Positions 1-64,000 of a stretch of DNA of 64,000 nt are shown piece by piece. A program made the position numbers and the translations under genes. Source of the stretch: Blastococcus sp. LR1 (lineage in GTDB: Bacteria; Actinomycetota; Actinomycetes; Mycobacteriales; Geodermatophilaceae). Under the pieces are notes generated by a model. The model made no database searches and was not told the DNA's origin. It was given only the letters and a program-made list of their open reading frames with translations. The stretch covers positions 124,001-188,000 of the forward strand of contig NZ_JAIUJY010000004.1 of NCBI RefSeq assembly GCF_020166105.1. The letters are read 5' to 3'. Within the stretch, counting starts at the first letter, position 1. Each line of letters opens with the position of its first letter.

Positions 1-2
1 CT

Positions 3-137
3 CGACTGCCGGCCGACGAGCTGGCCCACCCGCTGGACGTCCCCGCCGAGGAGCCCGCCGGTCCCGCCGCTGCTTGGATGGGGGCAGACGACGCCGGGAC
101 AGCCCCGGCGCGGGAGGGAGAACCGTGGCCGAGCTGA
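3..137 (+). CDS. 3' end of an unidentified gene (partial)
   Basis: An open frame enters from the left edge and stops at the TGA at 135-137, giving about 44 C-terminal residues rich in Ala, Pro, Asp and Glu. The stop overlaps the GTG start of the FKBP gene at 125 by 13 bases, an arrangement typical of coupled genes in this genome. Nothing in the fragment allows a family assignment, and in GC-rich DNA a frame of this length can be open by chance, so it is only a possible upstream operon partner. Confidence 0.3.
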   Translation, partial: RLPADELAHPLDVPAEEPAGPAAAWMGADDAGTAPAREGEPWPS

Positions 138-502
138 GCCGACCGGACGTCGAGCCGCCCACCGGGCCTGCGCCCGACGACCTGGTGATCGAGGACCTCA
201 CCGTCGGCGAGGGCCAGGAGGCCAAGGCCGGCGACCTGGTCAGCGCGCACTACGTGGGCGTCACGCACGACGGCGGCGAGCAGTTCGACGCCTCCTGGGA
301 CCGTGGCGACCCGCTGGAGTTCCGCGTGGGCGTGGGCATGGTCATCCAGGGCTGGGACGAGGGCATCGTCGGCATGAAGGTCGGCGGCCGCCGCCGGCTC
401 ACCATCCCGGCCCACAAGGCCTACGGCGAGCGAGGTGCTGGCGGCGTCATCAAGCCCGGCGCGACGCTGGTCTTCGTGGTCGACCTCGTCGGCGTCCGCT
501 AG
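125..502 (+). CDS. FKBP-type peptidyl-prolyl cis-trans isomerase
   Basis: Small cytoplasmic prolyl isomerase of about 125 residues, the usual size of a single-domain actinobacterial FKBP. The FKBP core fills residues 25-125: a YVG strand, the FDASWDRG segment, the VIQGWDEGIVGMKVGG region that lines the proline pocket, and the AYGERGAGG loop before the last strand. No signal peptide or lipobox is present. The GTG at 125 was chosen over an ATG at 74 because a GGAGGG ribosome site lies at 115-120 and the extra 17 residues are Arg/Gly-rich and unlike the family. A strong hairpin at 519-544 ends the transcript. The fold assignment is secure; the physiological client is unknown. Confidence 0.9.
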   Translation: MAELSRPDVEPPTGPAPDDLVIEDLTVGEGQEAKAGDLVSAHYVGVTHDGGEQFDASWDRGDPLEFRVGVGMVIQGWDEGIVGMKVGGRRRLTIPAHKAYGERGAGGVIKPGATLVFVVDLVGVR

Positions 503-518
503 TCGCGGATCACGCATG

Positions 519-544
519 CCCCGGTGCCCTGCGGGGCACCGGGG
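519..544. terminator. hairpin after the FKBP gene
   Basis: Ten-base arms CCCCGGTGCC/GGCACCGGGG around a 6-nt loop, 17 bases after the FKBP stop. No T-run follows, as is common in high-GC actinobacteria. It ends only 5 bases before the ATG of the next gene, so it could also hamper translation of that gene if transcription reads through. Confidence 0.6.
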
Positions 545-549
545 GTTGC

Positions 550-1560
550 ATGACGCAACCGGCCCCCGCTCCCGATCACGTCCTCGCGAAGGACGCCGGG
601 AGCTCCGGAGGGGAGAGCGAGTCGACCGGGACCGTGGTCATCGCGGGCCTGGCCAACCTCGGCATCGCGATCGCCAAGCTCGTCGGCGGCCTGCTCAGCC
701 ACTCGGCGGCGATGCTGTCGGAGGCGGCGCACTCGCTGGCCGACACGATCACCGAGGTGCTGCTGTTCATCGCGCTCAAGCGCGGCACCAAGGCTCCCGA
801 CGCCCGCCACCCCGTCGGCTACGGCCGGGAGACCTACTTCTGGGCGCTGCTGGCCTGCCTGGCCACCTTCACCCTCGGCGCCGGCTTCTCGATCTGGCAG
901 GGCGTCAGCACCATCCGCGGCGGCGAGGAGCAGGGCTCCCCGACCATCGCCTACATCGTCCTGGCCATCTCGTTCGTGCTGGAGGGCGCGTCCTGGCTCA
1001 AGGCCGTGCGCCAGGTGCGCAGCGAGGCCAAGAAGTGGGGAACGACGCCGCGTCGCTACCTCGCCGAGACCAGCGACACCACAGTCAAGGCGGTCACCTT
1101 CGAGGACACGGCGGCGCTCATCGGGCTCGTGCTCGCGGCTGCGGGCCTCGGGATGGAGCACCTCACCGGTGACCCGGTTTGGGACGGCGTCGCCGCCATC
1201 CTGATCGGGATCCTGCTGCTGTTCGTGGCCGGTTCGCTGGGCCGGGTGAACGTCTCGCTGCTCATCGGGCAGTCGATCTCGCCGCGGCTGCAGGAGGAGC
1301 TCAAGGCCGAGATCCTGGCGCTGCCGCAGGTCACCGATGTGCCCTTTCTGCTCACCACCGTGATCGGCCCCGGCCAGCTCATCGTCTCGGCCAAGGTGGA
1401 CTTCGCCGACGACGCGACCGTGGCCGACATCGAGCGGGCCTCCGACGAGGCCGAGCGCCGGCTGGTCGCCCGCCACTCCGGCGTCCGCTACGTCTTCCTC
1501 GACCCCACGCCCGGCGACGGCCGGGCCCGCGCGGAGGTGCATCACGCAAGCGGCAGCTGA
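550..1560 (+). CDS. cation diffusion facilitator (CDF) family transporter
   Basis: Inner-membrane divalent metal/proton antiporter of about 336 residues. The hydrophobic N-terminal two thirds carries the usual CDF membrane segments, with the HxxxD metal motif in the second helix (SEAAHSLADT near residue 60) and the RHPVGYGRE loop after the third. The last 90 residues form the soluble dimerisation domain, ending with VRYVFLDPTP. Zn, Fe, Mn or Co could be the substrate; the sequence does not decide. The ATG at 550 has no ribosome site and follows a hairpin directly, so translation may be leaderless or begin a little downstream. No metalloregulator gene is adjacent. Confidence 0.85.
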   Translation: MTQPAPAPDHVLAKDAGSSGGESESTGTVVIAGLANLGIAIAKLVGGLLSHSAAMLSEAAHSLADTITEVLLFIALKRGTKAPDARHPVGYGRETYFWALLACLATFTLGAGFSIWQGVSTIRGGEEQGSPTIAYIVLAISFVLEGASWLKAVRQVRSEAKKWGTTPRRYLAETSDTTVKAVTFEDTAALIGLVLAAAGLGMEHLTGDPVWDGVAAILIGILLLFVAGSLGRVNVSLLIGQSISPRLQEELKAEILALPQVTDVPFLLTTVIGPGQLIVSAKVDFADDATVADIERASDEAERRLVARHSGVRYVFLDPTPGDGRARAEVHHASGS

Positions 1561-1870
1561 CGGCGTGGCGGTCGACGCCGGGACTCAGCCTCAGGCCTGT
1601 CGGAGATCGAGAACCTCCGCAGCCAGCCGAGAACGACTTGCGGCAGCTTCGGGGGCGGGTCGCGACCGCCTGACTCGGCGTCGCCACCAGCGTCCGACCA
1701 GCACAAATACACGTCCGAGCACTGAACTGGCAAGTCTCATAACGGATAGGTAACGACACGCTGACAGACCGTTGCTGGCCAAGATCACCCCGGCCAAGCT
1801 CCGCGTCGGTCGCCCACGGCAGGGCAGCAGACCATCCACGGTCCTTCTCGCCTTGATGCGGTTTTGTGTC
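1561..1870. other. intergenic, lower-GC patch without a gene
   Basis: About 300 bases with visibly more A/T than the surroundings (for example around 1700-1760). No frame resembles a protein and no RNA gene was recognised. Together with the Rhs relic and Imm52-like gene that follow, it looks like the decayed left part of a transferred polymorphic-toxin locus; that is inference. Confidence 0.4.
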
Positions 1871-1966
1871 GGGACCTTCACCTACGATGACGGCACGAAC
1901 CGGTTGTCCCGTTTGCAGGGCACCGTCAGCAATACGGCTAACACGGTGACGGCGGACCGCAAGTAC
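1871..1966 (+). pseudogene. Rhs/YD-repeat relic of a polymorphic toxin
   Basis: About 32 codons read GTFTYDDGTNRLSRL and continue to an ADRKY element, closely matching the YTYD..TNRL...ADR.Y pattern of Rhs/YD repeats in actinobacterial polymorphic toxins. The frame holds nothing Rhs-like before or after it, so only about one repeat survives. It lies 200 bases before an Imm52-like immunity gene and on the same strand, exactly where the 3' part of a toxin gene should be. Composition is less GC-biased than in neighbours. A chance match over 32 codons cannot be fully excluded. Confidence 0.5.
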
Positions 1967-2165
1967 CAGGAACCGCAGGAGCGGTCGGAACCGCTGCAGC
2001 CGGCGTCGCGAGCGTCAGGCCGCCTCCGACCATGAGCGCTGCAAGGACCCCCCGCAACGGGAGATCGATTCTCCGACGGAAGTGAGCAGCACGCAGCGGA
2101 ACGGTCAGTGGGAGAGGCATAAATGGAATCAACTTGGTCCACGTTCCCGTCAAGTGACGAAGATC

Positions 2166-2879
2166 ATGGCTGACGCCTTCTATGTGGGCGCCTATTGGGG
2201 GCCTCGGGAAGAGTCGGTTGACGACTGTGCTGTCAGACTATCCGGCCAGCTGTCCACCCTGACCGGTCTTGATCCTCTACTCCAGGGGTGGTTCAAGAAA
2301 GGGAAGAGCCGAAAGGCTGCACTCGCTAACGAGGTCGACACATCTCCCGACTCGCTGCGTGCGCTACTATTGGCTGGCCGGCAGCGGCGCGATGACGACG
2401 AGAGGTCGGTCATTGCCGACTTAGGCTTCTCAGTCGGTCTCTGGAATGGGCAGGCCATCTCGGTAGCGCTGAGCGTTCATTGCGGATCGGGTGCCGCCGT
2501 GCAAGGTATGACGAGTAACTATCTGACAATCCAACTGCCTCCCGCTCAGAAAGATTCAGCATCGCTGTATCGGCGTGACGTCGCGCTGGGATTGATGCGC
2601 TCCGTTGTCACGTCCTGGGCGCCCGCATGGAGCACGTGGACAAATCACCGCCTAAGAAGCGCTCAGAATCCGCAGCCTCATGAGGTCGTTGCAGGTTGGG
2701 CCACCTTCGTGGCTGATGGCGTAGGGGTTCAGTCCCAGCTGCTGCCGGTCGGAGCCGCCGTGAAGTCGATTGGCCATGGACTGCTGGTGGTCGCTGATGG
2801 CGACGCGGACTCTGCATCTGAGGCATGGGTGTCTGCTGTACGTGGTGCCCTCGGCCCGGCACTGCGCTCGACTGCTTGA
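2166..2879 (+). CDS. Imm52-family immunity protein, orphan
   Basis: About 237 residues resembling the Imm52 immunity family of polymorphic toxin systems. The start FYVGAYWGPREESVDDCA, then a WFKKGKSRKAAL segment, an LGFSVGLWNG stretch and a CGSG near the middle follow the family pattern as I recall it. Immunity proteins bind and neutralise a cognate toxin in the cytoplasm. No intact toxin gene adjoins, only an Rhs-repeat relic at 1871-1966, so it is an orphan that may protect against neighbours' toxins. The ATG at 2166 puts the conserved start at the N-terminus; an in-frame GTG at 2082 would add 28 unrelated residues. Codons use many A/T third positions, unlike flanking genes, which suggests transfer. 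Confidence 0.65.
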   Translation: MADAFYVGAYWGPREESVDDCAVRLSGQLSTLTGLDPLLQGWFKKGKSRKAALANEVDTSPDSLRALLLAGRQRRDDDERSVIADLGFSVGLWNGQAISVALSVHCGSGAAVQGMTSNYLTIQLPPAQKDSASLYRRDVALGLMRSVVTSWAPAWSTWTNHRLRSAQNPQPHEVVAGWATFVADGVGVQSQLLPVGAAVKSIGHGLLVVADGDADSASEAWVSAVRGALGPALRSTA

Positions 2880-2995
2880 TTGGCGGGGTCCTGTCTCGAC
2901 CGCTCTTGCATAGTTTGCGCGGGCGATCGCCGGGAGCGGTGTGCAGGTGGTATCAGTCGCCGCTGACGGTTCTGGCGCGTGAAACATAGCGGGGA

Positions 2996-3721
2996 ATGTC
3001 CGGCATTGACCCTCCGGTTGAGCAGGGCATGCGCGTAGAGGTCTGGTCCGACGTCGTCTGTCCGTGGTGCTACGTCGGCAAGCGCCGGCTCGAGACGGCG
3101 CTGGAGAAGTTTCCGCACCGCGACCAGGTCGAGGTCGTGTGGCGGTCGTTCCAGCTGGACCCCTCAATCCCCGAGGACGAGACGCACGCGACGCTGCCCG
3201 CGCTGGCCCGCAAGTACGGCCAGCCCGAGGACGCGATGCGGCAGTCGATGCGTCAGCTCGAGGAGGTCGCCGCCGGGGAGGGTCTGACGTACGACCTGGC
3301 CAACGGCATCAGCGGCAACACCTCGCTGGCCCACGAGCTGCTGCACCTGGCCGCCGAGCGCGGCGTGCAGGGCGAGCTCAAGGAGCTGCTGCTGCACGCG
3401 CACTTCGAGGAGTCGCGCAGCGTCTTCGACGTCGACTCGCTGGTAGCCCTCGGCACCGAGGTCGGGCTGGACGCCGACGAGGCGCGCGAGGTTCTCACCG
3501 ACCGCCGCTACCGCGCTGTTGTCGCCCAGGAGGGCGCCACCGCGCAGTCCCTCGGCGCGACCGGCGTGCCGTTCTTCGTCGTCGACCGCAAGTACGGCGC
3601 CGCGGGCGCCCAGCCGGCCGAGCTGCTGCTCCAGCTGTTGGAGCGGGCGTGGGCCGACGCCAACCCGCTGATCACTGTTCCGGCCGCGGACGGCTGCACC
3701 GACGACAGCTGCGCCGTCTGA
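2996..3721 (+). CDS. DsbA-family (FrnE-like) thiol oxidoreductase
   Basis: Cytoplasmic thioredoxin-fold protein of 241 residues, the usual length of the FrnE branch. The active site CPWC lies at residues 22-25 (SDVVCPWCYVGKRRLE), followed by the alpha-helical insert and a cis-Pro loop in GATGVPFFVVD. The tail has a second cysteine pair (CTDDSCAV) at the extreme C-terminus, as in FrnE proteins, where it takes part in the thiol chemistry. There is no signal peptide. FrnE relatives act as disulfide isomerases in oxidative-stress defence; the substrate here is unknown. An alternative start is Met12 at 3029; neither start has a convincing ribosome site. Confidence 0.85.
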   Translation: MSGIDPPVEQGMRVEVWSDVVCPWCYVGKRRLETALEKFPHRDQVEVVWRSFQLDPSIPEDETHATLPALARKYGQPEDAMRQSMRQLEEVAAGEGLTYDLANGISGNTSLAHELLHLAAERGVQGELKELLLHAHFEESRSVFDVDSLVALGTEVGLDADEAREVLTDRRYRAVVAQEGATAQSLGATGVPFFVVDRKYGAAGAQPAELLLQLLERAWADANPLITVPAADGCTDDSCAV

Positions 3722-3789
3722 TCCGCCGTTGCGCGCTGATCCACGCCTGCTCCCGTCGCAGAGGTGGATGAGAGCGCACCGGCGCTCGC

Positions 3790-4746
3790 CTAGCCCAGCA
3801 GGTCGGGGACCGTCCGCAGCGCACGCTCGGCGTCCTCGGTGAGTGTCCGGACGACGTCGGTGGCCGAGCGCTCGGCGGTGACGAGTCCGACCGCCTCGCC
3901 CGCGTAGACCGGCGCCTGCTCCAGGTCGCCGCTGCGCCGGGCGTCCACGACCCGCTGCGAGGCGACGTCGTCGTGCGCCAGCTCGTCCTCCCGGCCGTGC
4001 CAGGCGCGGCTGAACTCGTTCTCCAGTGCCCGGCCGGGCCAGCGCTCCGGCCAGGCCAGGCGCTGGGCGACGTCGAAGGCCCGGGTGAGCACGGTGTCCT
4101 CGCCCGCGGCGGCTCGAACCCGCGCCCGGGCGGCGGGGGAGTTGAGCCCCTCCGGGCAGGACAGCAGGGCCGTTCCGATCCACACCCCGGCGGCGCCGGC
4201 CGCGAGCACGGCGGCCATCCCGCGCCCGGTGGCGATGCCACCGGCGGCGACGACCGGCAGGTCGGTGAGCGCCAGCACCTCCTGCAGCAGCGGCAGGGTC
4301 GCGCGGTGACCGGTGTGCCCGCCGGCCTCGCTGCCCTGCGCCACGATCACGTCGACGTCCGAGGCCACCGCCCGGTGCACGTCGTCCACCGTGTTCACCT
4401 GGACCGCCACCGCGATGCCGGCGTCGTGCAGCGGCCCGACGTACGGGGCGGGGTCGCCGAACGACACCGACACCAACGCCGGCCGCGCCGCGATCGTCGC
4501 CTCGAGCAGCTCGGGGCGGTCGTCGAGCACCCAGGCCATCAGCCCCACGCCGAAGGGCAGTCGCTCCGGGATCGCGCACTGCTCGGTGATGAAGTCCGGC
4601 GAGTGGTTGCCGGCCACCCCGATCATCCCGAGCCCGCCGGCGCGGGAGACGGCCGCGGCCAGCGCCCCACCGGCGACGCCGGCCATCGGAGCCCCGATGA
4701 CCGGCGTCGACAGGTCGAACCGGCGGGTGAGCGCAGTGGTGATCAC
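3790..4746 (-). CDS. nitronate monooxygenase (2-nitropropane dioxygenase family)
   Basis: FMN-dependent TIM-barrel enzyme of 318 residues that oxidises alkyl nitronates, detoxifying nitronates such as propionate-3-nitronate. The N-terminal PVIGAPMAGVAGG flavin loop, the QGSEAGGHTGHR segment with the catalytic-type histidine, and VVAAGGIATGRGMAAVLAAGAAGVWIG phosphate-binding strands (given here only as landmarks around residues 130-190) are all in place. It is the last of three same-strand genes; the upstream small gene ends 15 bases before its start. The exact substrate of this clade is uncertain and some members are mis-annotated enoyl-ACP reductase relatives. Confidence 0.85.
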   Translation of the reverse strand: MITTALTRRFDLSTPVIGAPMAGVAGGALAAAVSRAGGLGMIGVAGNHSPDFITEQCAIPERLPFGVGLMAWVLDDRPELLEATIAARPALVSVSFGDPAPYVGPLHDAGIAVAVQVNTVDDVHRAVASDVDVIVAQGSEAGGHTGHRATLPLLQEVLALTDLPVVAAGGIATGRGMAAVLAAGAAGVWIGTALLSCPEGLNSPAARARVRAAAGEDTVLTRAFDVAQRLAWPERWPGRALENEFSRAWHGREDELAHDDVASQRVVDARRSGDLEQAPVYAGEAVGLVTAERSATDVVRTLTEDAERALRTVPDLLG

Positions 4747-4761
4747 GCCGCCATCCTGTCG

Positions 4762-5004
4762 CTACTGCGCGGCGGGGCCGGCCTGACTGGTGCCCTGCAG
4801 GCGACCCAGGAACTCGTGGGCCTTGGCGGCCCGCTTCGAGTCCTGCTTCATCACCTTGCGGAAGAACTGGGCCACGTCGTCCAGGCCGGCGTTCTCGGCG
4901 TCCCGGACGTACTGGCCGTAGTCGTGCCCGGCCTTGAGCGAGTGGTACTGCACGGAGATGAGGTCGTAGTAGACGTCCTCGAAGCCGGTCTCACCGGTGG
5001 CCAT
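4762..5004 (-). CDS. small conserved helical protein, function unknown
   Basis: Eighty residues with a strong GAGGAGG ribosome site just before the ATG. The sequence is predicted almost wholly helical and rich in Tyr, His, Asp and Lys (YYDLISVQYHSLKAG, VAQFFRKVMKQD), which resembles half of a ferritin-like or rubrerythrin-like four-helix bundle, but the ExxH metal motifs of those families are not evident. It lies 15 bases upstream of the nitronate monooxygenase and probably shares its message. I do not recognise a named family. Confidence 0.7.
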   Translation of the reverse strand: MATGETGFEDVYYDLISVQYHSLKAGHDYGQYVRDAENAGLDDVAQFFRKVMKQDSKRAAKAHEFLGRLQGTSQAGPAAQ

Positions 5005-5072
5005 CGGTCCTCCTCGGGATGGAACGGGCGGAACTCCCGACCAGTACCCGTGCGGACCGGTCCGTCACACCG

Positions 5073-5276
5073 TCAGGTGGGCGATCCTCCGGTGACGTCA
5101 CCGCCACCGGCCTCGTCGGAGAGCGTCTGGCTGGTGGCCAGCTCCTCCTCGCCGGTCGACGCCGGGTCGTCCACGGTCGAGGCCAGGTCGGCGCCCTCGC
5201 CGTAGGCCCCGGGGTCGGCCTGGGTCGTGCGGGGGTCGTTGAGCGGGTCCGGGGTGTCGGGATCGGTGACGGTCAT
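5073..5276 (-). CDS. small acidic, probably disordered protein
   Basis: Sixty-seven residues, starting MTVTDPDTPD, dominated by Asp, Glu, Gly, Thr and Pro, without Cys and with no hydrophobic core, so probably intrinsically disordered. A GAGG ribosome site lies six bases before the ATG; a longer in-frame start at 5345 would run into the ArsR operator. It is divergent from arsR and upstream of the 4762-5004 gene. Function unknown. Similar tiny acidic proteins occur at 32380, 35133 and 36899. Confidence 0.6.
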   Translation of the reverse strand: MTVTDPDTPDPLNDPRTTQADPGAYGEGADLASTVDDPASTGEEELATSQTLSDEAGGGDVTGGSPT

Positions 5277-5321
5277 GCCGAACCTCGTATCCCGATGCCG
5301 CGCGGGCGAACCCCTCGACCG

Positions 5322-5345
5322 ATGCGTAACCGATGTGTTACGCAT
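5322..5345. promoter_or_regulatory. palindromic operator of the ArsR gene
   Basis: Perfect inverted repeat ATGCGTAAC-N6-GTTACGCAT, nine-base arms, ending 5 bases before the GTG of the ArsR-family gene. The position, length and symmetry fit an autoregulatory site for a winged-helix dimer. Binding by the adjacent regulator is inference. Confidence 0.6.
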
Positions 5346-5350
5346 GCGCC

Positions 5351-5680
5351 GTGCAGGCGCTACAGGCTCTGGCCGACCCGGTCCGCCGGGAGCTGCTCGC
5401 CCTCCTGGCCGGTGGTGAGCGGACCGCCGGTGAGCTGGCGGAGCCGTTCCCGATCAGCCGCCCGGCGATCAGTCGGCATCTGCGCGTGCTGCGGGAGAGC
5501 GGCCTGGTCCGGGTGCGGTCGGACGGCCGCGAGCGCCGCTACGCGCTCGACCCTGCGCCGCTGCGCGAGCTCGACGCCTGGCTGGAGCCTTATCGCGACC
5601 TGTGGGCGCACCGCTTGGACGCCCTGGACACCGAGATCGCCCGCGGCCGGCGGGCGCGGAGGAACGGAGACCCCCTATGA
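5351..5680 (+). CDS. ArsR-family winged-helix transcriptional regulator
   Basis: About 109 residues with the ArsR helix-turn-helix: LADPVRRELLALLAGGERTAGELAEPF, then the recognition helix ISRPAISRHLRVLRESGLV and a wing with RRYALDP (quoted as separate landmarks over residues 5-70). It lacks the CxC metal motif, so it is of the non-metal ArsR subgroup that partners SRPBCC/AHSA1 genes. The GTG at 5351 is preferred over ATG 5333 because a 9-bp palindrome overlaps the latter. The stop overlaps the next gene's ATG, so the two are translationally coupled, and the regulator probably represses its own operon through the palindrome. Confidence 0.85.
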   Translation: MQALQALADPVRRELLALLAGGERTAGELAEPFPISRPAISRHLRVLRESGLVRVRSDGRERRYALDPAPLRELDAWLEPYRDLWAHRLDALDTEIARGRRARRNGDPL

Positions 5681-6195
5681 CCGAGGACCTCGAGACCCGG
5701 CGCGGCGTCGTCACTCCCGAGCCGGACGGCCGGCAGCGGCTGGAGTTCCGCCGCAGCTGGCCCGATCCGATCGAGGACGTGTGGTCGGCCCTCACCGAGC
5801 CCGAGCGGCTGGCCCGCTGGATCGGCATCTACGACGGCGCGCGCGGCCCGGGCGGCACGGGCACGTTCGTCATGACGCACGAGGAGGGGGAGCAGGCCGG
5901 CGAGCCCATGACGATCCTCGAGTGCGACCCGCCCCGGCGGCTGGTCGTCGAGTGGCAGCAGCAGGAGACCGAGGACTGGCGCGTCGACCTCGACCTCTGG
6001 ACGGAGGACGGGCGGACGCAGCTGCGCTTCACCCAGGTCTTCCCGGCCGACGCCGACGTCACCGACTACGCGATGGGCTGGCACTGGTACCTGGACAAGT
6101 TCGGCGCCGTCATCACCGGTCGTCCGCAGCCCGGGCACTGGGACGAGTTCTACGCCGAGGTCGGCCCCGCCTACGGCCGCACTCCGGACGCCTGA
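5677..6195 (+). CDS. SRPBCC/AHSA1-domain protein
   Basis: About 172 residues of the START-like SRPBCC fold (activator of Hsp90 ATPase homologue 1 type). Landmarks are the FRRSWPDPIEDVWSALTEPERLARWIG start of the hydrophobic cavity, the GGTGTFVMTHEEG turn, the LVVEWQQ strand and the C-terminal long helix with MGWHWYLDKF. Such proteins bind small hydrophobic ligands; in bacteria they are usually paired with an ArsR regulator, as here by an ATGA overlap. Ligand unknown. After the stop come two hairpins that belong to a dispersed repeat. Confidence 0.85.
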   Translation: MTEDLETRRGVVTPEPDGRQRLEFRRSWPDPIEDVWSALTEPERLARWIGIYDGARGPGGTGTFVMTHEEGEQAGEPMTILECDPPRRLVVEWQQQETEDWRVDLDLWTEDGRTQLRFTQVFPADADVTDYAMGWHWYLDKFGAVITGRPQPGHWDEFYAEVGPAYGRTPDA

Positions 6196-6218
6196 CACGC
6201 AGGACGCTCCGGACCCCT

Positions 6219-6279
6219 GGTGATCAGGAGACCTGATCACCGGGGGTCCTCCCTCGCGGTCGACGGTGAGGGAGGACCC
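6219..6279. repeat. composite palindromic repeat, copy 1
   Basis: Two adjacent hairpins: stem A GGTGATCAGG-AGA-CCTGATCACC (6219-6241) and stem B GGGTCCTCCCTC-N12-GAGGGAGGACCC (6244-6279), the loop containing GGTCGACGGT. A truncated extra right arm follows at 6285-6298. The same design recurs at 8516-8599 and 30027-30082. It may double as the terminator of the SRPBCC gene. Confidence 0.85.
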
Positions 6280-6623
6280 GGAACGGTGAGGGAGGACGGC
6301 GCCAAGGGTGCTCCCGGGCGGCCGCCACCACCGGGTGCGCGGCTGGTCGGCGCCGTAGAGGCGGTTGCGGAGAGTGACGTTCCCGCAGCTAGGAGGCGTC
6401 AGCGCGCGCAGGAGGGCCCCGAGATGTGTCGAAGGCCGCTCCTGACCTGCCTCTTTCGAGCTGAGGACAAGACGTCCTATACGTAACATTCATCGCAGTT
6501 ACAGCAGTGTGTCCGCGCTTGTACCCTGTCCCGATCCGGATGGGCCGCAGGCGCGGCCGCAGCCGTACCGCACGACCGCCGGAGGCAGGTTTCCGCCCCG
6601 GCTACGCAGAGGATGGAGACGCC
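6280..6623. other. upstream region of pck, no gene
   Basis: About 340 bases without a credible gene. They hold the degenerate end of the repeat, a short palindrome AGGAC-N5-GTCCT near 6462-6476 and an A/T-richer stretch at 6475-6500 that is the likeliest place for the pck promoter, although no clear -35/-10 pair was identified. Confidence 0.35.
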
Positions 6624-8438
<1,815 letters not shown>

Positions 8439-8450
8439 TCTGACGTCACC

Positions 8451-8482
8451 AGGGCCCGGACCGCAGCTGCGGTCCGGGCCCT
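8451..8482. terminator. perfect 16-bp hairpin after pck
   Basis: A 32-nt perfect palindrome with arms AGGGCCCGGACCGCAG and its exact complement and no unpaired loop bases, 12 bases after the pck stop. It is followed by a T-poor sequence. Confidence 0.85.
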
Positions 8483-8515
8483 GCGTCGTCCCCGGTGTCC
8501 CTTCGCCATCTCCGT

Positions 8516-8599
8516 GGTGATCAGGAGACCTGATCGTTCGGCGTCCTGGCTCACCACCGGTGCTGAGCCAGGACGCCGCATGATCAGCTGACCTGATCA
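8516..8599. repeat. composite palindromic repeat, copy 2
   Basis: Stem A GGTGATCAGG-AGA-CCTGATC at 8516-8535, stem B GGCGTCCTGGCTCA-N10-TGAGCCAGGACGCC at 8540-8577 and a third hairpin TGATCAG-N5-CTGATCA at 8581-8599. This is the most complete of the three copies, with stem A elements on both sides of stem B. It sits just after the pck terminator. Confidence 0.85.
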
Positions 8600-8737
8600 C
8601 CGGCACGACCCGGCCGGCTGCGCCGCGGGACCGGCTGGTGTCGGTTAGCGTGGCGAGCACGGCACTGACGGCCGTCCCGATGCCCCCGCCGCGCGCGGGC
8701 GGGCCGGAGACGGTCCCTACTGGAGGCTTCCCCGCTC

Positions 8738-9952
8738 GTGGCCAACCCCTATTTGCAGGTCCTGCGGACCCCGCACGTCCTGCCGATGGTGCTGGCGGCG
8801 TTCATCGGGCGGTTGCCGCTGTCGATGGTGGGCCTGGGCTGCGTGCTGCTGGTCGCCGACGAGACCGGCTCGTACGGACTCGGTGGGGCCGTCGCCGCGG
8901 TGGGTGCGGTGACGACGGCGATCGCCGGCCCGATCTTCGGTCGCTGGGCCGACACCCACGGCCAGCGCAAGGTCCTGCTGCCCATCCTGCTGGTCTTCGT
9001 GATCTCCGGCGTGCTGTTCCTCTTCTCGGTGCGCGGCGACTGGCCGCTGTGGGTCGTGTTCGCCTCCGCCGGTGCCGCCGGCGCCTGCATCCCGCCGGTC
9101 TCCTCGATGATCCGGGTGCGCTGGACGCACCTGCTGCGTGGCAGTCACCGACTGCCGACCGCGCTGGCGATGGAGTCCGTCGTCGACGAGTTCGCCTTCA
9201 TCGTCGGCCCGGTCCTCGTCACCTTCCTCTCCACCACCGGCCACTCCACCTCCGGCGTGGTCACCGCCTTCGCCCTCGCGACCGTGGGCAGCCTGCTGTT
9301 CGCCGCGCAGCGGAAGACCGAGCCGCCGCCGCACGGGCACGTGAGCCGTCAGGGGCCGTCGGCGATCCGCACCCGCGGGCTGCGGGTCCTCTTCGTCGTC
9401 GGTGCGGCCGTCGGCGCCATCCTCGGCACGCTGGAGATCGCGCTGGTCGCCTTCGCCGAGGAGGTCGGCGCCAAGTCGATGTCCGGCGTCCTCATCGCGG
9501 GGCTCGCCGTCGGCTCCATGGCCAGCGGCATCGGCTGGGGGCTCGTGCACTGGAAGACGCCGCTGCGCCGGCGGCTGAGCGTGGCGCTGGTCGTGCTGAC
9601 CGTGCTGACCGTGCCGCTGCTCCTGGTCGAGGACCTCTGGGTGATGCTGCCGTTCGTCGTCCTCGCCGGGGTCGCGGTCTCGCCGTCGCTGATCAGCTCG
9701 TTCACGCTCGCCGAGCTGCTGGTGCCGCGCTCCGCCGTCACCGAGGCCTTCACCTGGATCGGCACCGCCCTCGGGCTCGGCGTGGCGCTGGGCGCCTCCG
9801 CGGCGGGCAAGATCGTCGACGTCTGGGGCGCCAACACCGCGTTCCTCGTGGCGACGATCGCGGCCGGAATCGCCGCCGTGGTGGTCCTGCTGTGCCAGCG
9901 GCTGCTGCGCGTGCCCGCCGAGCACGCCCCCGAGCCGGCGCTGGCCGGCTGA
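8738..9952 (+). CDS. major facilitator superfamily transporter
   Basis: 404 residues with about 12 hydrophobic segments. The MFS signature between helices 2 and 3 reads GRWADTHGQRKVLL, and the second half begins near residue 210 with the GLRVLFVVGAAVG helix. GTG start at 8738 has a TGGAGG site at 8721-8726. It lacks a recognisable substrate-specific motif; the architecture is that of drug/proton or sugar efflux types of the YajR/SetA-like group. The acVLRF1 gene starts four bases after its stop, so both are probably on one message, though no functional tie is known. Confidence 0.85.
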   Translation: MANPYLQVLRTPHVLPMVLAAFIGRLPLSMVGLGCVLLVADETGSYGLGGAVAAVGAVTTAIAGPIFGRWADTHGQRKVLLPILLVFVISGVLFLFSVRGDWPLWVVFASAGAAGACIPPVSSMIRVRWTHLLRGSHRLPTALAMESVVDEFAFIVGPVLVTFLSTTGHSTSGVVTAFALATVGSLLFAAQRKTEPPPHGHVSRQGPSAIRTRGLRVLFVVGAAVGAILGTLEIALVAFAEEVGAKSMSGVLIAGLAVGSMASGIGWGLVHWKTPLRRRLSVALVVLTVLTVPLLLVEDLWVMLPFVVLAGVAVSPSLISSFTLAELLVPRSAVTEAFTWIGTALGLGVALGASAAGKIVDVWGANTAFLVATIAAGIAAVVVLLCQRLLRVPAEHAPEPALAG

Positions 9953-9956
9953 TCCC

Positions 9957-10622
9957 ATGACCCGGCCACGGCCGGCCGCCGGCGGCGGTCGGCAGCTCGG
10001 CGTCGCCCCCGCCCGGCTCGGCAAGTGGCTGGACGGCGTCGCCACCCGTCACGGCGCCTTCACCGAGGTGGCCCCCGCCGCCGACGGGCTGGCCATCACC
10101 TGCGCCGACACCACGACGGTGACCCTGCGGGCGCCGTTCGGCTGGACGCCCGAGACGCCGCTGCTCGGCAGCTTCACCGCGGCGGCCCAGCGGGAGCACC
10201 GCGCCGCCGTTCTCCTGGTCCGCCGGGGCCGCTGGGCCGTCGGCGTGTTCGACGGCGAGCGCCTGGTGGTCTCGAAGGTCGATGCCCGCCAGGTCCAGGG
10301 GCGGACGGCCGCCGGCGGCTGGTCGCAGCAGCGGTTCGCCCGACGGCGGTCCAACCAGACCGACGCCGTCGTCGACCACGCCGTCGAGACCGCCGTCCGG
10401 GTGCTCCTGCCGCACACCGACGGCCTGGTCGCCCTCTTCCCTGGCGGCGACCGGGGGCTCGTGGACGACGTGCTGGGCGACCCCCGGCTGCGGCAGCTGG
10501 CGGCCCTGCGTCAGGACGCGTTCCTCGACGTGGGCGAGCCGACGAAGGCGGTGCTGCTCGAGACGCCGAAGCAGTTCCGCGCGGTCGACGTGCACATCGT
10601 GGAGCCCGGCGACCGGGTCTGA
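9957..10622 (+). CDS. acVLRF1-type peptidyl-tRNA hydrolase / release factor
   Basis: About 221 residues matching the actinobacterial Vms1-like release factor 1 family. These are eRF1-fold proteins that free nascent chains from peptidyl-tRNA on stalled 60S/50S-type subunits. The decisive landmark is the catalytic loop GGWSQQRFARRRSNQ around residues 119-133, where a GG..QQ replaces the GGQ of classical release factors. A conserved C-terminal LLETPKQFRAVDVHIVEPG follows. It is cytoplasmic with no signal. It lies four bases after an MFS gene. The family assignment rests on the loop and the length; the cellular role in ribosome rescue is from published work on the family, not from this sequence. 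Confidence 0.85.
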   Translation: MTRPRPAAGGGRQLGVAPARLGKWLDGVATRHGAFTEVAPAADGLAITCADTTTVTLRAPFGWTPETPLLGSFTAAAQREHRAAVLLVRRGRWAVGVFDGERLVVSKVDARQVQGRTAAGGWSQQRFARRRSNQTDAVVDHAVETAVRVLLPHTDGLVALFPGGDRGLVDDVLGDPRLRQLAALRQDAFLDVGEPTKAVLLETPKQFRAVDVHIVEPGDRV

Positions 10623-10624
10623 GG

Positions 10625-11245
10625 TCAGCCGCCCGAGGCGGCCACCGGGGCGTCCAGGGGCTCCGGGAACAGCGGGAAGCGGCTGGAGATCCCGAGCCGC
10701 TCCAACGCGGCGGGATCGGCGTTCCCGGCGACCGAGGGGTCCAGGCCCAGCCCGACGCCGTCGCCCTCCGTGCGGGGCCAGGCGCTGGTGACCACGCCGG
10801 AGTGCTCGCGGACCAGGCGGTGCGCCTCGTCGCCGAGCTCGGTGTCCCGGAAACGCGTCTCGTCCACCCGGACGTCGAAGGTGCCCCCGGACCGGCTCCC
10901 CGCCAGCGCGGTCAGCTCCGCCGGAGGTGACCCGTGCCAGCGCAGGATGATCAGCGTCCGGTCCAGGCTGATCTCGGACTGGCCCAGCTCGGGGTGGTCC
11001 CCCCAGCGCGCCTGCACCTCGTCGAGCACGGCCTGCATGTCCGACGTGACGAGCGGAAGCGTCAGGACCTCCTCGGGATGCAGGCCTGTCTGCGGCTCGG
11101 GGACGGGTGGCCCGCCCGGCTCCGGCGTCATCAGGACGAGCGGGCCGCTGCGCGGACCCCCCGGATGTCCGGCCTCCGCCTGGGCGCACCCGGTCAGGAC
11201 GCACGCCACGACCCCGAGCAGCAGCGCGGACCGGCCGGTCGCCAT
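10625..11245 (-). CDS. predicted lipoprotein of unknown function
   Basis: About 206 residues with a short signal peptide ending in a lipobox (LLGVVACVLTGC), so the mature protein is anchored to the outer face of the membrane. A Pro/Gly-rich linker is followed by a mixed alpha/beta domain with the segments LDRTLIILRWHG and SGVVTSAWPRTEGDG. The Met at 11245 is chosen because it gives a canonical signal peptide; an upstream in-frame start at 11281 would add 12 residues. It is the last gene of a probable four-gene minus-strand cluster. No family recognised. Confidence 0.75.
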   Translation of the reverse strand: MATGRSALLLGVVACVLTGCAQAEAGHPGGPRSGPLVLMTPEPGGPPVPEPQTGLHPEEVLTLPLVTSDMQAVLDEVQARWGDHPELGQSEISLDRTLIILRWHGSPPAELTALAGSRSGGTFDVRVDETRFRDTELGDEAHRLVREHSGVVTSAWPRTEGDGVGLGLDPSVAGNADPAALERLGISSRFPLFPEPLDAPVAASGG

Positions 11246-11294
11246 GCGAGGAGACTGGCCTCCGACCCGGCCGCAGCACAAGGTGATCGCCCGG

Positions 11295-12305
11295 TCAGGG
11301 GGTGAGGACCAGCCGGATCGGGTCGCCCTGCTTCTGCGCCAGCCGCTCCACGCCCTCGGCCGCCTCGCTCAGCGGCAGCGTGCCGGAGATCGACCGGGAG
11401 AGGTCCAGCCGGGAGTGCCGGATCAGGTTCACCAGCTCGACGACGTGGGCCGGATCGGAGCCGTAGTGGCCCAGGATCCGCTGGCCGAAGTAGCTGAACT
11501 GCGTGCCGTTGCGGATCGTCAGCGGCTGGTCGGTGAGGCCCACCAGCACGAGCGCGCCGTCCCGCTCGAGGCAGCGCACCGCCTGCTCGCGGACCGGTGC
11601 GACGCCGGCGAAGTCGAAGGCGAACGCGAGGCCCTGGCCGCCGGTCAGCTCGCGGACGCGGGCGGCGATGTCATCGGAGGGGTCCAGCGCCAGGTCGGCG
11701 CCGAAGTCCAGGGCGCGCTGCCGGGCGGCCGGCACGGGGTCGACGGCGATGATCGGAGCGGCACCGGCGAGCCGGAGCAGCTGCACCGCGTGCGCGCCCA
11801 GCCCGCCGATGCCCCAGACGCCGACCGGCTGCGCGGCGCGCACCTGCGCCGTCCGCACGATCGAGGCCCACGGCGTGGAGACGGCGTCGGGCACGATGCA
11901 GGCCTGCTCGAACGAGAGGTCGTCGGGGATCGGCACGAGGGTGTCGGCGGTCGCGAGCGCGTACTCCGCCCAGCCGCCGTCGTAGTCCACCCCGCGGGTG
12001 TGCACCCAGTCGCCCTTGAGCTCGCCGGCCTGCAGCAGCACCCGCTGCCCCTCGGTCCAGCCGGCCACGCCGTCGCCCGGCTCGGCGACGGTGCCCGCCA
12101 CCTCGTGGCCGAGGGTGACCTCGTCCCCGTCGAGGAAGAGCGGGGAGAGCTGGCCCTCGATGAGGTGCACGTCGGAGAGGCAGATGCCGGCGGCGGCCAC
12201 CTTGATCAGCACCTCACCGGGGCCTGGCTTCGGCTTCGGCACCTCCTTGACGACGAACTCGCGGGTGCGCACGTTGAGCCGGCCGGCCAGCATCTCCTCG
12301 GGCAT
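11295..12305 (-). CDS. zinc-dependent MDR-type alcohol dehydrogenase
   Basis: 336 residues of the medium-chain dehydrogenase/reductase fold. The catalytic zinc site is present as CLSDVH (Cys near 43), GHEVAGTVAEPGDGVAG with His and Glu, and the NAD(P) Rossmann motif VGVWGIGGLGAHAVQLL near residue 165. The four-cysteine structural-zinc lobe of classical alcohol dehydrogenases is not evident; the matching stretch reads LLQAGELKGDWVHTRG, so this is a one-zinc variant. Cofactor preference and alcohol or polyol substrate cannot be told. It starts nine bases after the BrkB gene, in the same message. Confidence 0.85.
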   Translation of the reverse strand: MPEEMLAGRLNVRTREFVVKEVPKPKPGPGEVLIKVAAAGICLSDVHLIEGQLSPLFLDGDEVTLGHEVAGTVAEPGDGVAGWTEGQRVLLQAGELKGDWVHTRGVDYDGGWAEYALATADTLVPIPDDLSFEQACIVPDAVSTPWASIVRTAQVRAAQPVGVWGIGGLGAHAVQLLRLAGAAPIIAVDPVPAARQRALDFGADLALDPSDDIAARVRELTGGQGLAFAFDFAGVAPVREQAVRCLERDGALVLVGLTDQPLTIRNGTQFSYFGQRILGHYGSDPAHVVELVNLIRHSRLDLSRSISGTLPLSEAAEGVERLAQKQGDPIRLVLTP

Positions 12306-12314
12306 GTCCTGTTC

Positions 12315-13175
12315 CTACCGTTCCGGCGGGGCGGGCACACCGGCCGGGGCGGTGAGGAACTCGTCGAGCGACCGGGTGGCCAGCCAGCCGATCACCAGGA
12401 CCAGGTGCAGCAGGAAGAGCCACAGCCCCACGGCGACGACGCCGCCGACGACGTCCAGGCCGCCGAACGGAGCGCCGAGGTCCAGGGGCAGCGACAGGAA
12501 GAGCACGAAGCCCTGCAGGAAGCCGGACAGGCAGGCGGCGGTGAACAGTGCTCCCGCGGCGAGGGCGGGGAGGTGCACCCGTCCGCCGGCGACGACCCGG
12601 AAGCCGAAGGCGATGGGCAGGGTGAGCGCCGCGAGCACGGAGTAGAAGCCCACGGCGACCTGGCCGATGGTGCCCCCGAGGCCGCCGCGCTCGGCGAGGT
12701 CGGCCATCCCGGCCGCGGCCAGCAGCAACGGGTAGAGCAGCACGGGGGTGAGGAGCAGCAGGGGCAGCGACGCCAGCCGCCCGCGCCAGCCGGTCATCCC
12801 CTCGGAGCGGGTGCTGAAGCGGCCCAGGGCGCGCCGCAGCCCCTCGCCGTAGAAGGTCATCGGGACCAGGGCCAGCAGGGCGCCGAGCGGGGTCAGCCCC
12901 ACGCCGGCCTCCACCAGTCGCGTCACCGCATCGGGCGCGCCCAGCTCGCCGGGCAGCAGGTCCGCGAGCCGCCGTCCGAGCTCCTGGACCCGCTCGGCGG
13001 AGGTCAGCCAGGCGGTCAGCCCGAAGGCGAGCACCAGCAGCGGAACGATCGCGATGCCGGCGTAGAAGGTCAGTCCGGCGGCGAGGAGGGCCAGGTCCCG
13101 GCCCACGAGGCCGGTCCGGATCCCGGTGAGGACGGCGGCCGGCGCGGTCTGCAGCCGCCGTCCGGAGGGGCTCAA
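12315..13175 (-). CDS. YihY/BrkB-family inner-membrane protein
   Basis: Integral membrane protein with about six helices; the family signature LVGRDLALLAAGLTFYAGIAIVPLLV opens the domain and GGLDVVGGVVAVGLWLFLLH lies near its end (quoted as separate landmarks). BrkB/YihY proteins were once called RNase BN; their true function is unresolved, with transport or envelope roles proposed. The start is uncertain: a TTG at 13175 lies just after the upstream lipoprotein gene, while an ATG at 13304 would overlap most of that gene and add a Thr/Arg/Pro-rich tail. The ADH gene follows by nine bases. Confidence 0.8.
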   Translation of the reverse strand: MSPSGRRLQTAPAAVLTGIRTGLVGRDLALLAAGLTFYAGIAIVPLLVLAFGLTAWLTSAERVQELGRRLADLLPGELGAPDAVTRLVEAGVGLTPLGALLALVPMTFYGEGLRRALGRFSTRSEGMTGWRGRLASLPLLLLTPVLLYPLLLAAAGMADLAERGGLGGTIGQVAVGFYSVLAALTLPIAFGFRVVAGGRVHLPALAAGALFTAACLSGFLQGFVLFLSLPLDLGAPFGGLDVVGGVVAVGLWLFLLHLVLVIGWLATRSLDEFLTAPAGVPAPPER

Positions 13176-13185
13176 CGGGAGGACG

Positions 13186-13359
13186 TCACTCGACGCCGTC
13201 GTTGCTGCCGGTCTCCTCGCAGCTGGCGTCGTGCGGGTTCTGGGCCTGCTCGGAGGTCGAGTCGCAGTTGGTCTCGCCGCGCTGCACGTCGGTGTTGTCG
13301 CCACAGGCGACGAGGGACCCGGCGATGGCGAGGAGGAGGAGGGGCTTGCGGAGGTCCAT
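13186..13359 (-). CDS. 57-residue secreted lipoprotein
   Basis: A short signal peptide MDLRKPLLLLAIAGSLVAC ends at a good lipobox cysteine; the mature 38 residues are acidic, rich in Asn, Asp, Thr and Glu, and hold two further cysteines (NCDST, ASCEE) that could form a disulfide. It is too short for a known domain. It is the first gene of the minus-strand cluster BrkB-ADH-lipoprotein. Probably real because of the textbook signal peptide; function unknown. Confidence 0.65.
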   Translation of the reverse strand: MDLRKPLLLLAIAGSLVACGDNTDVQRGETNCDSTSEQAQNPHDASCEETGSNDGVE

Positions 13360-13475
13360 GTACCGGTAGTGGTCCCCGCGCGCTGGGCCGAAACGGGGAC
13401 GATCGCGAGAGGCGGCCTCTAGCGGGTCTTGTGACTCAGCGCGCACAGCGAATTACACAAATGTTGTTCGAGGCA

Positions 13476-13505
13476 TTGTCACGGCGTGGTCACGGCCCCT
13501 ACGGT
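13476..13505 (+). promoter_or_regulatory. sigma-A-type promoter of the NlpC/P60 gene
   Basis: TTGTCA (13476-13481), an 18-base spacer and TACGGT (13500-13505). Transcription would start near 13512, giving a leader of about 170 nt before the hydrolase gene. Confidence 0.55.
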
Positions 13506-13511
13506 GAGTGC

Positions 13512-13681
13512 ATCCGCGAGGCCTGTCAGTCACTTCCCGGCTGACAGGCGCCGGACGTCGGGAGCCGCTCCGCCTCATCGGCGGGAGCCGCACCTGGCCA
13601 CCACAGCACGGCGTCGCGCCGAGACGGACCAGTCCGCCCCGGCCGTGAACTCCTGCCCGACGAGATCGGAGTCGCCGCACG
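13512..13681 (+). promoter_or_regulatory. structured 170-nt leader of the NlpC/P60 gene
   Basis: The leader begins with the hairpin CCTGTCAG-N11-CTGACAGG at about 13526-13552 and contains further G/C-rich pairings. In actinobacteria, c-di-AMP (ydaO-type) riboswitches commonly precede secreted cell-wall hydrolase genes, and the length and place fit. I could not align it convincingly to the ydaO consensus, so this is only a candidate regulatory leader. Confidence 0.3.
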
Positions 13682-14749
13682 ATGGCGTCCCCCCTGCGCA
13701 CGTCCGCCCGCCGCAGCACCCTTCGGCGGACCGGCATCGCTCTCGCCGGCAGCGTCGGCATCCTGCTCGCCTCCCTGCCGGCCTCCGCCGCGCCCGGTAC
13801 GCCCGGGACCGCGGCCGACGCCGCCGCGCTGGTCGCCGAGCGCGGTCACCAGCTCGAGGTCGTCACCGAGGAGTTCAACCAGGCCCGCGACGGACTGGCC
13901 GCCCAGCAGGCGGCCGCGGCCGCCGCCTCGGCGGAGCTGGAGCGGGCCACCGCCGAGCTCGCCGCCGCGCAGCAGTCGGTGCGCGCGGTCGCCCGCACCG
14001 CCTTCACCGGCGAGAGCATGGGCTCCTTCCAGGCGATGATGGTGAGCGGCTCCGCCGACGAGTTCGTGGCGCGGGTGAGCACCCTGCAGACCATCGCCGG
14101 CCACCAGACCGGCATCGTCGAGCGGGCCGCCGCGGCCAACGTCGCCGCCGCGCAGGCCCAGGCCACCGCCCAGAAGGCCGCCAACGAGGCGCAGGCCACC
14201 TACGACGCGGTCGCCGCCCAGCAGGCCGAGCTGCAGACGCAGATCGACGACTTCCGGGCGCAGTTCAACCGGCTCAGCGCCGACGAGCGCCGCGCCGCCG
14301 TCGACCAGGCGGGGCACAGCGACGACGGTGCGCGGGCCAGCCGCAGCGACCGCTCGGCGCCGGTTCCCGCTGGCGCCCCCGTCGTCGCCAACAGCCGGGC
14401 CGCGCAGATCGCCGTCGACACCGCCATGGCCCAGCGCGGCAAGCCCTACGTGTGGGCGGCCGGCGGGCCCAACGCCTACGACTGCTCCGGTCTCACGCAG
14501 TACGCCTTCCGCGCCGCCGGCATCAGCCTCCCGCACTCCAGCCGGGGTCAGGCCGGCATGGGCCAGGCCGTCTCCCGCGCCCAGCTGCAGCCCGGCGACC
14601 TGGTCTTCTTCTACAGCCCGGTCAGCCACGTGGGCATCTACATCGGCAACGGCCAGATGGTGCACGCGCCGACCTCCGGCGACGTCGTCAAGGTCGCCAG
14701 CGTCGACACCATGCGCGGCTTCAGCGGGGCCCGCCGCATCGCCGGCTGA
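13682..14749 (+). CDS. secreted NlpC/P60 peptidoglycan endopeptidase (RipA-like)
   Basis: 355 residues. A twin-Arg-containing signal peptide ends near residue 36 (ASAAPG). Residues 45-210 form a long Ala/Glu/Gln-rich coiled coil, as in RipA-type hydrolases, followed by a flexible linker and the C-terminal NlpC/P60 domain. Catalytic Cys268 lies in AYDCSGLTQYAF, His316 in SHVGIYIGNG, and His328 in MVHAP completes the triad. The enzyme should cut peptide stems of peptidoglycan during cell separation. It has its own promoter and a structured leader upstream; the coiled coil probably keeps it autoinhibited or docks it to a partner. Confidence 0.93.
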   Translation: MASPLRTSARRSTLRRTGIALAGSVGILLASLPASAAPGTPGTAADAAALVAERGHQLEVVTEEFNQARDGLAAQQAAAAAASAELERATAELAAAQQSVRAVARTAFTGESMGSFQAMMVSGSADEFVARVSTLQTIAGHQTGIVERAAAANVAAAQAQATAQKAANEAQATYDAVAAQQAELQTQIDDFRAQFNRLSADERRAAVDQAGHSDDGARASRSDRSAPVPAGAPVVANSRAAQIAVDTAMAQRGKPYVWAAGGPNAYDCSGLTQYAFRAAGISLPHSSRGQAGMGQAVSRAQLQPGDLVFFYSPVSHVGIYIGNGQMVHAPTSGDVVKVASVDTMRGFSGARRIAG

Positions 14750-14825
14750 GCCTCACCCGCTCCCCGGCGGATCCATCCGCTGCAGCAGCCCCCCGACGAC
14801 GAGGCGTGAGAGGGACGGGGTCCTT

Positions 14826-14969
14826 CTACTGCCAGCGGGTGTGCGCGGCGTGCGCCTCCGCGCGGGTGGCGCCCAGCCGGGGGAGGGCCTCGGCGACCAG
14901 ATCGGGCCGGACGTCGGCCATCCGGCGGAGCAGCACCAGGCAGAACTCCCGCCGCGCCAGACCCCGCAC
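14826..14969 (-). CDS. possible 47-residue protein
   Basis: A short minus-strand frame from GTG at 14969 reads as a plausible all-helical protein: [18 protein letters not shown], then [19 protein letters not shown], ending TRWQ. The periodic Leu/Ala/Arg pattern is protein-like and resembles short helical proteins I associate with actinobacterial genomes, but I cannot name a family. No ribosome site is visible. It is the only gene-like content of the 14750-15064 gap. Confidence 0.35.
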
Positions 14970-15064
14970 GCCCGCGACCCTGCCACCCGCGCCCCTGCCA
15001 CCCCCGACGGGCCGGTGAGCAGGGCCACCCCCGCGCCGCCCGCTCCATCGGGGACCATGGGGGC

Positions 15065-15388
15065 GTGAAGCCCAGCTCCGTCGCCCAGCTCTTCCGCGCC
15101 GTCGCGCTCGCCGAGGCGGGCTCCTGGCTCCTGCTGCTCGGCGGCATGTTCGTGAAGTACGTGGGTGACTCCGAGCGCGGGGTGCAGATGTTCGGCCCCG
15201 TGCACGGCGGCGTCTTCGTGCTCTACCTGGTGGTCACCGCGGTGGCCTGGCGGGTGCTGCGCTGGGACCGGAGGACCACGTTCCTCGCGCTGGTCGCCTC
15301 CATCCCGCCGCTGGCGACGATCTGGTTCGACCGGTGGGCCACCCGCGAGGGCGCGCTCCCGGTTCCGGAGCCGACGCCCGCATCCTGA
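15065..15388 (+). CDS. DUF3817 membrane protein
   Basis: 107 residues with three predicted membrane helices. The [23 protein letters not shown] start and the [13 protein letters not shown] stretch (separate landmarks) are typical of DUF3817, a family whose members include the C-terminal region of some integral membrane proteins. GTG start at 15065; function unknown. The start of the serine hydrolase gene lies 29 bases after the stop. Confidence 0.8.
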
Positions 15389-15404
15389 GTCCGGGCGCGG
15401 TCGA

Positions 15405-15410
15405 TACGGT
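15405..15410 (+). promoter_or_regulatory. -10 element for a leaderless serine hydrolase gene
   Basis: TACGGT lies exactly 7 bases before the GTG at 15418, and no ribosome site is present, so the message should begin at the start codon. No clear -35 was seen. Confidence 0.45.
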
Positions 15411-15417
15411 CGGCGTC

Positions 15418-16740
15418 GTGCCCGAGCCCGTGCTGCCCTCGACCGCCCGCCTCCTGCTCGCCCGGACCGCGCGCGTCCAGCGCGAGGGGCGCGCGCCGAG
15501 CCTGGTTGCCGGCGTCGTCCGCGACGGCGGGCTGGCGTGGTCGGCCGGCCGGGGCGACGTCGCCGAGCCGCATACCGACGTCCAGTACCGGCTGGGGTCG
15601 ATCAGCAAGACGGTGACGGCGGTCGTGGTGATGCGGCTGCGCGACGAGGGCCTGCTCGGCCTGGACGACCCGCTGGAGCGGCACCTGCCCGGCACCCCCT
15701 TCGGCGACCGCACCGTCGGCCAGCTGCTCTCCCACCTGGCCGGCGCCTCCGCGGAGAGCCCCGGCGGCTGGTGGGAGCGGACCCCCGGCGGCTCGCTGGA
15801 CGAGCTGGGCCTGGGCGGCACCGACGTCGTCCTGGGGGCGGCGCGGCGGTTCCACTACTCGAACCTGGGCTTCGGCCTGCTCGGCGAGGTCGTCGCCCGG
15901 CTGCGCGGGTCGTCGTGGGAGGACGCCGTGACCGCGGAGGTGCTGGCCCCGCTCGGCATGCGCCGCACCACGCCCCGGCCGGTCGCTCCGGCCGCGCAGG
16001 GCCTGGCGGTGCACCCGTGGGCCGACGTCGTCCTGCCCGAGCCGGAGCACCACGCCGGTGCGATGGCCGCGGCCGGCCAGCTGTGGGCCACGCTGACCGA
16101 CCTGGGGCGCTTCGCCGCGTTCCTGCTCGGTGACACCGCCGACGTCCTCGATCCCGGAACGCTGGAGGAGATGACCGTGCCGGCCGGCGTGGACTCCTCC
16201 GCGGCCGGCTGGTCGGCGTACGGCCTGGGCCTGCAGGTCATGCGGCTCGACGGCCGCACGCTGGTGGGTCACGGCGGCTCGATGCCCGGCTTCCTCGCCG
16301 GGGTGTTCGTAGACCGCGAGGAGCAGACCGGCGCCGTCTCGCTGGCCAACGCGACCAGTGGGGTCGACCCGCTGGTGTTCGGCCTGCTGGCCGACCTCCG
16401 GGCCGCCGAGCCGCGGATCGTCGAGGTCTGGTCGCCGTCGCCCGCCCCGGTGCCCCTGGACGCCCTCGGCGTCTGGTTCTGGGGCCCGGCGCCGTACGTG
16501 CTGCGCGCGGTGGCCGGCGGGCTGCTGCACCTCGGCCCGCTGCCGGGCCGCGGTGGCCGGGCGAGCCGGTTCTCCCGCCGGGAGGACGGCGTCTGGACCG
16601 GGCTGGACGGCTACTTCGCCGGCGAGACGCTGCGCATCGAGGCCGACCACCTGGACCTGGACACCTTCGTCTTCACCCGCACGCCCTACGACCCGGCCGC
16701 GCCGGTGCCCGGCGGTGTGGACGAGCGCGGCTGGCGCTGA
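15418..16740 (+). CDS. class C beta-lactamase-fold serine hydrolase
   Basis: 440 residues. The nucleophile motif SxxK is in GSISKTVTAVV (near residue 62), the YxN-like motif is YSNLGFG (near 145), and the third motif is GHGGSMPG near residue 285 in place of KTG, as in esterase or D-aminopeptidase members. There is no signal peptide, so it is cytoplasmic and not a resistance beta-lactamase. The last 110 residues form a beta-rich extension. Substrate unknown; ester or D-peptide hydrolysis is likely. The GTG at 15418 is chosen because a -10 hexamer sits 7 bases before it. Confidence 0.85.
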   Translation: MPEPVLPSTARLLLARTARVQREGRAPSLVAGVVRDGGLAWSAGRGDVAEPHTDVQYRLGSISKTVTAVVVMRLRDEGLLGLDDPLERHLPGTPFGDRTVGQLLSHLAGASAESPGGWWERTPGGSLDELGLGGTDVVLGAARRFHYSNLGFGLLGEVVARLRGSSWEDAVTAEVLAPLGMRRTTPRPVAPAAQGLAVHPWADVVLPEPEHHAGAMAAAGQLWATLTDLGRFAAFLLGDTADVLDPGTLEEMTVPAGVDSSAAGWSAYGLGLQVMRLDGRTLVGHGGSMPGFLAGVFVDREEQTGAVSLANATSGVDPLVFGLLADLRAAEPRIVEVWSPSPAPVPLDALGVWFWGPAPYVLRAVAGGLLHLGPLPGRGGRASRFSRREDGVWTGLDGYFAGETLRIEADHLDLDTFVFTRTPYDPAAPVPGGVDERGWR

Positions 16741-16758
16741 GCCCTCGGCCCACCGGGC

Positions 16759-17271
16759 CTACGGCGGCGGATCGTCCGCGTACTCGCAGGAGGTGTCCCC
16801 CGACGGGAGGGCCCGGATCCGCACGGGTCCTCCGGCAGAGCCGGTGACCTCGGCGACCACCGGGCACATGCGGGGGACGGCGACGTCGTCCACCAGGTGC
16901 GCAGAGATCCGGACGAGGACCTCCTGGGCGCCGGCGGCGGAAAGGGTCCGGGCGTCGCCGTCCACGGTGACCACGGCGGAGCACCGGGAGGTGAACGCGA
17001 CCGTCGCCGGGACGTCGGGGCCCCACTCGGCGCGCAGGATCCGGAGCTCGTCGGCGACGTGGGCGCGGGTGGCGCGGGAGAGCCGGCGGAACTGCAGGTC
17101 CAGGACGGCGGTGGCCTGCTCGGCGGGCAGGTCGAAGGCCTCCTGCACCCGGCGGACCGCGTCGTCGTCGTCCGCGGCGTCCGCGAGCAGGACGACCAGC
17201 CGGACCGGATCGGCCAGCGCGGCCTCGTACGCGGCCAGGATCGCCAGCTTCTCCGCCCGCGGATCGCTCAC
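16759..17271 (-). CDS. GyrA-coiled-coil-like small protein
   Basis: 170 residues, not a gyrase, but residues 35-75 (VQEAFDLPAEQATAVLDLQF, then RRLSRATRAHVADELR) copy the segment of GyrA/ParC where the coiled coil ends in the small globular tip (AFDLSEEQAQAILDMRL-like in gyrases). The catalytic tyrosine domain and the C-terminal beta-pinwheel are absent. The C-terminal half is a beta-rich domain of unknown type with TVDGDARTL. Such proteins are often annotated 'DNA gyrase subunit A' by similarity. Convergent to the serine hydrolase and divergent from DUF3253. Confidence 0.6.
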   Translation of the reverse strand: MSDPRAEKLAILAAYEAALADPVRLVVLLADAADDDDAVRRVQEAFDLPAEQATAVLDLQFRRLSRATRAHVADELRILRAEWGPDVPATVAFTSRCSAVVTVDGDARTLSAAGAQEVLVRISAHLVDDVAVPRMCPVVAEVTGSAGGPVRIRALPSGDTSCEYADDPPP

Positions 17272-17367
17272 CGCCCGGCCTGCCGTCCGCGCACGGGCGC
17301 AGCCTGCCCGCTGCGAGAGCGGCGCGCCAGGGTGGCGGGGCCGCGGGCAGCGGCGCAGGCTTGCGCC

Positions 17368-17616
17368 GTGGACGTCGACCGGCAGCTGGAGCAGGCCATC
17401 GAGCGGCTGCTCGACACCCGCCGTCCCGACGCGAGCATCTGCCCGTCGGAGGCGGCCCGCGCGGTCGATCCGGAGGCGTGGCGCGACCTCATGCCCGACG
17501 CTCGAGCCGCGGCCGGCCGGCTCGCCGCGGCCGGCGAGGTCGAGGTGACCCAGGGCGGCGCCGTCGTCGACGTCGGCAGCGCACGCGGGCCGGTGCGGGT
17601 GCGCCGCCCCCGCTGA
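17368..17616 (+). CDS. DUF3253 protein
   Basis: 82 residues that match the compact DUF3253 pattern: LLDTRRPDASICPSEAAR, then WRDLMPDARAAAGRLAAAG, a VTQGG beta turn and a final RGPVRVRR. The fold is a winged helix-like unit without a known partner. The GTG at 17368 begins the family's conserved helix; longer in-frame starts would overlap the divergent GyrA-like gene. Confidence 0.8.
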   Translation: MDVDRQLEQAIERLLDTRRPDASICPSEAARAVDPEAWRDLMPDARAAAGRLAAAGEVEVTQGGAVVDVGSARGPVRVRRPR

Positions 17617-17626
17617 CGACGCCCGG

Positions 17627-19555
17627 TCAGTTGATCGGCTTCCCCCGGAAGAGGCCGTCGACCTCGCCGTCCTCGAGTTCGAGCATGGCGAAGGGCAAGT
17701 GCAGCGTCGCGGTGGCGTCGCCGAACCCGCCGTCGGTCACCTCGATCGTCCCGTCGACGGGTACCTCCGGCGTCCACGCGCACCCGTCCAGCTCGACGGC
17801 GACCGTTCCGCTGAAGCCGATCGTGTACTCGACGCTGCCGCCCTCGGGGCAGCCCAGGGTCAGCGGCCGCTGGGCGGACCAGGACTCGAACGTCGGCCCC
17901 AGGACCTCGGTCATGATCAACGACGCCGTCGCGTACGGGTCCTCGTAGCCGTCCGCGGTCTCCGGTGCCAGCGGTTCGTAGGCCGCGCCGGCGGCGCCGG
18001 TGCAGGTGGTGACGGGTCGCGGGGGCAGGCGACCGGAGTCGAGCAGCCGCAGCACGGTCCGGTCGACGCAGGCGTAGCCCCACCCGAGCAGCACGTGCGG
18101 GCCGCCGGGGAGCACGACGAGCGCGGAGTCGGGATCGCGCCCGTGCACCCGCAGGGCGTTGGCGGCCGGGGTGTTCGGATCGGTGTCCGCGGTCAGCAGC
18201 AGCACCGGGTAGGCGGGGTCCACCGGTGCGGGAGGCGCGGGTGCCGGGGCGTCGCCGCGGGGCCAGAACAGGCACGGCAGGTCGCCGTAGTAGACGTCGG
18301 GGAGCCGCAGGTCCTCGACCCCCGCTGCGGCGGCCTCGTCCAGCCAGACAGCGAGCTCGTCGCGGGGCGTGCTGCCCTCGGGGACGAAAGGGAAGTCCTG
18401 GCACTCGACGGCCAGGTACAGCGCGGGGGAGAAGGACGGGTCGGCGACCACCTCGCCGGTGGTGGGGTCGGCGCCCGCGCCGGCAGCGGCGAGGAGGGCC
18501 AGCGGCAGCGGGTCGCCCTCGACGGCGGCGTTGACGGTGCGGGCGAACCGGAGCCGCTGGTGCGGCGCGCTCATCGAGGCGGCCGCGGCGCCCTCGAGCT
18601 CCTCGATCGTCAGCTCGCGCTCCTCCGAGCCGCCGTCGGCGAGGGGGTAGTCGTAGGACCGCGGTTCCTCGGCGAGCTCGTCGGCCAGCTCGTCGTAGGC
18701 CGCCGCCGACGATCCGGGTGCGTCGTCGGCGCACACCGGATCGGCGTCGCACGCGCTCAGGGTGCGTTCGAGCACGTCGCTGTAGGCGCGGGCGCTCTCC
18801 GCGGCGAACGCCCGGATCGGGGTCTGCGGGTCGACGACGCCGTCGAGGATCAGGCTCTGCACCCGGTCGGGGTGGGCCGCTGCGTAGGCCTGCTGGAACT
18901 GTGTGCCGTAGCTCTCGCCGTAGAGGGTGAGGCGGTCGGCGCCGTACCACTCGCGGAAGATCTCGAGGTCCTCCGCAGCCTGCCGGGTGGCGAACAGCGG
19001 CGCCTCGGCCGGTGAGAACCCGGCCTCCTCGAAGCACTCCGCCGCGAACTCCTCCGCGCGGCGGGCGAACCGGTCGCGCTCGTCGTCGTCGGCCGAGGCG
19101 TCGACGACCGCGTCGAAGTTCAAGATCGCGCCGTCGCAGCTGAACGGCTCGGAGCGGCCGATGCCCCGCTGATCGAATAAGACCAGGTCGTAGGCGTCGG
19201 TGATGGCCGGGTCCATCGAGGCGGCGTAGCTCTCCGCCAGCAGAATCCCGCTGGAGCCGGGGCCGCCGGTCGCCGTCACCAGCACGCCGCGGGACTCGCC
19301 GTCGGCCTTCCGCACCGCGAAGGTCGCCTCCCACTCCTGCGACGCGGCGGCGTCGTGGTCGGAGGGGACGGTGAGGGTCACGCACTCGAAGTCGCCCCCG
19401 GCGCAGGGCTCCTGCGAGACCACCTCTCCGCCGGTGCGCGTGAAGGGCTCGATCGTCCCCTCGACCGTCTCCGTCGCGCAGCCGGCGAGCACCAGCGGGC
19501 TCCCCATTAGGGCGACGAGCAGAGCGGCGGCGCGACGCGGCCGGGGACTGGGCAC
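17627..19555 (-). CDS. secreted lipoprotein alpha/beta hydrolase (tripeptidyl aminopeptidase-like)
   Basis: About 642 residues. A signal peptide with lipobox VLAGC puts lipid-modified Cys26 at the start of the mature protein. The hydrolase core has the oxyanion VTATGGPGSSG loop, the nucleophile elbow GESYGTQFQQ and a late Asp-His pair (LLTADTDPNTP; GPHVLLGWGYACVD), which is the layout of the SlpD/SlpE and TAP families that trim tripeptides or prolyl peptides outside the cell. Around residue 510 the peptidase part gives way to a beta-rich C-terminal domain with VELDGCAWTPEVP. GTG at 19555 gives the canonical signal peptide. Confidence 0.85.
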   Translation of the reverse strand: MPSPRPRRAAALLVALMGSPLVLAGCATETVEGTIEPFTRTGGEVVSQEPCAGGDFECVTLTVPSDHDAAASQEWEATFAVRKADGESRGVLVTATGGPGSSGILLAESYAASMDPAITDAYDLVLFDQRGIGRSEPFSCDGAILNFDAVVDASADDDERDRFARRAEEFAAECFEEAGFSPAEAPLFATRQAAEDLEIFREWYGADRLTLYGESYGTQFQQAYAAAHPDRVQSLILDGVVDPQTPIRAFAAESARAYSDVLERTLSACDADPVCADDAPGSSAAAYDELADELAEEPRSYDYPLADGGSEERELTIEELEGAAAASMSAPHQRLRFARTVNAAVEGDPLPLALLAAAGAGADPTTGEVVADPSFSPALYLAVECQDFPFVPEGSTPRDELAVWLDEAAAAGVEDLRLPDVYYGDLPCLFWPRGDAPAPAPPAPVDPAYPVLLLTADTDPNTPAANALRVHGRDPDSALVVLPGGPHVLLGWGYACVDRTVLRLLDSGRLPPRPVTTCTGAAGAAYEPLAPETADGYEDPYATASLIMTEVLGPTFESWSAQRPLTLGCPEGGSVEYTIGFSGTVAVELDGCAWTPEVPVDGTIEVTDGGFGDATATLHLPFAMLELEDGEVDGLFRGKPIN

Positions 19556-19619
19556 GGCGCACCCTAGGACGAGGAGTGTCGCGACCGGTGGTGACCGCAT
19601 GATGACGCGCCGGAACCGG

Positions 19620-20108
19620 TCAGTCCGCGGCCGGTCCGGCGGCGCGCTCCAGCAGTGGCGCCAGTCGTCGGTCCACGAACCGGCGCATGGCCAGGGCGGT
19701 GTCCACCCGCTGCACTCCCGGGATGGCGAGCACGGCCTCGGTGATCCGCCACAGGTGGTCGGCGTCGGTGGCCACCACGTGGACCAGCAGGTCGGTGGCG
19801 CCGGAGAGGCCGGTGACCTCGAGGACCTCCGGCAGCTGGGCGAGGGCGTCGCTCACCTCGGCCAGCCCGCGCTGCGCGACCTGCACCGACATGTAGGCGC
19901 CCAGCCGGTAGCCCAGGGCCTCCGGGCGGACCCGCTGGTCGAGGGGCCCCAGGACACCGTTGCCCTCCAGCCGGGCGAGCCGGCTCTGCACGGTGTTGCG
20001 CGCCAGCCCGAGCCGCTGCGACAGCGCCATCACACTCGCCCGGGGGTCATCGGTCAGGGCGAGCAGCAAACGGGCATCGGTCGCGTCCGCATCCGGCATG
20101 CTGCGCAT
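19620..20108 (-). CDS. Lrp/AsnC-family transcriptional regulator
   Basis: 162 residues: N-terminal helix-turn-helix (DARLLLALTDDPRASVMALSQRLG, recognition helix LARNTVQSRLARLE) and a C-terminal RAM/AsnC ligand domain with the ALGYRLGAYMSVQV strand and VQRVDTALAM (landmarks only). Lrp-like octamers sense amino acids. It is divergent from the 2-oxoacid dehydrogenase operon across a 198-bp gap holding a 16-bp interrupted palindrome, so it most likely controls that operon in response to branched-chain amino or keto acids. Met at 20108 or at 20099 may be the start; an AGGA precedes the latter. Confidence 0.88.
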   Translation of the reverse strand: MRSMPDADATDARLLLALTDDPRASVMALSQRLGLARNTVQSRLARLEGNGVLGPLDQRVRPEALGYRLGAYMSVQVAQRGLAEVSDALAQLPEVLEVTGLSGATDLLVHVVATDADHLWRITEAVLAIPGVQRVDTALAMRRFVDRRLAPLLERAAGPAAD

Positions 20109-20131
20109 CCTGGCACCTGAGGGGTGGTTTC

Positions 20132-20182
20132 GGGTACCGATCTGCGCAATTCCGCCGAGCGGCAGCGCGCAGATCGGTACCC
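20132..20182. promoter_or_regulatory. interrupted palindrome between the Lrp gene and the dehydrogenase operon
   Basis: Arms GGGTACCGATCTGCGC (20132-20147) and its perfect complement (20167-20182) with a 19-base spacer. Arm centres lie 35 bp apart, over three helical turns, as suits the multi-dimer binding of Lrp proteins. Its place between divergent genes makes it the likely operator. Confidence 0.65.
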
Positions 20183-20306
20183 CGAGGGGCTTTCCGAGCG
20201 CCTTGCCTCGTGCCACGATGTGTGAGGACCGCCACACCAGGCGGGATGTCGAGCACCACCGCGCACCGGCGACCCCGGCAGCGGTGGCCGAGGCGAGGAG
20301 CGACCC

Positions 20307-21449
20307 GTGACAGCGCTGCCAGAGACCACCGAGCTGGTCGATCCCGTCCCGGGGGCCGCCGCGCCCCACCTGCCGGACCAGCGCGGCGTCGACACCGTCC
20401 AGCTGCTCACGCCCGAGGGCGACCGCGTCGAGCACCCGGACTACTCCCTCGACATCAGCGACGAGGAGCTGCGCGCGCTCTACCGCGACCTCGTGCTGGT
20501 CCGCCGCTGGGACGCCGAGGCCACCGCGCTCCAGCGCCAGGGCGAGCTCGGCATCTGGGCCTCGCTGCTGGGCCAGGAGGCCGCGCAGGTCGGCGCCGGC
20601 CGTGCGCTGGCCGACACCGACACCGCCTTCCCGACCTACCGCGAGCACGGCGTCGCCTGGACCCGCGGAGTGGATCCGCTGCACGTCATGAGCCTGTTCC
20701 GCGGCGTGGACAACGGCGGCTGGGACCCCGTGGCGACCGGCTTCAACCTGTACACGATCGTCATCGGCTCCCAGTGCCTGCACGCCACCGGTTACGCCAT
20801 GGGCGTGCAGCGCGACGGCGCCGAGCAGGCCGTGCTCGCCTTCCTCGGCGACGGCGCGACCAGTCAGGGCGAGGTCAACGAGGCGATGATCTGGGCGGCC
20901 AGCTTCGCCGCCCCCGTCGTCTTCTTCTGCCAGAACAACCAGTACGCGATCAGCGTGCCGCTGGAGCGCCAGTCGCGAGTGCCGCTCTACCAGCGGGCCG
21001 CCGGCTTCGGCTTTCCCGGCGTGCGGGTCGACGGCAATGACGTCCTCGCCGTCCTCGCGGTGACCCGGGCCGCCCTGCAGGCCGCGCGCGAGGGCCAGGG
21101 GCCGACCTTCATCGAGGCGTTCACCTACCGGATGGGCGCGCACACCACCTCCGACGACCCCACCCGCTACCGGCTGGCGAGCGAGCTGGAGGAGTGGAAG
21201 CTGCGCGACCCGATCGCCCGGGTCAAGGCGTACCTGTCCCGCAGCGGCGCGGCCGAGCCGCAGTTCTTCGACGACGTCGAGGCCGAGGCCGACGAGCTCG
21301 CCGTCCGGATCCGGCGCGGCACCGTGGAGATGCCCGACCCGGCGCCGACGGAGATGTTCGACCACGTCCACGCCGAGCAGACCCCCGAGCTCGCCGCCCA
21401 GCGCGCGGAGTTCGTGGCCTACCGGGCATCGTTCGAGGAGGAGCAGTGA
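20307..21449 (+). CDS. 2-oxoacid dehydrogenase E1 component, alpha subunit
   Basis: 380 residues; with the next gene forms the thiamine-diphosphate E1 that decarboxylates a 2-oxoacid and reductively acylates the lipoyl group of E2. The ThDP motif GDG...NN is complete (FLGDGATSQGEVNEA and FCQNNQYAIS), as is the phosphorylation-loop region YRMGAHTTSDDPTRYR. GTG start with a GAGGAG site at about 20295. The alpha/beta layout fits branched-chain keto acid or pyruvate dehydrogenases; an Lrp regulator alongside favours branched-chain substrates, an inference. The stop overlaps the E1 beta start. Confidence 0.92.
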   Translation: MTALPETTELVDPVPGAAAPHLPDQRGVDTVQLLTPEGDRVEHPDYSLDISDEELRALYRDLVLVRRWDAEATALQRQGELGIWASLLGQEAAQVGAGRALADTDTAFPTYREHGVAWTRGVDPLHVMSLFRGVDNGGWDPVATGFNLYTIVIGSQCLHATGYAMGVQRDGAEQAVLAFLGDGATSQGEVNEAMIWAASFAAPVVFFCQNNQYAISVPLERQSRVPLYQRAAGFGFPGVRVDGNDVLAVLAVTRAALQAAREGQGPTFIEAFTYRMGAHTTSDDPTRYRLASELEEWKLRDPIARVKAYLSRSGAAEPQFFDDVEAEADELAVRIRRGTVEMPDPAPTEMFDHVHAEQTPELAAQRAEFVAYRASFEEEQ

Positions 21450-22423
21450 CCGAGACTCTGACCATCGGCAAGGCGCTCAACCTCGGCCTGCGCAGGGCCA
21501 TGGAGGACGACGCCAAGGTCGTGCTCATGGGCGAGGACATCGGCAAGCTCGGCGGGGTCTTCCGGATCACCGACGGCCTGCAGAAGGACTTCGGCGAGGC
21601 CCGCGTCGTCGACACGCCGCTGGCGGAGGCCGGGATCCTCGGCACCGCCGTCGGGCTGGCGATGCGCGGCTACCGGCCGGTCTGCGAGATCCAGTTCGAC
21701 GGCTTCGTCTTCCCCGCCTACAACCAGATCGTCACCCAGGTGGCCAAGCTCCACGCCCGCAGCAAGGGCCGGCTGCCGATGCCGATCGTCATCCGGATCC
21801 CGATGGGCGGCGGGATCGGCGCCGTCGAGCACCACAGCGAGAGCCCGGAGGCGTACTTCGCGCACACCGCGGGCCTCAAGGTCGTCGCCGTCAGCAACCC
21901 GGTCGACGCCTACTGGGGCATCCAGCAGGCGATCGCCGCCCCCGACCCGATCGTCTTCCTCGAGCCCAAGCGCCGGTACTGGGAGAAGGCCGAGGTCGAC
22001 ACGGACGCGACGCCGGATCCGCTCTTCGCCTCCCGGGTGGTCCGCGGCGGGGACGACGTCACCGTGCTCGCCTACGGGCCGATGGTGAAGACGGCGCTGC
22101 AGGCCGCCGACGCCGCCGCCGAGGAGGGCCGGTCGCTGGAGGTGATCGACCTGCGCACGCTCTCGCCGCTGGACCTCGACCCGGTGATCGCCTCGGTGCG
22201 CCGCACCGGCCGCTGCGTCGTCGTCCACGAGGCGCCGACGAGCCTGGGCCCGGGCGCGGAGATCGCCGCCCGGATCACCGAGAGCTGCTTCCACTCCCTG
22301 GAGGCGCCGGTGCTGCGGGTGGGCGGGTACGACACCCCCTATCCGCCGTCGAAGCTCGAGGAGGAGTACCTCCCCGACCTCGACCGGGTGCTGGACGCCG
22401 TCGACCGATCGATGGAGTTCTGA
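21446..22423 (+). CDS. 2-oxoacid dehydrogenase E1 component, beta subunit
   Basis: 325 residues. Starts at a GTG inside the last codons of E1 alpha (GTGA overlap), so the subunits are made in coupled amounts. Landmarks are MGEDIGKLGGVFRIT, VDTPLAEAGILGTAVG, the VIRIPMGGGIGAVEHHSES loop that shapes the acceptor site, and the C-terminal transketolase-like VVVHEAPTSLGPGAEIA. These all match E1 beta of branched-chain/pyruvate complexes. The E2 gene follows after one base. Confidence 0.93.
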   Translation: MTETLTIGKALNLGLRRAMEDDAKVVLMGEDIGKLGGVFRITDGLQKDFGEARVVDTPLAEAGILGTAVGLAMRGYRPVCEIQFDGFVFPAYNQIVTQVAKLHARSKGRLPMPIVIRIPMGGGIGAVEHHSESPEAYFAHTAGLKVVAVSNPVDAYWGIQQAIAAPDPIVFLEPKRRYWEKAEVDTDATPDPLFASRVVRGGDDVTVLAYGPMVKTALQAADAAAEEGRSLEVIDLRTLSPLDLDPVIASVRRTGRCVVVHEAPTSLGPGAEIAARITESCFHSLEAPVLRVGGYDTPYPPSKLEEEYLPDLDRVLDAVDRSMEF

Positions 22424-22424
22424 G

Positions 22425-23843
22425 ATGGCGACGAAGCAGTTCAAGCTCCCCGACGTCGGCGAAGGTCTCACCGAGGGCGAGATCCTGCAGTGGCTGGTCG
22501 CCGTCGGCGACACGGTCACGGTGAACCAGCCGCTCTGCGAGGTGGAGACGGCGAAGGCCGCCGTCGAGCTGCCCTCGCCGTGGGCCGGCACCGTCACCGA
22601 GCTGCTGTTCGACGCCGGCACGATGGTCGACGTCGGCGCACCGATCATCACCATCGATGTCGGTGGTGACGCACCCGCGGCGACCGGCTCGGGGCTGATC
22701 GGCGAGACCAACGCCAACGGCCGCACCGCGGTGCTCGTCGGCTACGGCCCGCGGACCACCGAGGCCCGCCGCCGCCCCCGTCGCGGAGCCGGGCCCGTGG
22801 GCACGCCCGTGGTCATGCCGGTCCCGGACGACGCCCCGCCGCTGCTGGCCACCGCGCCGGACATGCGCACCAAGCCGGTCCGGCACGGCGGGCTCGAGGT
22901 CGGCCGGCAGGCCGAGGCGGCCGCGCTCAGCGAGGCCGCCGCGCCCGCGCGGGAGGCGGCGCCCGGCCGCCGGGGCCCGCGCCCGCTGGCCAAGCCGCCG
23001 GTGCGCAAGTACGCCAAGGACCTCGGCGTCGACCTCGCGACGATCACCGGCTCCGGCGCGGGCGGCGTCATCACCCGCGCCGACGTCGACGCCGCCCTGT
23101 CCGGTGCTCCCGTAGCGGCCGAGATGGCCACTTCGGCCCCTGTGGACGGCGAGCAGCGGATCCCGATCAAGGGGGTGCGCAAGGCCACCGCCGCCGCGAT
23201 GGTGGCCAGCGCCTTCACCGCGCCGCACGTCACGGAGTTCCTGACCGTCGACGTGACCCGCATGATGAAGCTGCGGGCCCGGCTGGCCGCCCGCCCGGAG
23301 TTCGCCGGGCTCAAGCTCAGCCCGCTGCTGTTCGTCGCGAAGGCCGTGCTGCTCGCGGCGGAGCGGCACCCGATGGTGAACAGCAGCTGGGACGAGGCCG
23401 CCCAGGAGATCGTCGTCCACGGACGGGTGAATCTCGGCATCGCCGCCGCGACCCCGCGCGGCCTGATCGTGCCGAACATCCCGGACGCCGGCCGGCTGTC
23501 GCTGGCCGAGCTCGCCGCCGCACTGGGCGAGCTCACCGAGACCGCCCGGGCCGGGAAGACGGCGCCGGCGGACATGACCGGCGGAACGCTCACGATCACC
23601 AATGTGGGCGTCTTCGGCGTCGACACCGGCACGCCCATCCTGAACCCGGGGGAGGCGGCGATCCTGGCCTTCGGCTCGGTCCGCGAGCTGCCGTGGGTGC
23701 ACAAGGGCAAGGTCAAGCCCCGTCAGGTCACCACCCTCGCGCTCTCCTTCGACCACCGGATCGTCGACGGCGAGCTCGGATCACGGTTCCTTGCGGAAGT
23801 CGGCGCCGTACTGCACGATCCGGCGTCCGCACTGGCGTACTGA
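22425..23843 (+). CDS. dihydrolipoamide acyltransferase (E2)
   Basis: 472 residues in the usual order. One lipoyl domain lies at 1-80 with lipoyl lysine Lys44 in CEVETAKAAVELP. An Arg/Pro-rich linker follows, then the E3-binding peripheral domain near 185-220 (RKYAKDLGVDLATITGSG), and the catalytic domain at 245-472 with the active-site SFDHRIVDGELG (HxxxDG). It transfers the acyl group from E1 to CoA. The E3 lipoamide dehydrogenase gene is not in the window and is presumably shared from elsewhere. Confidence 0.94.
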   Translation: MATKQFKLPDVGEGLTEGEILQWLVAVGDTVTVNQPLCEVETAKAAVELPSPWAGTVTELLFDAGTMVDVGAPIITIDVGGDAPAATGSGLIGETNANGRTAVLVGYGPRTTEARRRPRRGAGPVGTPVVMPVPDDAPPLLATAPDMRTKPVRHGGLEVGRQAEAAALSEAAAPAREAAPGRRGPRPLAKPPVRKYAKDLGVDLATITGSGAGGVITRADVDAALSGAPVAAEMATSAPVDGEQRIPIKGVRKATAAAMVASAFTAPHVTEFLTVDVTRMMKLRARLAARPEFAGLKLSPLLFVAKAVLLAAERHPMVNSSWDEAAQEIVVHGRVNLGIAAATPRGLIVPNIPDAGRLSLAELAAALGELTETARAGKTAPADMTGGTLTITNVGVFGVDTGTPILNPGEAAILAFGSVRELPWVHKGKVKPRQVTTLALSFDHRIVDGELGSRFLAEVGAVLHDPASALAY

Positions 23844-23862
23844 TCAACGAGGGAGATCCACC

Positions 23863-24240
23863 GTGGACCGGAGACCGCAGGCACTGGTCGCTCTGCTGCT
23901 GTTCGTCGTGCTCACCGGTGCGGCGATCGCGGTGAGCGGCTCCCGGCCCGGTGGTGACGCCCAGGGGGACCTGCCGTGGCTGCTCCAGGCGGCCGCCTAC
24001 CTCTGCGCCGCCGTTGGCGGGGCCCTGCTCCTCATGGGGCAGGACCCCGCCGCCAAGCGGAATGGCGGCATCGTGCTCGGCGTGACGGTGGTCCTCGCGC
24101 TGGTCGACGCGCTCACCGCGGGCTCCGACGGCGCGGACATCGGCGCGGGCCTCGCCCGGCTGGTCGGGCTCGTGGTGCTCGCGTACGTCATCACCCGGCT
24201 GTCGCTCGCGGTGTCGGCGTCCCGCCGGTCGGCCTCCTAG
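23863..24240 (+). CDS. small integral membrane protein
   Basis: 125 residues with four predicted membrane helices: ALVALLLFVVLTGAAIAV, WLLQAAAYLCAAVGGALLL, NGGIVLGVTVVLALVDAL and LARLVGLVVLAYVITRL. The GTG at 23863 has a GAGGGAGA site before it. It follows E2 by 19 bases and probably ends that message. No family recognised and no charged residue sits inside the helices to suggest transport. Confidence 0.7.
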   Translation: MDRRPQALVALLLFVVLTGAAIAVSGSRPGGDAQGDLPWLLQAAAYLCAAVGGALLLMGQDPAAKRNGGIVLGVTVVLALVDALTAGSDGADIGAGLARLVGLVVLAYVITRLSLAVSASRRSAS

Positions 24241-24243
24241 CCT
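24238..24243 (+). promoter_or_regulatory. -10 element for a leaderless epimerase gene
   Basis: TAGCCT ends 6 bases before the GTG at 24250 and overlaps the stop of the upstream gene; no ribosome site is present. This fits a leaderless message independent of the dehydrogenase operon. Confidence 0.45.
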
Positions 24244-24249
24244 GGCGGC

Positions 24250-25407
24250 GTGACCGACCTCGACCGGCTGCTCGCGTTCGCCGCCCGTTCGCGGGTCACC
24301 GACGGCTTCGGCTACCTCGGGGCGGACGGATCGGTCCTTCCCGGCCGTCCGCAGGAGACGTGGATCGTCGCCCGCATGACCCACGTCTTCGGGCTGGCGC
24401 ACCTGCTGGGCACGCCGGGCGCCGAGGAGCTGGCGCGGCACGGCGTCGCCGCGCTGACCCGGGGGCCGCTGCACGACGCCGAGCACGGCGGCTGGCGGTC
24501 GAGCACCGAGGACGACGGCAAGGCGGCCTACGTGCACGCCTTCGTCGTGCTCGCCGGATCCACGGCGGCGGCCGCGGGCCTGGGGGAGGAGCTGCTGGCC
24601 GAGGCCCTCGACGTCTGGCAGGACCGCTTCTGGGACGACGACGCCGGGCTCGCCGTCGAGGAGTGGGACGCCGGCTGGACCCGGCTGGACGGCTACCGCG
24701 GCGCCAACGCCAACATGCACGGCGTCGAGGCGACCCTCGCGGCGGCGGATGCGGTGACCGACCCGACGCTCGCCGACCGGCTGAGGGGTCGGGCGCTCCG
24801 CAGCGTCGAGCGGGTCGTGCACGGCTGGACCCGGGAGCGTGACTGGCGGCTGCCCGAGCACTTCGACGCCGCCTGGACGCCGCTGCCCGAGCACAATCGC
24901 GACCGTCCCGCCGACCCGTTCCGGCCCTACGGCGTGACGGTCGGGCACCAGTTCGAGTGGGCCCGCCTCTGCCTCCACCTGCGGACGGCGCTCGACGACC
25001 CGCCGGGGTGGCTGCTGGACGACGCCGTCGCGCTCTTCGACGCCGCGGCCGCGCGGGGCTGGGCCGCGGACGGCGAGGTCGGCTTCCCCTACACGCTGGA
25101 CTGGCAGGACCGGCCGGTCGTCCGGGCGCGGATGCACTGGGTGCTGTGCGAGGCGGTCGCGGCGGCCGAGGTGCTGGCGGCCGTCACCGGCGAGCGCCGG
25201 TTCCGCGAGCTGGCCGATCGGTGGTGGGCGCACGGCGAGGCGCGGTTCGCCGATCCGGCCACCGGCAGCTGGCACCACGAGCTGACGCCGTCCGGCGAGG
25301 TCGCCTCGGACACCTGGACCGGGCAGCCGGACGCCTATCACCTGGCGCAGGCGCTGCTGCTCCGGAACTCCCCGGTCCGGGGAAGTGTCGCCGCCGCGCT
25401 GCGCTGA
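24250..25407 (+). CDS. AGE-family epimerase/isomerase
   Basis: 385 residues of the (alpha/alpha)6-barrel N-acylglucosamine 2-epimerase family. The conserved RMTHVFGLAHLL, GGWRSSTEDDGKAAYVHAF, the YRGANANMHGVEATLAA and the late GSWHHELTP segments (landmarks) place the catalytic histidines at the usual sites. The closest described types are aldose-ketose isomerases such as YihS-like mannose or sulfoquinovose isomerases rather than true N-acyl epimerases. No sulfoquinovose genes lie nearby, so the substrate is open; isomerisation of mannose/fructose or another free sugar is the safest guess. Confidence 0.8.
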   Translation: MTDLDRLLAFAARSRVTDGFGYLGADGSVLPGRPQETWIVARMTHVFGLAHLLGTPGAEELARHGVAALTRGPLHDAEHGGWRSSTEDDGKAAYVHAFVVLAGSTAAAAGLGEELLAEALDVWQDRFWDDDAGLAVEEWDAGWTRLDGYRGANANMHGVEATLAAADAVTDPTLADRLRGRALRSVERVVHGWTRERDWRLPEHFDAAWTPLPEHNRDRPADPFRPYGVTVGHQFEWARLCLHLRTALDDPPGWLLDDAVALFDAAAARGWAADGEVGFPYTLDWQDRPVVRARMHWVLCEAVAAAEVLAAVTGERRFRELADRWWAHGEARFADPATGSWHHELTPSGEVASDTWTGQPDAYHLAQALLLRNSPVRGSVAAALR

Positions 25408-25489
25408 CCTGCGCTTCGACGTGTCGCCGCGCCGTCTCCCGGGTAGGTCGCGCACGACCGAGAACAGCGAGACGAGGAGCTGAGCAGCA

Positions 25490-25957
25490 GTGGCCACCGT
25501 GCAGGAGTCCGTCGACGTCGACGTCCCGATCCGCGCCGTCTACGACCAGTGGACGCAGTTCGAGTCCTTCCCCCAGTTCATGGGCGGGGTCGAGAGCATC
25601 ACGCAGATCGACGAGACCCACACCCACTGGGTGACCAACATCGACGGTGTGAAGCGTGAGTTCGACGCCGAGATCACCGAGCAGCACCCCGAGGAGCGGG
25701 TCGCGTGGACCAGCACCGGCGGTGAGGCCAAGCACGCCGGCGTCGTCACCTTCCACCGGCTCGACGACGCCAAGACCCGGGTGATGATCCAGATCGACTG
25801 GGAGCCCTCGGGTCTGGTCGAGAAGGCCGGGGCCGCACTGGGCTTCGACGACCGCCAGATCAAGGCGGACGCGAAGAAGTTCAAGGAGTTCATCGAGAGC
25901 CGCGGCACCGAGACCGGCGCCTGGCGCGGCGACGTCTCCCGTCCCGACCAGCAGTAG
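25490..25957 (+). CDS. SRPBCC-family protein (polyketide cyclase/dehydrase type)
   Basis: 155 residues beginning VQESVDVDVPIRAVYDQWTQ, the standard opening of cyclase/dehydrase-type SRPBCC proteins, followed by FPQFMGGVESITQ, the GVKREFDAEITEQ strand and a C-terminal helix with KADAKKFKEFIE. It binds a hydrophobic ligand or acts as a lipid-interacting stress protein; many actinobacteria carry it as an isolated gene and it need not relate to polyketides. A GAGGAG ribosome site precedes the GTG. Confidence 0.85.
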   Translation: MATVQESVDVDVPIRAVYDQWTQFESFPQFMGGVESITQIDETHTHWVTNIDGVKREFDAEITEQHPEERVAWTSTGGEAKHAGVVTFHRLDDAKTRVMIQIDWEPSGLVEKAGAALGFDDRQIKADAKKFKEFIESRGTETGAWRGDVSRPDQQ

Positions 25958-26060
25958 CGGAAGGACGCCGCTGCCCCCCTTCCCTCGCACGCTCGGGGAG
26001 GGTCCCTGCAGCGGGACCGTTCCAGGCCCTCACCTCGGGCCGTTCCAGTACGTCACCTCG

Positions 26061-26094
26061 ATGGCGCCCGTCCCCTGTGGGGCGGGCGCCATCG
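26061..26094. terminator. hairpin after the SRPBCC gene
   Basis: GATGGCGCCCG with a perfect complement CGGGCGCCATC, enclosing an inner CCCC-TGT-GGGG stem; 104 bases downstream of the gene. It is one of the strongest hairpins in the window. Confidence 0.8.
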
Positions 26095-26240
26095 TCGTCC
26101 CGGGGTGACGACTCTCACCCGGCGGAGTGAGAAACCTTCGGCCAAGCCTCAACCTCACCTGCGTTTCATCGGATTACAGTGGTGAACACCTGCGTTACTA
26201 CGGCGACAGGGCAACATCTTCGATGAAAGAGGCAGAAGCG

Positions 26241-26387
26241 ATGAGCAGCGTGACGACGATCTGGCGGGAGCGCCGGCAGGTGGCGCGGACCCGGCGGGCC
26301 CTCGACAAGGCGCTCACGCGCACCAGCAGCCCGGCGATGCGCGACGAGCTCCTGACGATGGCGAACAGCGGCTTCCTCGGCCGCTGA
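26241..26387 (+). CDS. 48-residue basic protein, unknown
   Basis: MSSVTTIWRERRQVARTRRA starts a short, Arg-rich, mostly helical protein that ends LTMANSGFLGR. An AAAGAGG ribosome site lies 9 bases before the ATG at 26241; an alternative ATG at 26223 would add six residues. The pattern of a basic helix followed by SSPAMRDEL is protein-like and may be conserved in relatives. Function unknown. Confidence 0.6.
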   Translation: MSSVTTIWRERRQVARTRRALDKALTRTSSPAMRDELLTMANSGFLGR

Positions 26388-26602
26388 TCCGCCTCGCCGC
26401 CCAGGCGCGGCAGCGGATGTTCGACCCCGGTTCCCCTCGTGGGACCGGGGTCGCGTGCGTCCGGGGGTGGCTCCGCGGGGGGCGGCGCGCGCCTGACCAG
26501 CACCGGAGTCTCACCGGAACTGGGTGGGATCGCTCAAGATCTCGGCTGTGCGGCCGATGCTGCTAGGAAGAGCACCGGAGCCGGTGAAGGGTGGGTGACG
26601 AG

Positions 26603-28696
26603 ATGACTGCGGTTCCGCACGTCGAGGCGCGCGAGACGTCGGGGGCGACCACCGCCGGCGTGCTCAGGTACGTCCGACGGCACGGCGGGGACGACGCCGT
26701 CGCCGAGGTCCTGCGCCGGGCCGGCCTGGAGCACCTCGGCGACGAGCTCGAGGACCAGGCCCGCTGGTGGAGCTACGACACGCGCATCCGGCTGTTCACC
26801 GCCGCGACCGAGGTCCTGGGCGACCCCGACGCGCTGTTCGCCATGGGGGCCTCGGCCCTGCGCAGCGGGCTCGGCCACTCCCTGCTGCTCGTGCTTCGGG
26901 CTCTGGGCACGCCCCGCCAGGTCTTCCGCCAGCTGCCGCGCAGCGCCGCCAAGTTCACCACCGTCCAGCGGATGCACGTGCTGGAGACCTCGCCGACGTC
27001 GGCCACCGTCTCGCTCACCCTCGACGAGGGCTACGAGCACTCCGCGCTCGACTGCGCCTACGCCTGCGGCCTCGCCGTCACCGTGCCGGTCATCTTCGGG
27101 CTGCCCCAGGGCGTCGTCGCGGTGTCGGACTGCCAGAGCGGCGGCAGCCGCACCTGCGTCTACCGGATCACCTGGGAGCGCCGGTCCCGGCTGCGGCGAC
27201 GTCGTCCGCAGGCGGAGTCCAACCCGGAACTGGTCGCCCTGCGGGGCCAGCTGCGCACGTTGCAGTCCGCGGCGAGCGAGCTCGTCGGCAGCGACGACCT
27301 GGACACCGTGCTGCACCGGATCGTGGCCCGCGCCGGCGAGGCGGTCCTCGCCCCGGCGCACCTGCTCGTCGTCCACGCTCCCGACGGCGGGGCGCCGCTC
27401 GTGCACGCCGCCGGCATCCCTGAGCACCAGCTGGCGGGACTTGCCGACCAGTTGCTGTCCGGTGAGGACCTCGGACCCACCGCGGTCGTCGTCGACGTCG
27501 CCTCGACGCGGCGCCGGCACGGACGGCTTGCCGCGATCTACCCGACCGGTGACGGCTCGATGGTCGACGAGCACACCATGCTCGCGGCCTACGCCGGCCA
27601 CGCCGCCGCGGCGCTGGACCTGCTGATCGCCCTGCAGGACGCCCGCCTGGAGGCGGACCGCGCCGGGGCGCTGCTCGCCCTCGCGCACGAGCTGGCCGGT
27701 GCATCCGACGCCACCGCCGTCTGCGACGTCGTCGCCGAGGCCCTTCCGCAGGTGGTCGGGTGCAGCAGTGCGGCGGTCATGCTCTGGGATCCGGCGCTGG
27801 GTCAGCTGCAGGGCCGGTCGTCGGCGCGTGGCGAGCCGCTCCTGCGTGATCACTTCCTCGGCACGCCGCTGCGTCCTGAGGACACCCCGGAGCTCGTCGG
27901 CATGCTCACCGAGCGCGAGCCGACGATCATCAGCGTCGACACCAGCAGCCCCGCGCTGCGCCGGTTCCTGAGCGAGATCGACGTCACCGACGTGGTCGCC
28001 GTGCCGCTGGTGGCGGGCAGCGTCTTCCTCGGCGTCGCGACCGCGAGCTGGGAAGCCGGTGAGGCGCCGGCGGAGCTCGGCGGGGACGTGCTCGCCCGGC
28101 TGCGCGGCGTCGGCGACCAGGCCACGACGGCGCTGCAGAAGGCCCGGTTGCACGAGACCGTGCGGCACCAGGCCACGCACGACGCCCTGACCGGGCTGCC
28201 CAACCGGGTGCTGTTCCTCGAACGTCTGGAGACCACCCTCGCCGCCACTGCGGCCGACGGGAACCTGGGCGTGCTGTTCTGCGACCTGGACCGGTTCAAG
28301 GACGTCAACGACACCCTTGGGCACGCGGCGGGGGACGAGCTGCTGCGCCAGGTCGCCGCGCGGCTGCGCGCCGTCGTCCGCCCGGGGGACACCGTGGCCC
28401 GGCTGAGCGGCGACGAGTTCGCCGTCGTCCTGCCCGGTCTGGTCGACGCCGCGGACGCCAGGCAGCTGGCCTCCCGGGTGACCGACTGCTTCACCGAACC
28501 GTTCCGCCTGGAGGGCCGGCCGGTGGAGGTGGCCACGAGTGTCGGCTTCGCGGTGCTGACCGGCGACGGGCCCCGCAGCGCGGACCTGCTCCTCCGGGAG
28601 GCCGACGCCGCCATGTACCGGCAGAAGCAGCAGAAGGATCCCCCTGCCTCCCACCGCTCGCCCGCTCGCGGCGGGCCCCCGCACGGGGGCCGTTAG
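26603..28696 (+). CDS. diguanylate cyclase with N-terminal V4R-like and GAF domains
   Basis: About 697 residues, cytoplasmic. Residues 10-195 form a sensor resembling V4R/heme-NO-binding-like domains, with paired cysteines in YACGLAV and SDCQSGGSRTCVYRI. Two GAF domains span roughly 215-345 and 355-510, and a GGDEF domain follows ([29 protein letters not shown]). The signature reads SGDEF (Ser602 for the first Gly), a change tolerated in some active cyclases, and an RxxD inhibitory site (RPGD) precedes it by five residues. It should make c-di-GMP in response to a small ligand or redox state. The stop overlaps the convergent phosphatase gene by four bases. Confidence 0.82.
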   Translation: MTAVPHVEARETSGATTAGVLRYVRRHGGDDAVAEVLRRAGLEHLGDELEDQARWWSYDTRIRLFTAATEVLGDPDALFAMGASALRSGLGHSLLLVLRALGTPRQVFRQLPRSAAKFTTVQRMHVLETSPTSATVSLTLDEGYEHSALDCAYACGLAVTVPVIFGLPQGVVAVSDCQSGGSRTCVYRITWERRSRLRRRRPQAESNPELVALRGQLRTLQSAASELVGSDDLDTVLHRIVARAGEAVLAPAHLLVVHAPDGGAPLVHAAGIPEHQLAGLADQLLSGEDLGPTAVVVDVASTRRRHGRLAAIYPTGDGSMVDEHTMLAAYAGHAAAALDLLIALQDARLEADRAGALLALAHELAGASDATAVCDVVAEALPQVVGCSSAAVMLWDPALGQLQGRSSARGEPLLRDHFLGTPLRPEDTPELVGMLTEREPTIISVDTSSPALRRFLSEIDVTDVVAVPLVAGSVFLGVATASWEAGEAPAELGGDVLARLRGVGDQATTALQKARLHETVRHQATHDALTGLPNRVLFLERLETTLAATAADGNLGVLFCDLDRFKDVNDTLGHAAGDELLRQVAARLRAVVRPGDTVARLSGDEFAVVLPGLVDAADARQLASRVTDCFTEPFRLEGRPVEVATSVGFAVLTGDGPRSADLLLREADAAMYRQKQQKDPPASHRSPARGGPPHGGR

Positions 28697-29526
28697 TCGC
28701 GCAGCCGCGCGCGGAGAGCTGCCTGCTCGTCGGGCCCGAACCCGTGGGTGGTCAGCCAGCCCAGTGGCCCGCCGAACCGCTCGTCGAGCAGGGTGAGGAC
28801 GCGGTCCATCGTCTCGGCCCGCGGCGTGTGGCTGGCGATGTCGCGGGTGTCCATGTCCTCCGCGTAGGTCGACGAGGCGGCGAGCCGGGCCACGACGCCG
28901 TCGATCACCTCGGCGGTCATCGCGTAGTCAGCCACGATCTCCTCGTGCGGCACCCCGGCGACGGCCAGGGAGAGGGCGCAGACGACGCCCGTGCGGTCCT
29001 TGCCGGCGGCACAGTGCACGACGGAGGCGCCGGGCCCGCCGTGCGCGATCGCCCGCAGGGCCGCGACGACGTTGTCCCCGCGCTGCCCCAGGTAACCCAG
29101 GTACGAGCGAACCGCCGGCGGCTCGACCTCGTCGTGCTCGGCGACCTGGCGGGGGAGCAGGGACTCCGTCCAGCCGGCCTGCAGGTCCAGCGGGGCGTCG
29201 TCCTCCTCCACCGCGAAGACGTCGGTGTGGTGGCCACGCTCGGGCAGCAGCGTGAAGTGCCGGTGCTGGACCTCGGGCACGTCCCGCAGCGGACCGCGGC
29301 CCTCGAGCAGGATCTCCGCCGTCGTGCGGAGGTCGATCACCTGGCGCAGACCGAGCTCGCCGGTCAGCCGCCGGACGTCGTCGGCGGTGAGGGTCTGCAG
29401 GTTGTCGCTGCGCAGGATCCGGCCGGGGATCGTCCGGCCGCCGTCCACGGTCGGCAGGCCGCCGAGGTCGCGGGTGTTGGCCGTGCCGTCGAGCCGGATC
29501 CAGCGGTCGTCGCCCGGGGAGCTCAC
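28693..29526 (-). CDS. tyrosine/serine protein phosphatase (PtpB type)
   Basis: 277 residues. The P-loop HCAAGKDRTG has catalytic Cys172, with the Lys in the loop that marks the PtpB/Y_phosphatase3 group; the N-terminal TANTRDLGGLPTVDGG and RILRSDNLQTLT segments are also diagnostic. Related enzymes dephosphorylate Tyr, Ser/Thr or phosphoinositides, and the mycobacterial PtpB is secreted although it lacks a signal peptide; there is likewise none here. Its role in this organism is unknown. It converges on the cyclase gene. Confidence 0.88.
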   Translation of the reverse strand: MSSPGDDRWIRLDGTANTRDLGGLPTVDGGRTIPGRILRSDNLQTLTADDVRRLTGELGLRQVIDLRTTAEILLEGRGPLRDVPEVQHRHFTLLPERGHHTDVFAVEEDDAPLDLQAGWTESLLPRQVAEHDEVEPPAVRSYLGYLGQRGDNVVAALRAIAHGGPGASVVHCAAGKDRTGVVCALSLAVAGVPHEEIVADYAMTAEVIDGVVARLAASSTYAEDMDTRDIASHTPRAETMDRVLTLLDERFGGPLGWLTTHGFGPDEQAALRARLRD

Positions 29527-29583
29527 GATCGCACCCTACGGGGGCCGCGCCGGGGACCCTTCCCTCGGGATGAGGGAACGGCG

Positions 29584-30018
29584 ATGCTGCGCGGAATGAG
29601 GATCGGATCCGTGCTGGCCGGGGTGGTCACGTCCGCGGTGCTGGTCGCACTGGGCGGCTGCACGGACGGCGACGGCGGGCCGGTCACCGCGGCGCCGTCG
29701 CCGGAAGAGTCCCCGCCACCGGCGGATCCGGCCGCCGTCGATCCGGTCGTCGTCGACCTCGTCACGCACTGCGGCATCGAGGTGATCACCTTCGAGGGGC
29801 GTACCTGGCGGGCGGTCGAGGCTGCTCCCGAGCCGCAGCGGCTGCCCGATGCCGCCGGGGTGGTGACCTACACCGGCACGACGGCGGGAGAGCTGGTCCT
29901 GGTCGACGACGACGAGCTGCGCTTCACCGTGCGCGACCCGCTCTCGGCCGCCGACGGGCAGTTCTTCGACTTCCGCCCGGTTCCGGAGGGCGCACCGCCG
30001 TCCCCCGTCTGCGCCTGA
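29584..30018 (+). CDS. predicted lipoprotein
   Basis: 144 residues. The signal peptide VLAGVVTSAVLVALGGC ends in a lipobox, followed by a Pro/Ser-rich tether and a small beta domain (THCGIEVITFEGRTWRA; FTVRDPL). A GAGGGA site precedes the ATG at 29584; an internal Met 12 bases later is a possible alternative. The motif VTHCGIE recurs in actinobacterial lipoproteins of unknown function. The stop is followed directly by a composite palindromic repeat. Confidence 0.75.
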   Translation: MLRGMRIGSVLAGVVTSAVLVALGGCTDGDGGPVTAAPSPEESPPPADPAAVDPVVVDLVTHCGIEVITFEGRTWRAVEAAPEPQRLPDAAGVVTYTGTTAGELVLVDDDELRFTVRDPLSAADGQFFDFRPVPEGAPPSPVCA

Positions 30019-30026
30019 GCTCCTGA

Positions 30027-30082
30027 TGATCAGGGCACCTGATCACGGGGCGTCCTGGCTCAGCGTCGACGGTGAGCCAGGA
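30027..30082. repeat. composite palindromic repeat, copy 3
   Basis: Stem A TGATCAGG-GCA-CCTGATCA (30027-30045) and stem B TCCTGGCTCA-N10-TGAGCCAGGA (30053-30082), with GCGTCGACGG as the loop of stem B. Arm sequences agree with copies at 6219 and 8516, and a decayed further right arm GGTGAGCTAGGACG follows at 30091. It separates convergent genes. Confidence 0.85.
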
Positions 30083-30096
30083 GGCCCGATGGTGAG

Positions 30097-30969
30097 CTAG
30101 GACGTGGGGAGCAGCGCGTCGCAGACGTCGAGCAGCCGCTGCCGCAGGACCGCCCCGCGCTCGGCGAACCCGCGCTGCGCGGCGACGTACTCCGCCTTGC
30201 CCTCCGGGGTCTCGATCGCGACCGGCTCGTACCCATGCGCGCGCAGGTCGTAGGGCGAGGCCCGCATGTCCAGCTCGCGGATCTCGACCGCCAGCTCCAG
30301 GCAGTCGGCCACCAGCTCGCCCGGGGTGGCGGGGCTGAGCTTGTAGGCCCACTTGTAGAGGTCCATCCCGGCGTGCAGGCAGCCCGGCTGCTCGAGCTCG
30401 GGCTGGCTCTCGCGGGTGGGCTGCAGGCGGTTGCGGTCGACGGCGTCGGGGGTGAAGAACCGGAAGGCGTCGAAGTGGCTGCACCGGATCGGGTGCGCCT
30501 CGACGACGGCGTCGGTGCCCGCGCTGCCCAGCCGCAACGGGATCTCGTGCCGGGTGCCCGGGTCGCGGTAGACCATGGCCCACTCGTGCAGCCCGAAGCA
30601 GCCGCTGAACGCGGGCCGCGAGGCGGTGGCGGCGAGCAGTCGGCGGACGAAGCGCACCGTGTCGCCGCGGTCGGCCAGGAAGCCCTCGACGTCGAGCCGC
30701 ACGGTTCCGTCGTCGGCGGTGTACCAGCGCCAGTCCGCGTGCGGCGCGGGTGCGGCCAGCGCGACCCCGGGGCCCGGGTGCCAGCGGCGCAGCCGGCCGG
30801 GGCTCTCGGAGTAGTAGGTGAAGAGGAAGTCCAGCACCGGGTGCGTCTCGCCACGGCGCCGGCGCGCACGGTGCGGCGCCGTCCATCGGTCGACGCGCTC
30901 CTCGTGGTCAGCGGCGCGCGCGGCCCACTCCTCCCGGAGCAGCACGGAGGAGGTCAGGGCGGACTGCAT
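30097..30969 (-). CDS. conserved protein annotated in relatives as 3-methyladenine DNA glycosylase
   Basis: 290 residues with many conserved aromatic and His residues: HPVLDFLFTYYSESPGRLRRWHPG, GCFGLHEWAMVYR, HFDAFRFFTPDA and LYKWAYKLSPATP (landmarks). Actinobacterial homologues carry the label 3-methyladenine DNA glycosylase, but I see neither a helix-hairpin-helix nor an AAG-type DNA repair motif, so the label may be a propagated error. The composition suggests a soluble cytoplasmic enzyme with a His/Tyr-lined site. Function open. Confidence 0.65.
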   Translation of the reverse strand: MQSALTSSVLLREEWAARAADHEERVDRWTAPHRARRRRGETHPVLDFLFTYYSESPGRLRRWHPGPGVALAAPAPHADWRWYTADDGTVRLDVEGFLADRGDTVRFVRRLLAATASRPAFSGCFGLHEWAMVYRDPGTRHEIPLRLGSAGTDAVVEAHPIRCSHFDAFRFFTPDAVDRNRLQPTRESQPELEQPGCLHAGMDLYKWAYKLSPATPGELVADCLELAVEIRELDMRASPYDLRAHGYEPVAIETPEGKAEYVAAQRGFAERGAVLRQRLLDVCDALLPTS

Positions 30970-31006
30970 CGCTCCAGAGTAGGAAGCGGAGGGACGACGC
31001 CCGTGC

Positions 31007-32002
31007 TCACCTCCCGGTCGGGGCCGCCCCGTTCGGCGTGCTGGGCTTGCCGGCGCCGTCGTAGTCGGCTAGGAGCCGCTCGACCAACAACCGCTGGAGC
31101 TCCGCATTCAGCGTTCCGTTGGTCTCGCGGTCGCAGGCGAGGCGCTCGATCGCCAGCATGCGGCCGGTCCGCGCCGGCTCCTGGTAGAAGGCGTGCAGCT
31201 GCTTGGAGGTCTCCTTGTAGGTGTCGAAGAAGTTGCTCGACAGGAAGGCGCTCAGCGTGGCGCCGAGGGCGGCCAATCCGCCGGCGACGAACCGGCTGGA
31301 GTCGTCCTGGGCCGGCTGGATGGCGATGACCGCACCTACGACGAGGAGCAGGAAGGCGATCCCTGACGCGAGGGTGGCGTTGCGGAACGTCGTGGCCGCC
31401 TGGCGGACGCTGAGCACGTGGTACTCGTCGAGCTGTCTGCGATTGAGGCGGAAGAGCTGCACGAGTGGCAGGTCGTCGGACAGCGCCGCCACCGCCTGGC
31501 TGACCGCCTCGGCCCGGGTCAGGCGCATCCGGTCGTAGAACGCCTTGCGCTCGCTCACGTACCGGAAGCCGACATAGATCACGACGCCGGCGACGAAAGA
31601 CAGTGCGAGGGCCTGCGCCACGCGGATCGCCAGGCGGCCCGGTTCGCTGGCAGCGACCGTCGGTGAACTGAGCAGCACCTGGAGCACGATCGCCAGAAAG
31701 GAGCAGCCTGCTGCGAGCAGCAGCAGTAACGCTGCTCCCTCCCGAAAGCTGGGTTCCTCGTCGTCCCGGCCGTACTTCGTCACCTGCTTGACCGGGAACA
31801 GGGAGTGGTACTCGGGGCTCTTGCGCCACAGGAATGGCTCCACCGCGTCCCGGTAGGGCCGTGCAGGGCGTGGCTCCCTGCCTGGCTCCGGCGCCTGCTC
31901 GGCAGCCTGTGCCTGCTCGGCGGCCTGTGCCTTCTCCGCATCCTGACCACGGGCCGCCGCGCGGTCAGTGGGCGGGGCGGTTCTCGTCCGCTCGATCTTC
32001 AT
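31007..32002 (-). CDS. membrane protein resembling the TRADD-N-associated transmembrane domain
   Basis: 331 residues. A disordered Ala/Gln/Glu-rich N-terminus (residues 15-45) precedes two membrane helices near 90-115 and 120-150, then a helical stretch ending RRQLDEYHVLSVRQAATTF, a third helix (LASGIAFLLLVVGAVIAI) and a fourth (GLAALGATLSAFLSSNFF) followed by DTYKETSKQLHAFYQ. The pattern LDEYH...QA..SF, paired helices and a short YxxxxxQL helix is that of the 2TM module found with TRADD-N domains in bacterial conflict systems. A TRADD-N domain itself is not seen. GGGGGA ribosome site before ATG. A role in immunity is inference. Confidence 0.5.
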   Translation of the reverse strand: MKIERTRTAPPTDRAAARGQDAEKAQAAEQAQAAEQAPEPGREPRPARPYRDAVEPFLWRKSPEYHSLFPVKQVTKYGRDDEEPSFREGAALLLLLAAGCSFLAIVLQVLLSSPTVAASEPGRLAIRVAQALALSFVAGVVIYVGFRYVSERKAFYDRMRLTRAEAVSQAVAALSDDLPLVQLFRLNRRQLDEYHVLSVRQAATTFRNATLASGIAFLLLVVGAVIAIQPAQDDSSRFVAGGLAALGATLSAFLSSNFFDTYKETSKQLHAFYQEPARTGRMLAIERLACDRETNGTLNAELQRLLVERLLADYDGAGKPSTPNGAAPTGR

Positions 32003-32120
32003 CGATCCCCCGACCTGGGCGGAAATCCGATGGGGAAACGAATGTCCTCCGCCGTGGGACCCGGGGCAAGAGCCGGATGCCCCGGCGGATCCGTCAGGGC
32101 TTCGACGAGTCGGTGAGCCG

Positions 32121-32336
32121 GTGCAGCCGTCCGCCCAGCCCAGGGCCGGCCTCGGCACGGTCGTCGGAGGGAGCGTCATCGGCACCACGCTCGAGTGGTA
32201 CGACTTCTGCCTCTACGGCTCGGCCGCCGCGCTGGTCGCCTACGGCGAGACCAGCGAGCGCGACCTGGCTGCCGACCACGCCCTCGTTCCCCAGGACGGC
32301 AGGGCCGCCGAGCGGGTGCAGCAGGACCAGCACGTG
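32121..32336 (+). pseudogene. remnant of an MHS-type MFS transporter
   Basis: From a GTG at 32121 the frame gives the typical N-terminus of metabolite:proton symporters, GGSVIGTTLEWYDFCLYGSA (first helix), then at once AYGETSERDLAADHALV, which looks like the C-terminal tail of the same family. The roughly 350 residues between are missing, as if an in-frame internal deletion joined the two ends. The frame then reads through the terminator to 32444. There is no ribosome site. Assignment of the second part to the tail is by pattern only. Confidence 0.6.
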
Positions 32337-32337
32337 C

Positions 32338-32372
32338 ACGGGTTCCCCACGACGCCGTCGTGGGGAACCCGT
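32338..32372. terminator. bidirectional hairpin
   Basis: Sixteen-base arms ACGGGTTCCCCACGAC and the exact complement around GCC. It lies between the MFS remnant (+) and the small acidic gene (-) and can serve both. Confidence 0.85.
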
Positions 32373-32379
32373 CGCGCGT

Positions 32380-32547
32380 TCAGTCCGGGGCGTTGCCCGG
32401 GCGGACGACGCCGTCGTCGGCCTGGGCGTCCTCGTCGGTGGTGAGCGTCGCGTCGGCCCCGGGGCCGTCAGAGTTCGTGTCCGCGCCGACGGGTCCGTCC
32501 TCGGTGTCGGGGGACTCGCCGTAGCCGGTGGGGTCGGAGTCGCTCAT
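32380..32547 (-). CDS. 55-residue acidic, probably disordered protein
   Basis: Starts MSDSDPTGYGESPDTEDG and stays rich in Asp, Gly, Thr and Ala to the end, with no Cys, Trp or hydrophobic patch. A GAGGAG site lies six bases before the ATG, which makes it a convincing gene despite its size, and a hairpin follows the stop. Function unknown; see the other small acidic proteins at 5073, 35133 and 36899. Confidence 0.65.
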   Translation of the reverse strand: MSDSDPTGYGESPDTEDGPVGADTNSDGPGADATLTTDEDAQADDGVVRPGNAPD

Positions 32548-32640
32548 CGTTCTCCTCGGAGTGCGGGTGCACGGTCCTGGGGCTCATACCTCCCCGGGCG
32601 CCCCGGCACGCCTGAGGCGATCGATGTCACCCCGGAAACG

Positions 32641-32677
32641 GCCGTGGCCGCCTCCCGTGAACGGGGGCGGCCACGGC
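32641..32677. terminator. hairpin after the acyl-CoA dehydrogenase gene
   Basis: Arms GCCGTGGCCGCC/GGCGGCCACGGC with an inner CCCGT/ACGGG pairing, 17 bases beyond the stop of the minus-strand gene. Confidence 0.8.
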
Positions 32678-32693
32678 GACGTGGTGCAGCGGC

Positions 32694-34532
32694 TCAGAAA
32701 GCGGCCTCGTCGATCTCCATGAGGGCGTTGTCGGTGTTCTCGACGATCGCCCGGTCGGAGGTCAGCCGGGGCAGCACCTGGGTGGCGAAGAAGCGGGTGG
32801 CCGCGACCTTGCCCTCGTAGAAGTGCTTGTCCTTGTCGCTCACGTCGCCGGCCAGGGCGGCCAGGGCCACCTCGGACTGACGGACGAGCAGCCAGGCGGT
32901 GATCAGGTCGCCGACCGCGAGCAGCAGTCGGCTGGTGTTCTGCGCGACCTTGTACAGCGAGGACATGTCCTCCTGCGCGGCGGTCAGCTGGTTGAACATC
33001 GCGGCGAGCATGCCCTGGACGTCCTGCAGCGCGGCGCCGAGCAGCGCCCGCTCCTCCTTGAGCCGGCCGTTCCCGGCCTCGCCGTCGACCGTCGCCTGGA
33101 TCTGCTCGGCCAGCCACGTCAGCGCGACGCCGCCGTCCTTGACGATCTTCCGGAAGAAGAAGTCCTGGCCCTGGATCGCCGTCGTGCCCTCGTAGAGGGT
33201 GTCGATCTTGGAGTCGCGGATGTACTGCTCGATCGGGTAGTCCTGCAGGAAGCCGGAGCCGCCCAGGGTCTGCAGCGACTCCGAGGTCAGCAGCTCGGTG
33301 GCCCGCTCGGAGCCGAAGCCCTTCACGATCGGCAGCAGCAGGTCGTTGATCCGCTCCGCCAGCTTGGCCGCCTCGGCGTCGCCGGTGGCCTCGGCCTCGA
33401 CGACCCGGTCACGGAAGCCCGCCGTGTAGAGGTACAGCGCGCGCATGCCCTCGGCGTACGCCTTCTGCCGCATGAGCGACCGGCGGACGTCGGGGTGGTG
33501 GGTGATGGTGACCCGCGGGGCGTCCTTCGACGTCGCCGTCAGGTCCGCGCCCTGGACGCGGGTCTTCGCGTAGTCCAGCGCGACCTGGTAGCCGGCCGAC
33601 AGGGTCGCGATCGCCTTGGCGCCCACGAACATGCGGGCGTGCTCGATGACCTTGAACATCTGGGCGATGCCGTCGTGCACCTCGCCGACGAGCCAGCCCT
33701 GCGCCGGCACCGGGCCGTCGCCGAAGGTGACCTCGCAGGTCGTGGAGACCTTGAGGCCCATCTTCTTCTCGACGTTGGTGACGTAGGCGCCGTTGCGCTC
33801 GCCCAGCTCGCCGGTCGCGAGGTCGACGTGAAACTTGGGGACGACGAACAGCGACAGGCCCTTGGTGCCGGCCTTCGCGCCCTCGGGGCGGGCCAGGACC
33901 AGGTGGATGATGTTCTCGGTCATGTCGTGCTCGGCGGAGGTGATGAAGCGCTTCACGCCGGTGATGTGCCACGAGCCGTCGGCCTGCTGCACGGCCTTGG
34001 TGGTGCCGGCGCCGACGTCGGAGCCCGCGTCGGGCTCGGTCAGCACCATCGTGGCGCCCCACTTGCGCTCGAGCATGAGCTCGGCCCAGCGCTTCTGATC
34101 CGGCGTGCCCAGCTCGTCGAGGATCGCCGCGAAGGCGGCGCCCGAGCCGTACATGAAGACGGCGGGGTTGGCGCCCAGGATCATCTCGAAGGCGCCCCAG
34201 GTCAGGGCGTGCGGTGCGCCGAAGCCACCGAGGTGCTCGGGCAGGTCCAGCCGCGCCCACTCACCGTCCTCGACGGCCTTGTAGGACTTCTTGAACGACT
34301 CCGGGACTGTCACGGAGTTCGTCGCCGGGTCGAAGACCGGCGGGTTGCGGTCGGCGTCGACGAAGGACGCCGCGACCGGGCCCTCGGCGAGCTTGCGGAT
34401 CTCGGCCAGGATCCCGCGCGCGGTGTCGGCGTCCATCTGCTCGAACGGACCGGTGCCGAACTTGTCCTTGGTGTCCAGGAACTCGAAGAGGTTGAACTCG
34501 AGGTCCCGGAGGTTCGCGGTGTAGTGAGTCAT
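32694..34532 (-). CDS. acyl-CoA dehydrogenase, FadE5-like
   Basis: 612 residues, the size of the large actinobacterial FadE5 class rather than the 380-residue mitochondrial type. Opens [17 protein letters not shown], as FadE5 proteins do; the FAD/substrate core includes [17 protein letters not shown], the [17 protein letters not shown] strand and [19 protein letters not shown] with the catalytic glutamate region. A long C-terminal extension with an extra helical domain follows. It oxidises acyl-CoA to enoyl-CoA and passes electrons to ETF. Start at 34532 is favoured; 34556 would add eight residues. Two 15-bp operator-like elements lie 43-80 bases upstream and recur before the etfD-like gene. 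Confidence 0.92.
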
Positions 34533-34574
34533 GTGCGCTGGGCTCCCGTGCTGCATGCCGATGGGCGGCGTTTG

Positions 34575-34612
34575 CTACTCGCCGGTAACAAACGCTATTA
34601 CTCATCGGTAAC
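34575..34612. promoter_or_regulatory. two operator-like boxes upstream of the acyl-CoA dehydrogenase
   Basis: CTACTCGCCGGTAAC (34575-34589) and TTACTCATCGGTAAC (34598-34612), 23 bp apart start to start and so about two helical turns. Each is a near-palindrome of the type TTAC-N6-GTAA, as bound by TetR dimers. A third copy is at 53956. Confidence 0.65.
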
Positions 34613-34694
34613 AACGGCAAGCTCCTCCGGGTCCGACACGCCTGGATCGCCCCATGTGCCCCGATCGGAGGAGGCGTGGGCGCACGGACGCGAC

Positions 34695-34726
34695 GGGCCC
34701 GCACGCGCGGGAGCGCATGCGGGCCC
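34695..34726. terminator. hairpin after the LapA-like gene
   Basis: GGGCCCGCA and TGCGGGCCC around a 14-base, partly self-pairing loop, 27 bases after the stop of the minus-strand gene at 34753. Confidence 0.7.
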
Positions 34727-34752
34727 AGGGTCGAGCGGGGTCGAGCCGTGGT

Positions 34753-35136
34753 TCAGCGGTGCCGGCGGCGCGCCCGTCGGACGAGACCGGCCAGCCACAC
34801 CAACAGCCCGCCGAGCGCGGCAGAGATCAGCAGCGCCACCACGAGCGGGGCGTCGACGTCGCCGAACACCAGGCTGATCGGCACGGTCTGGTCGTTGAAG
34901 ACGACGAACAGCACCAGCACCACGGTCACGAAGATCAGCAGCGCGAGCGCGAGGGATCGGCCGATGGTCTTGCCGGCGTGCCGCTCGCGGGCCGGTGCCT
35001 CCGGAGACGACGGGCCGCTCGACGCAGGCGTCGGCGCCGGAGTGCCGGGACCCGCAGTCGGTGCGCTCGTCGTCGTCGGCGGGTTTAGGCCGACGCTCAG
35101 CGGGTCCGAGGACGGCGGGGGAGTCGGGGCGCTCAT
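34753..35136 (-). CDS. LapA-domain (DUF1049) membrane protein
   Basis: 127 residues: a Pro/Thr/Ala-rich N-terminal half, then two membrane helices with the LapA signature between them (ALALLIFVTVVLVLFVV, NDQTVPISLVFGDVDAPL, VVALLISAALGGLLVWL) and a basic C-terminus. In Gram-negatives LapA helps lipopolysaccharide assembly; in actinobacteria the domain has no known role. Its ATG overlaps the stop of the upstream acidic gene by ATGA, so they are coupled. Confidence 0.82.
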   Translation of the reverse strand: MSAPTPPPSSDPLSVGLNPPTTTSAPTAGPGTPAPTPASSGPSSPEAPARERHAGKTIGRSLALALLIFVTVVLVLFVVFNDQTVPISLVFGDVDAPLVVALLISAALGGLLVWLAGLVRRARRRHR

Positions 35137-35297
35137 CGGGCGTCCGGCTCGGTGCCGGCCGGCGGGTAGGCCGGTCCGGCGATCCCGTCGGCGGGGCCCT
35201 CGGTCGCGCCCAGCGAGTCGCGGTCCTCGCCCGGCGCCTTCTCGGCGCCCAGCGGTTTCGCCTCGCGGTCGGAGCCGCGGCCGTTCTCGTCAGGCAT
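35133..35297 (-). CDS. 54-residue acidic protein upstream of the LapA-like gene
   Basis: Starts MPDENGRGSDREAKPLGAEK and is rich in Gly, Asp, Glu, Ala and Pro, ending PAGTEPDAR; probably disordered. A Met two codons earlier at 35303 is possible. The stop overlaps the LapA-like gene's start, which argues for real translation. Function unknown. Confidence 0.55.
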   Translation of the reverse strand: MPDENGRGSDREAKPLGAEKAPGEDRDSLGATEGPADGIAGPAYPPAGTEPDAR

Positions 35298-35413
35298 GGT
35301 CATGCGCAAGGGTCTGCCCGTCCCGGCCCCCCTGGAAACGGTCATCAGCACGTGCCCGCCGGGGTCTCGGGGCGTCGGGGCGCCCCGCTGGACCCGAGGT
35401 GATCACGCCGTCG

Positions 35414-35836
35414 TCACTCCGAGAGGGCGGGGCCCGCCTCGTGGTTCGGATGGCCGGCGGTGCGCTCGCGCTGCTTCATGCGCGCCTCGAAGACGTGCCG
35501 GTCGCCGCCGGCGAGCTCGTCGCGGGCCCGCGCGTCGTAGGCGCGGAAGGTGCCCCAGTAGTTCTCGTCGAAGTCCTCGACGATCTGGAAGGTCCAGCGG
35601 TCGGCGATGACGTTGCGGCCGACGAGGTCCCGGTCCAGGTCGCCGGCCAGCTCGGTGGCGCCGGCCTTCTCGAACAGCTCCACCGACTCCTGCAGCAGGC
35701 GGTCGGCCTTGCCGGTGAGCTGGTGGAAGGCGTACAGGAAGCCGCGGGCCTGGTCGACGGTCTCCAGGGCCTCGGAGAGCTTGCCCAGCGCCTCGACCGT
35801 GGTGTCGTCGAGGTCCGGGCGGGTGCGATCGGTCAC
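35414..35836 (-). CDS. conserved hypothetical protein
   Basis: 140 residues, soluble and mostly helical. Conserved-looking segments are VDQARGFLYAFHQLTGKAD, ELAGDLDRDLVGRNVIADRW and FQIVEDFDENYWGTFRAYD; the dense Asp/Trp/Tyr pattern suggests an actinobacterial family I recall only as uncharacterised. It lies between the small acidic/LapA pair and a TetR gene on the same strand, with gaps of over 30 bases. Confidence 0.7.
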   Translation of the reverse strand: MTDRTRPDLDDTTVEALGKLSEALETVDQARGFLYAFHQLTGKADRLLQESVELFEKAGATELAGDLDRDLVGRNVIADRWTFQIVEDFDENYWGTFRAYDARARDELAGGDRHVFEARMKQRERTAGHPNHEAGPALSE

Positions 35837-35873
35837 CCGACCATCCTGCGGGGCGGTCGGGGAGCCCGCCTGC

Positions 35874-36512
35874 TCAGGCGCGCGCGACCGCCGCGTCGAT
35901 CAGCTTCTCGGCGAGCTGCCGGCCGTGGGCGGCCGGGCCGTCGGGCCCGAGCAGCCCGCCGGAGAGGTACATGCCGTCGATGATCAGGTGCAGCTGCGCG
36001 GCGAGGTCCTCGCCAGCGCCGGGGGCGACCTCCTCGGCCAGTCGCTCCAGGCGGCCGTAGAGCTCGAACTTGTAGTCGGCGGCGGCGCTGCGGGCCGGGT
36101 GCTGCGGGTCGTCGTACTCGCTGCTCACGTTGTTGAACGGGCAGCCGCGGAAGCCGGTGCGGGTGACGTCCCGCTCGACGGCGTCGACGACGGACAGCAG
36201 GGCCGCCCGCGGGTCGCCCTCGAGGCGGTCGAGCTCGGCGTCGATGAACGCCAGGACCGTCGCCGCCTTGCGGGACAGGTAGGCGCCGACGAGGTCGTCC
36301 TTGCTCTTGAAGAGCCGGTAGACCGTCATCTTGCCCAGGCCGGTCTCCCGGACGAGCTCGTCCATGCCGACGCTGCGCGAGCTGCGGCTGGAGAACAGCC
36401 GCTCGGCGGTGTCGAGGACGATCGCCTGCCGCTCGGCGCGGCTGCGGCGGACCGGTGCCGAGGTGTCGTCGGCGGGGGCGAGATCCAGTACGGCGGTCAC
36501 GTCAGGGAGCAT
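35874..36512 (-). CDS. TetR-family transcriptional regulator
   Basis: 212 residues. The N-terminal domain has the TetR helix-turn-helix (AERLFSSRSSRSVGMDELV, recognition part ETGLGKMTVYRLFKSKDDLV). The ligand domain holds a Cys in GFRGCPFNNVSSEY, the TetR_C motif of the LmrA/YxaF-like branch. The Met at 36512 is chosen over an upstream start at 36623 that would add a basic, unrelated tail. Its target is unknown; a candidate is its own promoter. It cannot be tied by sequence to the fadE/etfD boxes, though it is 1.3 kb from one of them. Confidence 0.85.
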   Translation of the reverse strand: MLPDVTAVLDLAPADDTSAPVRRSRAERQAIVLDTAERLFSSRSSRSVGMDELVRETGLGKMTVYRLFKSKDDLVGAYLSRKAATVLAFIDAELDRLEGDPRAALLSVVDAVERDVTRTGFRGCPFNNVSSEYDDPQHPARSAAADYKFELYGRLERLAEEVAPGAGEDLAAQLHLIIDGMYLSGGLLGPDGPAAHGRQLAEKLIDAAVARA

Positions 36513-36649
36513 GCACCGGTACGTGACGGAGCAGTTCGCGGCACGCCGGTCTGGTTGCTCTGGGTGACGAGGGGCGCCCGGGCTGAACGAGACGACGGGG
36601 AGCAATGGTGCCGATGTGATCACTCAGCGTGAGAATCGGCGGTTCGACT

Positions 36650-36775
36650 TCAGTCGCGACGGATGCGCCGGGGATTGGCGAGCATCCGGGCGACGGCGCG
36701 CACGGCTGTCTCGACCCGGGGCTCCTCGTTGCCGGACGAGTCGGTGCTGCGGTCGGAATCGGGAGAGTCGGCCAT
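36650..36775 (-). CDS. possible 41-residue protein
   Basis: ATG at 36775 opens MADSPDSDRSTDSSGNEEPR, an acidic segment, followed by a basic amphipathic helix VETAVRAVARMLANPRRIRRD. The ribosome site is poor. The acidic-then-basic layout is unlike random GC-rich translation and could be a small regulatory protein. Unrecognised. Confidence 0.45.
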   Translation of the reverse strand: MADSPDSDRSTDSSGNEEPRVETAVRAVARMLANPRRIRRD

Positions 36776-36898
36776 GGAGCCGAGCCTGCCCGACGCGGCG
36801 CGGGGCGAAACCGCAGCTCGCGGGCGCATGACCCGTCCGGGGCAGAGACGTCGCTCACCGCCGAGGAACGGCCGCCGGGGCGATGAGCGACGTCGGCC

Positions 36899-37054
36899 TC
36901 AGACGTCCGGGGTGTCCGCGCCGTCGGCGGCGGTGTCCGAGCGCCCCTCGGCCGGCTCCTCCGGGTGCGGGGTGCGGCCGCTGCCGCCCTCCTCGCCGGC
37001 GGGATCGCCCTCGGCGCGCTCGGCGCTGTGCGGAGTGCGATGCGACTCGCTCAT
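36899..37054 (-). CDS. 51-residue acidic, probably disordered protein
   Basis: Starts MSESHRTPHSAERAEGDPAG and ends DGADTPDV; rich in Glu, Gly, Asp and His. A perfect GGAGGAG ribosome site is placed 6 bases before the ATG. Probably a real small gene; function unknown. Confidence 0.6.
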   Translation of the reverse strand: MSESHRTPHSAERAEGDPAGEEGGSGRTPHPEEPAEGRSDTAADGADTPDV

Positions 37055-37182
37055 GTCGGCTCCTCCTCATCGGTACGGGTCGACGGGCCAGTGCCCGGAC
37101 GGCTCGGGGGCGAACCCCGGCCACGTCGTTTCCGCCGGGGCGACACGCGGTAGGGGAGACCGGACGCACCCGAGGAGGACCC

Positions 37183-37527
37183 ATGGCCGGCGAGGACCCC
37201 GACCAGATCAGGCAGGAGTTCGGCGAGGCGGTCAACATGACCGCCGGCGAGCTGGAGAAGTGGCTGGAGGGTGAGGAGTCCAGGAGCGTCGGTCAGAAGC
37301 AGGACGGCGCAGACGAGTCCACCGGTCACGCCTCGGGCCGCCGCATCGTCGAGCTGCTCCGCACCAAAAAGGCCGATCTCACCGGCGACGACCTCGCGCA
37401 CATGCGCAAGGTGCACGGCTACGTCGCGCGGCACCTGGCCCAGGAACCGAAGCAGTCCGACATCGAGACCTCCACGTGGCGCTACTCCCTGATGAACTGG
37501 GGGCACGATCCGCTGAAGAAGAGGTAG
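37183..37527 (+). CDS. DUF3140 protein
   Basis: 114 residues starting MAGEDPDQIRQEFGEAVNMT, with ELEKWLEGEESRSVGQ and a C-terminal WRYSLMNWGHDPLKK that are characteristic of DUF3140, a small cytoplasmic family in actinobacteria and some others whose function is unproven, sometimes proposed to be DNA-binding. GAGGAGG ribosome site. It is followed after six bases by a methyltransferase gene. Confidence 0.85.
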   Translation: MAGEDPDQIRQEFGEAVNMTAGELEKWLEGEESRSVGQKQDGADESTGHASGRRIVELLRTKKADLTGDDLAHMRKVHGYVARHLAQEPKQSDIETSTWRYSLMNWGHDPLKKR

Positions 37528-37533
37528 GCCCCC

Positions 37534-38241
37534 GTGCGACGCACCGCGCTGCCGCGCAACGACCCTGCGCAGTACGACGTCATGGCCGACCAGTGGTGGG
37601 AGGCCTCCGGCGGGTTCGCCGCGCTGCACTGGCTCGCCGCCTCGCGGGCCGAGCACATCCCGCCCGCCGCAGCGCCCGGCGCGCTCCTGGTGGATCTCGC
37701 CTGCGGGGGCGGCCTCATGGCGCCGCACGTGGCCGGGCTGGGATACCGGCACGTCGGCGTCGACCTGGGGGACGCCGGACTGCGGGTCGCCCGCGGACAC
37801 GGCGTCCAGCCCGTCCGGGGCTCGGTGCTCGCCGTCCCGCTGGCCGACGGCTGTGCCGACGTCGTCGTCGCCGGCGAGGTGCTCGAGCACGTGGACGACG
37901 ACGTCGCGGTCCTGGCGGAGTGCGCGCGGCTGCTGCGGCCCGGCGGCACGCTGGTGCTCGACGCGCTCGCCGACACCCGGATCGGCCGGTTCCTCATGGT
38001 CACCGTGGCCGAGCGCCTGCCGGGCGGGCCGCCGCCGGGCATCCACGACCCGGCGCTGTTCGTGGACCGCGCCCGGTTGCTCGCCGCCGCCGACCGGCTG
38101 GGGCTGGACCTGCGGCTGGTCGGCCTGCGGCCGTCGCTGCGGGACGCCGTCGCCTGGCGCCTGGGCCGCCGCGACGGCGTCCGGATGAAGCCGGTGCGCT
38201 CCACCGGCGTCGTCTTCGCCGGATACGGCCGCAAGCGGTGA
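37534..38241 (+). CDS. class I SAM-dependent methyltransferase (UbiG-like)
   Basis: 235 residues. The SAM-binding motif LLVDLACGGGLMAPHVAG, the acidic VGVDLGDAG at motif II, the VVVAGEVLEHVDDD core and the LRPGGTLVLDAL strand identify a UbiG/COQ3-type O- or C-methyltransferase. The N-terminal QYDVMADQWWEASGGFAALH is the UbiG opening. It lies directly before a type III polyketide synthase on the same strand, so it probably methylates the polyketide product (for example a phenolic hydroxyl), although ubiquinone-type ring methylation cannot be excluded. Confidence 0.85.
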   Translation: MRRTALPRNDPAQYDVMADQWWEASGGFAALHWLAASRAEHIPPAAAPGALLVDLACGGGLMAPHVAGLGYRHVGVDLGDAGLRVARGHGVQPVRGSVLAVPLADGCADVVVAGEVLEHVDDDVAVLAECARLLRPGGTLVLDALADTRIGRFLMVTVAERLPGGPPPGIHDPALFVDRARLLAAADRLGLDLRLVGLRPSLRDAVAWRLGRRDGVRMKPVRSTGVVFAGYGRKR

Positions 38242-38313
38242 GCGAGCGTCCGTTGAAGGGCGCACGTACCGTCGGAGCATGATCTCGAGCAGGCCCGCCA
38301 CGGAGCGGCGAGC

Positions 38314-39342
38314 GTGACCGCGGCGGTCGTCACCGGGGCCGGGGCGGCACTCCCGGCGACGCTGGACCAGCGGGCTGCGTGGGACGGGTTCTTCGCCCGG
38401 CACTACGAGGGCGTGCGGGCGGCCGAGCGGATCTTCATGGGCGCCGGCGTGCAGCGCAGGCACGCGGTCGCCAACCCGATGGACGAGGACCTCAGCGGCT
38501 GGGGCACCGGCGCGCGCATGGAGCGCTACATCCAGGAGGCACTGCCCCTGGGGAAGCAGGCGGTGGCCGGCGCGCTGGACGCGGCCGGACTCGCGCCGGG
38601 CGACGTCGGGCTCTTCGCCGTCGCGACCTGCACGGGGTACGCCACCCCTGGACTGGACATCCGGCTCGCCAGCGACCTGGGCATGCCGCCGGGGCTGCAG
38701 CGGCTGATGGTCGGCCACATGGGCTGTTACGCGGCCATCCCCGGGCTCGCCGCCGTGGGCGACTTCGTCGCCGCCCGCTCGCGCCCGGCGGTGCTGCTCT
38801 GCTGCGAGCTGACCAGCCTGCACGTGCAGCCGGCCCAGCGGGACCTGGAGCAGGTGGTGGCACACGCGCTGTTCTCCGACGCCGCGGCGGCCGTCGTCGT
38901 GGAGCCGGGCGCCTCCCGAGGGCACCGGCTGGCCGGCGTCGTGGCGCGCACCGATGCCTCCACCTCCGACCACATGACCTGGGACGTCACCGACCTCGGC
39001 TTCCGGATGGGGCTCTCGCCCAAGGTGCCCGACGTGCTGTCCCGGCACGTCGGCGACGTCGTCGACGAGCTGCTCGGCGGCGCCGGGCTCACGGTGGAGG
39101 ACGTCGCGGGCTGGGCCGTGCACCCCGGCGGTCCGCGGATCATCGACGTCGTCCGGGACGAGCTGGGACTGCGCGAGGAGCAGGTGGGTGCGTCCCGCAG
39201 GGTGCTCGCCGAGCACGGCAACTGCTCCTCGGCCACCGTGCTGCTGGTCCTGCAGGAGCTGGCCGACGTGGACGGCCCGATCGTCGCGATGGCCTTCGGC
39301 CCCGGTCTCACGCTCTACGCCGCGCTGCTGATGCCCGCCTGA
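38314..39342 (+). CDS. type III polyketide synthase
   Basis: 342 residues of the chalcone synthase-like fold. The catalytic triad is complete: Cys138 in MVGHMGCYAAIPG, His270 in WAVHPGGPRI and Asn303 in EHGNCSSATVL. The CoA-binding region and the final FGPGLTLYAALL, equivalent to the GFGPG loop, are intact. Bacterial type III synthases make alkylpyrones, resorcinols or 1,3,6,8-tetrahydroxynaphthalene; the starter is not predictable here. A GTG at 38314 has a GGAG upstream. Together with the methyltransferase it forms a minimal biosynthetic locus with no transporter or cytochrome P450 nearby. Confidence 0.93.
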   Translation: MTAAVVTGAGAALPATLDQRAAWDGFFARHYEGVRAAERIFMGAGVQRRHAVANPMDEDLSGWGTGARMERYIQEALPLGKQAVAGALDAAGLAPGDVGLFAVATCTGYATPGLDIRLASDLGMPPGLQRLMVGHMGCYAAIPGLAAVGDFVAARSRPAVLLCCELTSLHVQPAQRDLEQVVAHALFSDAAAAVVVEPGASRGHRLAGVVARTDASTSDHMTWDVTDLGFRMGLSPKVPDVLSRHVGDVVDELLGGAGLTVEDVAGWAVHPGGPRIIDVVRDELGLREEQVGASRRVLAEHGNCSSATVLLVLQELADVDGPIVAMAFGPGLTLYAALLMPA

Positions 39343-39400
39343 GCCTGCCCGCACCGGCCCTCGCGCGCTCGCGGCGGTGCCCCTGACGGGCCCGACGGGC

Positions 39401-39406
39401 TAGCGT
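39401..39406 (+). promoter_or_regulatory. -10 element for a leaderless response-regulator gene
   Basis: TAGCGT is 7 bases before the GTG at 39414 and no ribosome site is present, so the message probably starts at the GTG. Confidence 0.5.
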
Positions 39407-39413
39407 TTATGCC

Positions 39414-40061
39414 GTGGATCACGTCGGGCCTGCCATCAGGGTCTTCCTGGTGGACGACCACGAGGTGGTCCGTCGCGGCGTGGCCGAGGTGCTCGAGGAC
39501 GACCCCGGCATCACCGTCGCCGGCGAGGCTGGGACCGTCGCCGAGGCCCTCGCGCGGGTTCCGGCCGTGCGGCCCGACGTCGCCATCCTGGACATGCGCC
39601 TGCCCGACGGGGACGGCGCGACCCTGTGCCGGGAGCTGCGGGCGCGGGAACCGGGGCTGCCCTGCCTGATCCTGACCAGCTACGGCGAGCAGGACGCGCG
39701 CGACGCCGCGCTGGACGCCGGCGCCTCCGGGTTCCTCCTCAAGCAGGTGCGCGGCTCGGCCCTGGTGGCGGCGGTGCGCACGGTCGCGGGGGGCGGCACG
39801 CTGATCGCCGAGGGGATCCGCGCGCCCGCCGCCCGCCTGGGTACCGACCGGCTGGCCCGGCTGACCGACCAGGAGCGCAGCGTGCTGCGGCTCATCGGCG
39901 AGGGCCTGACCAACCGGCAGATCGGCGAGCGGATGGGGCTGGCCGAGAAGACGGTGAAGAACTACACCAGCCACCTGCTGGCGAAGCTGGGGCTCGAGCG
40001 GCGGACCCAGGCGGCCATCCTGGCCACCGAGCTGCGCGATCACCGGACCCCCGGGCGCTGA
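39414..40061 (+). CDS. NarL/DevR-type response regulator
   Basis: 215 residues. The receiver domain at 1-125 has the acid pair DDHE, phospho-acceptor Asp60 in [12 protein letters not shown] and the conserved Lys in GFLLKQV. A LuxR-type helix-turn-helix fills the C-terminus ([20 protein letters not shown], recognition helix [14 protein letters not shown]). It resembles DevR/DosR. The natural partner is the GAF histidine kinase that converges on it, five bases away. Leaderless start. Confidence 0.92.
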
Positions 40062-40066
40062 TCCGC

Positions 40067-41524
40067 TCAGCCCGACAGGGGCACCGCCCACTCGATCTCG
40101 GTGCCCGACGGCGCCGCGGAGAGCACGAGCCGGCCACCGCGGCGTTCGGCGCGGTCGGCGAGGTTGGCCAGCCCGCTGCGCACGGTCACCGGCGGGAGCC
40201 CCCGGCCGTCGTCGGTCACGACCACCCGCACGTCCCCGGCGATCGCCACGGTCACCGTCAGCCGCGTCGCCGCGGCGTGGCGCACGACGTTGGTGACCAG
40301 CTCGCGGACCACCGCGACCAGGTCGGGCACCAGGTCGGGGGGCAGGTCCTCGACCTCGCTGCGGACCCGCAGGGAGGGGCGCACCCCGTGCCCCTCGGTC
40401 ACCGAGCGCACGACCTCGGCCAGCCGGCGGCGCACGGCCGCCGACGAGGCGTCCTCCGCCTCGTACAACTCGAAGATCGATTCCCGGATGCGGGCGATCG
40501 TTCCGTCGAGCTCGTCCACGCGCTCGGCGATCCGCGCCGCCTCCCGGGGCGCCGTGGCCTCCAGGGACCGCCCGATCCGGTCCAGGGCCAGCGCGGTGGC
40601 GAAGATCCGCTGCACCACGTGGTCGTGCAGGTCGCGCGCGATCCGGTCGCGGTCGGTCTGCAGCTGCAGGCGCCGTTCCCGCTCCTGGCTGCGCACCAGC
40701 CCCATCGCGACGGTCGCCTGCCGGGCGAACGCCGCCGCCAGCTCCAGCACCCGGTCCCCGAAGGGCCCGCGACCCCGGAACCGCAGCACGGCGAGCGTGG
40801 CCATCGGAGAGGTGCCGCCGAGGGGGATGAACAGCCCGGGCCCATACCGGTGGGCGATCATCGTGACGACCTCCGCCGGCTGGGCCCCGGGCAGGGGGGT
40901 GGCGGCGTCGTCGATCACCTGGGGGACGCCGGCGTGGTGCGCAGCGTGCAGGCGGGTCTCGGCGAGCGGGAGGCGTACGCCCTCCATCTCCGCGGCCAGA
41001 GGGCCCACCGCGGCCCCGATCATCAGCGACTGGTCCTCGTCCCCGGCAGGCACGAGGACGCCGACGGCGTCGGCATCGGCGAGCTCGGCCACCCGGGCGG
41101 CGGCCTCCCGGAGCACCTGGTCGGCCGGGGTCCCCGACAGCAGCGCGGTCGCGATGTCGGTGCCCGCCAGGGCCCAGGCCCGCCGTCGCCCGGTGTGCTC
41201 GAGCAGCCGGGCGCTCTCGACGGCCGGCTCCGCGGCAGCGGCGAACGCCTCCGCCGCGGCGCGCTCCTCGGCGGTGAAGGGTCCCGCCTCCGCGGGCCTG
41301 GCGAGTCGGAGGGTGGCCAGGGGCGCGCCCGCCGGCCCGATCCGGACGACGAGCTCGGCGGAGCGCGAGGGGATCCCCTCAGGGCCCACCGTGACGGACC
41401 GGTCCAGTCCGGGCGGCATCCGCACCGTCAGCTCCGCGACGGGGGCGGCGAGGTGCTGTGTGGCGGCGCCGGCCAGGTGGCGCAGCGTCGTCTCGACCGC
41501 GTCGTCCAGGGAGGGATCTCTCAT
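40067..41524 (-). CDS. GAF-domain sensor histidine kinase (DevS-like)
   Basis: About 485 residues, soluble. Residues 10-105 and 120-275 are GAF-type sensor regions, the second with GVLVPAGDEDQSLMIGAAVG. HisKA_3 dimerisation follows with phospho-acceptor His300 in DRIARDLHDHVVQ, and the HATPase_c domain ends the protein (N-box ELVTNVVRHAAAT, G1 VVVTDDGRGLP). It therefore belongs to the NarL-coupled kinases and most likely phosphorylates the regulator encoded tail-to-tail at 39414. Whether the GAF domains bind heme, as in DevS, cannot be told. Met at 41524 is chosen; 41602 adds an Arg/Pro-rich stretch. Confidence 0.87.
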   Translation of the reverse strand: MRDPSLDDAVETTLRHLAGAATQHLAAPVAELTVRMPPGLDRSVTVGPEGIPSRSAELVVRIGPAGAPLATLRLARPAEAGPFTAEERAAAEAFAAAAEPAVESARLLEHTGRRRAWALAGTDIATALLSGTPADQVLREAAARVAELADADAVGVLVPAGDEDQSLMIGAAVGPLAAEMEGVRLPLAETRLHAAHHAGVPQVIDDAATPLPGAQPAEVVTMIAHRYGPGLFIPLGGTSPMATLAVLRFRGRGPFGDRVLELAAAFARQATVAMGLVRSQERERRLQLQTDRDRIARDLHDHVVQRIFATALALDRIGRSLEATAPREAARIAERVDELDGTIARIRESIFELYEAEDASSAAVRRRLAEVVRSVTEGHGVRPSLRVRSEVEDLPPDLVPDLVAVVRELVTNVVRHAAATRLTVTVAIAGDVRVVVTDDGRGLPPVTVRSGLANLADRAERRGGRLVLSAAPSGTEIEWAVPLSG

Positions 41525-41749
41525 CTGTGGTCCGAGGGGACGGGCGGGGGCACGGCCCGAACCGTAGGAGCGCCGGCGCGGAGGCGGAAGCGATGTGTCC
41601 ATGGTGGCCCGCGATCCGGTGGTGCCCCAGGGACCAAGGGCCCCCCAGGGGGCAGGGCCCCATGGACAAGGCCTCGGGGCATCTCACTCGGAGGGGAGTG
41701 GACCGGCGCTCGGCCTCAAGATCGGGTGCCCACCGTCCGATGCGGTGGC

Positions 41750-44014
41750 ATGACCGTTCTCAGCCGCGTGCGGAACGCCGGCCTCCTGGTGCGCTTCGGC
41801 GTGCTGAGCCTCGTGCTGACCGCTGGGCTGGGGGTCGTCATCGGCACCCTCCGCAGCAACGCCATCGCCGAGAGCGCGCGCGAGCACGCCGAGTGGACCG
41901 CGATCGTCACGGTCCGGCTGGGCCTCCAGCCGCAGCTGGAACGGGAGGACCTGGAGAACGGCTTCGACCCCGACCGGCTCGCCCACGTGGAGGAGGCCGT
42001 CCGTTCGGCCGGTGACCGGCTGCAGGCCTCCGGCCGGCAGCTGGACGACCTGGACCCCGTCGCGGTGAAGATCTTCAACCGCGCGGGCACGATCGTGTAC
42101 TCCGACGACCACTCGCGCATCGGCACGCAGTCGGACTCCGACGACCTGCGGCGCGCGCTCGGCGGCCAGGTGGTGTCGGACATCGAGGGCTCGACCGACG
42201 ACAGCGACACCGCCGGTGCCCCGCAGGTCCTCGAGGTCTACGTGCCGGTGCAGTACGACGGCTCCGACCGGCCCGACGGTGCGATCGAGCTCTACCTGCC
42301 CTACGCCCCGGTGACCGCGGCCGTGCAGGAGGAGGTGCGCATGCTGGTCGTGATGCTGGTCGGCAGTCTCGTCGTCTTCTACGCGGCGCTGTTCCGCATC
42401 GTGTCCCGCGCGTCCACGCGGCTGCGGGTCCAGACCGAGGAGCTGCACGCCTCTGCCGAGCGGGACCGGCACACCGCCACCCACGATGCGCTGACCGGCC
42501 TGCCCAACCGCCTCCTGCTGCGCGACCGGCTCGACCAGGCGCTCGCCGCGGCGACCAGGTCGTCGGCCGAGGTCGCCGTCGTGCTCGTCGACCTCGACCG
42601 CTTCAAGGAGATCAACGACAGCCTGGGCCACTCCTACGGCGACGCCCTGCTGTGCCAGGTGGCCCCACGGCTGGCCGAGGTCCTGCGGGACGGCGACACC
42701 GTGGCCCGGCTCGGCGGCGACGAGTTCGCCGTCCTGCTGCCGGCCGTCGACGGCGTGGCGGAGGCCGAGGCGGTCGCGGAGCGGCTGCGCGAGGCGCTGC
42801 ACCGGTCCTTCGACGTCGCGGGCGTGACGCTCGACGTCGAGGTCGGCGTCGGCATCGCGGTCTCCCCGTGGCACGGCACCGACAGCGAGGCGCTCCTGCG
42901 CTCGGCCGACATCGCTCTGCACGTGGCGAAGGAGCGCAAGGCCGGCGCCGTCGTCTTCGCGCCGGAGGACCACGTGGCCGCTCCCTCGCGGCTGGCCGTC
43001 CTCGGTGACCTGCGCCGGGCGCTGGACGGCGACGACGAGCTCTTCCTGCACTACCAGCCCAAGTTCACCCTGGACGGCGAGCGGATCGAGGGCGTCGAGG
43101 CGCTGCTGCGCTGGCAGCACCCGGTCCACGGCCTGGTCCCGCCCGCGGAGTTCATCCCGGTGGCCGAGGGAACGGGCATCATCCTGCGGCTCACCGAGCG
43201 GGTTCTCGGCCTGGCGCTGGCCCAGGCGCGGCGCTGGATCGACGCCGGTCACCCGCTGCCGGTGGCGGTCAACCTGTCCACCCGCTGCCTGCTCGACGCC
43301 GGACTGCCCGACCTGGTGCAGCGACTGCTGGCCGAGCACGGCGTCCCCGCCCGCGTGCTGCGCCTCGAGGTCACCGAGAGCGCCGTCATGGCCGACGCCG
43401 CACGCTGCATGGACGTGCTCCAGCGCCTGCACGACCTCGGCCTGCGGCTGTCCATCGACGACTTCGGCACCGGGTACAGCTCGATGAGCCACCTGCGCCG
43501 GCTGCCCGTGGACGAGCTCAAGATCGACCGCTCGTTCGTGCTCGGCATGACGACCAGCGCGCAGGACGCCGTCCTCGTGCGCAGCGCCGTGGACCTCGGG
43601 CACAACCTCGGCCTGACCGTCGTCGCCGAGGGCGTCGAGGAGGCCGAGCACGTGGCCGCGCTGCGCGAGCTGGGCTGCGACATCGCGCAGGGCTACTTCT
43701 TCAGCCGCCCGGTGCCCGCCGAGGTGCTGGACGTCATGCTGGCCGAGGTCGGCACCATCCACGACGTGGACGAGACGGTGACCGGTCCGCGCTCACGCCG
43801 GAGGCCGCGCGGGGTGGAGCGGGTGACGAGAATCGAACTCGCACTGTCAGCTTGGGAAGCTGATGTTCTACCATTGAACTACACCCGCGAACGGCGACGA
43901 GACTACCTGCCGGTCCCGCCTCCGCGGCAGCCGCCCCCGGTCAGCGGCGCATCTCGGCGAGGAACCCGATCGCTTCCGAGCGGAGCTTCTCCGCCATCTG
44001 CGACAGGCCCGTGA
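41750..44014 (+). CDS. membrane GGDEF-EAL protein (c-di-GMP turnover)
   Basis: 754 residues. Transmembrane helix 1 at 10-32, a periplasmic sensor region to about 185 ([16 protein letters not shown]), helix 2 at 192-215, a GGDEF domain (GGDEF 322-326, with an RDGD inhibitory site) and an EAL domain (E450-[19 protein letters not shown]), all motifs intact, so it could both make and break c-di-GMP. The EAL fold ends near residue 675, but the frame stays open for about 80 more residues, through the antisense of tRNA-Gly and into the end of the MCP gene. That tail is basic and Pro-rich. The normal stop may have been lost. Confidence 0.9.
43815..43888 (-). tRNA. tRNA-Gly (anticodon CCC), CCA encoded
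   Basis: Minus strand, 74 nt. Acceptor stem GCGGGTG/CACCCGC, D arm with AGTTCAATGGTAGAAC, anticodon stem TCAGC/GCTGA enclosing loop TTCCCAA, T arm GAGTTCGATTCTC, discriminator T and encoded CCA. It lies wholly inside the + strand GGDEF-EAL reading frame, in antisense orientation. CCC reads GGG codons. Confidence 0.97.
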
Positions 44015-44906
44015 CGTCGTCGTAGCCGGTGTTCAGCGACGCCGACCCGTCCACCGCCGCGGCGATGCCGTCCACCAGGCCGTTCATCTCGCCGACGGTG
44101 CCGCCGACGTTGCTCATCTTGTCGGCGACGTTCTCCGAGGCCTGCCGGATCTGCTCCACCTGGGCGGTCACCCGCTCGGTCGCCCGGCCGGTCTGGTCGG
44201 CCAGGTCCTTGACCTCCGAGGCGACGACGGCGAAGCCCTTGCCGGCCTCCCCGGCCCGGGCGGCCTCGATCGTCGCGTTGAGCGCCAGCAGCCGGGTCTG
44301 GGCGGCCACCGAGTCGATCAGCGCGATGATCTCCTTGATCTCGGTCGAGGACCGGGTGAGCAGGCTGATGGTGTCGCGGGCGACGTCCACCTCGCTGCTG
44401 GCGGCCGACGCCGCGGCGGTGAGGCCGGACGCCGAGGCGCTGAGCTCCGTCGCCGCCGTCGCCACCTGCTCGGACATCGCCAGCACGACCGACTCGAACT
44501 CGTCGGCCAGCCGCAGCCGGCTGGTCTGCGCCTCGGCGACCCGGCCGTCGGTTGCCTGCATGGCGCTCCGGGCGTCGTTGATGTCGACGGCGCTGCGCCG
44601 GAAGGAACCCAGCAGGCCGGTGGTGAGCAGCTTGCGGTGGAACCGTCCCTCGGCGGCCGAGCTCAGCGCGGCCGAGGACTCCCGGACGAAGGCGTCGGAG
44701 ACGTCGAACACGCGGTTCAGCGCATGGTGCAGCCCGGTCAGCTCGGGCACGGCCTCCGCCGCGGGGGTCAGCCGGCTGCGCACCTCGAGGTCGCCGCGGG
44801 CGGCCGCCTCGCACGCCTGGGTCAGCTGGGAAACGAACGCGCGGTAGACGGCGAGCTCCTCGGCGTCGGACCGGCGGCCGCCGTCGCGCAGGGATCGCTT
44901 CCCCAT
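43941..44906 (-). CDS. soluble methyl-accepting chemotaxis-type signalling protein
   Basis: 321 residues without a membrane helix. A helical N-terminal region (20-125) resembles a HAMP/linker, and a methyl-accepting signalling domain follows with the hairpin tip [20 protein letters not shown] and [15 protein letters not shown] (landmarks), which is highly conserved for CheA/CheW contact. Its start is one base after the PAS gene's stop, so the pair amounts to a split Aer-like redox/energy sensor. No che genes are in the window. Its 3' end overlaps the antisense GGDEF-EAL frame by 74 bases. Confidence 0.9.
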
Positions 44907-44907
44907 C

Positions 44908-45486
44908 TCAGCTCTCCTCGCGGTTGATGATCGTCCAGATGAACTCCTCGTAGCTCTGCTGCTGCCCGGCGAGCACGTCGGCGAGCAGCCGCGAGGAGGC
45001 GTCGACCGCGGCGCGGGCGTTGGGGTGCCGGCGCTCCTCGGCGATCAGCTGCGCGTAGAGGGGCTGCACCCGGCGGATGGCGGCGGCCGAGGGCTTGCGG
45101 CGGTTGGAGTGGTAGCCGACCACCCGGCCGTCGGGCCCCTGCGACGGCGTCACGTGCGCCAGCACCCAGTAGTGGTCGCCGTCGGCGGCCAGGTTGTTGA
45201 TGTAGGCGAAGATCTCCTGCTTCGCGCCGAGGGTGTCCCACAGCAGCTTGAACACGGCGCGAGGCATCTCGGGGTGCCGGATCATGTTGTGCGGCTGGCC
45301 GAGCACCTCGTCCTGCCCGTAGCCGCTGACCCGCAGGAAGACGTCGTTGGCGTAGGTGATGATCCCGCGCGGATCGGTCTTCGACACGATCAGCTCGTCG
45401 GGGGAGAAGGGCCGTTCGCGCCCGGTGGGGCGGGCAGCGGTGCGGCCGCCGCGGGGTGCCGGTGGGGCCGGCCGGGTGTCGAGCAC
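44908..45486 (-). CDS. Aer-like PAS-domain protein
   Basis: 192 residues. The PAS core at 30-135 has [18 protein letters not shown], the [20 protein letters not shown] helix and VLAHVTPSQ, matching the FAD-binding PAS of Aer, including the [11 protein letters not shown] motif (landmarks only). A helical C-terminus follows that ends in [10 protein letters not shown]. It has no transmembrane part or MCP domain of its own; those functions come from the coupled downstream gene. Probably senses redox or oxygen through FAD. Confidence 0.88.
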
Positions 45487-45562
45487 GCGGATCTCCCTGC
45501 TGGTTCGGTTCGTGCTCTCCTCATCGGCAGGTCCGAGTCCTTCCGGAACGCTTCCGGCACGA

Positions 45563-45605
45563 CACCGCGCCCCGTCCGTATGGGGAAGCCGGACGGGGCG
45601 CGGTG
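45563..45605. terminator. 16-bp hairpin after the subtilase gene
   Basis: CACCGCGCCCCGTCCG and the exact complement around an 11-base loop, 37 bases after the stop of the minus-strand protease. Confidence 0.85.
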
Positions 45606-45642
45606 GTTCAGGAGGCGCCGCGGAGCAGCGCCGGTCGGGGCG

Positions 45643-48321
45643 TCAGATCGCGACGCCGGTGCAGGTCACCGAGCAGTTCATCGACCAGATGGAGCCGAGG
45701 GCCGAGAACCGGTCCGAGCGGACCAGTCGCTCACCCGAGGGGCCGGTGCGGACCACCGGCGCAGTCACCGGCGGGGTGCCGGAGCCGTCGTCGGGAGAGC
45801 CGTCCTCGCCGGGCGACGTCCCGCCGGGGGGCGGGGGAGTCGGGGCCGGCGTGCCGTCCTCCGGCGGGGCGGGCGTGCTCCCGCCCGGGCCGGTGCCGAC
45901 CGCGTCGGCGTAGGTGAGCGCACGGCTCAGCACGGCGGAGCGACCGTCCGCGGCGTACACCGACACGTCGTAGACCCCGGCCACGCGTGCGGGGACCCGG
46001 AACACGAGCCGGGTGGTCGTGCTGTCCACGACGTCGGCAGTGATCGATGCCCCGATCAGCACCGTCGGGTCGGCAGGCAGGGCCCGGCCGGTGATGGTGA
46101 CGAGCGTTCCGCCGTCGACGTGCACGACGTTCGGGCTCAGCGACGTGATCCGGAAGACGCTGACCTCGGGATAGGTCGTCGTGCCGGGCACCGAGGGCGC
46201 CGGGGTGCCGGGAGCCGGAGCCCCTGGCGCCGGGCTGCCGGGCGCAGGAGTGCCCGGAGCGGGGGGAGGAGTCGTCGGCGCCGGGGTGCCCGGAGCGGGG
46301 GTGCCGGGCGCCGGTGCCGTGGGTGCCGGCGTCGTGGGGTCCGGGGTGCTCGGAACCGGCGCGACCGGGGGCGGCGTCGGCGTCGTGGGCGCCGGGCTGC
46401 CGGGTGCAGGCGTGCCGGGAGCAGGCGTGCCCGGCGAGGGCGCACCCGGATCGGGTGTGCCCGGCTCGGAGTCGCCGGGATCGGATCCATCCGGTCCCGG
46501 GGCGACCGGCAGGCCGGGGACGGCGCCGCCCGGCGGCACGGGACCCGGTGTCGGCGCGGGGGCGCCGGGCGCGGGGGTGCCGGGGGCCGGAGCCGTCGGT
46601 CCGGGCGTGGTCGGCGCGGGGGTCCCCGGCGCCGGCGTCGGAGAGACGAGCAGCGGAGCGGCGTGCATCCGGCCCAGCGGCTCGCCGTCCCGGTAGAGCT
46701 GCACGGTGAGCACGTAGCGGCCCTCGGCCAGCTCGACGGACGGCGACAGGGCGAGGCCGTCGAGGTCCGCGATCGATCCGAGGTCGAAGCGGGCGTCACC
46801 GGCGTCGTCGGTGGGCACGGTGACGCCGTCCAGCGTCACGTCCTTCTGCGACAGGGCCCAGATCTCGCCCTGGTGCTCCATGCCCAGCCCGATGTCGGCC
46901 GTGTAGTCGCCGCTGCCCACGGGCGTGCTGATCCCGATCGTGGGCGAGACGGTGCCCGGGCGGGCGGTCATCGAGGTGAAGGCGTAGCTGACCGGCTCGT
47001 TGCTCTGGTCGGCCAGGCCCTCCATCGTGAGCCGGCCACCGGTGACGGACTTCCCGACGAAGGCGGGGATGCGGTCGACGTCGGCGAGCAGGGCCGCCTT
47101 GAGCTCGGCGTACGTCGCCGTCGGCATCACGGCCCGGTACAGGGCGATCGCGGCCGCCACGTGCGGAGCGGCGAGCGACGTCCCGCTGACCAGCCGCATC
47201 CCGCCGTCGTTCCACGTCGTGGCGATCTTGTTGCCGGGCGCGAAGAGGTCCACCGTGGTGGCGCCGTAGGCGGAGGTCGGCGATACCGAGTCGGTGGCCG
47301 AGGAGCTGCCGACGGTGATGATGTTGGCGTCGGGCAGGCTGGCCGGGTACAGGACCGAGGTGTCTCTGTCGGCGCCGTCGTTCCCTGCTGCGGCGACCAC
47401 GAGGACGTCGTGGGCCGCGGCGTAGGCGATGGCCTCCCGCAGGACCTGCAGGGGCCGGCCGCTGAACTGGCCGCCCCAAGAGGCGTTGATGACGTCGGCC
47501 CCGTTGTCGACGGCGTAGCGGATGGCCTTGGCCCCGAGGGTGGCCTCGACGCTGTCCCCGCCGCCGATCACGAGCGGCATGATCGTCACGTCCGGCGCCA
47601 CACCGGCGGAGCCGACCCCGTTGTCCGATCGTGCGCCGATCACGCCGGCGACGCTGGCGCCGTGCGTGCCCAGGCTGCCGTTGTCGACGGCGGCGGAGTT
47701 CGCGTAGAAGTTCCAACCGTGGCAGTCGCCGGCCAGGCCGTTGCCGTCGGTGTCGGTGCTGCCGCACGGCTGGTCGGGGTTGATCCACAGCGAGCCGGCC
47801 AGATCCGGGTGGTCCGAGTCGAACCCGGTGTCCACCAGGGCCACGATGCGACCGGTCCCCGTGCCGGTCGCCCAGCCGGCGGTGGCGTCGACGTCGGCGT
47901 CGGACACGGCGCTCTGCTGGTAGACGTTGCTGCCGGTGTTCTCCAGGTTCCAGCCGTAGGCCTGGGCGTACGGGTCGGTGACCGTGCCCAGCACGGGAAC
48001 CGAGGGCGAGAGCTCGACGGCGTCGATGGCCGGGACGGCGCGCAGGCGGTCGGGCGTGACGCCGTCGACCGCCACCAGGGCGAGCCCGTCGTCGACCCAC
48101 TGCGCGCTGGCCACGCCCGGGACGGCCTCGAGCACGGCGAGCAGGTCGCCGGCGGCACCGGCCTCGGTGGTCAGGACGTAGCGGGTGAGGCCGTCGCCCT
48201 CCCCGTACCCGGTGACGACCTCGATCGGAGGCTGCGCCATCGCCGACCACACGGCGGCACCGGCGTAGCCGGCCACCACCGCAGAGGTCAGGACGATCCC
48301 CAGGACCCGCTTGCTCGTCAT
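45643..48321 (-). CDS. secreted subtilisin-like serine protease with Pro-rich and IPT regions
   Basis: 892 residues. A signal peptide ends near residue 30, a propeptide-like part runs to 115, and the S8 peptidase domain spans roughly 120-440 with Asp164 (IVALVDTGFDSDHPDL), His220 (GTHGASVAGVIG) and Ser382 (SGTSLAAPHVA). A beta domain follows to 560, then about 155 residues of PGTPAP-type repeats, an IPT/TIG domain (SLSPNVVHVDGG) and a second Pro-rich stretch. The C-terminus ends MNCSVTCTGVAI with a cysteine pair and no LPxTG anchor, so the enzyme may be released or held by the Pro-rich region. GGAAGG ribosome site. Confidence 0.9.
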   Translation of the reverse strand: MTSKRVLGIVLTSAVVAGYAGAAVWSAMAQPPIEVVTGYGEGDGLTRYVLTTEAGAAGDLLAVLEAVPGVASAQWVDDGLALVAVDGVTPDRLRAVPAIDAVELSPSVPVLGTVTDPYAQAYGWNLENTGSNVYQQSAVSDADVDATAGWATGTGTGRIVALVDTGFDSDHPDLAGSLWINPDQPCGSTDTDGNGLAGDCHGWNFYANSAAVDNGSLGTHGASVAGVIGARSDNGVGSAGVAPDVTIMPLVIGGGDSVEATLGAKAIRYAVDNGADVINASWGGQFSGRPLQVLREAIAYAAAHDVLVVAAAGNDGADRDTSVLYPASLPDANIITVGSSSATDSVSPTSAYGATTVDLFAPGNKIATTWNDGGMRLVSGTSLAAPHVAAAIALYRAVMPTATYAELKAALLADVDRIPAFVGKSVTGGRLTMEGLADQSNEPVSYAFTSMTARPGTVSPTIGISTPVGSGDYTADIGLGMEHQGEIWALSQKDVTLDGVTVPTDDAGDARFDLGSIADLDGLALSPSVELAEGRYVLTVQLYRDGEPLGRMHAAPLLVSPTPAPGTPAPTTPGPTAPAPGTPAPGAPAPTPGPVPPGGAVPGLPVAPGPDGSDPGDSEPGTPDPGAPSPGTPAPGTPAPGSPAPTTPTPPPVAPVPSTPDPTTPAPTAPAPGTPAPGTPAPTTPPPAPGTPAPGSPAPGAPAPGTPAPSVPGTTTYPEVSVFRITSLSPNVVHVDGGTLVTITGRALPADPTVLIGASITADVVDSTTTRLVFRVPARVAGVYDVSVYAADGRSAVLSRALTYADAVGTGPGGSTPAPPEDGTPAPTPPPPGGTSPGEDGSPDDGSGTPPVTAPVVRTGPSGERLVRSDRFSALGSIWSMNCSVTCTGVAI
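46180..46640 (-). repeat. coding Pro/Gly/Thr repeat in the protease
   Basis: About 460 bases encode degenerate units such as PAPGTPAPGT and PTTPAP, giving a stiff, protease-resistant linker between the S8/beta part and the IPT domain. Repeat number may vary between strains by slippage or recombination. Confidence 0.8.
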
Positions 48322-48449
48322 CCGTTGCTGCCTTCCGGCGCGGCCTCCCGGTAGGTCCGGGGGCATTCCTGGCACGCAACGGCACCCAGGGCGGTCGGCT
48401 TGAGCGGCTCGGGGCCCCCTCACCCCGCAGGAGGGCGGTCGCGGTTCCC

Positions 48450-48455
48450 TAGACT
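48450..48455 (+). promoter_or_regulatory. -10 element for a leaderless dcd gene
   Basis: TAGACT lies 7 bases before the ATG at 48463, with no ribosome site, so dcd is probably leaderless. Confidence 0.5.
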
Positions 48456-48462
48456 CCGCGCC

Positions 48463-49050
48463 ATGCTGCTGAGCGACCGCGACATCACGGCCGCGATCGC
48501 CGAGGGACGCCTCGGCATCGACCCCTACGACCCGGCCCTGGTGCAGCCCTCCAGCATCGACGTCCGGCTGGACCGCTTCTTCCGCGTGTTCAACAACTCG
48601 CGGTACACCCACATCGACCCGGCGGAGCAGCAGGACGACCTGACCACCCCGGTCGAGCCCGAGGGCGACGAGCCGTTCGTCCTGCACCCCGGGGAGTTCG
48701 TGCTCGGCTCCACGCTCGAGGTCATCAGCCTGCCCGACGACCTCGCCGCCCGGCTGGAGGGCAAGTCCTCGCTCGGCCGGCTGGGCCTGCTCACCCACTC
48801 CACCGCGGGTTTCGTGGACCCCGGGTTCTCCGGCCACATCACGCTGGAGCTGTCCAACGTGGCCAACCTGCCGATCACGCTGTGGCCCGGGATGAAGATC
48901 GGCCAGCTGTGCATGTTCAGGCTCACCAGCCCGGCGGAGCACCCGTACGGCTCGGCGGTGTACGGCTCGCGGTACCAGGACCAGCGCGGCCCGACGCCGT
49001 CCCGGTCCTACCGGAACTTCACCCGCGCGGAGACCCGCCGTCCCGACTGA
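48463..49050 (+). CDS. dcd: dCTP deaminase (bifunctional DCD:DUT type)
   Basis: 195 residues. [38 protein letters not shown] and the C-terminal [14 protein letters not shown] that closes over the active site are all present, and follow closely the mycobacterial enzyme known to turn dCTP directly into dUMP. It supplies dUMP for thymidylate without freeing dUTP. Its 3' end overlaps the 3' end of the convergent MFS gene by 32 bases. Confidence 0.96.
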
Positions 49051-50344
49051 CGCGTGAGCTGACCGGCGCCTCGGTGCCGGCGACCCCGATGCGGTCGGCG
49101 TCCGGTGTGGCCCCGGCGCCGACGGGGAGCAGGTGCGCGATCTCGTCGTCGACGAACCGGTCGCGGGTGACGAGCCAACCCAGCGACCACAGCCCGGCGA
49201 CGCCGACGAGCAGCAGCACGAACATGCCGTCGTACCCGCCCGTCGCGCCGCGCAGCACCCCCACGAGGAGCGGTCCGGCGCCGGCGATCAGGTAGCCCCA
49301 GCCCTGGGTCACGGTGGACAGCGCCGTCGTCGTCACCGGCGTGCGCGCCCGCAGCCCGAGCAGCGCCAGGACCATCGCGAAGGTGCCCAGGCCCAGGCCG
49401 AGCAGCACCATCCACAGCCACGGAGCGGCGAGCGGCGCCGTCCAGAGCCCGACCCAGCCGGCGACGTAGCAGCTCATGAAGAAGCAGACCAGCGGCCACT
49501 GCAGCCGCGGCCGGACGGTGAGCATCGGGACGACCGCGTTGACCGGGATGGCCACCACCGAGTTGACGCCGAGCAGCAGCCCCGCGGTGGCCGCGCTGAG
49601 CCCGGCGTCCCGCAGGTACTGGGCCGACCAGCCCACGATCACGTAGGCCTGCATCGCCTGCAGCCCGAAGAACACCGTGAGGGCCAGCGCGAGGCGGCTG
49701 CGCAGCAGCACCCGCAGGCGGACGGCGCTGTGCGTGGCGCGGGAGGCGCCGGGGGAGGGGCGCACCAGCACCCAGGGGAGCGCCGCGACGAGAGCCGCCA
49801 CGGCCCAGATCCCGAGCGCCCAGCGCCAGCCGCCCTCGCCGACGGCGTCGGCGATGGGCTGGGTGGCCACCGACGCGACGGCGGCCCCCACGCTCAGCGC
49901 GGTGCTGTAGGCCCCGACCAGCAGGCCGGTCCGCCCCGGGAAGTAGCGCTTCACCAGGCCGGGCAGGAGCACGTTGCCCAGGGCGCCGCCGGTCATCGCC
50001 GCCACCGTGCCGACGACGAACAGCGGGAAACCGTCGGCCAGGCTGCGCACGACCAGCCCTGCGGCCATCGCGAGCAGCGCTCCGGCCAGCACGTGCGAGT
50101 CGCGGAACCGGGCCGACAGCGGCGGGCCGGCGAAGCCGAGCGCGGCGAAGCAGAGCACCGGCAGCGAGGTGACCAGCCCGGCCAGCCCGCTGGACAACCC
50201 GAGGCCGTTCTCGATCTCCTCCAGCACCGGGCCGATGCTGTTCACCGCGGTCCGCAGGTTCAGGCCGGTGAGCACGATCGCCGTGGCGATCAGCGCGAGA
50301 CCCCGACGTCGGGATCCGGTCGGTGCGGGGGCGCTGCTGCTCAC
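49019..50344 (-). CDS. MFS transporter, CynX/NimT type
   Basis: About 441 residues with 12 hydrophobic segments. The early [20 protein letters not shown] is typical of the cyanate/nitroimidazole-transport CynX branch, and [15 protein letters not shown] marks the second half. Substrate unknown. GTG at 50344 follows a GAGG; an Arg-rich upstream extension is not used. C-terminal residues are encoded on DNA that overlaps dcd. Confidence 0.85.
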
Positions 50345-50397
50345 TGCCTCGATGGTCCTCCATGACCGGCGGCACACGCCGTCCGGGTCGGCAGGCG

Positions 50398-51354
50398 TCA
50401 GCGCGCCACGCGCTCCACCTTCGGCACGGTCCGCGGCATGCGGTGCCAGACGGCCTTCTGCAGCGCGAGGGTGGCGAGGGCGGCGACCAGGATCCCCACC
50501 AGGTTGATGCCCAGCTGGGTCGCCGCGCGGGTGAACTCGGCGCCGCCACCGAGCGCCATGGCGAGGGCCATGTCCGCGGCCGCGGGCACGGTCGTGACCG
50601 AGATGAAGACGCCGACCAGCGCGCCGCTCTTGGCGGAGGTGAGGGAGAGGACGCCGGCGACCCCCGCGAGGACCGCGACCACGACCGACCACCGGTCGGG
50701 GGCGGTGATGAAGCCGGTCGCGGGACGGTCGGCGGCGAGCAGCTCGGGCCCGAACCAGCCGAGGCCCCGGCCGGCCAGGACCACCAGCGCCGTGACCGCG
50801 ATGGCGACGGCGAACCCGACCGCCAGCGAGATCGCCGCCTGGCGGGCGATCGAGGGACGGCGGTGCAGGACGGCGACGGCGAGCGCGGCCAGCGGGGCGA
50901 ACTCCGGCCCCAGCACCATCGCGCCGATCACCAGGATCGCCGAGTCGTTGATGATCGCGACCGCGGCCAGCAGCGTCGCGATGGTGAGGAACGCCAGGTA
51001 GGAGACCGACAGCGAGGAGTCGGCGTCGGTGGTGCGCACCACCTGCTCCCACACGACGGCGTCGGCGCCGTCGCCCGGAGCGCGGTCCTCCGCCCGGCGG
51101 GCCGCGGAGGAGACCGCGGCGTCCACGGCCACCAGCGCGATGCCGCCGTCCCGGTCGACGCCGAGGTCGCGCAGCGCCTTCACCAGGCCGTCGGCCGACT
51201 CCCGGGCGACGTCGGCGAGCACCAGGTCACCGGCGGGGGCGACCGACGCCCCGTGGAGCACCGCCAGGTGGGCGGTCCCCAGGTCCTGTTCGAAGAGGTC
51301 GCGGACCTGCGCGGTCCGGTCGGCGGGAACGGTGACCCGCAGCTGCATCAGCAC
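50398..51354 (-). CDS. DUF389 membrane protein
   Basis: 318 residues: an N-terminal cytoplasmic ferredoxin-like part (1-110) and about six membrane helices from 115 on. The DUF389 signatures SYLAFLTIATLLAAVAIIND, AMVLGPEFAPLAALAVAV and TTVPAAADMALAMALGG (landmarks) are present. The function of the family is not proven; a membrane-stress or transport role is speculative. Met at 51354 or 51348 may start it. Confidence 0.85.
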   Translation of the reverse strand: MLMQLRVTVPADRTAQVRDLFEQDLGTAHLAVLHGASVAPAGDLVLADVARESADGLVKALRDLGVDRDGGIALVAVDAAVSSAARRAEDRAPGDGADAVVWEQVVRTTDADSSLSVSYLAFLTIATLLAAVAIINDSAILVIGAMVLGPEFAPLAALAVAVLHRRPSIARQAAISLAVGFAVAIAVTALVVLAGRGLGWFGPELLAADRPATGFITAPDRWSVVVAVLAGVAGVLSLTSAKSGALVGVFISVTTVPAAADMALAMALGGGAEFTRAATQLGINLVGILVAALATLALQKAVWHRMPRTVPKVERVAR

Positions 51355-51433
51355 TCGGCCACTCTGCAGGGTCCCGCCGCGAGCGTGCGAGTGGTGGGGG
51401 GCAGGGTGGTCCTTCTGCTACACGGAGAACGAC

Positions 51434-51470
51434 GACGGCGCGCGCCCCCTCGGAGGGAACGCGCGCCGTC
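51434..51470. terminator. hairpin after the etfD-like gene
   Basis: GACGGCGCGCG with perfect complement CGCGCGCCGTC around CCCCCTCGGAGGGAA, whose own CCCTC/GAGGG can pair; 20 bases downstream of the stop. Confidence 0.8.
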
Positions 51471-51489
51471 GGCGGTGCTGCTGCTCTTG

Positions 51490-53787
51490 CTACTTCGGGT
51501 CGTGCTCCGTGGCGGCGGAGTCCAGGCCGACGACGTCGTCGTCCTTCGTGCCGACGTCGGCACCCTGCTCGGCCCCCTGGGCGCCGACCGCGACCGGCTG
51601 CATGGAGCGCAGCAGGATCTGGCTGACGTCGAGGACCTCGACGTGGTCCTTGGCCTCGCCGTTCTGCTTCTTGGCGGTCAGCGCGTCGCTGAGCATCGTG
51701 ATGCAGAACGGGCACGCGGTGGAGATGACGTCGGGATCGAGCTCGAGCGCCTCTTCGGTGCGCTCGACGTTGATCCGCTTGCCGATCTTCTCCTCCATCC
51801 ACATGCGGGCACCGCCGGCGCCGCAGCAGAAGCCACGGTCCTTGCAGCGGTGCATCTCCTGCGTGGAGAGGCCCTGGACGGAGTCCAGGATCTCGCGCGG
51901 AGGCGTGTAGACCTTGTTGTGCCGGCCCAGGAAGCACGGGTCGTGGTAGGTGACCTTGCGGTCGACCGGGGTGACCGGCACCAGCCGGCCCTCCTCCACC
52001 AGCTGGCCGAGCAGCTGCGTGTGGTGGATGACCTCGTACTCGCCGCCGACCTGCGGGTACTCCTTGCCCAGCGAGTTGAAGCAGTGCGGGCAGGTCGCGA
52101 CGATCTTGCGGGTGCCCGGCACGCGGCCCTCGAAGACGCCGTTGAGGGTCTCGACGTTCTCCATGGCCAGCTGCTGGAAGAGGAACTCGTTGCCCATGCG
52201 GCGGGCCGGGTCACCCGAGCAGGTCTCGCCGCTGCCGAGGACGGCGAACTCGACGCCCGCGGTGTTCAGCAGTTCGGCGACGGCCTTGGTGACCTTCTTG
52301 GCCCGGTCGTCGACGGCACCGGCGCAGCCGACCCAGAACAGGTACTCGACCTCGTTCGGCAGCGGGCCGTCGGCCATGCGGACCTCGAAGTCGAGCTCCT
52401 TGATCCAGTCCTCGCGGACGTTGCCGCCCATGCCCCACGGGTTTCCGCGCTTCTCGAGGTTCGTCATCATGACGCCGGCCTCGGACGGGAAGTTGGACTC
52501 GATCATGACCTGGTAGCGGCGCATGTCGTTGATGTGGTCGACGTGCTCGATGTCCACCGGGCACTGCTCGACGCAGGCGCCGCAGTTGGTGCAGCTCCAC
52601 AGGACGTCGGGGTCGATGACGCCGGCCTCCTCGAGGGTGCCGACCAGCGGACGGTGGGCCTGCGCGTCGTTGGTGCCCTCGACGCGGGCGTACCCGGAGG
52701 CCCAGACCTGCTCGTCGCTGGGCTTGAGGACGTCGTAGTCCGGCATCGTCTCGGCAGCGGTCTTCTCGCCGAGGAGGTAGGGAGCCTTCGCGTAGAGGTG
52801 ATCGCGAAGATCCATGATCACCATCTTCGGGCTGAGCGGCTTGCCCGTGTTCCACGCCGGGCACTGGCTCTGGCAGCGACCGCACTCGGTGCAGGTGCTG
52901 AAGTCCAGCATTCCCTTCCAGGTGAAGTCCTCGATCTTGCCGCGGCCGAAGGTCGCGTCCTCGTCCGGATCCTCGAAGTCGATCGGCTTGCCGCCCGACG
53001 TCATCGGGAGCAGCGCGCCGAGCGCGGGGGCGCCGTCGGCGTTGCGCTTGAAGTAGATGTTGAAGAAGGCGCTGAACCGGTGCCAGGCGACACCCATGTT
53101 CAGGATCCGGCTGATGACCACGAGCCAGGTCAGGGAGATCACGATCTTGACGAAGGCGACGATCGTCAGCAGGTCGGGGCTGTCCGGGAGGACGTTCGCG
53201 ATCAGGCCGGAGACCGGGTGCGACCAGGCCGGGGCGTCGGTCAGGTCGCTGGAGACCTTCAGCGCGCGGATCAGCAGGATGCAGATGCCGACGGTGGTGA
53301 CGACGGCCTCGACGAAGTAGCCGCGGCCCTCGTTGCTGCCGGCGAAGCGGCTCTTGCGTCCCTGGCGGCGCGGGTGGTCCTTCTGGCGCCGGTAGATCAG
53401 GTAGCCGATGCCCAGGATCGTGCCGGTGCCGATGATGTCGGCGAACAGGTTCCACAGGCCCCAGTTGCCGATGAGCGGCAGGTGGAAGGCCGGGTTGAAC
53501 ACCTCGCCGAAGGCCTCGACCAGCGTCAGGAACAGGCCGTAGAAGCCGATGAAGACGAACCAGTGGGCGATGCCGATCGATGACCACTTGAGCATTCGGG
53601 TGTGGCCGAGCGACTCGATCGCCAGCGTCTTCAGCCGGGTCTTGACCGGGCCGAAGCGGGTGTCGTCGGGCTGGCCGGTGCGGATGATCCGCACCATCGC
53701 GCGCACGGCGCGGTAGGCCATCACCGAGGCCACGATCAGGAACAGGACGCTGATCGTCCCGAGGACGATCTGCAGCGGGCCCGTCAT
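51490..53787 (-). CDS. etfD: EtfD-like membrane Fe-S oxidoreductase (ETF:menaquinone)
   Basis: 765 residues. The N-terminal third has five or six membrane helices of the nitrate-reductase gamma type. A dicluster follows: CTECGRCQSQCP near 295 and CTNCGACVEQCP near 405. Then come two CCG domains (GETCSGDPARR, CPHCFNSLG, GFCCGAGGARMW) that can hold a non-cubane cluster. This is the layout of mycobacterial EtfD/Rv0338c, which takes electrons from ETF in fatty-acid oxidation to menaquinone. ATG at 53787 with a GGGGAGG site; upstream is the 15-bp box shared with the acyl-CoA dehydrogenase gene. No etfA/B in the window. Confidence 0.9.
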   Translation of the reverse strand: MTGPLQIVLGTISVLFLIVASVMAYRAVRAMVRIIRTGQPDDTRFGPVKTRLKTLAIESLGHTRMLKWSSIGIAHWFVFIGFYGLFLTLVEAFGEVFNPAFHLPLIGNWGLWNLFADIIGTGTILGIGYLIYRRQKDHPRRQGRKSRFAGSNEGRGYFVEAVVTTVGICILLIRALKVSSDLTDAPAWSHPVSGLIANVLPDSPDLLTIVAFVKIVISLTWLVVISRILNMGVAWHRFSAFFNIYFKRNADGAPALGALLPMTSGGKPIDFEDPDEDATFGRGKIEDFTWKGMLDFSTCTECGRCQSQCPAWNTGKPLSPKMVIMDLRDHLYAKAPYLLGEKTAAETMPDYDVLKPSDEQVWASGYARVEGTNDAQAHRPLVGTLEEAGVIDPDVLWSCTNCGACVEQCPVDIEHVDHINDMRRYQVMIESNFPSEAGVMMTNLEKRGNPWGMGGNVREDWIKELDFEVRMADGPLPNEVEYLFWVGCAGAVDDRAKKVTKAVAELLNTAGVEFAVLGSGETCSGDPARRMGNEFLFQQLAMENVETLNGVFEGRVPGTRKIVATCPHCFNSLGKEYPQVGGEYEVIHHTQLLGQLVEEGRLVPVTPVDRKVTYHDPCFLGRHNKVYTPPREILDSVQGLSTQEMHRCKDRGFCCGAGGARMWMEEKIGKRINVERTEEALELDPDVISTACPFCITMLSDALTAKKQNGEAKDHVEVLDVSQILLRSMQPVAVGAQGAEQGADVGTKDDDVVGLDSAATEHDPK

Positions 53788-53955
53788 GTTTTCCTCCCCG
53801 GACGCCCGAGGGCGTCGGCTGACCCGTCGGCCACGTGGGGCGACGAGGCTGTGTGTGGTGCGCGCGCCGTCGGACCCGGCGTCGAGCCGGTCTCCGGAGC
53901 GCGTGCGGGCACCGCTGCCCGCACTGCTGCGCACGATAGCGGGCGCCCCTGGAGG

Positions 53956-53970
53956 CTACTCGCGGGTAAC
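53956..53970. promoter_or_regulatory. operator-like box upstream of the etfD-like gene
   Basis: CTACTCGCGGGTAAC, 14 of 15 bases identical with the box at 34575 and 12 of 15 with that at 34598. It is 168 bases before the etfD start. Confidence 0.6.
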
Positions 53971-54077
53971 CGCACGGGGGGTCACGATCCGGCCACCGAC
54001 GCCCGCGCCGCCTCCGCGTTCCGCCGCCTCCGCCGCCGCGTGTCGCCCCCTCCGCCGGGTGCCGGGGTGTGGTCGCC

Positions 54078-54121
54078 GGTGCCGCGTCGCAGCCCGGCCT
54101 CCGCCCCCGCACCGCGGCACC
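54078..54121. repeat. GGTGCCGCG inverted repeat, copy A
   Basis: GGTGCCGCG (54078-54086) and CGCGGCACC (54113-54121), 26 bases apart, each followed by or ending in CGACG-like sequence. Related hairpins at 55649 and 56787. Confidence 0.6.
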
Positions 54122-54244
54122 GACGTGGTCGGACGTCGGGGTTCCGCAACACGCCGGTGCACGTGCAAGCGGACTACTGCGCTTCGTGCACTACCGTCCT
54201 CTCCACCACAGCGACAGCGCGGTGGATCCACACGGAGGTGGGCG

Positions 54245-54577
54245 TTGGACGCAAGTCAGCTGCTCAAGGGGGTGCTCGACGTCGCGGTGCTCGCCGTGGT
54301 CCGCGACGCCGACGGCTACGGCTACGACGTGGTGCGCCGGCTGCGCACCGCCGGGCTCGAGGAGGTGGGCGACGCATCGGTGTACGGCACCCTGCGCCGC
54401 CTCTACCAGGCGGGGGCGCTGACGTCCTACGTCGTTCCCAGCGACGAGGGCCCGCATCGGAAGTACTACGCGATCAACGACAGGGGGCGTTCGGTGCTCG
54501 AGGACTCGACCAAGACGTGGAGGACGTTCGCCGACACCGTCGACGCCCTCCTGGACCGGACGGGGGCCGCGGCATGA
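54245..54577 (+). CDS. PadR-family transcriptional regulator
   Basis: 110 residues. Winged helix with LKGVLDVAVLAVVRD, the YGYDVVRRL segment, the recognition helix SVYGTLRRLYQAGAL and the wing HRKYYAINDRG, all of the PadR-s1 type (landmarks). TTG at 54245 is chosen because GGAGG lies six bases before it and the family begins here. Its stop overlaps the HAAS gene's ATG by four bases. PadR-HAAS pairs usually form an auto-regulated membrane stress circuit. Confidence 0.87.
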   Translation: MDASQLLKGVLDVAVLAVVRDADGYGYDVVRRLRTAGLEEVGDASVYGTLRRLYQAGALTSYVVPSDEGPHRKYYAINDRGRSVLEDSTKTWRTFADTVDALLDRTGAAA

Positions 54578-55638
54578 GCGCGCCGTCCCTCTCCCGCACG
54601 CGGCAGGCGCAGGACTACCTCGCCGCCGTGGAGCACGAGCTCGCCGACCTGCCGGCAGACGACCGCAGTGCGCTGCTCGAAGACCTGGCGATGCACCTGG
54701 ACGCGCTCGCCGGCGAGGAGGACGAGCGCGACATCGCCGTCCGCCTCGGGCCGCCGTCGTCCTACGCCGCGGAGCTGCGCACCGCCGCCGGGCTCCCCGC
54801 CCGCAGTTCGGGCGGAGCGGCGTCCGCGTCCGGTCTGCGCGAGCGGATCGACGGCCTGATCGCGTCGGCGTCCTTCCAGCGGGCGCTCCCCGCACTCCGG
54901 GAGATCGGCCGGCTGGTGGTCGAGCTGCGCCCCGCGTGGTGGGTGCTGCGCGGATACCTGCTCGTGCTCGTGCCGTGCCTGCTGGTGAACGACGGCGTCC
55001 GCGACGTCCCGGTCCCGGCACCGCTGGGCAGCGACGAGCTCGGGTTCGTGCTGGTGCTCGCGGCGGTCGCGGCGTCGGTGTTCCTCGGCCGGCGGAAGCT
55101 GCCGCGTCCGGTGGGCGTGCTCGTCGTCGTCCTCGGGGTGGTGCTGGTCGGCGTGTCCATCGGCGTCGCGCAGCGCGAGCTCGACCAGGCGACCTACGAC
55201 CACTTCGCGGCGTCCCAGCCGACGTCGGCCGCGGAGGTCCCGACGGAGCGGTACCCGCTGCTGTCCCGGTACGGGCCGGTGACCGACGTCCTCCCCTTCT
55301 CGGCCGACGGGACGCCGCTGCGGGACGTGCTCCTCTTCGACCAGGACGGCCGGCCGCTCAAGGTCGGGTTCCAGGAGTGGTGGGCGGACAACTGCGCCCG
55401 GGTGCTCGACCAGCCGGTCGCGGACGACGGGGTGGCGGTGCCGAACGCGTATCCGCAGAGCTACGTCCTGGATCCCGCGGGCGTCGACATCGGCCGCAGC
55501 AACCCGCGCCCGGCGGACTCGTGCGCGGCCGAGCTCCCGCGGCCGGGGGTTCCGCTGCCGACCTTCCCCGCCGACGAGGCCCCGGCCCCTGTGGCGGGGG
55601 AGCCCACCGAGCCGATCGCCCCTGCCCCCGGCGACTGA
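54574..55638 (+). CDS. HAAS-domain membrane protein
   Basis: 354 residues. The N-terminal HAAS domain (1-75) has AAVEHELADLPADDRSALLE and RLGPPSSYAAELRTAAG, then three membrane helices and an extracytoplasmic C-terminal domain ending in a Pro/Ala-rich tail. HAAS modules are signalling adaptors that pair with a PadR repressor, here coupled by an ATGA overlap. What it senses is unknown, but a Cys pair (DNCARVL, ADSCAAEL) in the outer domain could form a disulfide. Confidence 0.82.
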   Translation: MSAPSLSRTRQAQDYLAAVEHELADLPADDRSALLEDLAMHLDALAGEEDERDIAVRLGPPSSYAAELRTAAGLPARSSGGAASASGLRERIDGLIASASFQRALPALREIGRLVVELRPAWWVLRGYLLVLVPCLLVNDGVRDVPVPAPLGSDELGFVLVLAAVAASVFLGRRKLPRPVGVLVVVLGVVLVGVSIGVAQRELDQATYDHFAASQPTSAAEVPTERYPLLSRYGPVTDVLPFSADGTPLRDVLLFDQDGRPLKVGFQEWWADNCARVLDQPVADDGVAVPNAYPQSYVLDPAGVDIGRSNPRPADSCAAELPRPGVPLPTFPADEAPAPVAGEPTEPIAPAPGD

Positions 55639-55648
55639 CGGCGGGTCG

Positions 55649-55690
55649 GTGCCGCGGTGTGGGGCTGAGAGCCGCCCCGCACCGCGGCAC
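55649..55690. terminator. 17-bp hairpin between convergent genes (repeat copy B)
   Basis: Arms GTGCCGCGGTGTGGGGC/GCCCCGCACCGCGGCAC with one G-U-compatible mismatch and an 8-base loop. It ends the HAAS and the AbiEi-like genes and carries the GGTGCCGCG/CGCGGCAC ends of the repeat seen at 54078 and 56787. Confidence 0.75.
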
Positions 55691-55709
55691 TGGCGCCCAT
55701 ACCGCGGCC

Positions 55710-56696
55710 TCATCCGGCCCGGGCGACCCCTCGGGTCCGCGGCGTCGCGGTGAATCGCCGGCCCACCGGGGCGGGGCGCGCCAGGAGTCGGCGCAGCTGC
55801 TGCTCCGTCCGCGGCCACGAGGTGCCCAGATCCGCTTCGGCGATCCGCACGACCGCGATGTCGAGTGCGCGCAGTTCGTCCTCCCGCCGCTTCTCCTCCC
55901 ACAGCACGCGGCCGGGATCCCGCCACGGGTCGGTGTACTTCACGCGCCCGTCGAACTCGACCGCGACCGCCGGCCCCTCGAACCACGCGTCGACGACGCC
56001 GATCAGCCGTCCGCCGGTCCGGATCTCCACCTGCAGCTGCGGCGTCGGCAGCCCGGCGCCGATCATGCGGAGGCGTCCGCGGGTCTCCAGCGCCGATTCG
56101 GCGCGGCCGTCGGTCAGTGACAGGGCGCGAGCGGCCCGCGCGGCACCGGGCCAGCCGTGCGCCCGGGCGGTCGCGTCGCCGAGCTCGTCGAGGGTGAGCA
56201 GGTCGCCGAGCAGCGCGGCGTCCATGGCGACGACGGCGTCCGTCAGGGGCTCGCTCCGCGCGAGGTCGACCAGCGTCCGCGCCGGAGCGGTGAGGCGGAG
56301 CGACTCCTGGGTCCGGACGTCTCCAGGGTCCAGTGGACCGCGGGACACCCGGAACCCCGACCCCACGCGGCTGTGCGCGGGGTCGGTGAGGCGGATGACG
56401 TCGGGCGTCGGGGCGGGCAGCCCCCACAGGTGCGCGGCGGAGCGGTGGCTGACCGCGACGGTCGTGCTGTCCATGGCCAGGAGCACGGCGACGCACTCGA
56501 CGCGGAAGCGGTTCCCGGCGCGCTCGGCCGCCGCGAGCTCCGTCGCGGTGATGTAGACGCCTCGCCGGAGACGGTGCCACCGGCCGGACGCGCGCAGGTG
56601 CCGGACCTCGTCGTGCCGGTAGCCGGCTCGCCGGACATCGCCCGCGGTGAAGACGCCGAGCTGCCGCCCGGCTGCGGCCTCGAGGAGGGGGTGCAC
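55710..56696 (-). CDS. AbiEi-like N-terminal plus DUF559-type endonuclease domain protein
   Basis: About 328 residues. Residues 10-60 resemble the AbiEi antitoxin N-terminal winged helix ([33 protein letters not shown]). After a helical middle the C-terminal 100 residues have the PD-(D/E)XK-like pattern of DUF559: [14 protein letters not shown] with the acidic residues, then [17 protein letters not shown]. Such fusions occur in many actinobacteria, often without a partner toxin; none is adjacent here. GTG at 56696 gives the usual start. Role unknown; nuclease activity is an inference. Confidence 0.75.
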
Positions 56697-56786
56697 CCGC
56701 CAGAGTGTGGGCGACCGGCGCGGCGCGCGAGGTCGAGAGCGCCCGGCCTGTGGACGACGGTTCCCCGCGGCCGCGCTGCGGTTGCC

Positions 56787-56830
56787 GGTGCCGCGATGCA
56801 GCACGGCACCGGCATCCATGACGCGGCACC
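56787..56830. repeat. GGTGCCGCG inverted repeat, copy C
   Basis: GGTGCCGCG (56787-56795) and CGCGGCACC (56822-56830) with a 26-base middle in which CACGGCACC adds an inner arm. It lies between the AbiEi-like gene and the dnaK promoter. Confidence 0.6.
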
Positions 56831-56872
56831 GACGGCGGGAGACGGCGGAGTTGAGTCGACCACGCGCACCCC

Positions 56873-56899
56873 GGGAACACGGACGCTGCGCCTGCCGTT
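56873..56899 (+). promoter_or_regulatory. SigH/SigR-type promoter of the dnaK operon
   Basis: GGGAAC (56873-56878), an 18-base spacer and GTT (56897-56899), the consensus of actinobacterial thiol/heat-stress ECF sigma factors. A sigma-A-like TACGGT overlaps at 56899-56904. Confidence 0.65.
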
Positions 56900-56914
56900 A
56901 CGGTGGGCAGGAAA

Positions 56915-56935
56915 GTTGAGCGAGCCCCGCGCAAG
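56915..56935. promoter_or_regulatory. degenerate HAIR (HspR site) upstream of dnaK
   Basis: GTTGAGC-N7-GCGCAAG compares with the HAIR consensus CTTGAGT-N7-ACTCAAG, 10 of 14 bases. It follows the promoter and precedes dnaK, so HspR bound here would repress the operon. The match is weak. Confidence 0.45.
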
Positions 56936-57023
56936 GTGCACCAGCGAGGTGAACCGGCGCCGCGACTCCTCGGCTGACTCCGGACCAGTACCACCCCCAG
57001 CACACGGAAGAGAGGCCATCTCC

Positions 57024-58892
<1,869 letters not shown>

Positions 58893-58949
58893 CCAGTGGT
58901 GAGGTCCGTGGGGCCGCCCGGGGGCACCCCGCCCGGGCCCCGCCCCGGG

Positions 58950-58978
58950 CCCCCCCGCCCCCCCCCCCCCCCCCCCCC
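58950..58978. repeat. poly-C tract between dnaK and grpE
   Basis: Seven C, one G and then 21 consecutive C, with further G/C-only sequence upstream (58905-58950). It is in the 117-base gap and so outside both reading frames. This is an unusually long homopolymer for any bacterial genome. Confidence 0.85.
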
Positions 58979-59009
58979 ACGGCCCGGTCCCGACCTTCCA
59001 GGGGAGCAG

Positions 59010-59567
59010 ATGAGCGAGCACGAGACGCCGGTCGACGAGCAGCCGGCGCCGCAGGTGGACGCCGGTGACGGCGGCGACCTGACCCAGCAGCTGGCCGAGC
59101 GCACCGAGGACCTGCAGCGCGTCACGGCCGAGTACGCGAACTACCGGCGGCGCGTCGACCGCGACCGCACGCTGGTCGTCGACCAGGCGGCCGAGCGGTT
59201 CGCCGCCCAGCTGTTCCCGATCGTCGACGACATCCAGCGGGCCCGTGACCACGGCGACCTGACCGGTGCGTTCAAGGTCGTCGCCGACCGCGTCCTGGGG
59301 CTGCTCGACGGCCTCGGGGTGGAGGCCTTCGGCGTGGCGGGCGACGCGTTCGACCCGTCGCTGCACGAGGCGGTCATGCACGACACGTCCGCCGACGTCG
59401 ACGTCCCGACGGCCAGCACCGTCCTGCGGCAGGGTTTCCGTCGCGGCGACCGGGTGCTGCGGACGGCGATGGTCGCGGTGACCGAGCCGGAGAACCCGGC
59501 GCCCACCCAGGAGCCGGCCGCGGCGCAGCCGTCCGGCGACGAGGCCGGCGCTCCGGCGTCGGACTGA
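59010..59567 (+). CDS. grpE: nucleotide exchange factor GrpE
   Basis: 185 residues: an acidic N-terminus, a long helix LTQQLAERTEDLQRVTAEYANYRRR, and the beta domain with FDPSLHEAVMHDTS and VLRQGFRRGDRVLRTAMVAV, the GrpE signature (landmarks). It releases ADP from DnaK. The N-terminal extension and Pro/Ala-rich C-terminal tail are actinobacterial. GGGGAGC ribosome site after the poly-C tract. Its position dnaK-grpE-dnaJ-hspR is standard. Confidence 0.95.
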   Translation: MSEHETPVDEQPAPQVDAGDGGDLTQQLAERTEDLQRVTAEYANYRRRVDRDRTLVVDQAAERFAAQLFPIVDDIQRARDHGDLTGAFKVVADRVLGLLDGLGVEAFGVAGDAFDPSLHEAVMHDTSADVDVPTASTVLRQGFRRGDRVLRTAMVAVTEPENPAPTQEPAAAQPSGDEAGAPASD

Positions 59568-59585
59568 TCCGGAGAGGGGGCGTCG

Positions 59586-60800
59586 ATGAGCACCCGTGAC
59601 TTCATCGAGAAGGACTACTACGGCGCGCTCGGCGTCCCCCAGAACGCCGACGCCGCCGCCATCAAGAAGGCCTACCGGAAGCTGGCCCAGGAGCTGCACC
59701 CGGACAAGAACCCGGGCAACGCCGAGGCCGAGGCGCGCTTCAAGGAGGTCTCCGAGGCCTACGACGTGCTCTCCGACCCGAAGCGGCGCGGGGAGTACGA
59801 CGACGCCCGGCGGCTGTTCGGCGCCGGGGGAGCCGGGGCGCGGGCCGGGTTCCCGGGGGGCTTCCCCGGCGCCGGGCCCGGCGGTCAGCCCTTCGACCTC
59901 GGTGACCTCTTCGGGGCCGCCGGTGGTGGGAGCCGCAACGCCGGCGGGCTCGGGGACATCCTCGGCGGCCTGTTCGGCGGTGCCGCCGGCGGCGCCCCGG
60001 GGAGCTCGCGGGCGCGCAGCCAGGCGGCGTCCGGCCCCGCGCGCGGTCAGGACGTCGAAACCGAGGCGACGCTCTCCTTCGAGGAGGCTGTCCTCGGCGT
60101 GACGGTGCCGCTGCGCATGCAGAGCCCGGGCACCTGCACGACGTGTGCCGGGAGCGGAGCGAAGCCGGGCACCAGCCCGCACACCTGCTCGGTCTGCCAG
60201 GGTGCCGGCGTCACCAGCCGCAGCCAGGGCGCGTTCGCGTTCTCCGAGCCCTGCCGCGCATGCCGCGGCAGCGGTCAGGTGATCGACGACCCGTGCCCCA
60301 CCTGCTCCGGCAGCGGCATCACCACCCAGACCCGCACGATCACCGTCCGCATCCCGGCCGGCGTCAAGGACGGCCAGCGCATCCGGCTGGCCGGCAAGGG
60401 TGCGCCGGGGCGGCGGGGCGGACCGGCGGGGGACCTCTTCGTCGTCGTCCACGTCGCCGAGCACCCGCTGTTCGGGCGCAAGGGCGAGGACCTGACGCTG
60501 ACCGTGCCGATCACCTTCGCCGAGGCGGCGCTCGGAGCGACCGTCACCGTGCCGACGCTGGACGGGTCCGTCTCGCTGAAGGTGCCCGCGGGTACGGCGA
60601 GCGGCCGCACGCTCCGGGTCCGCGGTCGCGGCGTGCCGGGCAAGCTCCGCTCCGGCGACCTGCTGGTCACAGTGGAGATCGCGGTGCCGGTCCGGCTCAC
60701 GCCCGGCCAGCGCAAGGTCATCGAGTCGCTGGCCGAGGAGATGGACGAGGACCCGCGCCCGCAGATCACCGCGGCGGTGACGAACGGCGGCGAGAAGTGA
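59586..60800 (+). CDS. dnaJ: co-chaperone DnaJ
   Basis: 404 residues. J-domain at 1-75 with HPD38-40 in LHPDKNPG, a Gly/Phe-rich region to 145, the four CxxCxGxG zinc repeats between about 180 and 245 ([32 protein letters not shown]), and the two C-terminal peptide-binding barrels. It delivers clients to DnaK and stimulates its ATPase. Its stop overlaps the GTG of hspR (GTGA), giving coupled translation. Confidence 0.96.
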
Positions 60801-61246
60801 CCAGGCCGATGGACCCCGCTCAGGGTGCCGGCCGCGCCGTCGCGGAGGACGCACCGGTGTTCGTGATCTCCGTGGCCGCGGAACTGGCCGGGATGCACGC
60901 ACAGACGCTGCGGCAGTACGACCGGCTCGGGCTGGTCAGCCCGGGCCGGACCGCCGGGGGCGGCCGTCGGTACAGCCCGCGGGACGTCGCGCTGCTGCGC
61001 GAGGTCCAGCGTCTCTCGCAGGAGGACGGCGTCAACCTCGCGGGGATCAAGCGGATCATCGAGTTGGAGTCGCAGGTCGAGGCGCTGCAGTCCCGGGTGC
61101 GCGAGCTGCTCGAGGAGCTGCAGCACGCGGAGAACCGCCTTCTGGCCGCGGAGGCGGCGGTTCCGGCGGCCTACCGGGCCGACCTCGTCCCGCTGCGCCG
61201 GCCCAGCTCCGCCCTCGTGGTCTGGCGGCCGAGGCCCGGACGGTGA
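60797..61246 (+). CDS. hspR: heat-shock repressor HspR (MerR family)
   Basis: 149 residues. MerR-type winged helix ([32 protein letters not shown]) followed by a [13 protein letters not shown] wing and a helix-rich oligomerisation part with a coiled coil ending at residue 110 (landmarks). HspR represses the dnaK operon through HAIR sites with DnaK as corepressor. The GTG overlaps the dnaJ stop; ATG 60809 is an alternative start. Its TGA overlaps the next gene's GTG by four bases. Confidence 0.93.
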
Positions 61247-61731
61247 ATGCTCCCCCGGTGGACGCGCACGAAGCATTCGTGGCCCTGGAGCGGGAGATCG
61301 GGCTGCTGCTGCGCCGGTCCCGGGCCATCTCGACCCGGCTGGCACGAGAGCTGCACCCCGATCTCGACGGCGCCGCCTACGGGCTGCTGGCATTGCTCCA
61401 GGACGCCGGCCCGCTGCGGGCCAGCGACCTGGTCGCCCGCCTGGGCCTGGACAAGAGCACCGTCAGCCGCCAGGTGTCCAGCCTCGTCGAGCTCGGGCTG
61501 GTGGACCGGGCCGCGGACCCCGACGACGGCCGCGCGCAGGTCCTGACCCCCTCGCGCGAGGGCGCGTCCCGGCTGAGCCGGATCCGCGACGCGCGGCGGG
61601 CCCGGTGGCAGGACGACCTCGCGGGCTGGGGCACCGACGACGTCGCCACGCTCGCGGGGCTGCTGGAGCGGCTGAACCGGCTCAGCGAGGCGCGCGACAC
61701 CGACGTCCCGGTGGAGCCTGTCGACCGCTGA
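61243..61731 (+). CDS. MarR-family regulator, last gene of the dnaK operon
   Basis: 162 residues. Winged helix with LLALLQDAGPLRASDLVARL, the recognition helix LDKSTVSRQVSSLVELGLV and the wing DPDDGRAQVLT (landmarks). Its GTG overlaps the hspR stop, so it is co-transcribed with the heat-shock genes. It has no exporter of its own but resembles the next MarR gene, with which it may compete for the 61761 operator. Confidence 0.87.
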   Translation: MNAPPVDAHEAFVALEREIGLLLRRSRAISTRLARELHPDLDGAAYGLLALLQDAGPLRASDLVARLGLDKSTVSRQVSSLVELGLVDRAADPDDGRAQVLTPSREGASRLSRIRDARRARWQDDLAGWGTDDVATLAGLLERLNRLSEARDTDVPVEPVDR

Positions 61732-61760
61732 GGGTGTGACGGGCCACACGATGGTCGTCG

Positions 61761-61802
61761 TTGCAGACTGCAACCATCTAAGAGTATGGTTGCGGTCTGC
61801 AA
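61761..61802. promoter_or_regulatory. MarR operator with nested palindromes
   Basis: TTGCAGACTGCAACCAT (61761-61777) and, after the 8-base spacer CTAAGAGT, a complement matching 16 of 17 bases (61786-61802). Each arm itself holds a 13-bp palindrome of the form TTGCAG-N-CTGCAA, so two dimers can bind. The spacer and flank contain GAGTAT, a possible -10. Confidence 0.8.
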
Positions 61803-61827
61803 GCATTGATCATCAGCTAGGACTCTC

Positions 61828-62310
61828 ATGCCTCTCAGCCCGGAGACCCGGGAACGCCTCACCCTGAGCATCGCCCAGCTCGTTCGCACCGGGCGGCAGA
61901 TCAGCTCACGGGCGGCGACCCAGATGCACGACGACCTGCCGTCCTTCGGCTGGCCGCTGCTGCTGCCGCTCGAGCGCGACGGCGACCTGCGGTGCAGCGC
62001 CCTCGCGCTCCGCGCAGGCGTCGACGCCTCCGTCGCCAGCCGGCAGGTGGCGACGCTGGAGCGCGCCGGCTACCTGCAGCGCCGCCCCGACCCGCTCGAC
62101 GGGCGCGCCAGCCTGCTCCACATCACGCCGCGCGGCCTCGAGGCGCTGACCGCCTCCCGTGCGCTCCGGTCGGAGTGGACCGGCACCGCGCTCGCCGGCT
62201 GGGACGACGACGACGCGGTCCGCCTGGCCGACCTGGTCGACCGGCTGCTCGCCGACGTCGAGGCCGCCGCGCAGACCGCGGAACCCACCCGCCAGGGCGT
62301 CGCCGGATGA
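61828..62310 (+). CDS. MarR-family regulator of the adjacent exporter
   Basis: 160 residues, paralogous to the gene at 61243. Winged helix with LRAGVDASVASRQVATLERA and the wing DPLDGRASLLHIT. Starts at ATG 61828, 25 bases after the strong operator at 61761, which it presumably occupies. It is followed by the DHA2 exporter gene within 50 bases, the classic repressor-plus-pump layout. Confidence 0.9.
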   Translation: MPLSPETRERLTLSIAQLVRTGRQISSRAATQMHDDLPSFGWPLLLPLERDGDLRCSALALRAGVDASVASRQVATLERAGYLQRRPDPLDGRASLLHITPRGLEALTASRALRSEWTGTALAGWDDDDAVRLADLVDRLLADVEAAAQTAEPTRQGVAG

Positions 62311-62357
62311 CCGCCCACTCTTCAGCCCCCTCCGCCGCACCATCCGTCAGGAGTTCC

Positions 62358-64000
62358 ATGAGCACCACCGCCGCCCCCGAGGCGCCCGTCGAGCAGCAGG
62401 GGAAGATGACGCACCGCCAGGTGCTCGAGGCCCTCTCTGGCATGTTGCTGGCGATGTTCGTCGCGTTCCTGTCCGGAACCGTCGTCTCCAACGCCCTGCC
62501 GACGATCATCACCGACCTGCGCGGGACCCAGAACCAGTACACCTGGATCGTCACCGCGACCCTGCTGGCGTCGACGGCGACCACGCCCATCTGGGGCAAG
62601 CTCGCCGACCTGTTCAGCAAGAAGCTGCTCATCCAGCTGTCGATCGTCATCTTCATCATCGGTTCGATGGCCGCCGGGCTCGCCCAGTCCGTCGAGACCC
62701 TCATCGCCTGGCGGGCGGTCCAGGGCCTCGGCCTCGGTGGGCTCCAGGCCCTCGTGCAGATCGCGATCGCCGCGATGATCAGCCCTCGTGAGCGCGGCCG
62801 GTACGCGGGCCTCATGGGTGCGGTCATGGCCGTGGCCACCGTCGGCGGGCCGCTGCTCGGCGGCGTGCTGGTGGACACCAGCTGGCTCGGCTGGCGCTGG
62901 TGCTTCTACGTGGGCGTGCCGTTCGCCGTCATCGCGCTCGTCCTCCTGCAGCGCACGCTGCACCTGCCGGTGACCAAGCGCCGGGTGCGCATCGACTACC
63001 TGGGTGCCACGTTCCTGACCGCGGCCGTCACCTCGCTGCTGATCTGGGTCACCCTGGCCGGCACCCGTTTCGACTGGGCCTCCACCGAGACGGCGATCTT
63101 CCTGACCGGTGCCGCCGCGGCGATCATCGCCTTCCTGATCACCGAGACGCGTGCGGCCGAGCCGATCGTCCCGCTGCGTCTCTTCCGCGACCGCACCACG
63201 ACCCTGGCGGTCATCGCGAGCATCGCCGTCGGCATCGCGATGTTCGGGTCGTCGGTGTTCCTGGGCCAGTACCTGCAGATCTCCCGCGGCTACTCGCCGA
63301 CCGAGGCCGGCCTGCTCACCATCCCGATGGTCGGCGGCCTGCTCGTCTCCTCGACCGTCTCGGGCCTGCTGATCACCAAGTACGGCCGGTGGAAGGGCTT
63401 CCTGGTGGGCGGTTCTGCGCTCGTCCTGGTCGGGTTCGCCCTGCTGTCGACGATCGACCACGAGACGAACATGGTCCTGCTCTGCGGCTTCCTGTTCGTG
63501 CTCGGCACCGGCATCGGCATGACCATGCAGAACCTGGTGCTCGCCGTGCAGAACACCGTGGCAGCCACGGACCTCGGCGCGGCCAGCTCCGCGGTCGCCT
63601 TCTTCCGCAGCCTCGGCGGCACCATCGGCGTCTCGGTGCTCGGTGCGGTGCTGAGCAACCACGTCGCGGAGCTGATCCGCAGCGGCCTGGCGAAGATCCC
63701 GGGTGCGGTCGAGGCGGCTGCCGCGGGCGGCGGCGACGTCGGGCTGGCGGACTTCGCCGACGCCCCCGCGCCGATCCGCGTGCTGATCGCCGCCTCCTAC
63801 GGCGACGCCACCGGGCGGATCTTCCTGATCTCCGCGGTGCTCGCCGTCATCGCCCTCGTGGCGGTCGTGTTCATCAAGGAGATCGCGCTGAGCACCGACA
63901 CCGGTGACGAGCGCGAGGCGGCGGAGCGTGCGGTGGCAGAGCGCGCGGCGGACCGGCGGGTCGTCGATGCGCAGGCCGGGGCCCCGGTGGTCGCCGAAGG
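62358..64000 (+). CDS. DHA2-type MFS multidrug transporter (3' end cut)
   Basis: About 547 residues visible with no stop; the protein runs beyond the window. Fourteen-helix EmrB/QacA-like layout. Motif C (VGGPLLGGVLVD) and the WIVTATLLASTATTPIWGKLAD segment (landmarks) are present and a hydrophilic Glu/Ala/Arg-rich tail follows the last helix from about residue 518. AGGAG lies 5 bases before ATG 62358; ATG at 62307, overlapping the MarR stop, is a longer alternative. Expected to expel hydrophobic cations or other toxic compounds. Confidence 0.92.
   Translation, partial: MSTTAAPEAPVEQQGKMTHRQVLEALSGMLLAMFVAFLSGTVVSNALPTIITDLRGTQNQYTWIVTATLLASTATTPIWGKLADLFSKKLLIQLSIVIFIIGSMAAGLAQSVETLIAWRAVQGLGLGGLQALVQIAIAAMISPRERGRYAGLMGAVMAVATVGGPLLGGVLVDTSWLGWRWCFYVGVPFAVIALVLLQRTLHLPVTKRRVRIDYLGATFLTAAVTSLLIWVTLAGTRFDWASTETAIFLTGAAAAIIAFLITETRAAEPIVPLRLFRDRTTTLAVIASIAVGIAMFGSSVFLGQYLQISRGYSPTEAGLLTIPMVGGLLVSSTVSGLLITKYGRWKGFLVGGSALVLVGFALLSTIDHETNMVLLCGFLFVLGTGIGMTMQNLVLAVQNTVAATDLGAASSAVAFFRSLGGTIGVSVLGAVLSNHVAELIRSGLAKIPGAVEAAAAGGGDVGLADFADAPAPIRVLIAASYGDATGRIFLISAVLAVIALVAVVFIKEIALSTDTGDEREAAERAVAERAADRRVVDAQAGAPVVAE

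What the first reader, a model, noticed from the sequence alone, without database searches (positions are those of the whole stretch)
34575..53970. The same 15-bp operator lies before the acyl-CoA dehydrogenase and the ETF-quinone oxidoreductase genes
CTACTCGCCGGTAAC and TTACTCATCGGTAAC precede the fadE5-like gene and CTACTCGCGGGTAAC precedes the etfD-like gene, 19 kb away. All fit TTAC-N6-GTAA half-site symmetry. The two enzymes are consecutive steps of one electron path in beta-oxidation, so a common regulator would make physiological sense.
Basis: partly seen in the sequence, partly recalled or inferred. Interest (0 to 1): 0.75.

Follow-up and report, generated by a model that had tools for sequence, protein, structure and literature searches.

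The report
Shared fat-burning switch of actinobacteria
The same short DNA signal sits in front of genes that burn fatty acids and pass on their electrons, in this soil bacterium and in many members of its bacterial class, which points to a shared fat-sensing control protein, probably FasR.

Summary
Three palindromes (core YTAC-N6-GTAR) precede fadE5 (two) and etfD (one); 0.31 expected by chance. All nine precede fatty-acid, acyl-CoA, ETF-chain or pyruvate-kinase genes; a looser motif adds etfBA, an acyl-CoA dehydrogenase pair and a B12 mutase. Family conservation: fadE5 30/30, etfD 29/30, etfB 28/30 of the best loci, none elsewhere in 375 kb of them. Beyond it: fadE5 65/65 scorable loci, including Mycobacterium and Nocardia; etfB 72/108 class genomes, control 1/108. 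At fadE5 the sites bracket a conserved -10 (27/28 loci), a repressor layout. The best regulator is not the neighbouring TetR (35874) but the FasR orthologue: the DNA co-crystallised with M. tuberculosis FasR carries the same half-sites, and small genomes with 2-6 TetRs all keep FasR, 7 of 8 with the etfB site. FdmR, reported to regulate fadE5 in mycobacteria, and FasR paralogues are serious rivals. No binding was shown.

The parts
34575..34589 (-). Proximal fadE5 operator (CTACTCGCCGGTAAC on +; TTACCGGCGAGTAG on the gene strand)
   Evidence: conserved in the family
34598..34612 (-). Distal fadE5 operator (TTACTCATCGGTAAC on +); lies in the -35/-10 spacer
34592..34597 (-). Probable -10 element TAGCGT of fadE5 (TAnnnT in 27 of 28 family loci that have both operators)
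   Evidence: the sigma-70 consensus scan found no promoter here
34615..34620 (-). Probable -35 element TTGCCG of fadE5 (a TTG within 12 bp upstream of the distal operator in 28 of 28 such loci)
32694..34556 (-). fadE5, acyl-CoA dehydrogenase (620 aa; likelier start at 34532)
   Evidence: solved FadE5 chain 6kse E=3e-255; Pfam acyl-CoA dehydrogenase domains
53956..53970 (-). etfD operator (CTACTCGCGGGTAAC on +)
   Evidence: 29 of 30 family loci
53933..53938 (-). Possible -10 element TATCGT of etfD (conserved GCTATCGTGCG block)
   Evidence: alignment of 27 family loci printed
51490..53787 (-). etfD-like iron-sulfur reductase (765 aa)
   Evidence: PDB 9ojn 'Iron-sulfur-binding reductase' E=6e-238; CCG and Fer4 domains

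Best explanation
The palindrome is the operator of an acyl-CoA-sensing TetR-family repressor, most likely the FasR orthologue encoded elsewhere in this genome (contig C5:64917-65546). Without long-chain acyl-CoA the dimer sits on the operators. At fadE5 one operator fills the -35/-10 spacer and the other starts 3 bp after the -10, so RNA polymerase is kept out. When fatty acids arrive, long-chain acyl-CoA fills the FasR tunnel and the protein leaves DNA, as reported for M. tuberculosis FasR. fadE5, fadAB, etfBA, etfD and genes that assimilate the resulting acetyl-CoA (ccr, a B12-dependent CoA mutase, a malyl-CoA-lyase-like gene and others) then switch on together. Shown here by computation: the sites, their genome-wide targets, conservation at fadE5, etfD and etfB, the fadE5 promoter layout, the FasR orthologue, and the match of the published FasR DNA to the motif. 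Inferred: that FasR is the binder, repression rather than activation, and the ligand.
For: Genome-wide specificity: 9 sites against 0 control; 16 places against 1 control hit per strand; 11 of the 16 precede fatty-acid, acyl-CoA or ETF-chain genes and one more precedes pyruvate kinase. Conservation: family 30/30, 29/30, 28/30 of the best loci and none elsewhere in 375 kb; fadE5 65/65 scorable loci outside the family, control 0/79 overall; etfB 72/108 in the class against 1/108 control and 0.46% of shuffles. Repressor layout in 27 of 28 loci. FasR link: (1) the 25-bp DNA co-crystallised with M. tuberculosis FasR (PMC7382501, methods passage) scores 10.0 and 7.3 in two abutting registers of a matrix built without it, while only 3 of 63,979 window positions reach 8. 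(2) Upstream of fas in 8 same-order genomes, 18 sites scoring 8 or more lie in the -300..+100 window in 7 of 8 genomes, 1 elsewhere in the same regions; control motif 1; the four g13 genomes have three or four each, and the paper reports three inverted repeats. (3) The own FasR is 101/200 identical to M. tuberculosis FasR, recognition helix VSKPVLYQHF unchanged, tunnel residues kept or similar. (4) FasR is in 56/57 family and 107/118 class genomes at E<1e-48, own included. (5) In 8 small genomes (f23) with 2-6 TetR genes each, FasR is present in all and the etfB site in 7. (6) The fasR promoter has a half-degenerate site, mostly at -26/-27; best score 4 or more in 23 of 30 relatives.
Against: No binding or expression data. 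FasR is so widespread that its presence does not predict the etfB site: with it 69 of 102, without it 3 of 6; G102, G114 and G115 have a site but no close FasR (assemblies of 120-380 contigs). Family f17 has FasR and no etfB site (0/9); f22 0/3, f12 0/3, f15 3/8. The small-genome argument leaves one other shared TetR group (near a clgR-like gene), and in AT-rich G164 the control motif scored higher (21.2) than the site (17.3). NCBIfam's FasR cut-off (330 bits) is not met (252.9). M. tuberculosis FasR is described as an activator of fas, not a repressor of beta-oxidation. In M. marinum the reported regulator of fadE5 is FdmR. In family f18 a FasR paralogue stands divergent to an acyl-CoA dehydrogenase gene with a strong site between them. 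One same-order fas region (L420) has no site of 8 or more.
Confidence: 0.58

Rival explanations
1. The operator belongs to another acyl-CoA-sensing TetR: an FdmR (Rv0238) orthologue, or a FasR paralogue such as the TetR at C2:758679 next to a thiolase/3-oxoacyl-reductase pair. FasR would then share the half-site without being the main regulator, or several paralogues would share the sites.
For: [quoted passage not shown] marinum and as a long-chain acyl-CoA-responsive repressor (passages in PMC9262360 and PMC12403877). In unnamed family f18 a FasR paralogue is divergent to an acyl-CoA dehydrogenase gene with a site scoring 21.6-23.0 between them in all three f18 loci inspected (L454, L456, L464, of seven held). 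The own paralogue sits beside a thiolase, a 3-oxoacyl-ACP reductase and an acyl-CoA dehydrogenase.
Against: No site scoring 6 or more lies near the own paralogue (the only one in its 18-kb region, 8.1, is about 7.4 kb away inside another gene). The eight f23 genomes have no match to the paralogue at E 1e-20 although 7 have the etfB site. MadR, which I take from recalled gene neighbours for a member of the paralogue clade, is described with a different consensus (PMC8872791). The FdmR sequence and motif could not be obtained, so that rival was not tested directly.
Confidence: 0.3
2. The TetR at 35874, beside fadE5, is the regulator.
For: It is kept within 2.5 kb upstream of fadE5 in 11 of 11 Geodermatophilaceae loci with that much flank (two more have too little flank).
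Against: No operator in its own promoter (window scan). No match to it within the flanks of the 66 fadE5 loci outside the family, of which all 65 scorable ones keep the operator. Only its HTH region resembles FasR (31.8 bits).
Confidence: 0.07
3. The sites are activator sites or a non-TetR element, not repressor operators.
For: At etfD the site lies upstream of the likely -10, where an activator could also sit, and the fabG1 site lies some 80-90 bp before the gene. M. tuberculosis FasR is described as an activator at fas.
Against: At fadE5 the two sites bracket the -10 in 27 of 28 loci.
Confidence: 0.1
4. Chance resemblance.
For: None found.
Against: Controls.
Confidence: 0.01

Closest known systems
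FasR (Rv3208) and its fas-acpS operator, M. tuberculosis
   Same: Orthologous TetR (101/200 identical); same DNA half-sites in the crystallised operator; long-chain acyl-CoA releases it from DNA (PMC7382501, section 10 and passages)
   Different: Described as activator of fas-acpS; control of beta-oxidation, ETF, etfD or ethylmalonyl-CoA-type genes was not seen in what I read. In C. glutamicum FasR is described as an acyl-CoA-dependent repressor of accD1, fasA and fasB (PMC7851686, passages). Not the same as S. coelicolor 'FasR' (SCO2386), described as activator of the fab operon (PMC7324645, passages).
FdmR (Rv0238), M. marinum / M. tuberculosis
   Same: TetR repressor of fatty-acid degradation genes including fadE5, responsive to long-chain acyl-CoA (passages in PMC9262360 and PMC12403877; original paper not held)
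FadR of E. coli (GntR family; recalled)
   Same: Works like it: one acyl-CoA-released factor tied to both fatty-acid degradation and synthesis genes
   Different: A different protein family (recalled)
CcrR of Methylobacterium (TetR; recalled, only search listings seen)
   Same: A TetR acting on ccr of the ethylmalonyl-CoA pathway
   Different: Orthology and operator not compared; no beta-oxidation role recalled

Membership tests
FasR (TetR family, NF053731) | TetR_N DNA-binding domain | tested here: met
   PF00440 62.5 bits against a cut-off of 24
FasR (TetR family, NF053731) | NCBIfam equivalog cut-off (330 bits) | tested here: not met
   252.9 bits over residues 10-206; best of 23 families by far (next 59.1), but the cut-off is not reached, so I call it an orthologue by similarity and distribution, not a certified FasR
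FasR (TetR family, NF053731) | Full-length similarity to solved FasR, conserved recognition helix and acyl tunnel | tested here: met
   6o6p E=8e-59; 101/200 identical; L98, F138, L185 kept, L106 to M, F123 to Y, V163 to I
FasR (TetR family, NF053731) | Operator carries the half-sites of the crystallised FasR DNA | tested here: met
   scores 10.0 and 7.3 with the operator matrix, flanks unknown; fas upstream regions of 7 of 8 same-order genomes
FasR (TetR family, NF053731) | Release from DNA by acyl-CoA of C16 and longer | not testable with these tools
   needs binding assays
FdmR regulon | fadE5 carries the operator in mycobacteria too | tested here: met
   present at all Mycobacterium and Mycolicibacter fadE5 loci among the best 80 (L397, L400, L405, L406, L409, L415); that FdmR is what binds it was not tested
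FdmR regulon | Regulator orthologous to Rv0238, with its motif | not tested
   the original paper is not held; no Rv0238 sequence was at hand
FadR (E. coli type) | GntR-family winged-helix protein | not tested
   the candidate regulators examined are TetR proteins; no GntR gene was searched for, so only 'works like' is claimed
TetR repressor operators in general | Palindrome overlapping the core promoter | tested here: met
   fadE5 layout in 27 of 28 loci with both operators; at etfD and etfB the layout is not clear

The most novel reading that the evidence does not exclude
FasR is the actinomycete counterpart of E. coli FadR: one widespread acyl-CoA-sensing TetR that represses beta-oxidation, its electron-transfer chain (etfBA, etfD) and acetyl-CoA assimilation through ethylmalonyl-CoA-type genes, while acting on fatty-acid synthesis (fas in mycolate-makers, fabG1 here) and pyruvate kinase. 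Its described role as FAS-I activator would be a partial view.
Probability: 0.4. Interest if true: 0.75.

Novelty: new variant of a known kind. Interest (0 to 1): 0.6.

Why it matters
It ties beta-oxidation, the ETF/EtfD electron path, acetyl-CoA assimilation and part of fatty-acid synthesis to one conserved DNA signal with a concrete candidate reader. That makes a directly testable claim about how actinomycetes decide between burning and building fat, and it would widen FasR from a regulator of fatty-acid synthesis to a general lipid switch. EtfD matters in mycobacteria: it is reported as essential for beta-oxidation (PMC8593149, abstract start in the listing) and inhibitors of it are being sought (PMC11567552, title in that listing).

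Tried and rejected
The TetR at 35874 as regulator: no operator in its promoter, no match near fadE5 outside the family. The TetR beside the second etfD copy (C3:428132): no site in that region. The paralogue at C2:758679: kept as a rival, no site near it. Co-occurrence of FasR with the etfB site: not informative, FasR is nearly universal. MadR as reader of the site: described motif differs. The clgR-neighbour TetR: cannot be excluded; I recognised no fatty-acid-oxidation gene in its 3-kb locus. Sites at smc (C5:310592, 13.1), C6:155186 (4.7) and perhaps the subtilase gene (C7:211658, 16.8) are probably chance or unexplained. The sigma-70 consensus scan found no promoter at fadE5; the promoter claim rests on conservation alone.

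Limits. A complete ethylmalonyl-CoA pathway was not shown: the mutase matches solved methylmalonyl-CoA mutases best, and isocitrate lyase was not looked for. The C6 site also faces a sugar-transporter gene on its other side, so its target is a choice. Family counts use the 30 best loci of 57 genomes searched, and the matrix was trained on those sites, so they are partly circular; the outside-family fadE5, class-level etfB and fas tests are not. The matrix background (73% GC) is too lenient for the AT-rich f23 genomes; without G164, 6 of 8. Of 27 TetR matches in f23, 24 were given loci and could be grouped. All 39 home TetR genes were looked at for promoter sites, but for C3:436806 only about 60 bp beyond the domain were held. 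Rows dropped: one fadE5 locus (L402) too short to score; 12 FasR rows thinned from the tree; two fadE5 loci without a pair of operators.
Full report
Observation. The TTAC-N6-GTAA form gives one exact and two one-mismatch sites, plus a weak one at 1740. Both genes run on the minus strand, so all three sites lie upstream. The 620-aa enzyme is FadE5 (solved FadE5 chain, E=3e-255); the other gene is EtfD-like (51490-53787; PDB 9ojn, an iron-sulfur-binding reductase, E=6e-238).

Genome-wide targets. The host is a Blastococcus or near relative: the closest titled fadE5 in genome contigs is 95% identical and from Blastococcus saxobsidens (the home record may be left out there). A more general palindrome hits 16 places, against one control hit per strand. 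From ORF calling and family searches, the targets are: fadE5 (two sites), etfD, etfB-etfA, a divergent pair of acyl-CoA dehydrogenases, a thiolase followed by a FadB-type multifunctional enzyme (C6; a sugar-transporter gene lies on the other side), a double 3-hydroxybutyryl-CoA dehydrogenase, crotonyl-CoA carboxylase/reductase (ccr), a B12-dependent mutase of the methylmalonyl-CoA type, a malyl-CoA/beta-methylmalyl-CoA-lyase-like gene, fabG1 (C3, with a ferrochelatase gene downstream), and pyruvate kinase. That is 11 of 16 sites before fatty-acid, acyl-CoA or ETF-chain genes and one before pyruvate kinase. The remaining four are C7:163648 (score 23.1, before an unknown 356-aa gene near rpsF), C7:211658 (16.8, subtilase), C5:310592 (13.1, smc by my reading of the ORF) and C6:155186 (4.7). 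All nine hits are among the twelve. A second etfD copy (90% identical, C3:428841) has no site. No fadD was among the neighbouring genes that I annotated.

Conservation. I built a symmetric matrix from 113 sites of the home family, which makes the family counts partly circular. In the 30 best loci per gene (57 genomes searched), a site of score 13 or more lies in the -350..+150 window of fadE5 in 30/30 (two sites in 26), etfD in 29/30 and etfB in 28/30. No site occurs elsewhere in the 375 kb of these loci, and the control motif never occurs. Tests outside the family are independent of training. Of the 80 best titled fadE5 loci, 79 could be scored and 78 have a site (control 0); the miss has only 40 bp upstream, and all 65 scorable loci outside Geodermatophilaceae have one, including Mycobacterium, Nocardia, Gordonia, Amycolatopsis, Actinomadura and Aeromicrobium. 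For etfB in 108 other genomes of the class, 72 have a site, control 1, mononucleotide shuffles 0.46%. Groups differ: f2 8/8, f16 9/9, f18 8/8, f19 9/9, but f17 0/9, f22 0/3, f12 0/3 and f15 3/8. The six centre bases vary between relatives while the half-sites stay, as expected of a protein-binding palindrome.

Promoter layout. In 28 of the 30 family fadE5 loci both operators are found, 22 or 23 bp apart. In 28 of 28 a TTG lies within 12 bp upstream, in 27 of 28 a TAnnnT follows the distal operator, and the spacer is 17-19 bp. The distal operator lies inside that spacer; in the window the proximal one begins 3 bp after the -10. That is a repressor's layout. A generic sigma-70 scan found nothing, so the promoter call rests on conservation. 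At etfD a conserved TATCGT lies downstream of the operator, which fits repression or activation; at etfB the layout is unclear.

Regulator. The home genome has 39 TetR_N matches. In the 30 loci first given, one site lies just before the TetR gene, at C5:65334 (score 8.6); the other nine showed none (one promoter only partly held). That gene is the FasR orthologue: full-length match to solved M. tuberculosis FasR, 101/200 identical, recognition helix VSKPVLYQHF unchanged, tunnel residues kept or conservatively changed. NCBIfam's FasR cut-off is not reached (252.9 against 330 bits). In relatives the fasR promoter keeps a half-degenerate copy mostly at -26/-27 (23 of 30 score 4 or more). The main link is outside evidence. 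The 25-bp DNA on which M. tuberculosis FasR was crystallised (PMC7382501, methods passage) contains two abutting copies scoring 10.0 and 7.3 although its flanks are unknown; only 3 of 63,979 window positions reach 8 (the matrix background is that of the home genome). Upstream of fas in eight same-order genomes, 18 sites of 8 or more lie in the -300..+100 window (relative to the stop before the fas frame) in 7 of 8 genomes, against 1 in the other 24,832 positions and 1 for the control motif; the four g13 genomes have three or four each. The paper reports three inverted repeats, dimers juxtaposed on one DNA fragment, and release by long-chain acyl-CoA. FasR is in 56/57 family and 107/118 class genomes, own included. 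In eight small genomes (f23, 1.2-2.2 Mb, 2-6 TetR genes) FasR is in all; the only other TetR group found in all eight has a distant home relative near a clgR-like gene (label recalled); the etfB site is in 7 of 8, or 6 if G164, whose control scores higher, is set aside.

Against this reading. FasR presence does not predict the etfB site (69 of 102 with it; 3 of 6 without it). FdmR (Rv0238) is reported as a regulator of fadE5 in mycobacteria (identity with Rv0238; original paper not held). A FasR paralogue in family f18 stands divergent to an acyl-CoA dehydrogenase gene with a strong site between (three loci inspected; the enzyme was checked in one). The tree of these TetRs (quick method with long branches) shows a FasR clade, a second clade whose members lie near genes that I read as desaturase or glmU, and a third clade including the paralogue at C2:758679. 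I therefore put FasR at about 0.58 and an FdmR-type or paralogue reader at 0.3.

The TetR at 35874 is kept beside fadE5 in 11 of 11 Geodermatophilaceae loci with enough flank, so it may have a local role, but no match to it lies in the flanks of the 66 loci outside the family, where the operator persists.

Known and new. That a long-chain acyl-CoA-responsive TetR controls fadE5 is reported for FdmR in mycobacteria. I saw no report of a class-wide operator shared by fadE5, etfBA, etfD and ethylmalonyl-CoA-type genes, or of FasR acting on them. Searches behind that statement: (open-licence papers only); the original FdmR paper and the 2013 FasR paper are not held. Papers seen: PMC7382501 (section 10 and passages); PMC10701892, PMC9301340, PMC10501769, PMC12403877, PMC9262360, PMC7851686, PMC5539140, PMC4482099, PMC6398593, PMC7324645, PMC8593149 (passages); PMC8872791 (abstract and passages); PMC11567552 (title in a listing). 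Group identities for f-codes (f2 mycolate-makers, f18 Streptomyces-like, f23 Nanopelagicales-like), some gene labels (fadA2, fabG4, clgR, glmU, smc), the DUF3107 neighbour of fasR, and the E. coli FadR and CcrR comparisons are my inference or recall.

Noticed in passing
window 35874-36623 (-): A TetR gene kept within 2.5 kb of fadE5 in all 11 Geodermatophilaceae loci with enough flank, yet without an operator of this type; its role is open.
   Followed up: partly
G000:C3:428841-431219 (locus L157): A second etfD copy, 90% identical, lacks the operator and lies just downstream of a different TetR gene in a TetR-rich region; G028 and G049 also have a second copy.
   Followed up: partly
G000:C7:163648 (locus L034:4149-4162): A strong site (23.1) before an unknown 356-aa gene, divergent from a deoxyribonuclease IV gene and shortly before rpsF; does not fit the lipid theme.
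   Followed up: no
G000:C1:182481 (locus L010:4482-4495): A site (17.2) about 70 bp before pyruvate kinase, a possible link between glycolysis and lipid use.
   Followed up: no
window 34593-34616 (-): The distal fadE5 operator with its flanks reads as a terminator-like hairpin followed by T's (1 found, 0.1 expected); probably a by-product of the palindrome.
   Followed up: no
L454:1350, L456:2213, L464:1355 (unnamed family f18): A FasR-paralogue TetR divergent from an acyl-CoA dehydrogenase gene with a strong operator between them.
   Followed up: partly
class-level genomes G096, G111, G123 (f26) and G137, G157 (f33): Genomes without a close FasR orthologue that also lack a close EtfB; a possible joint loss.
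   Followed up: no
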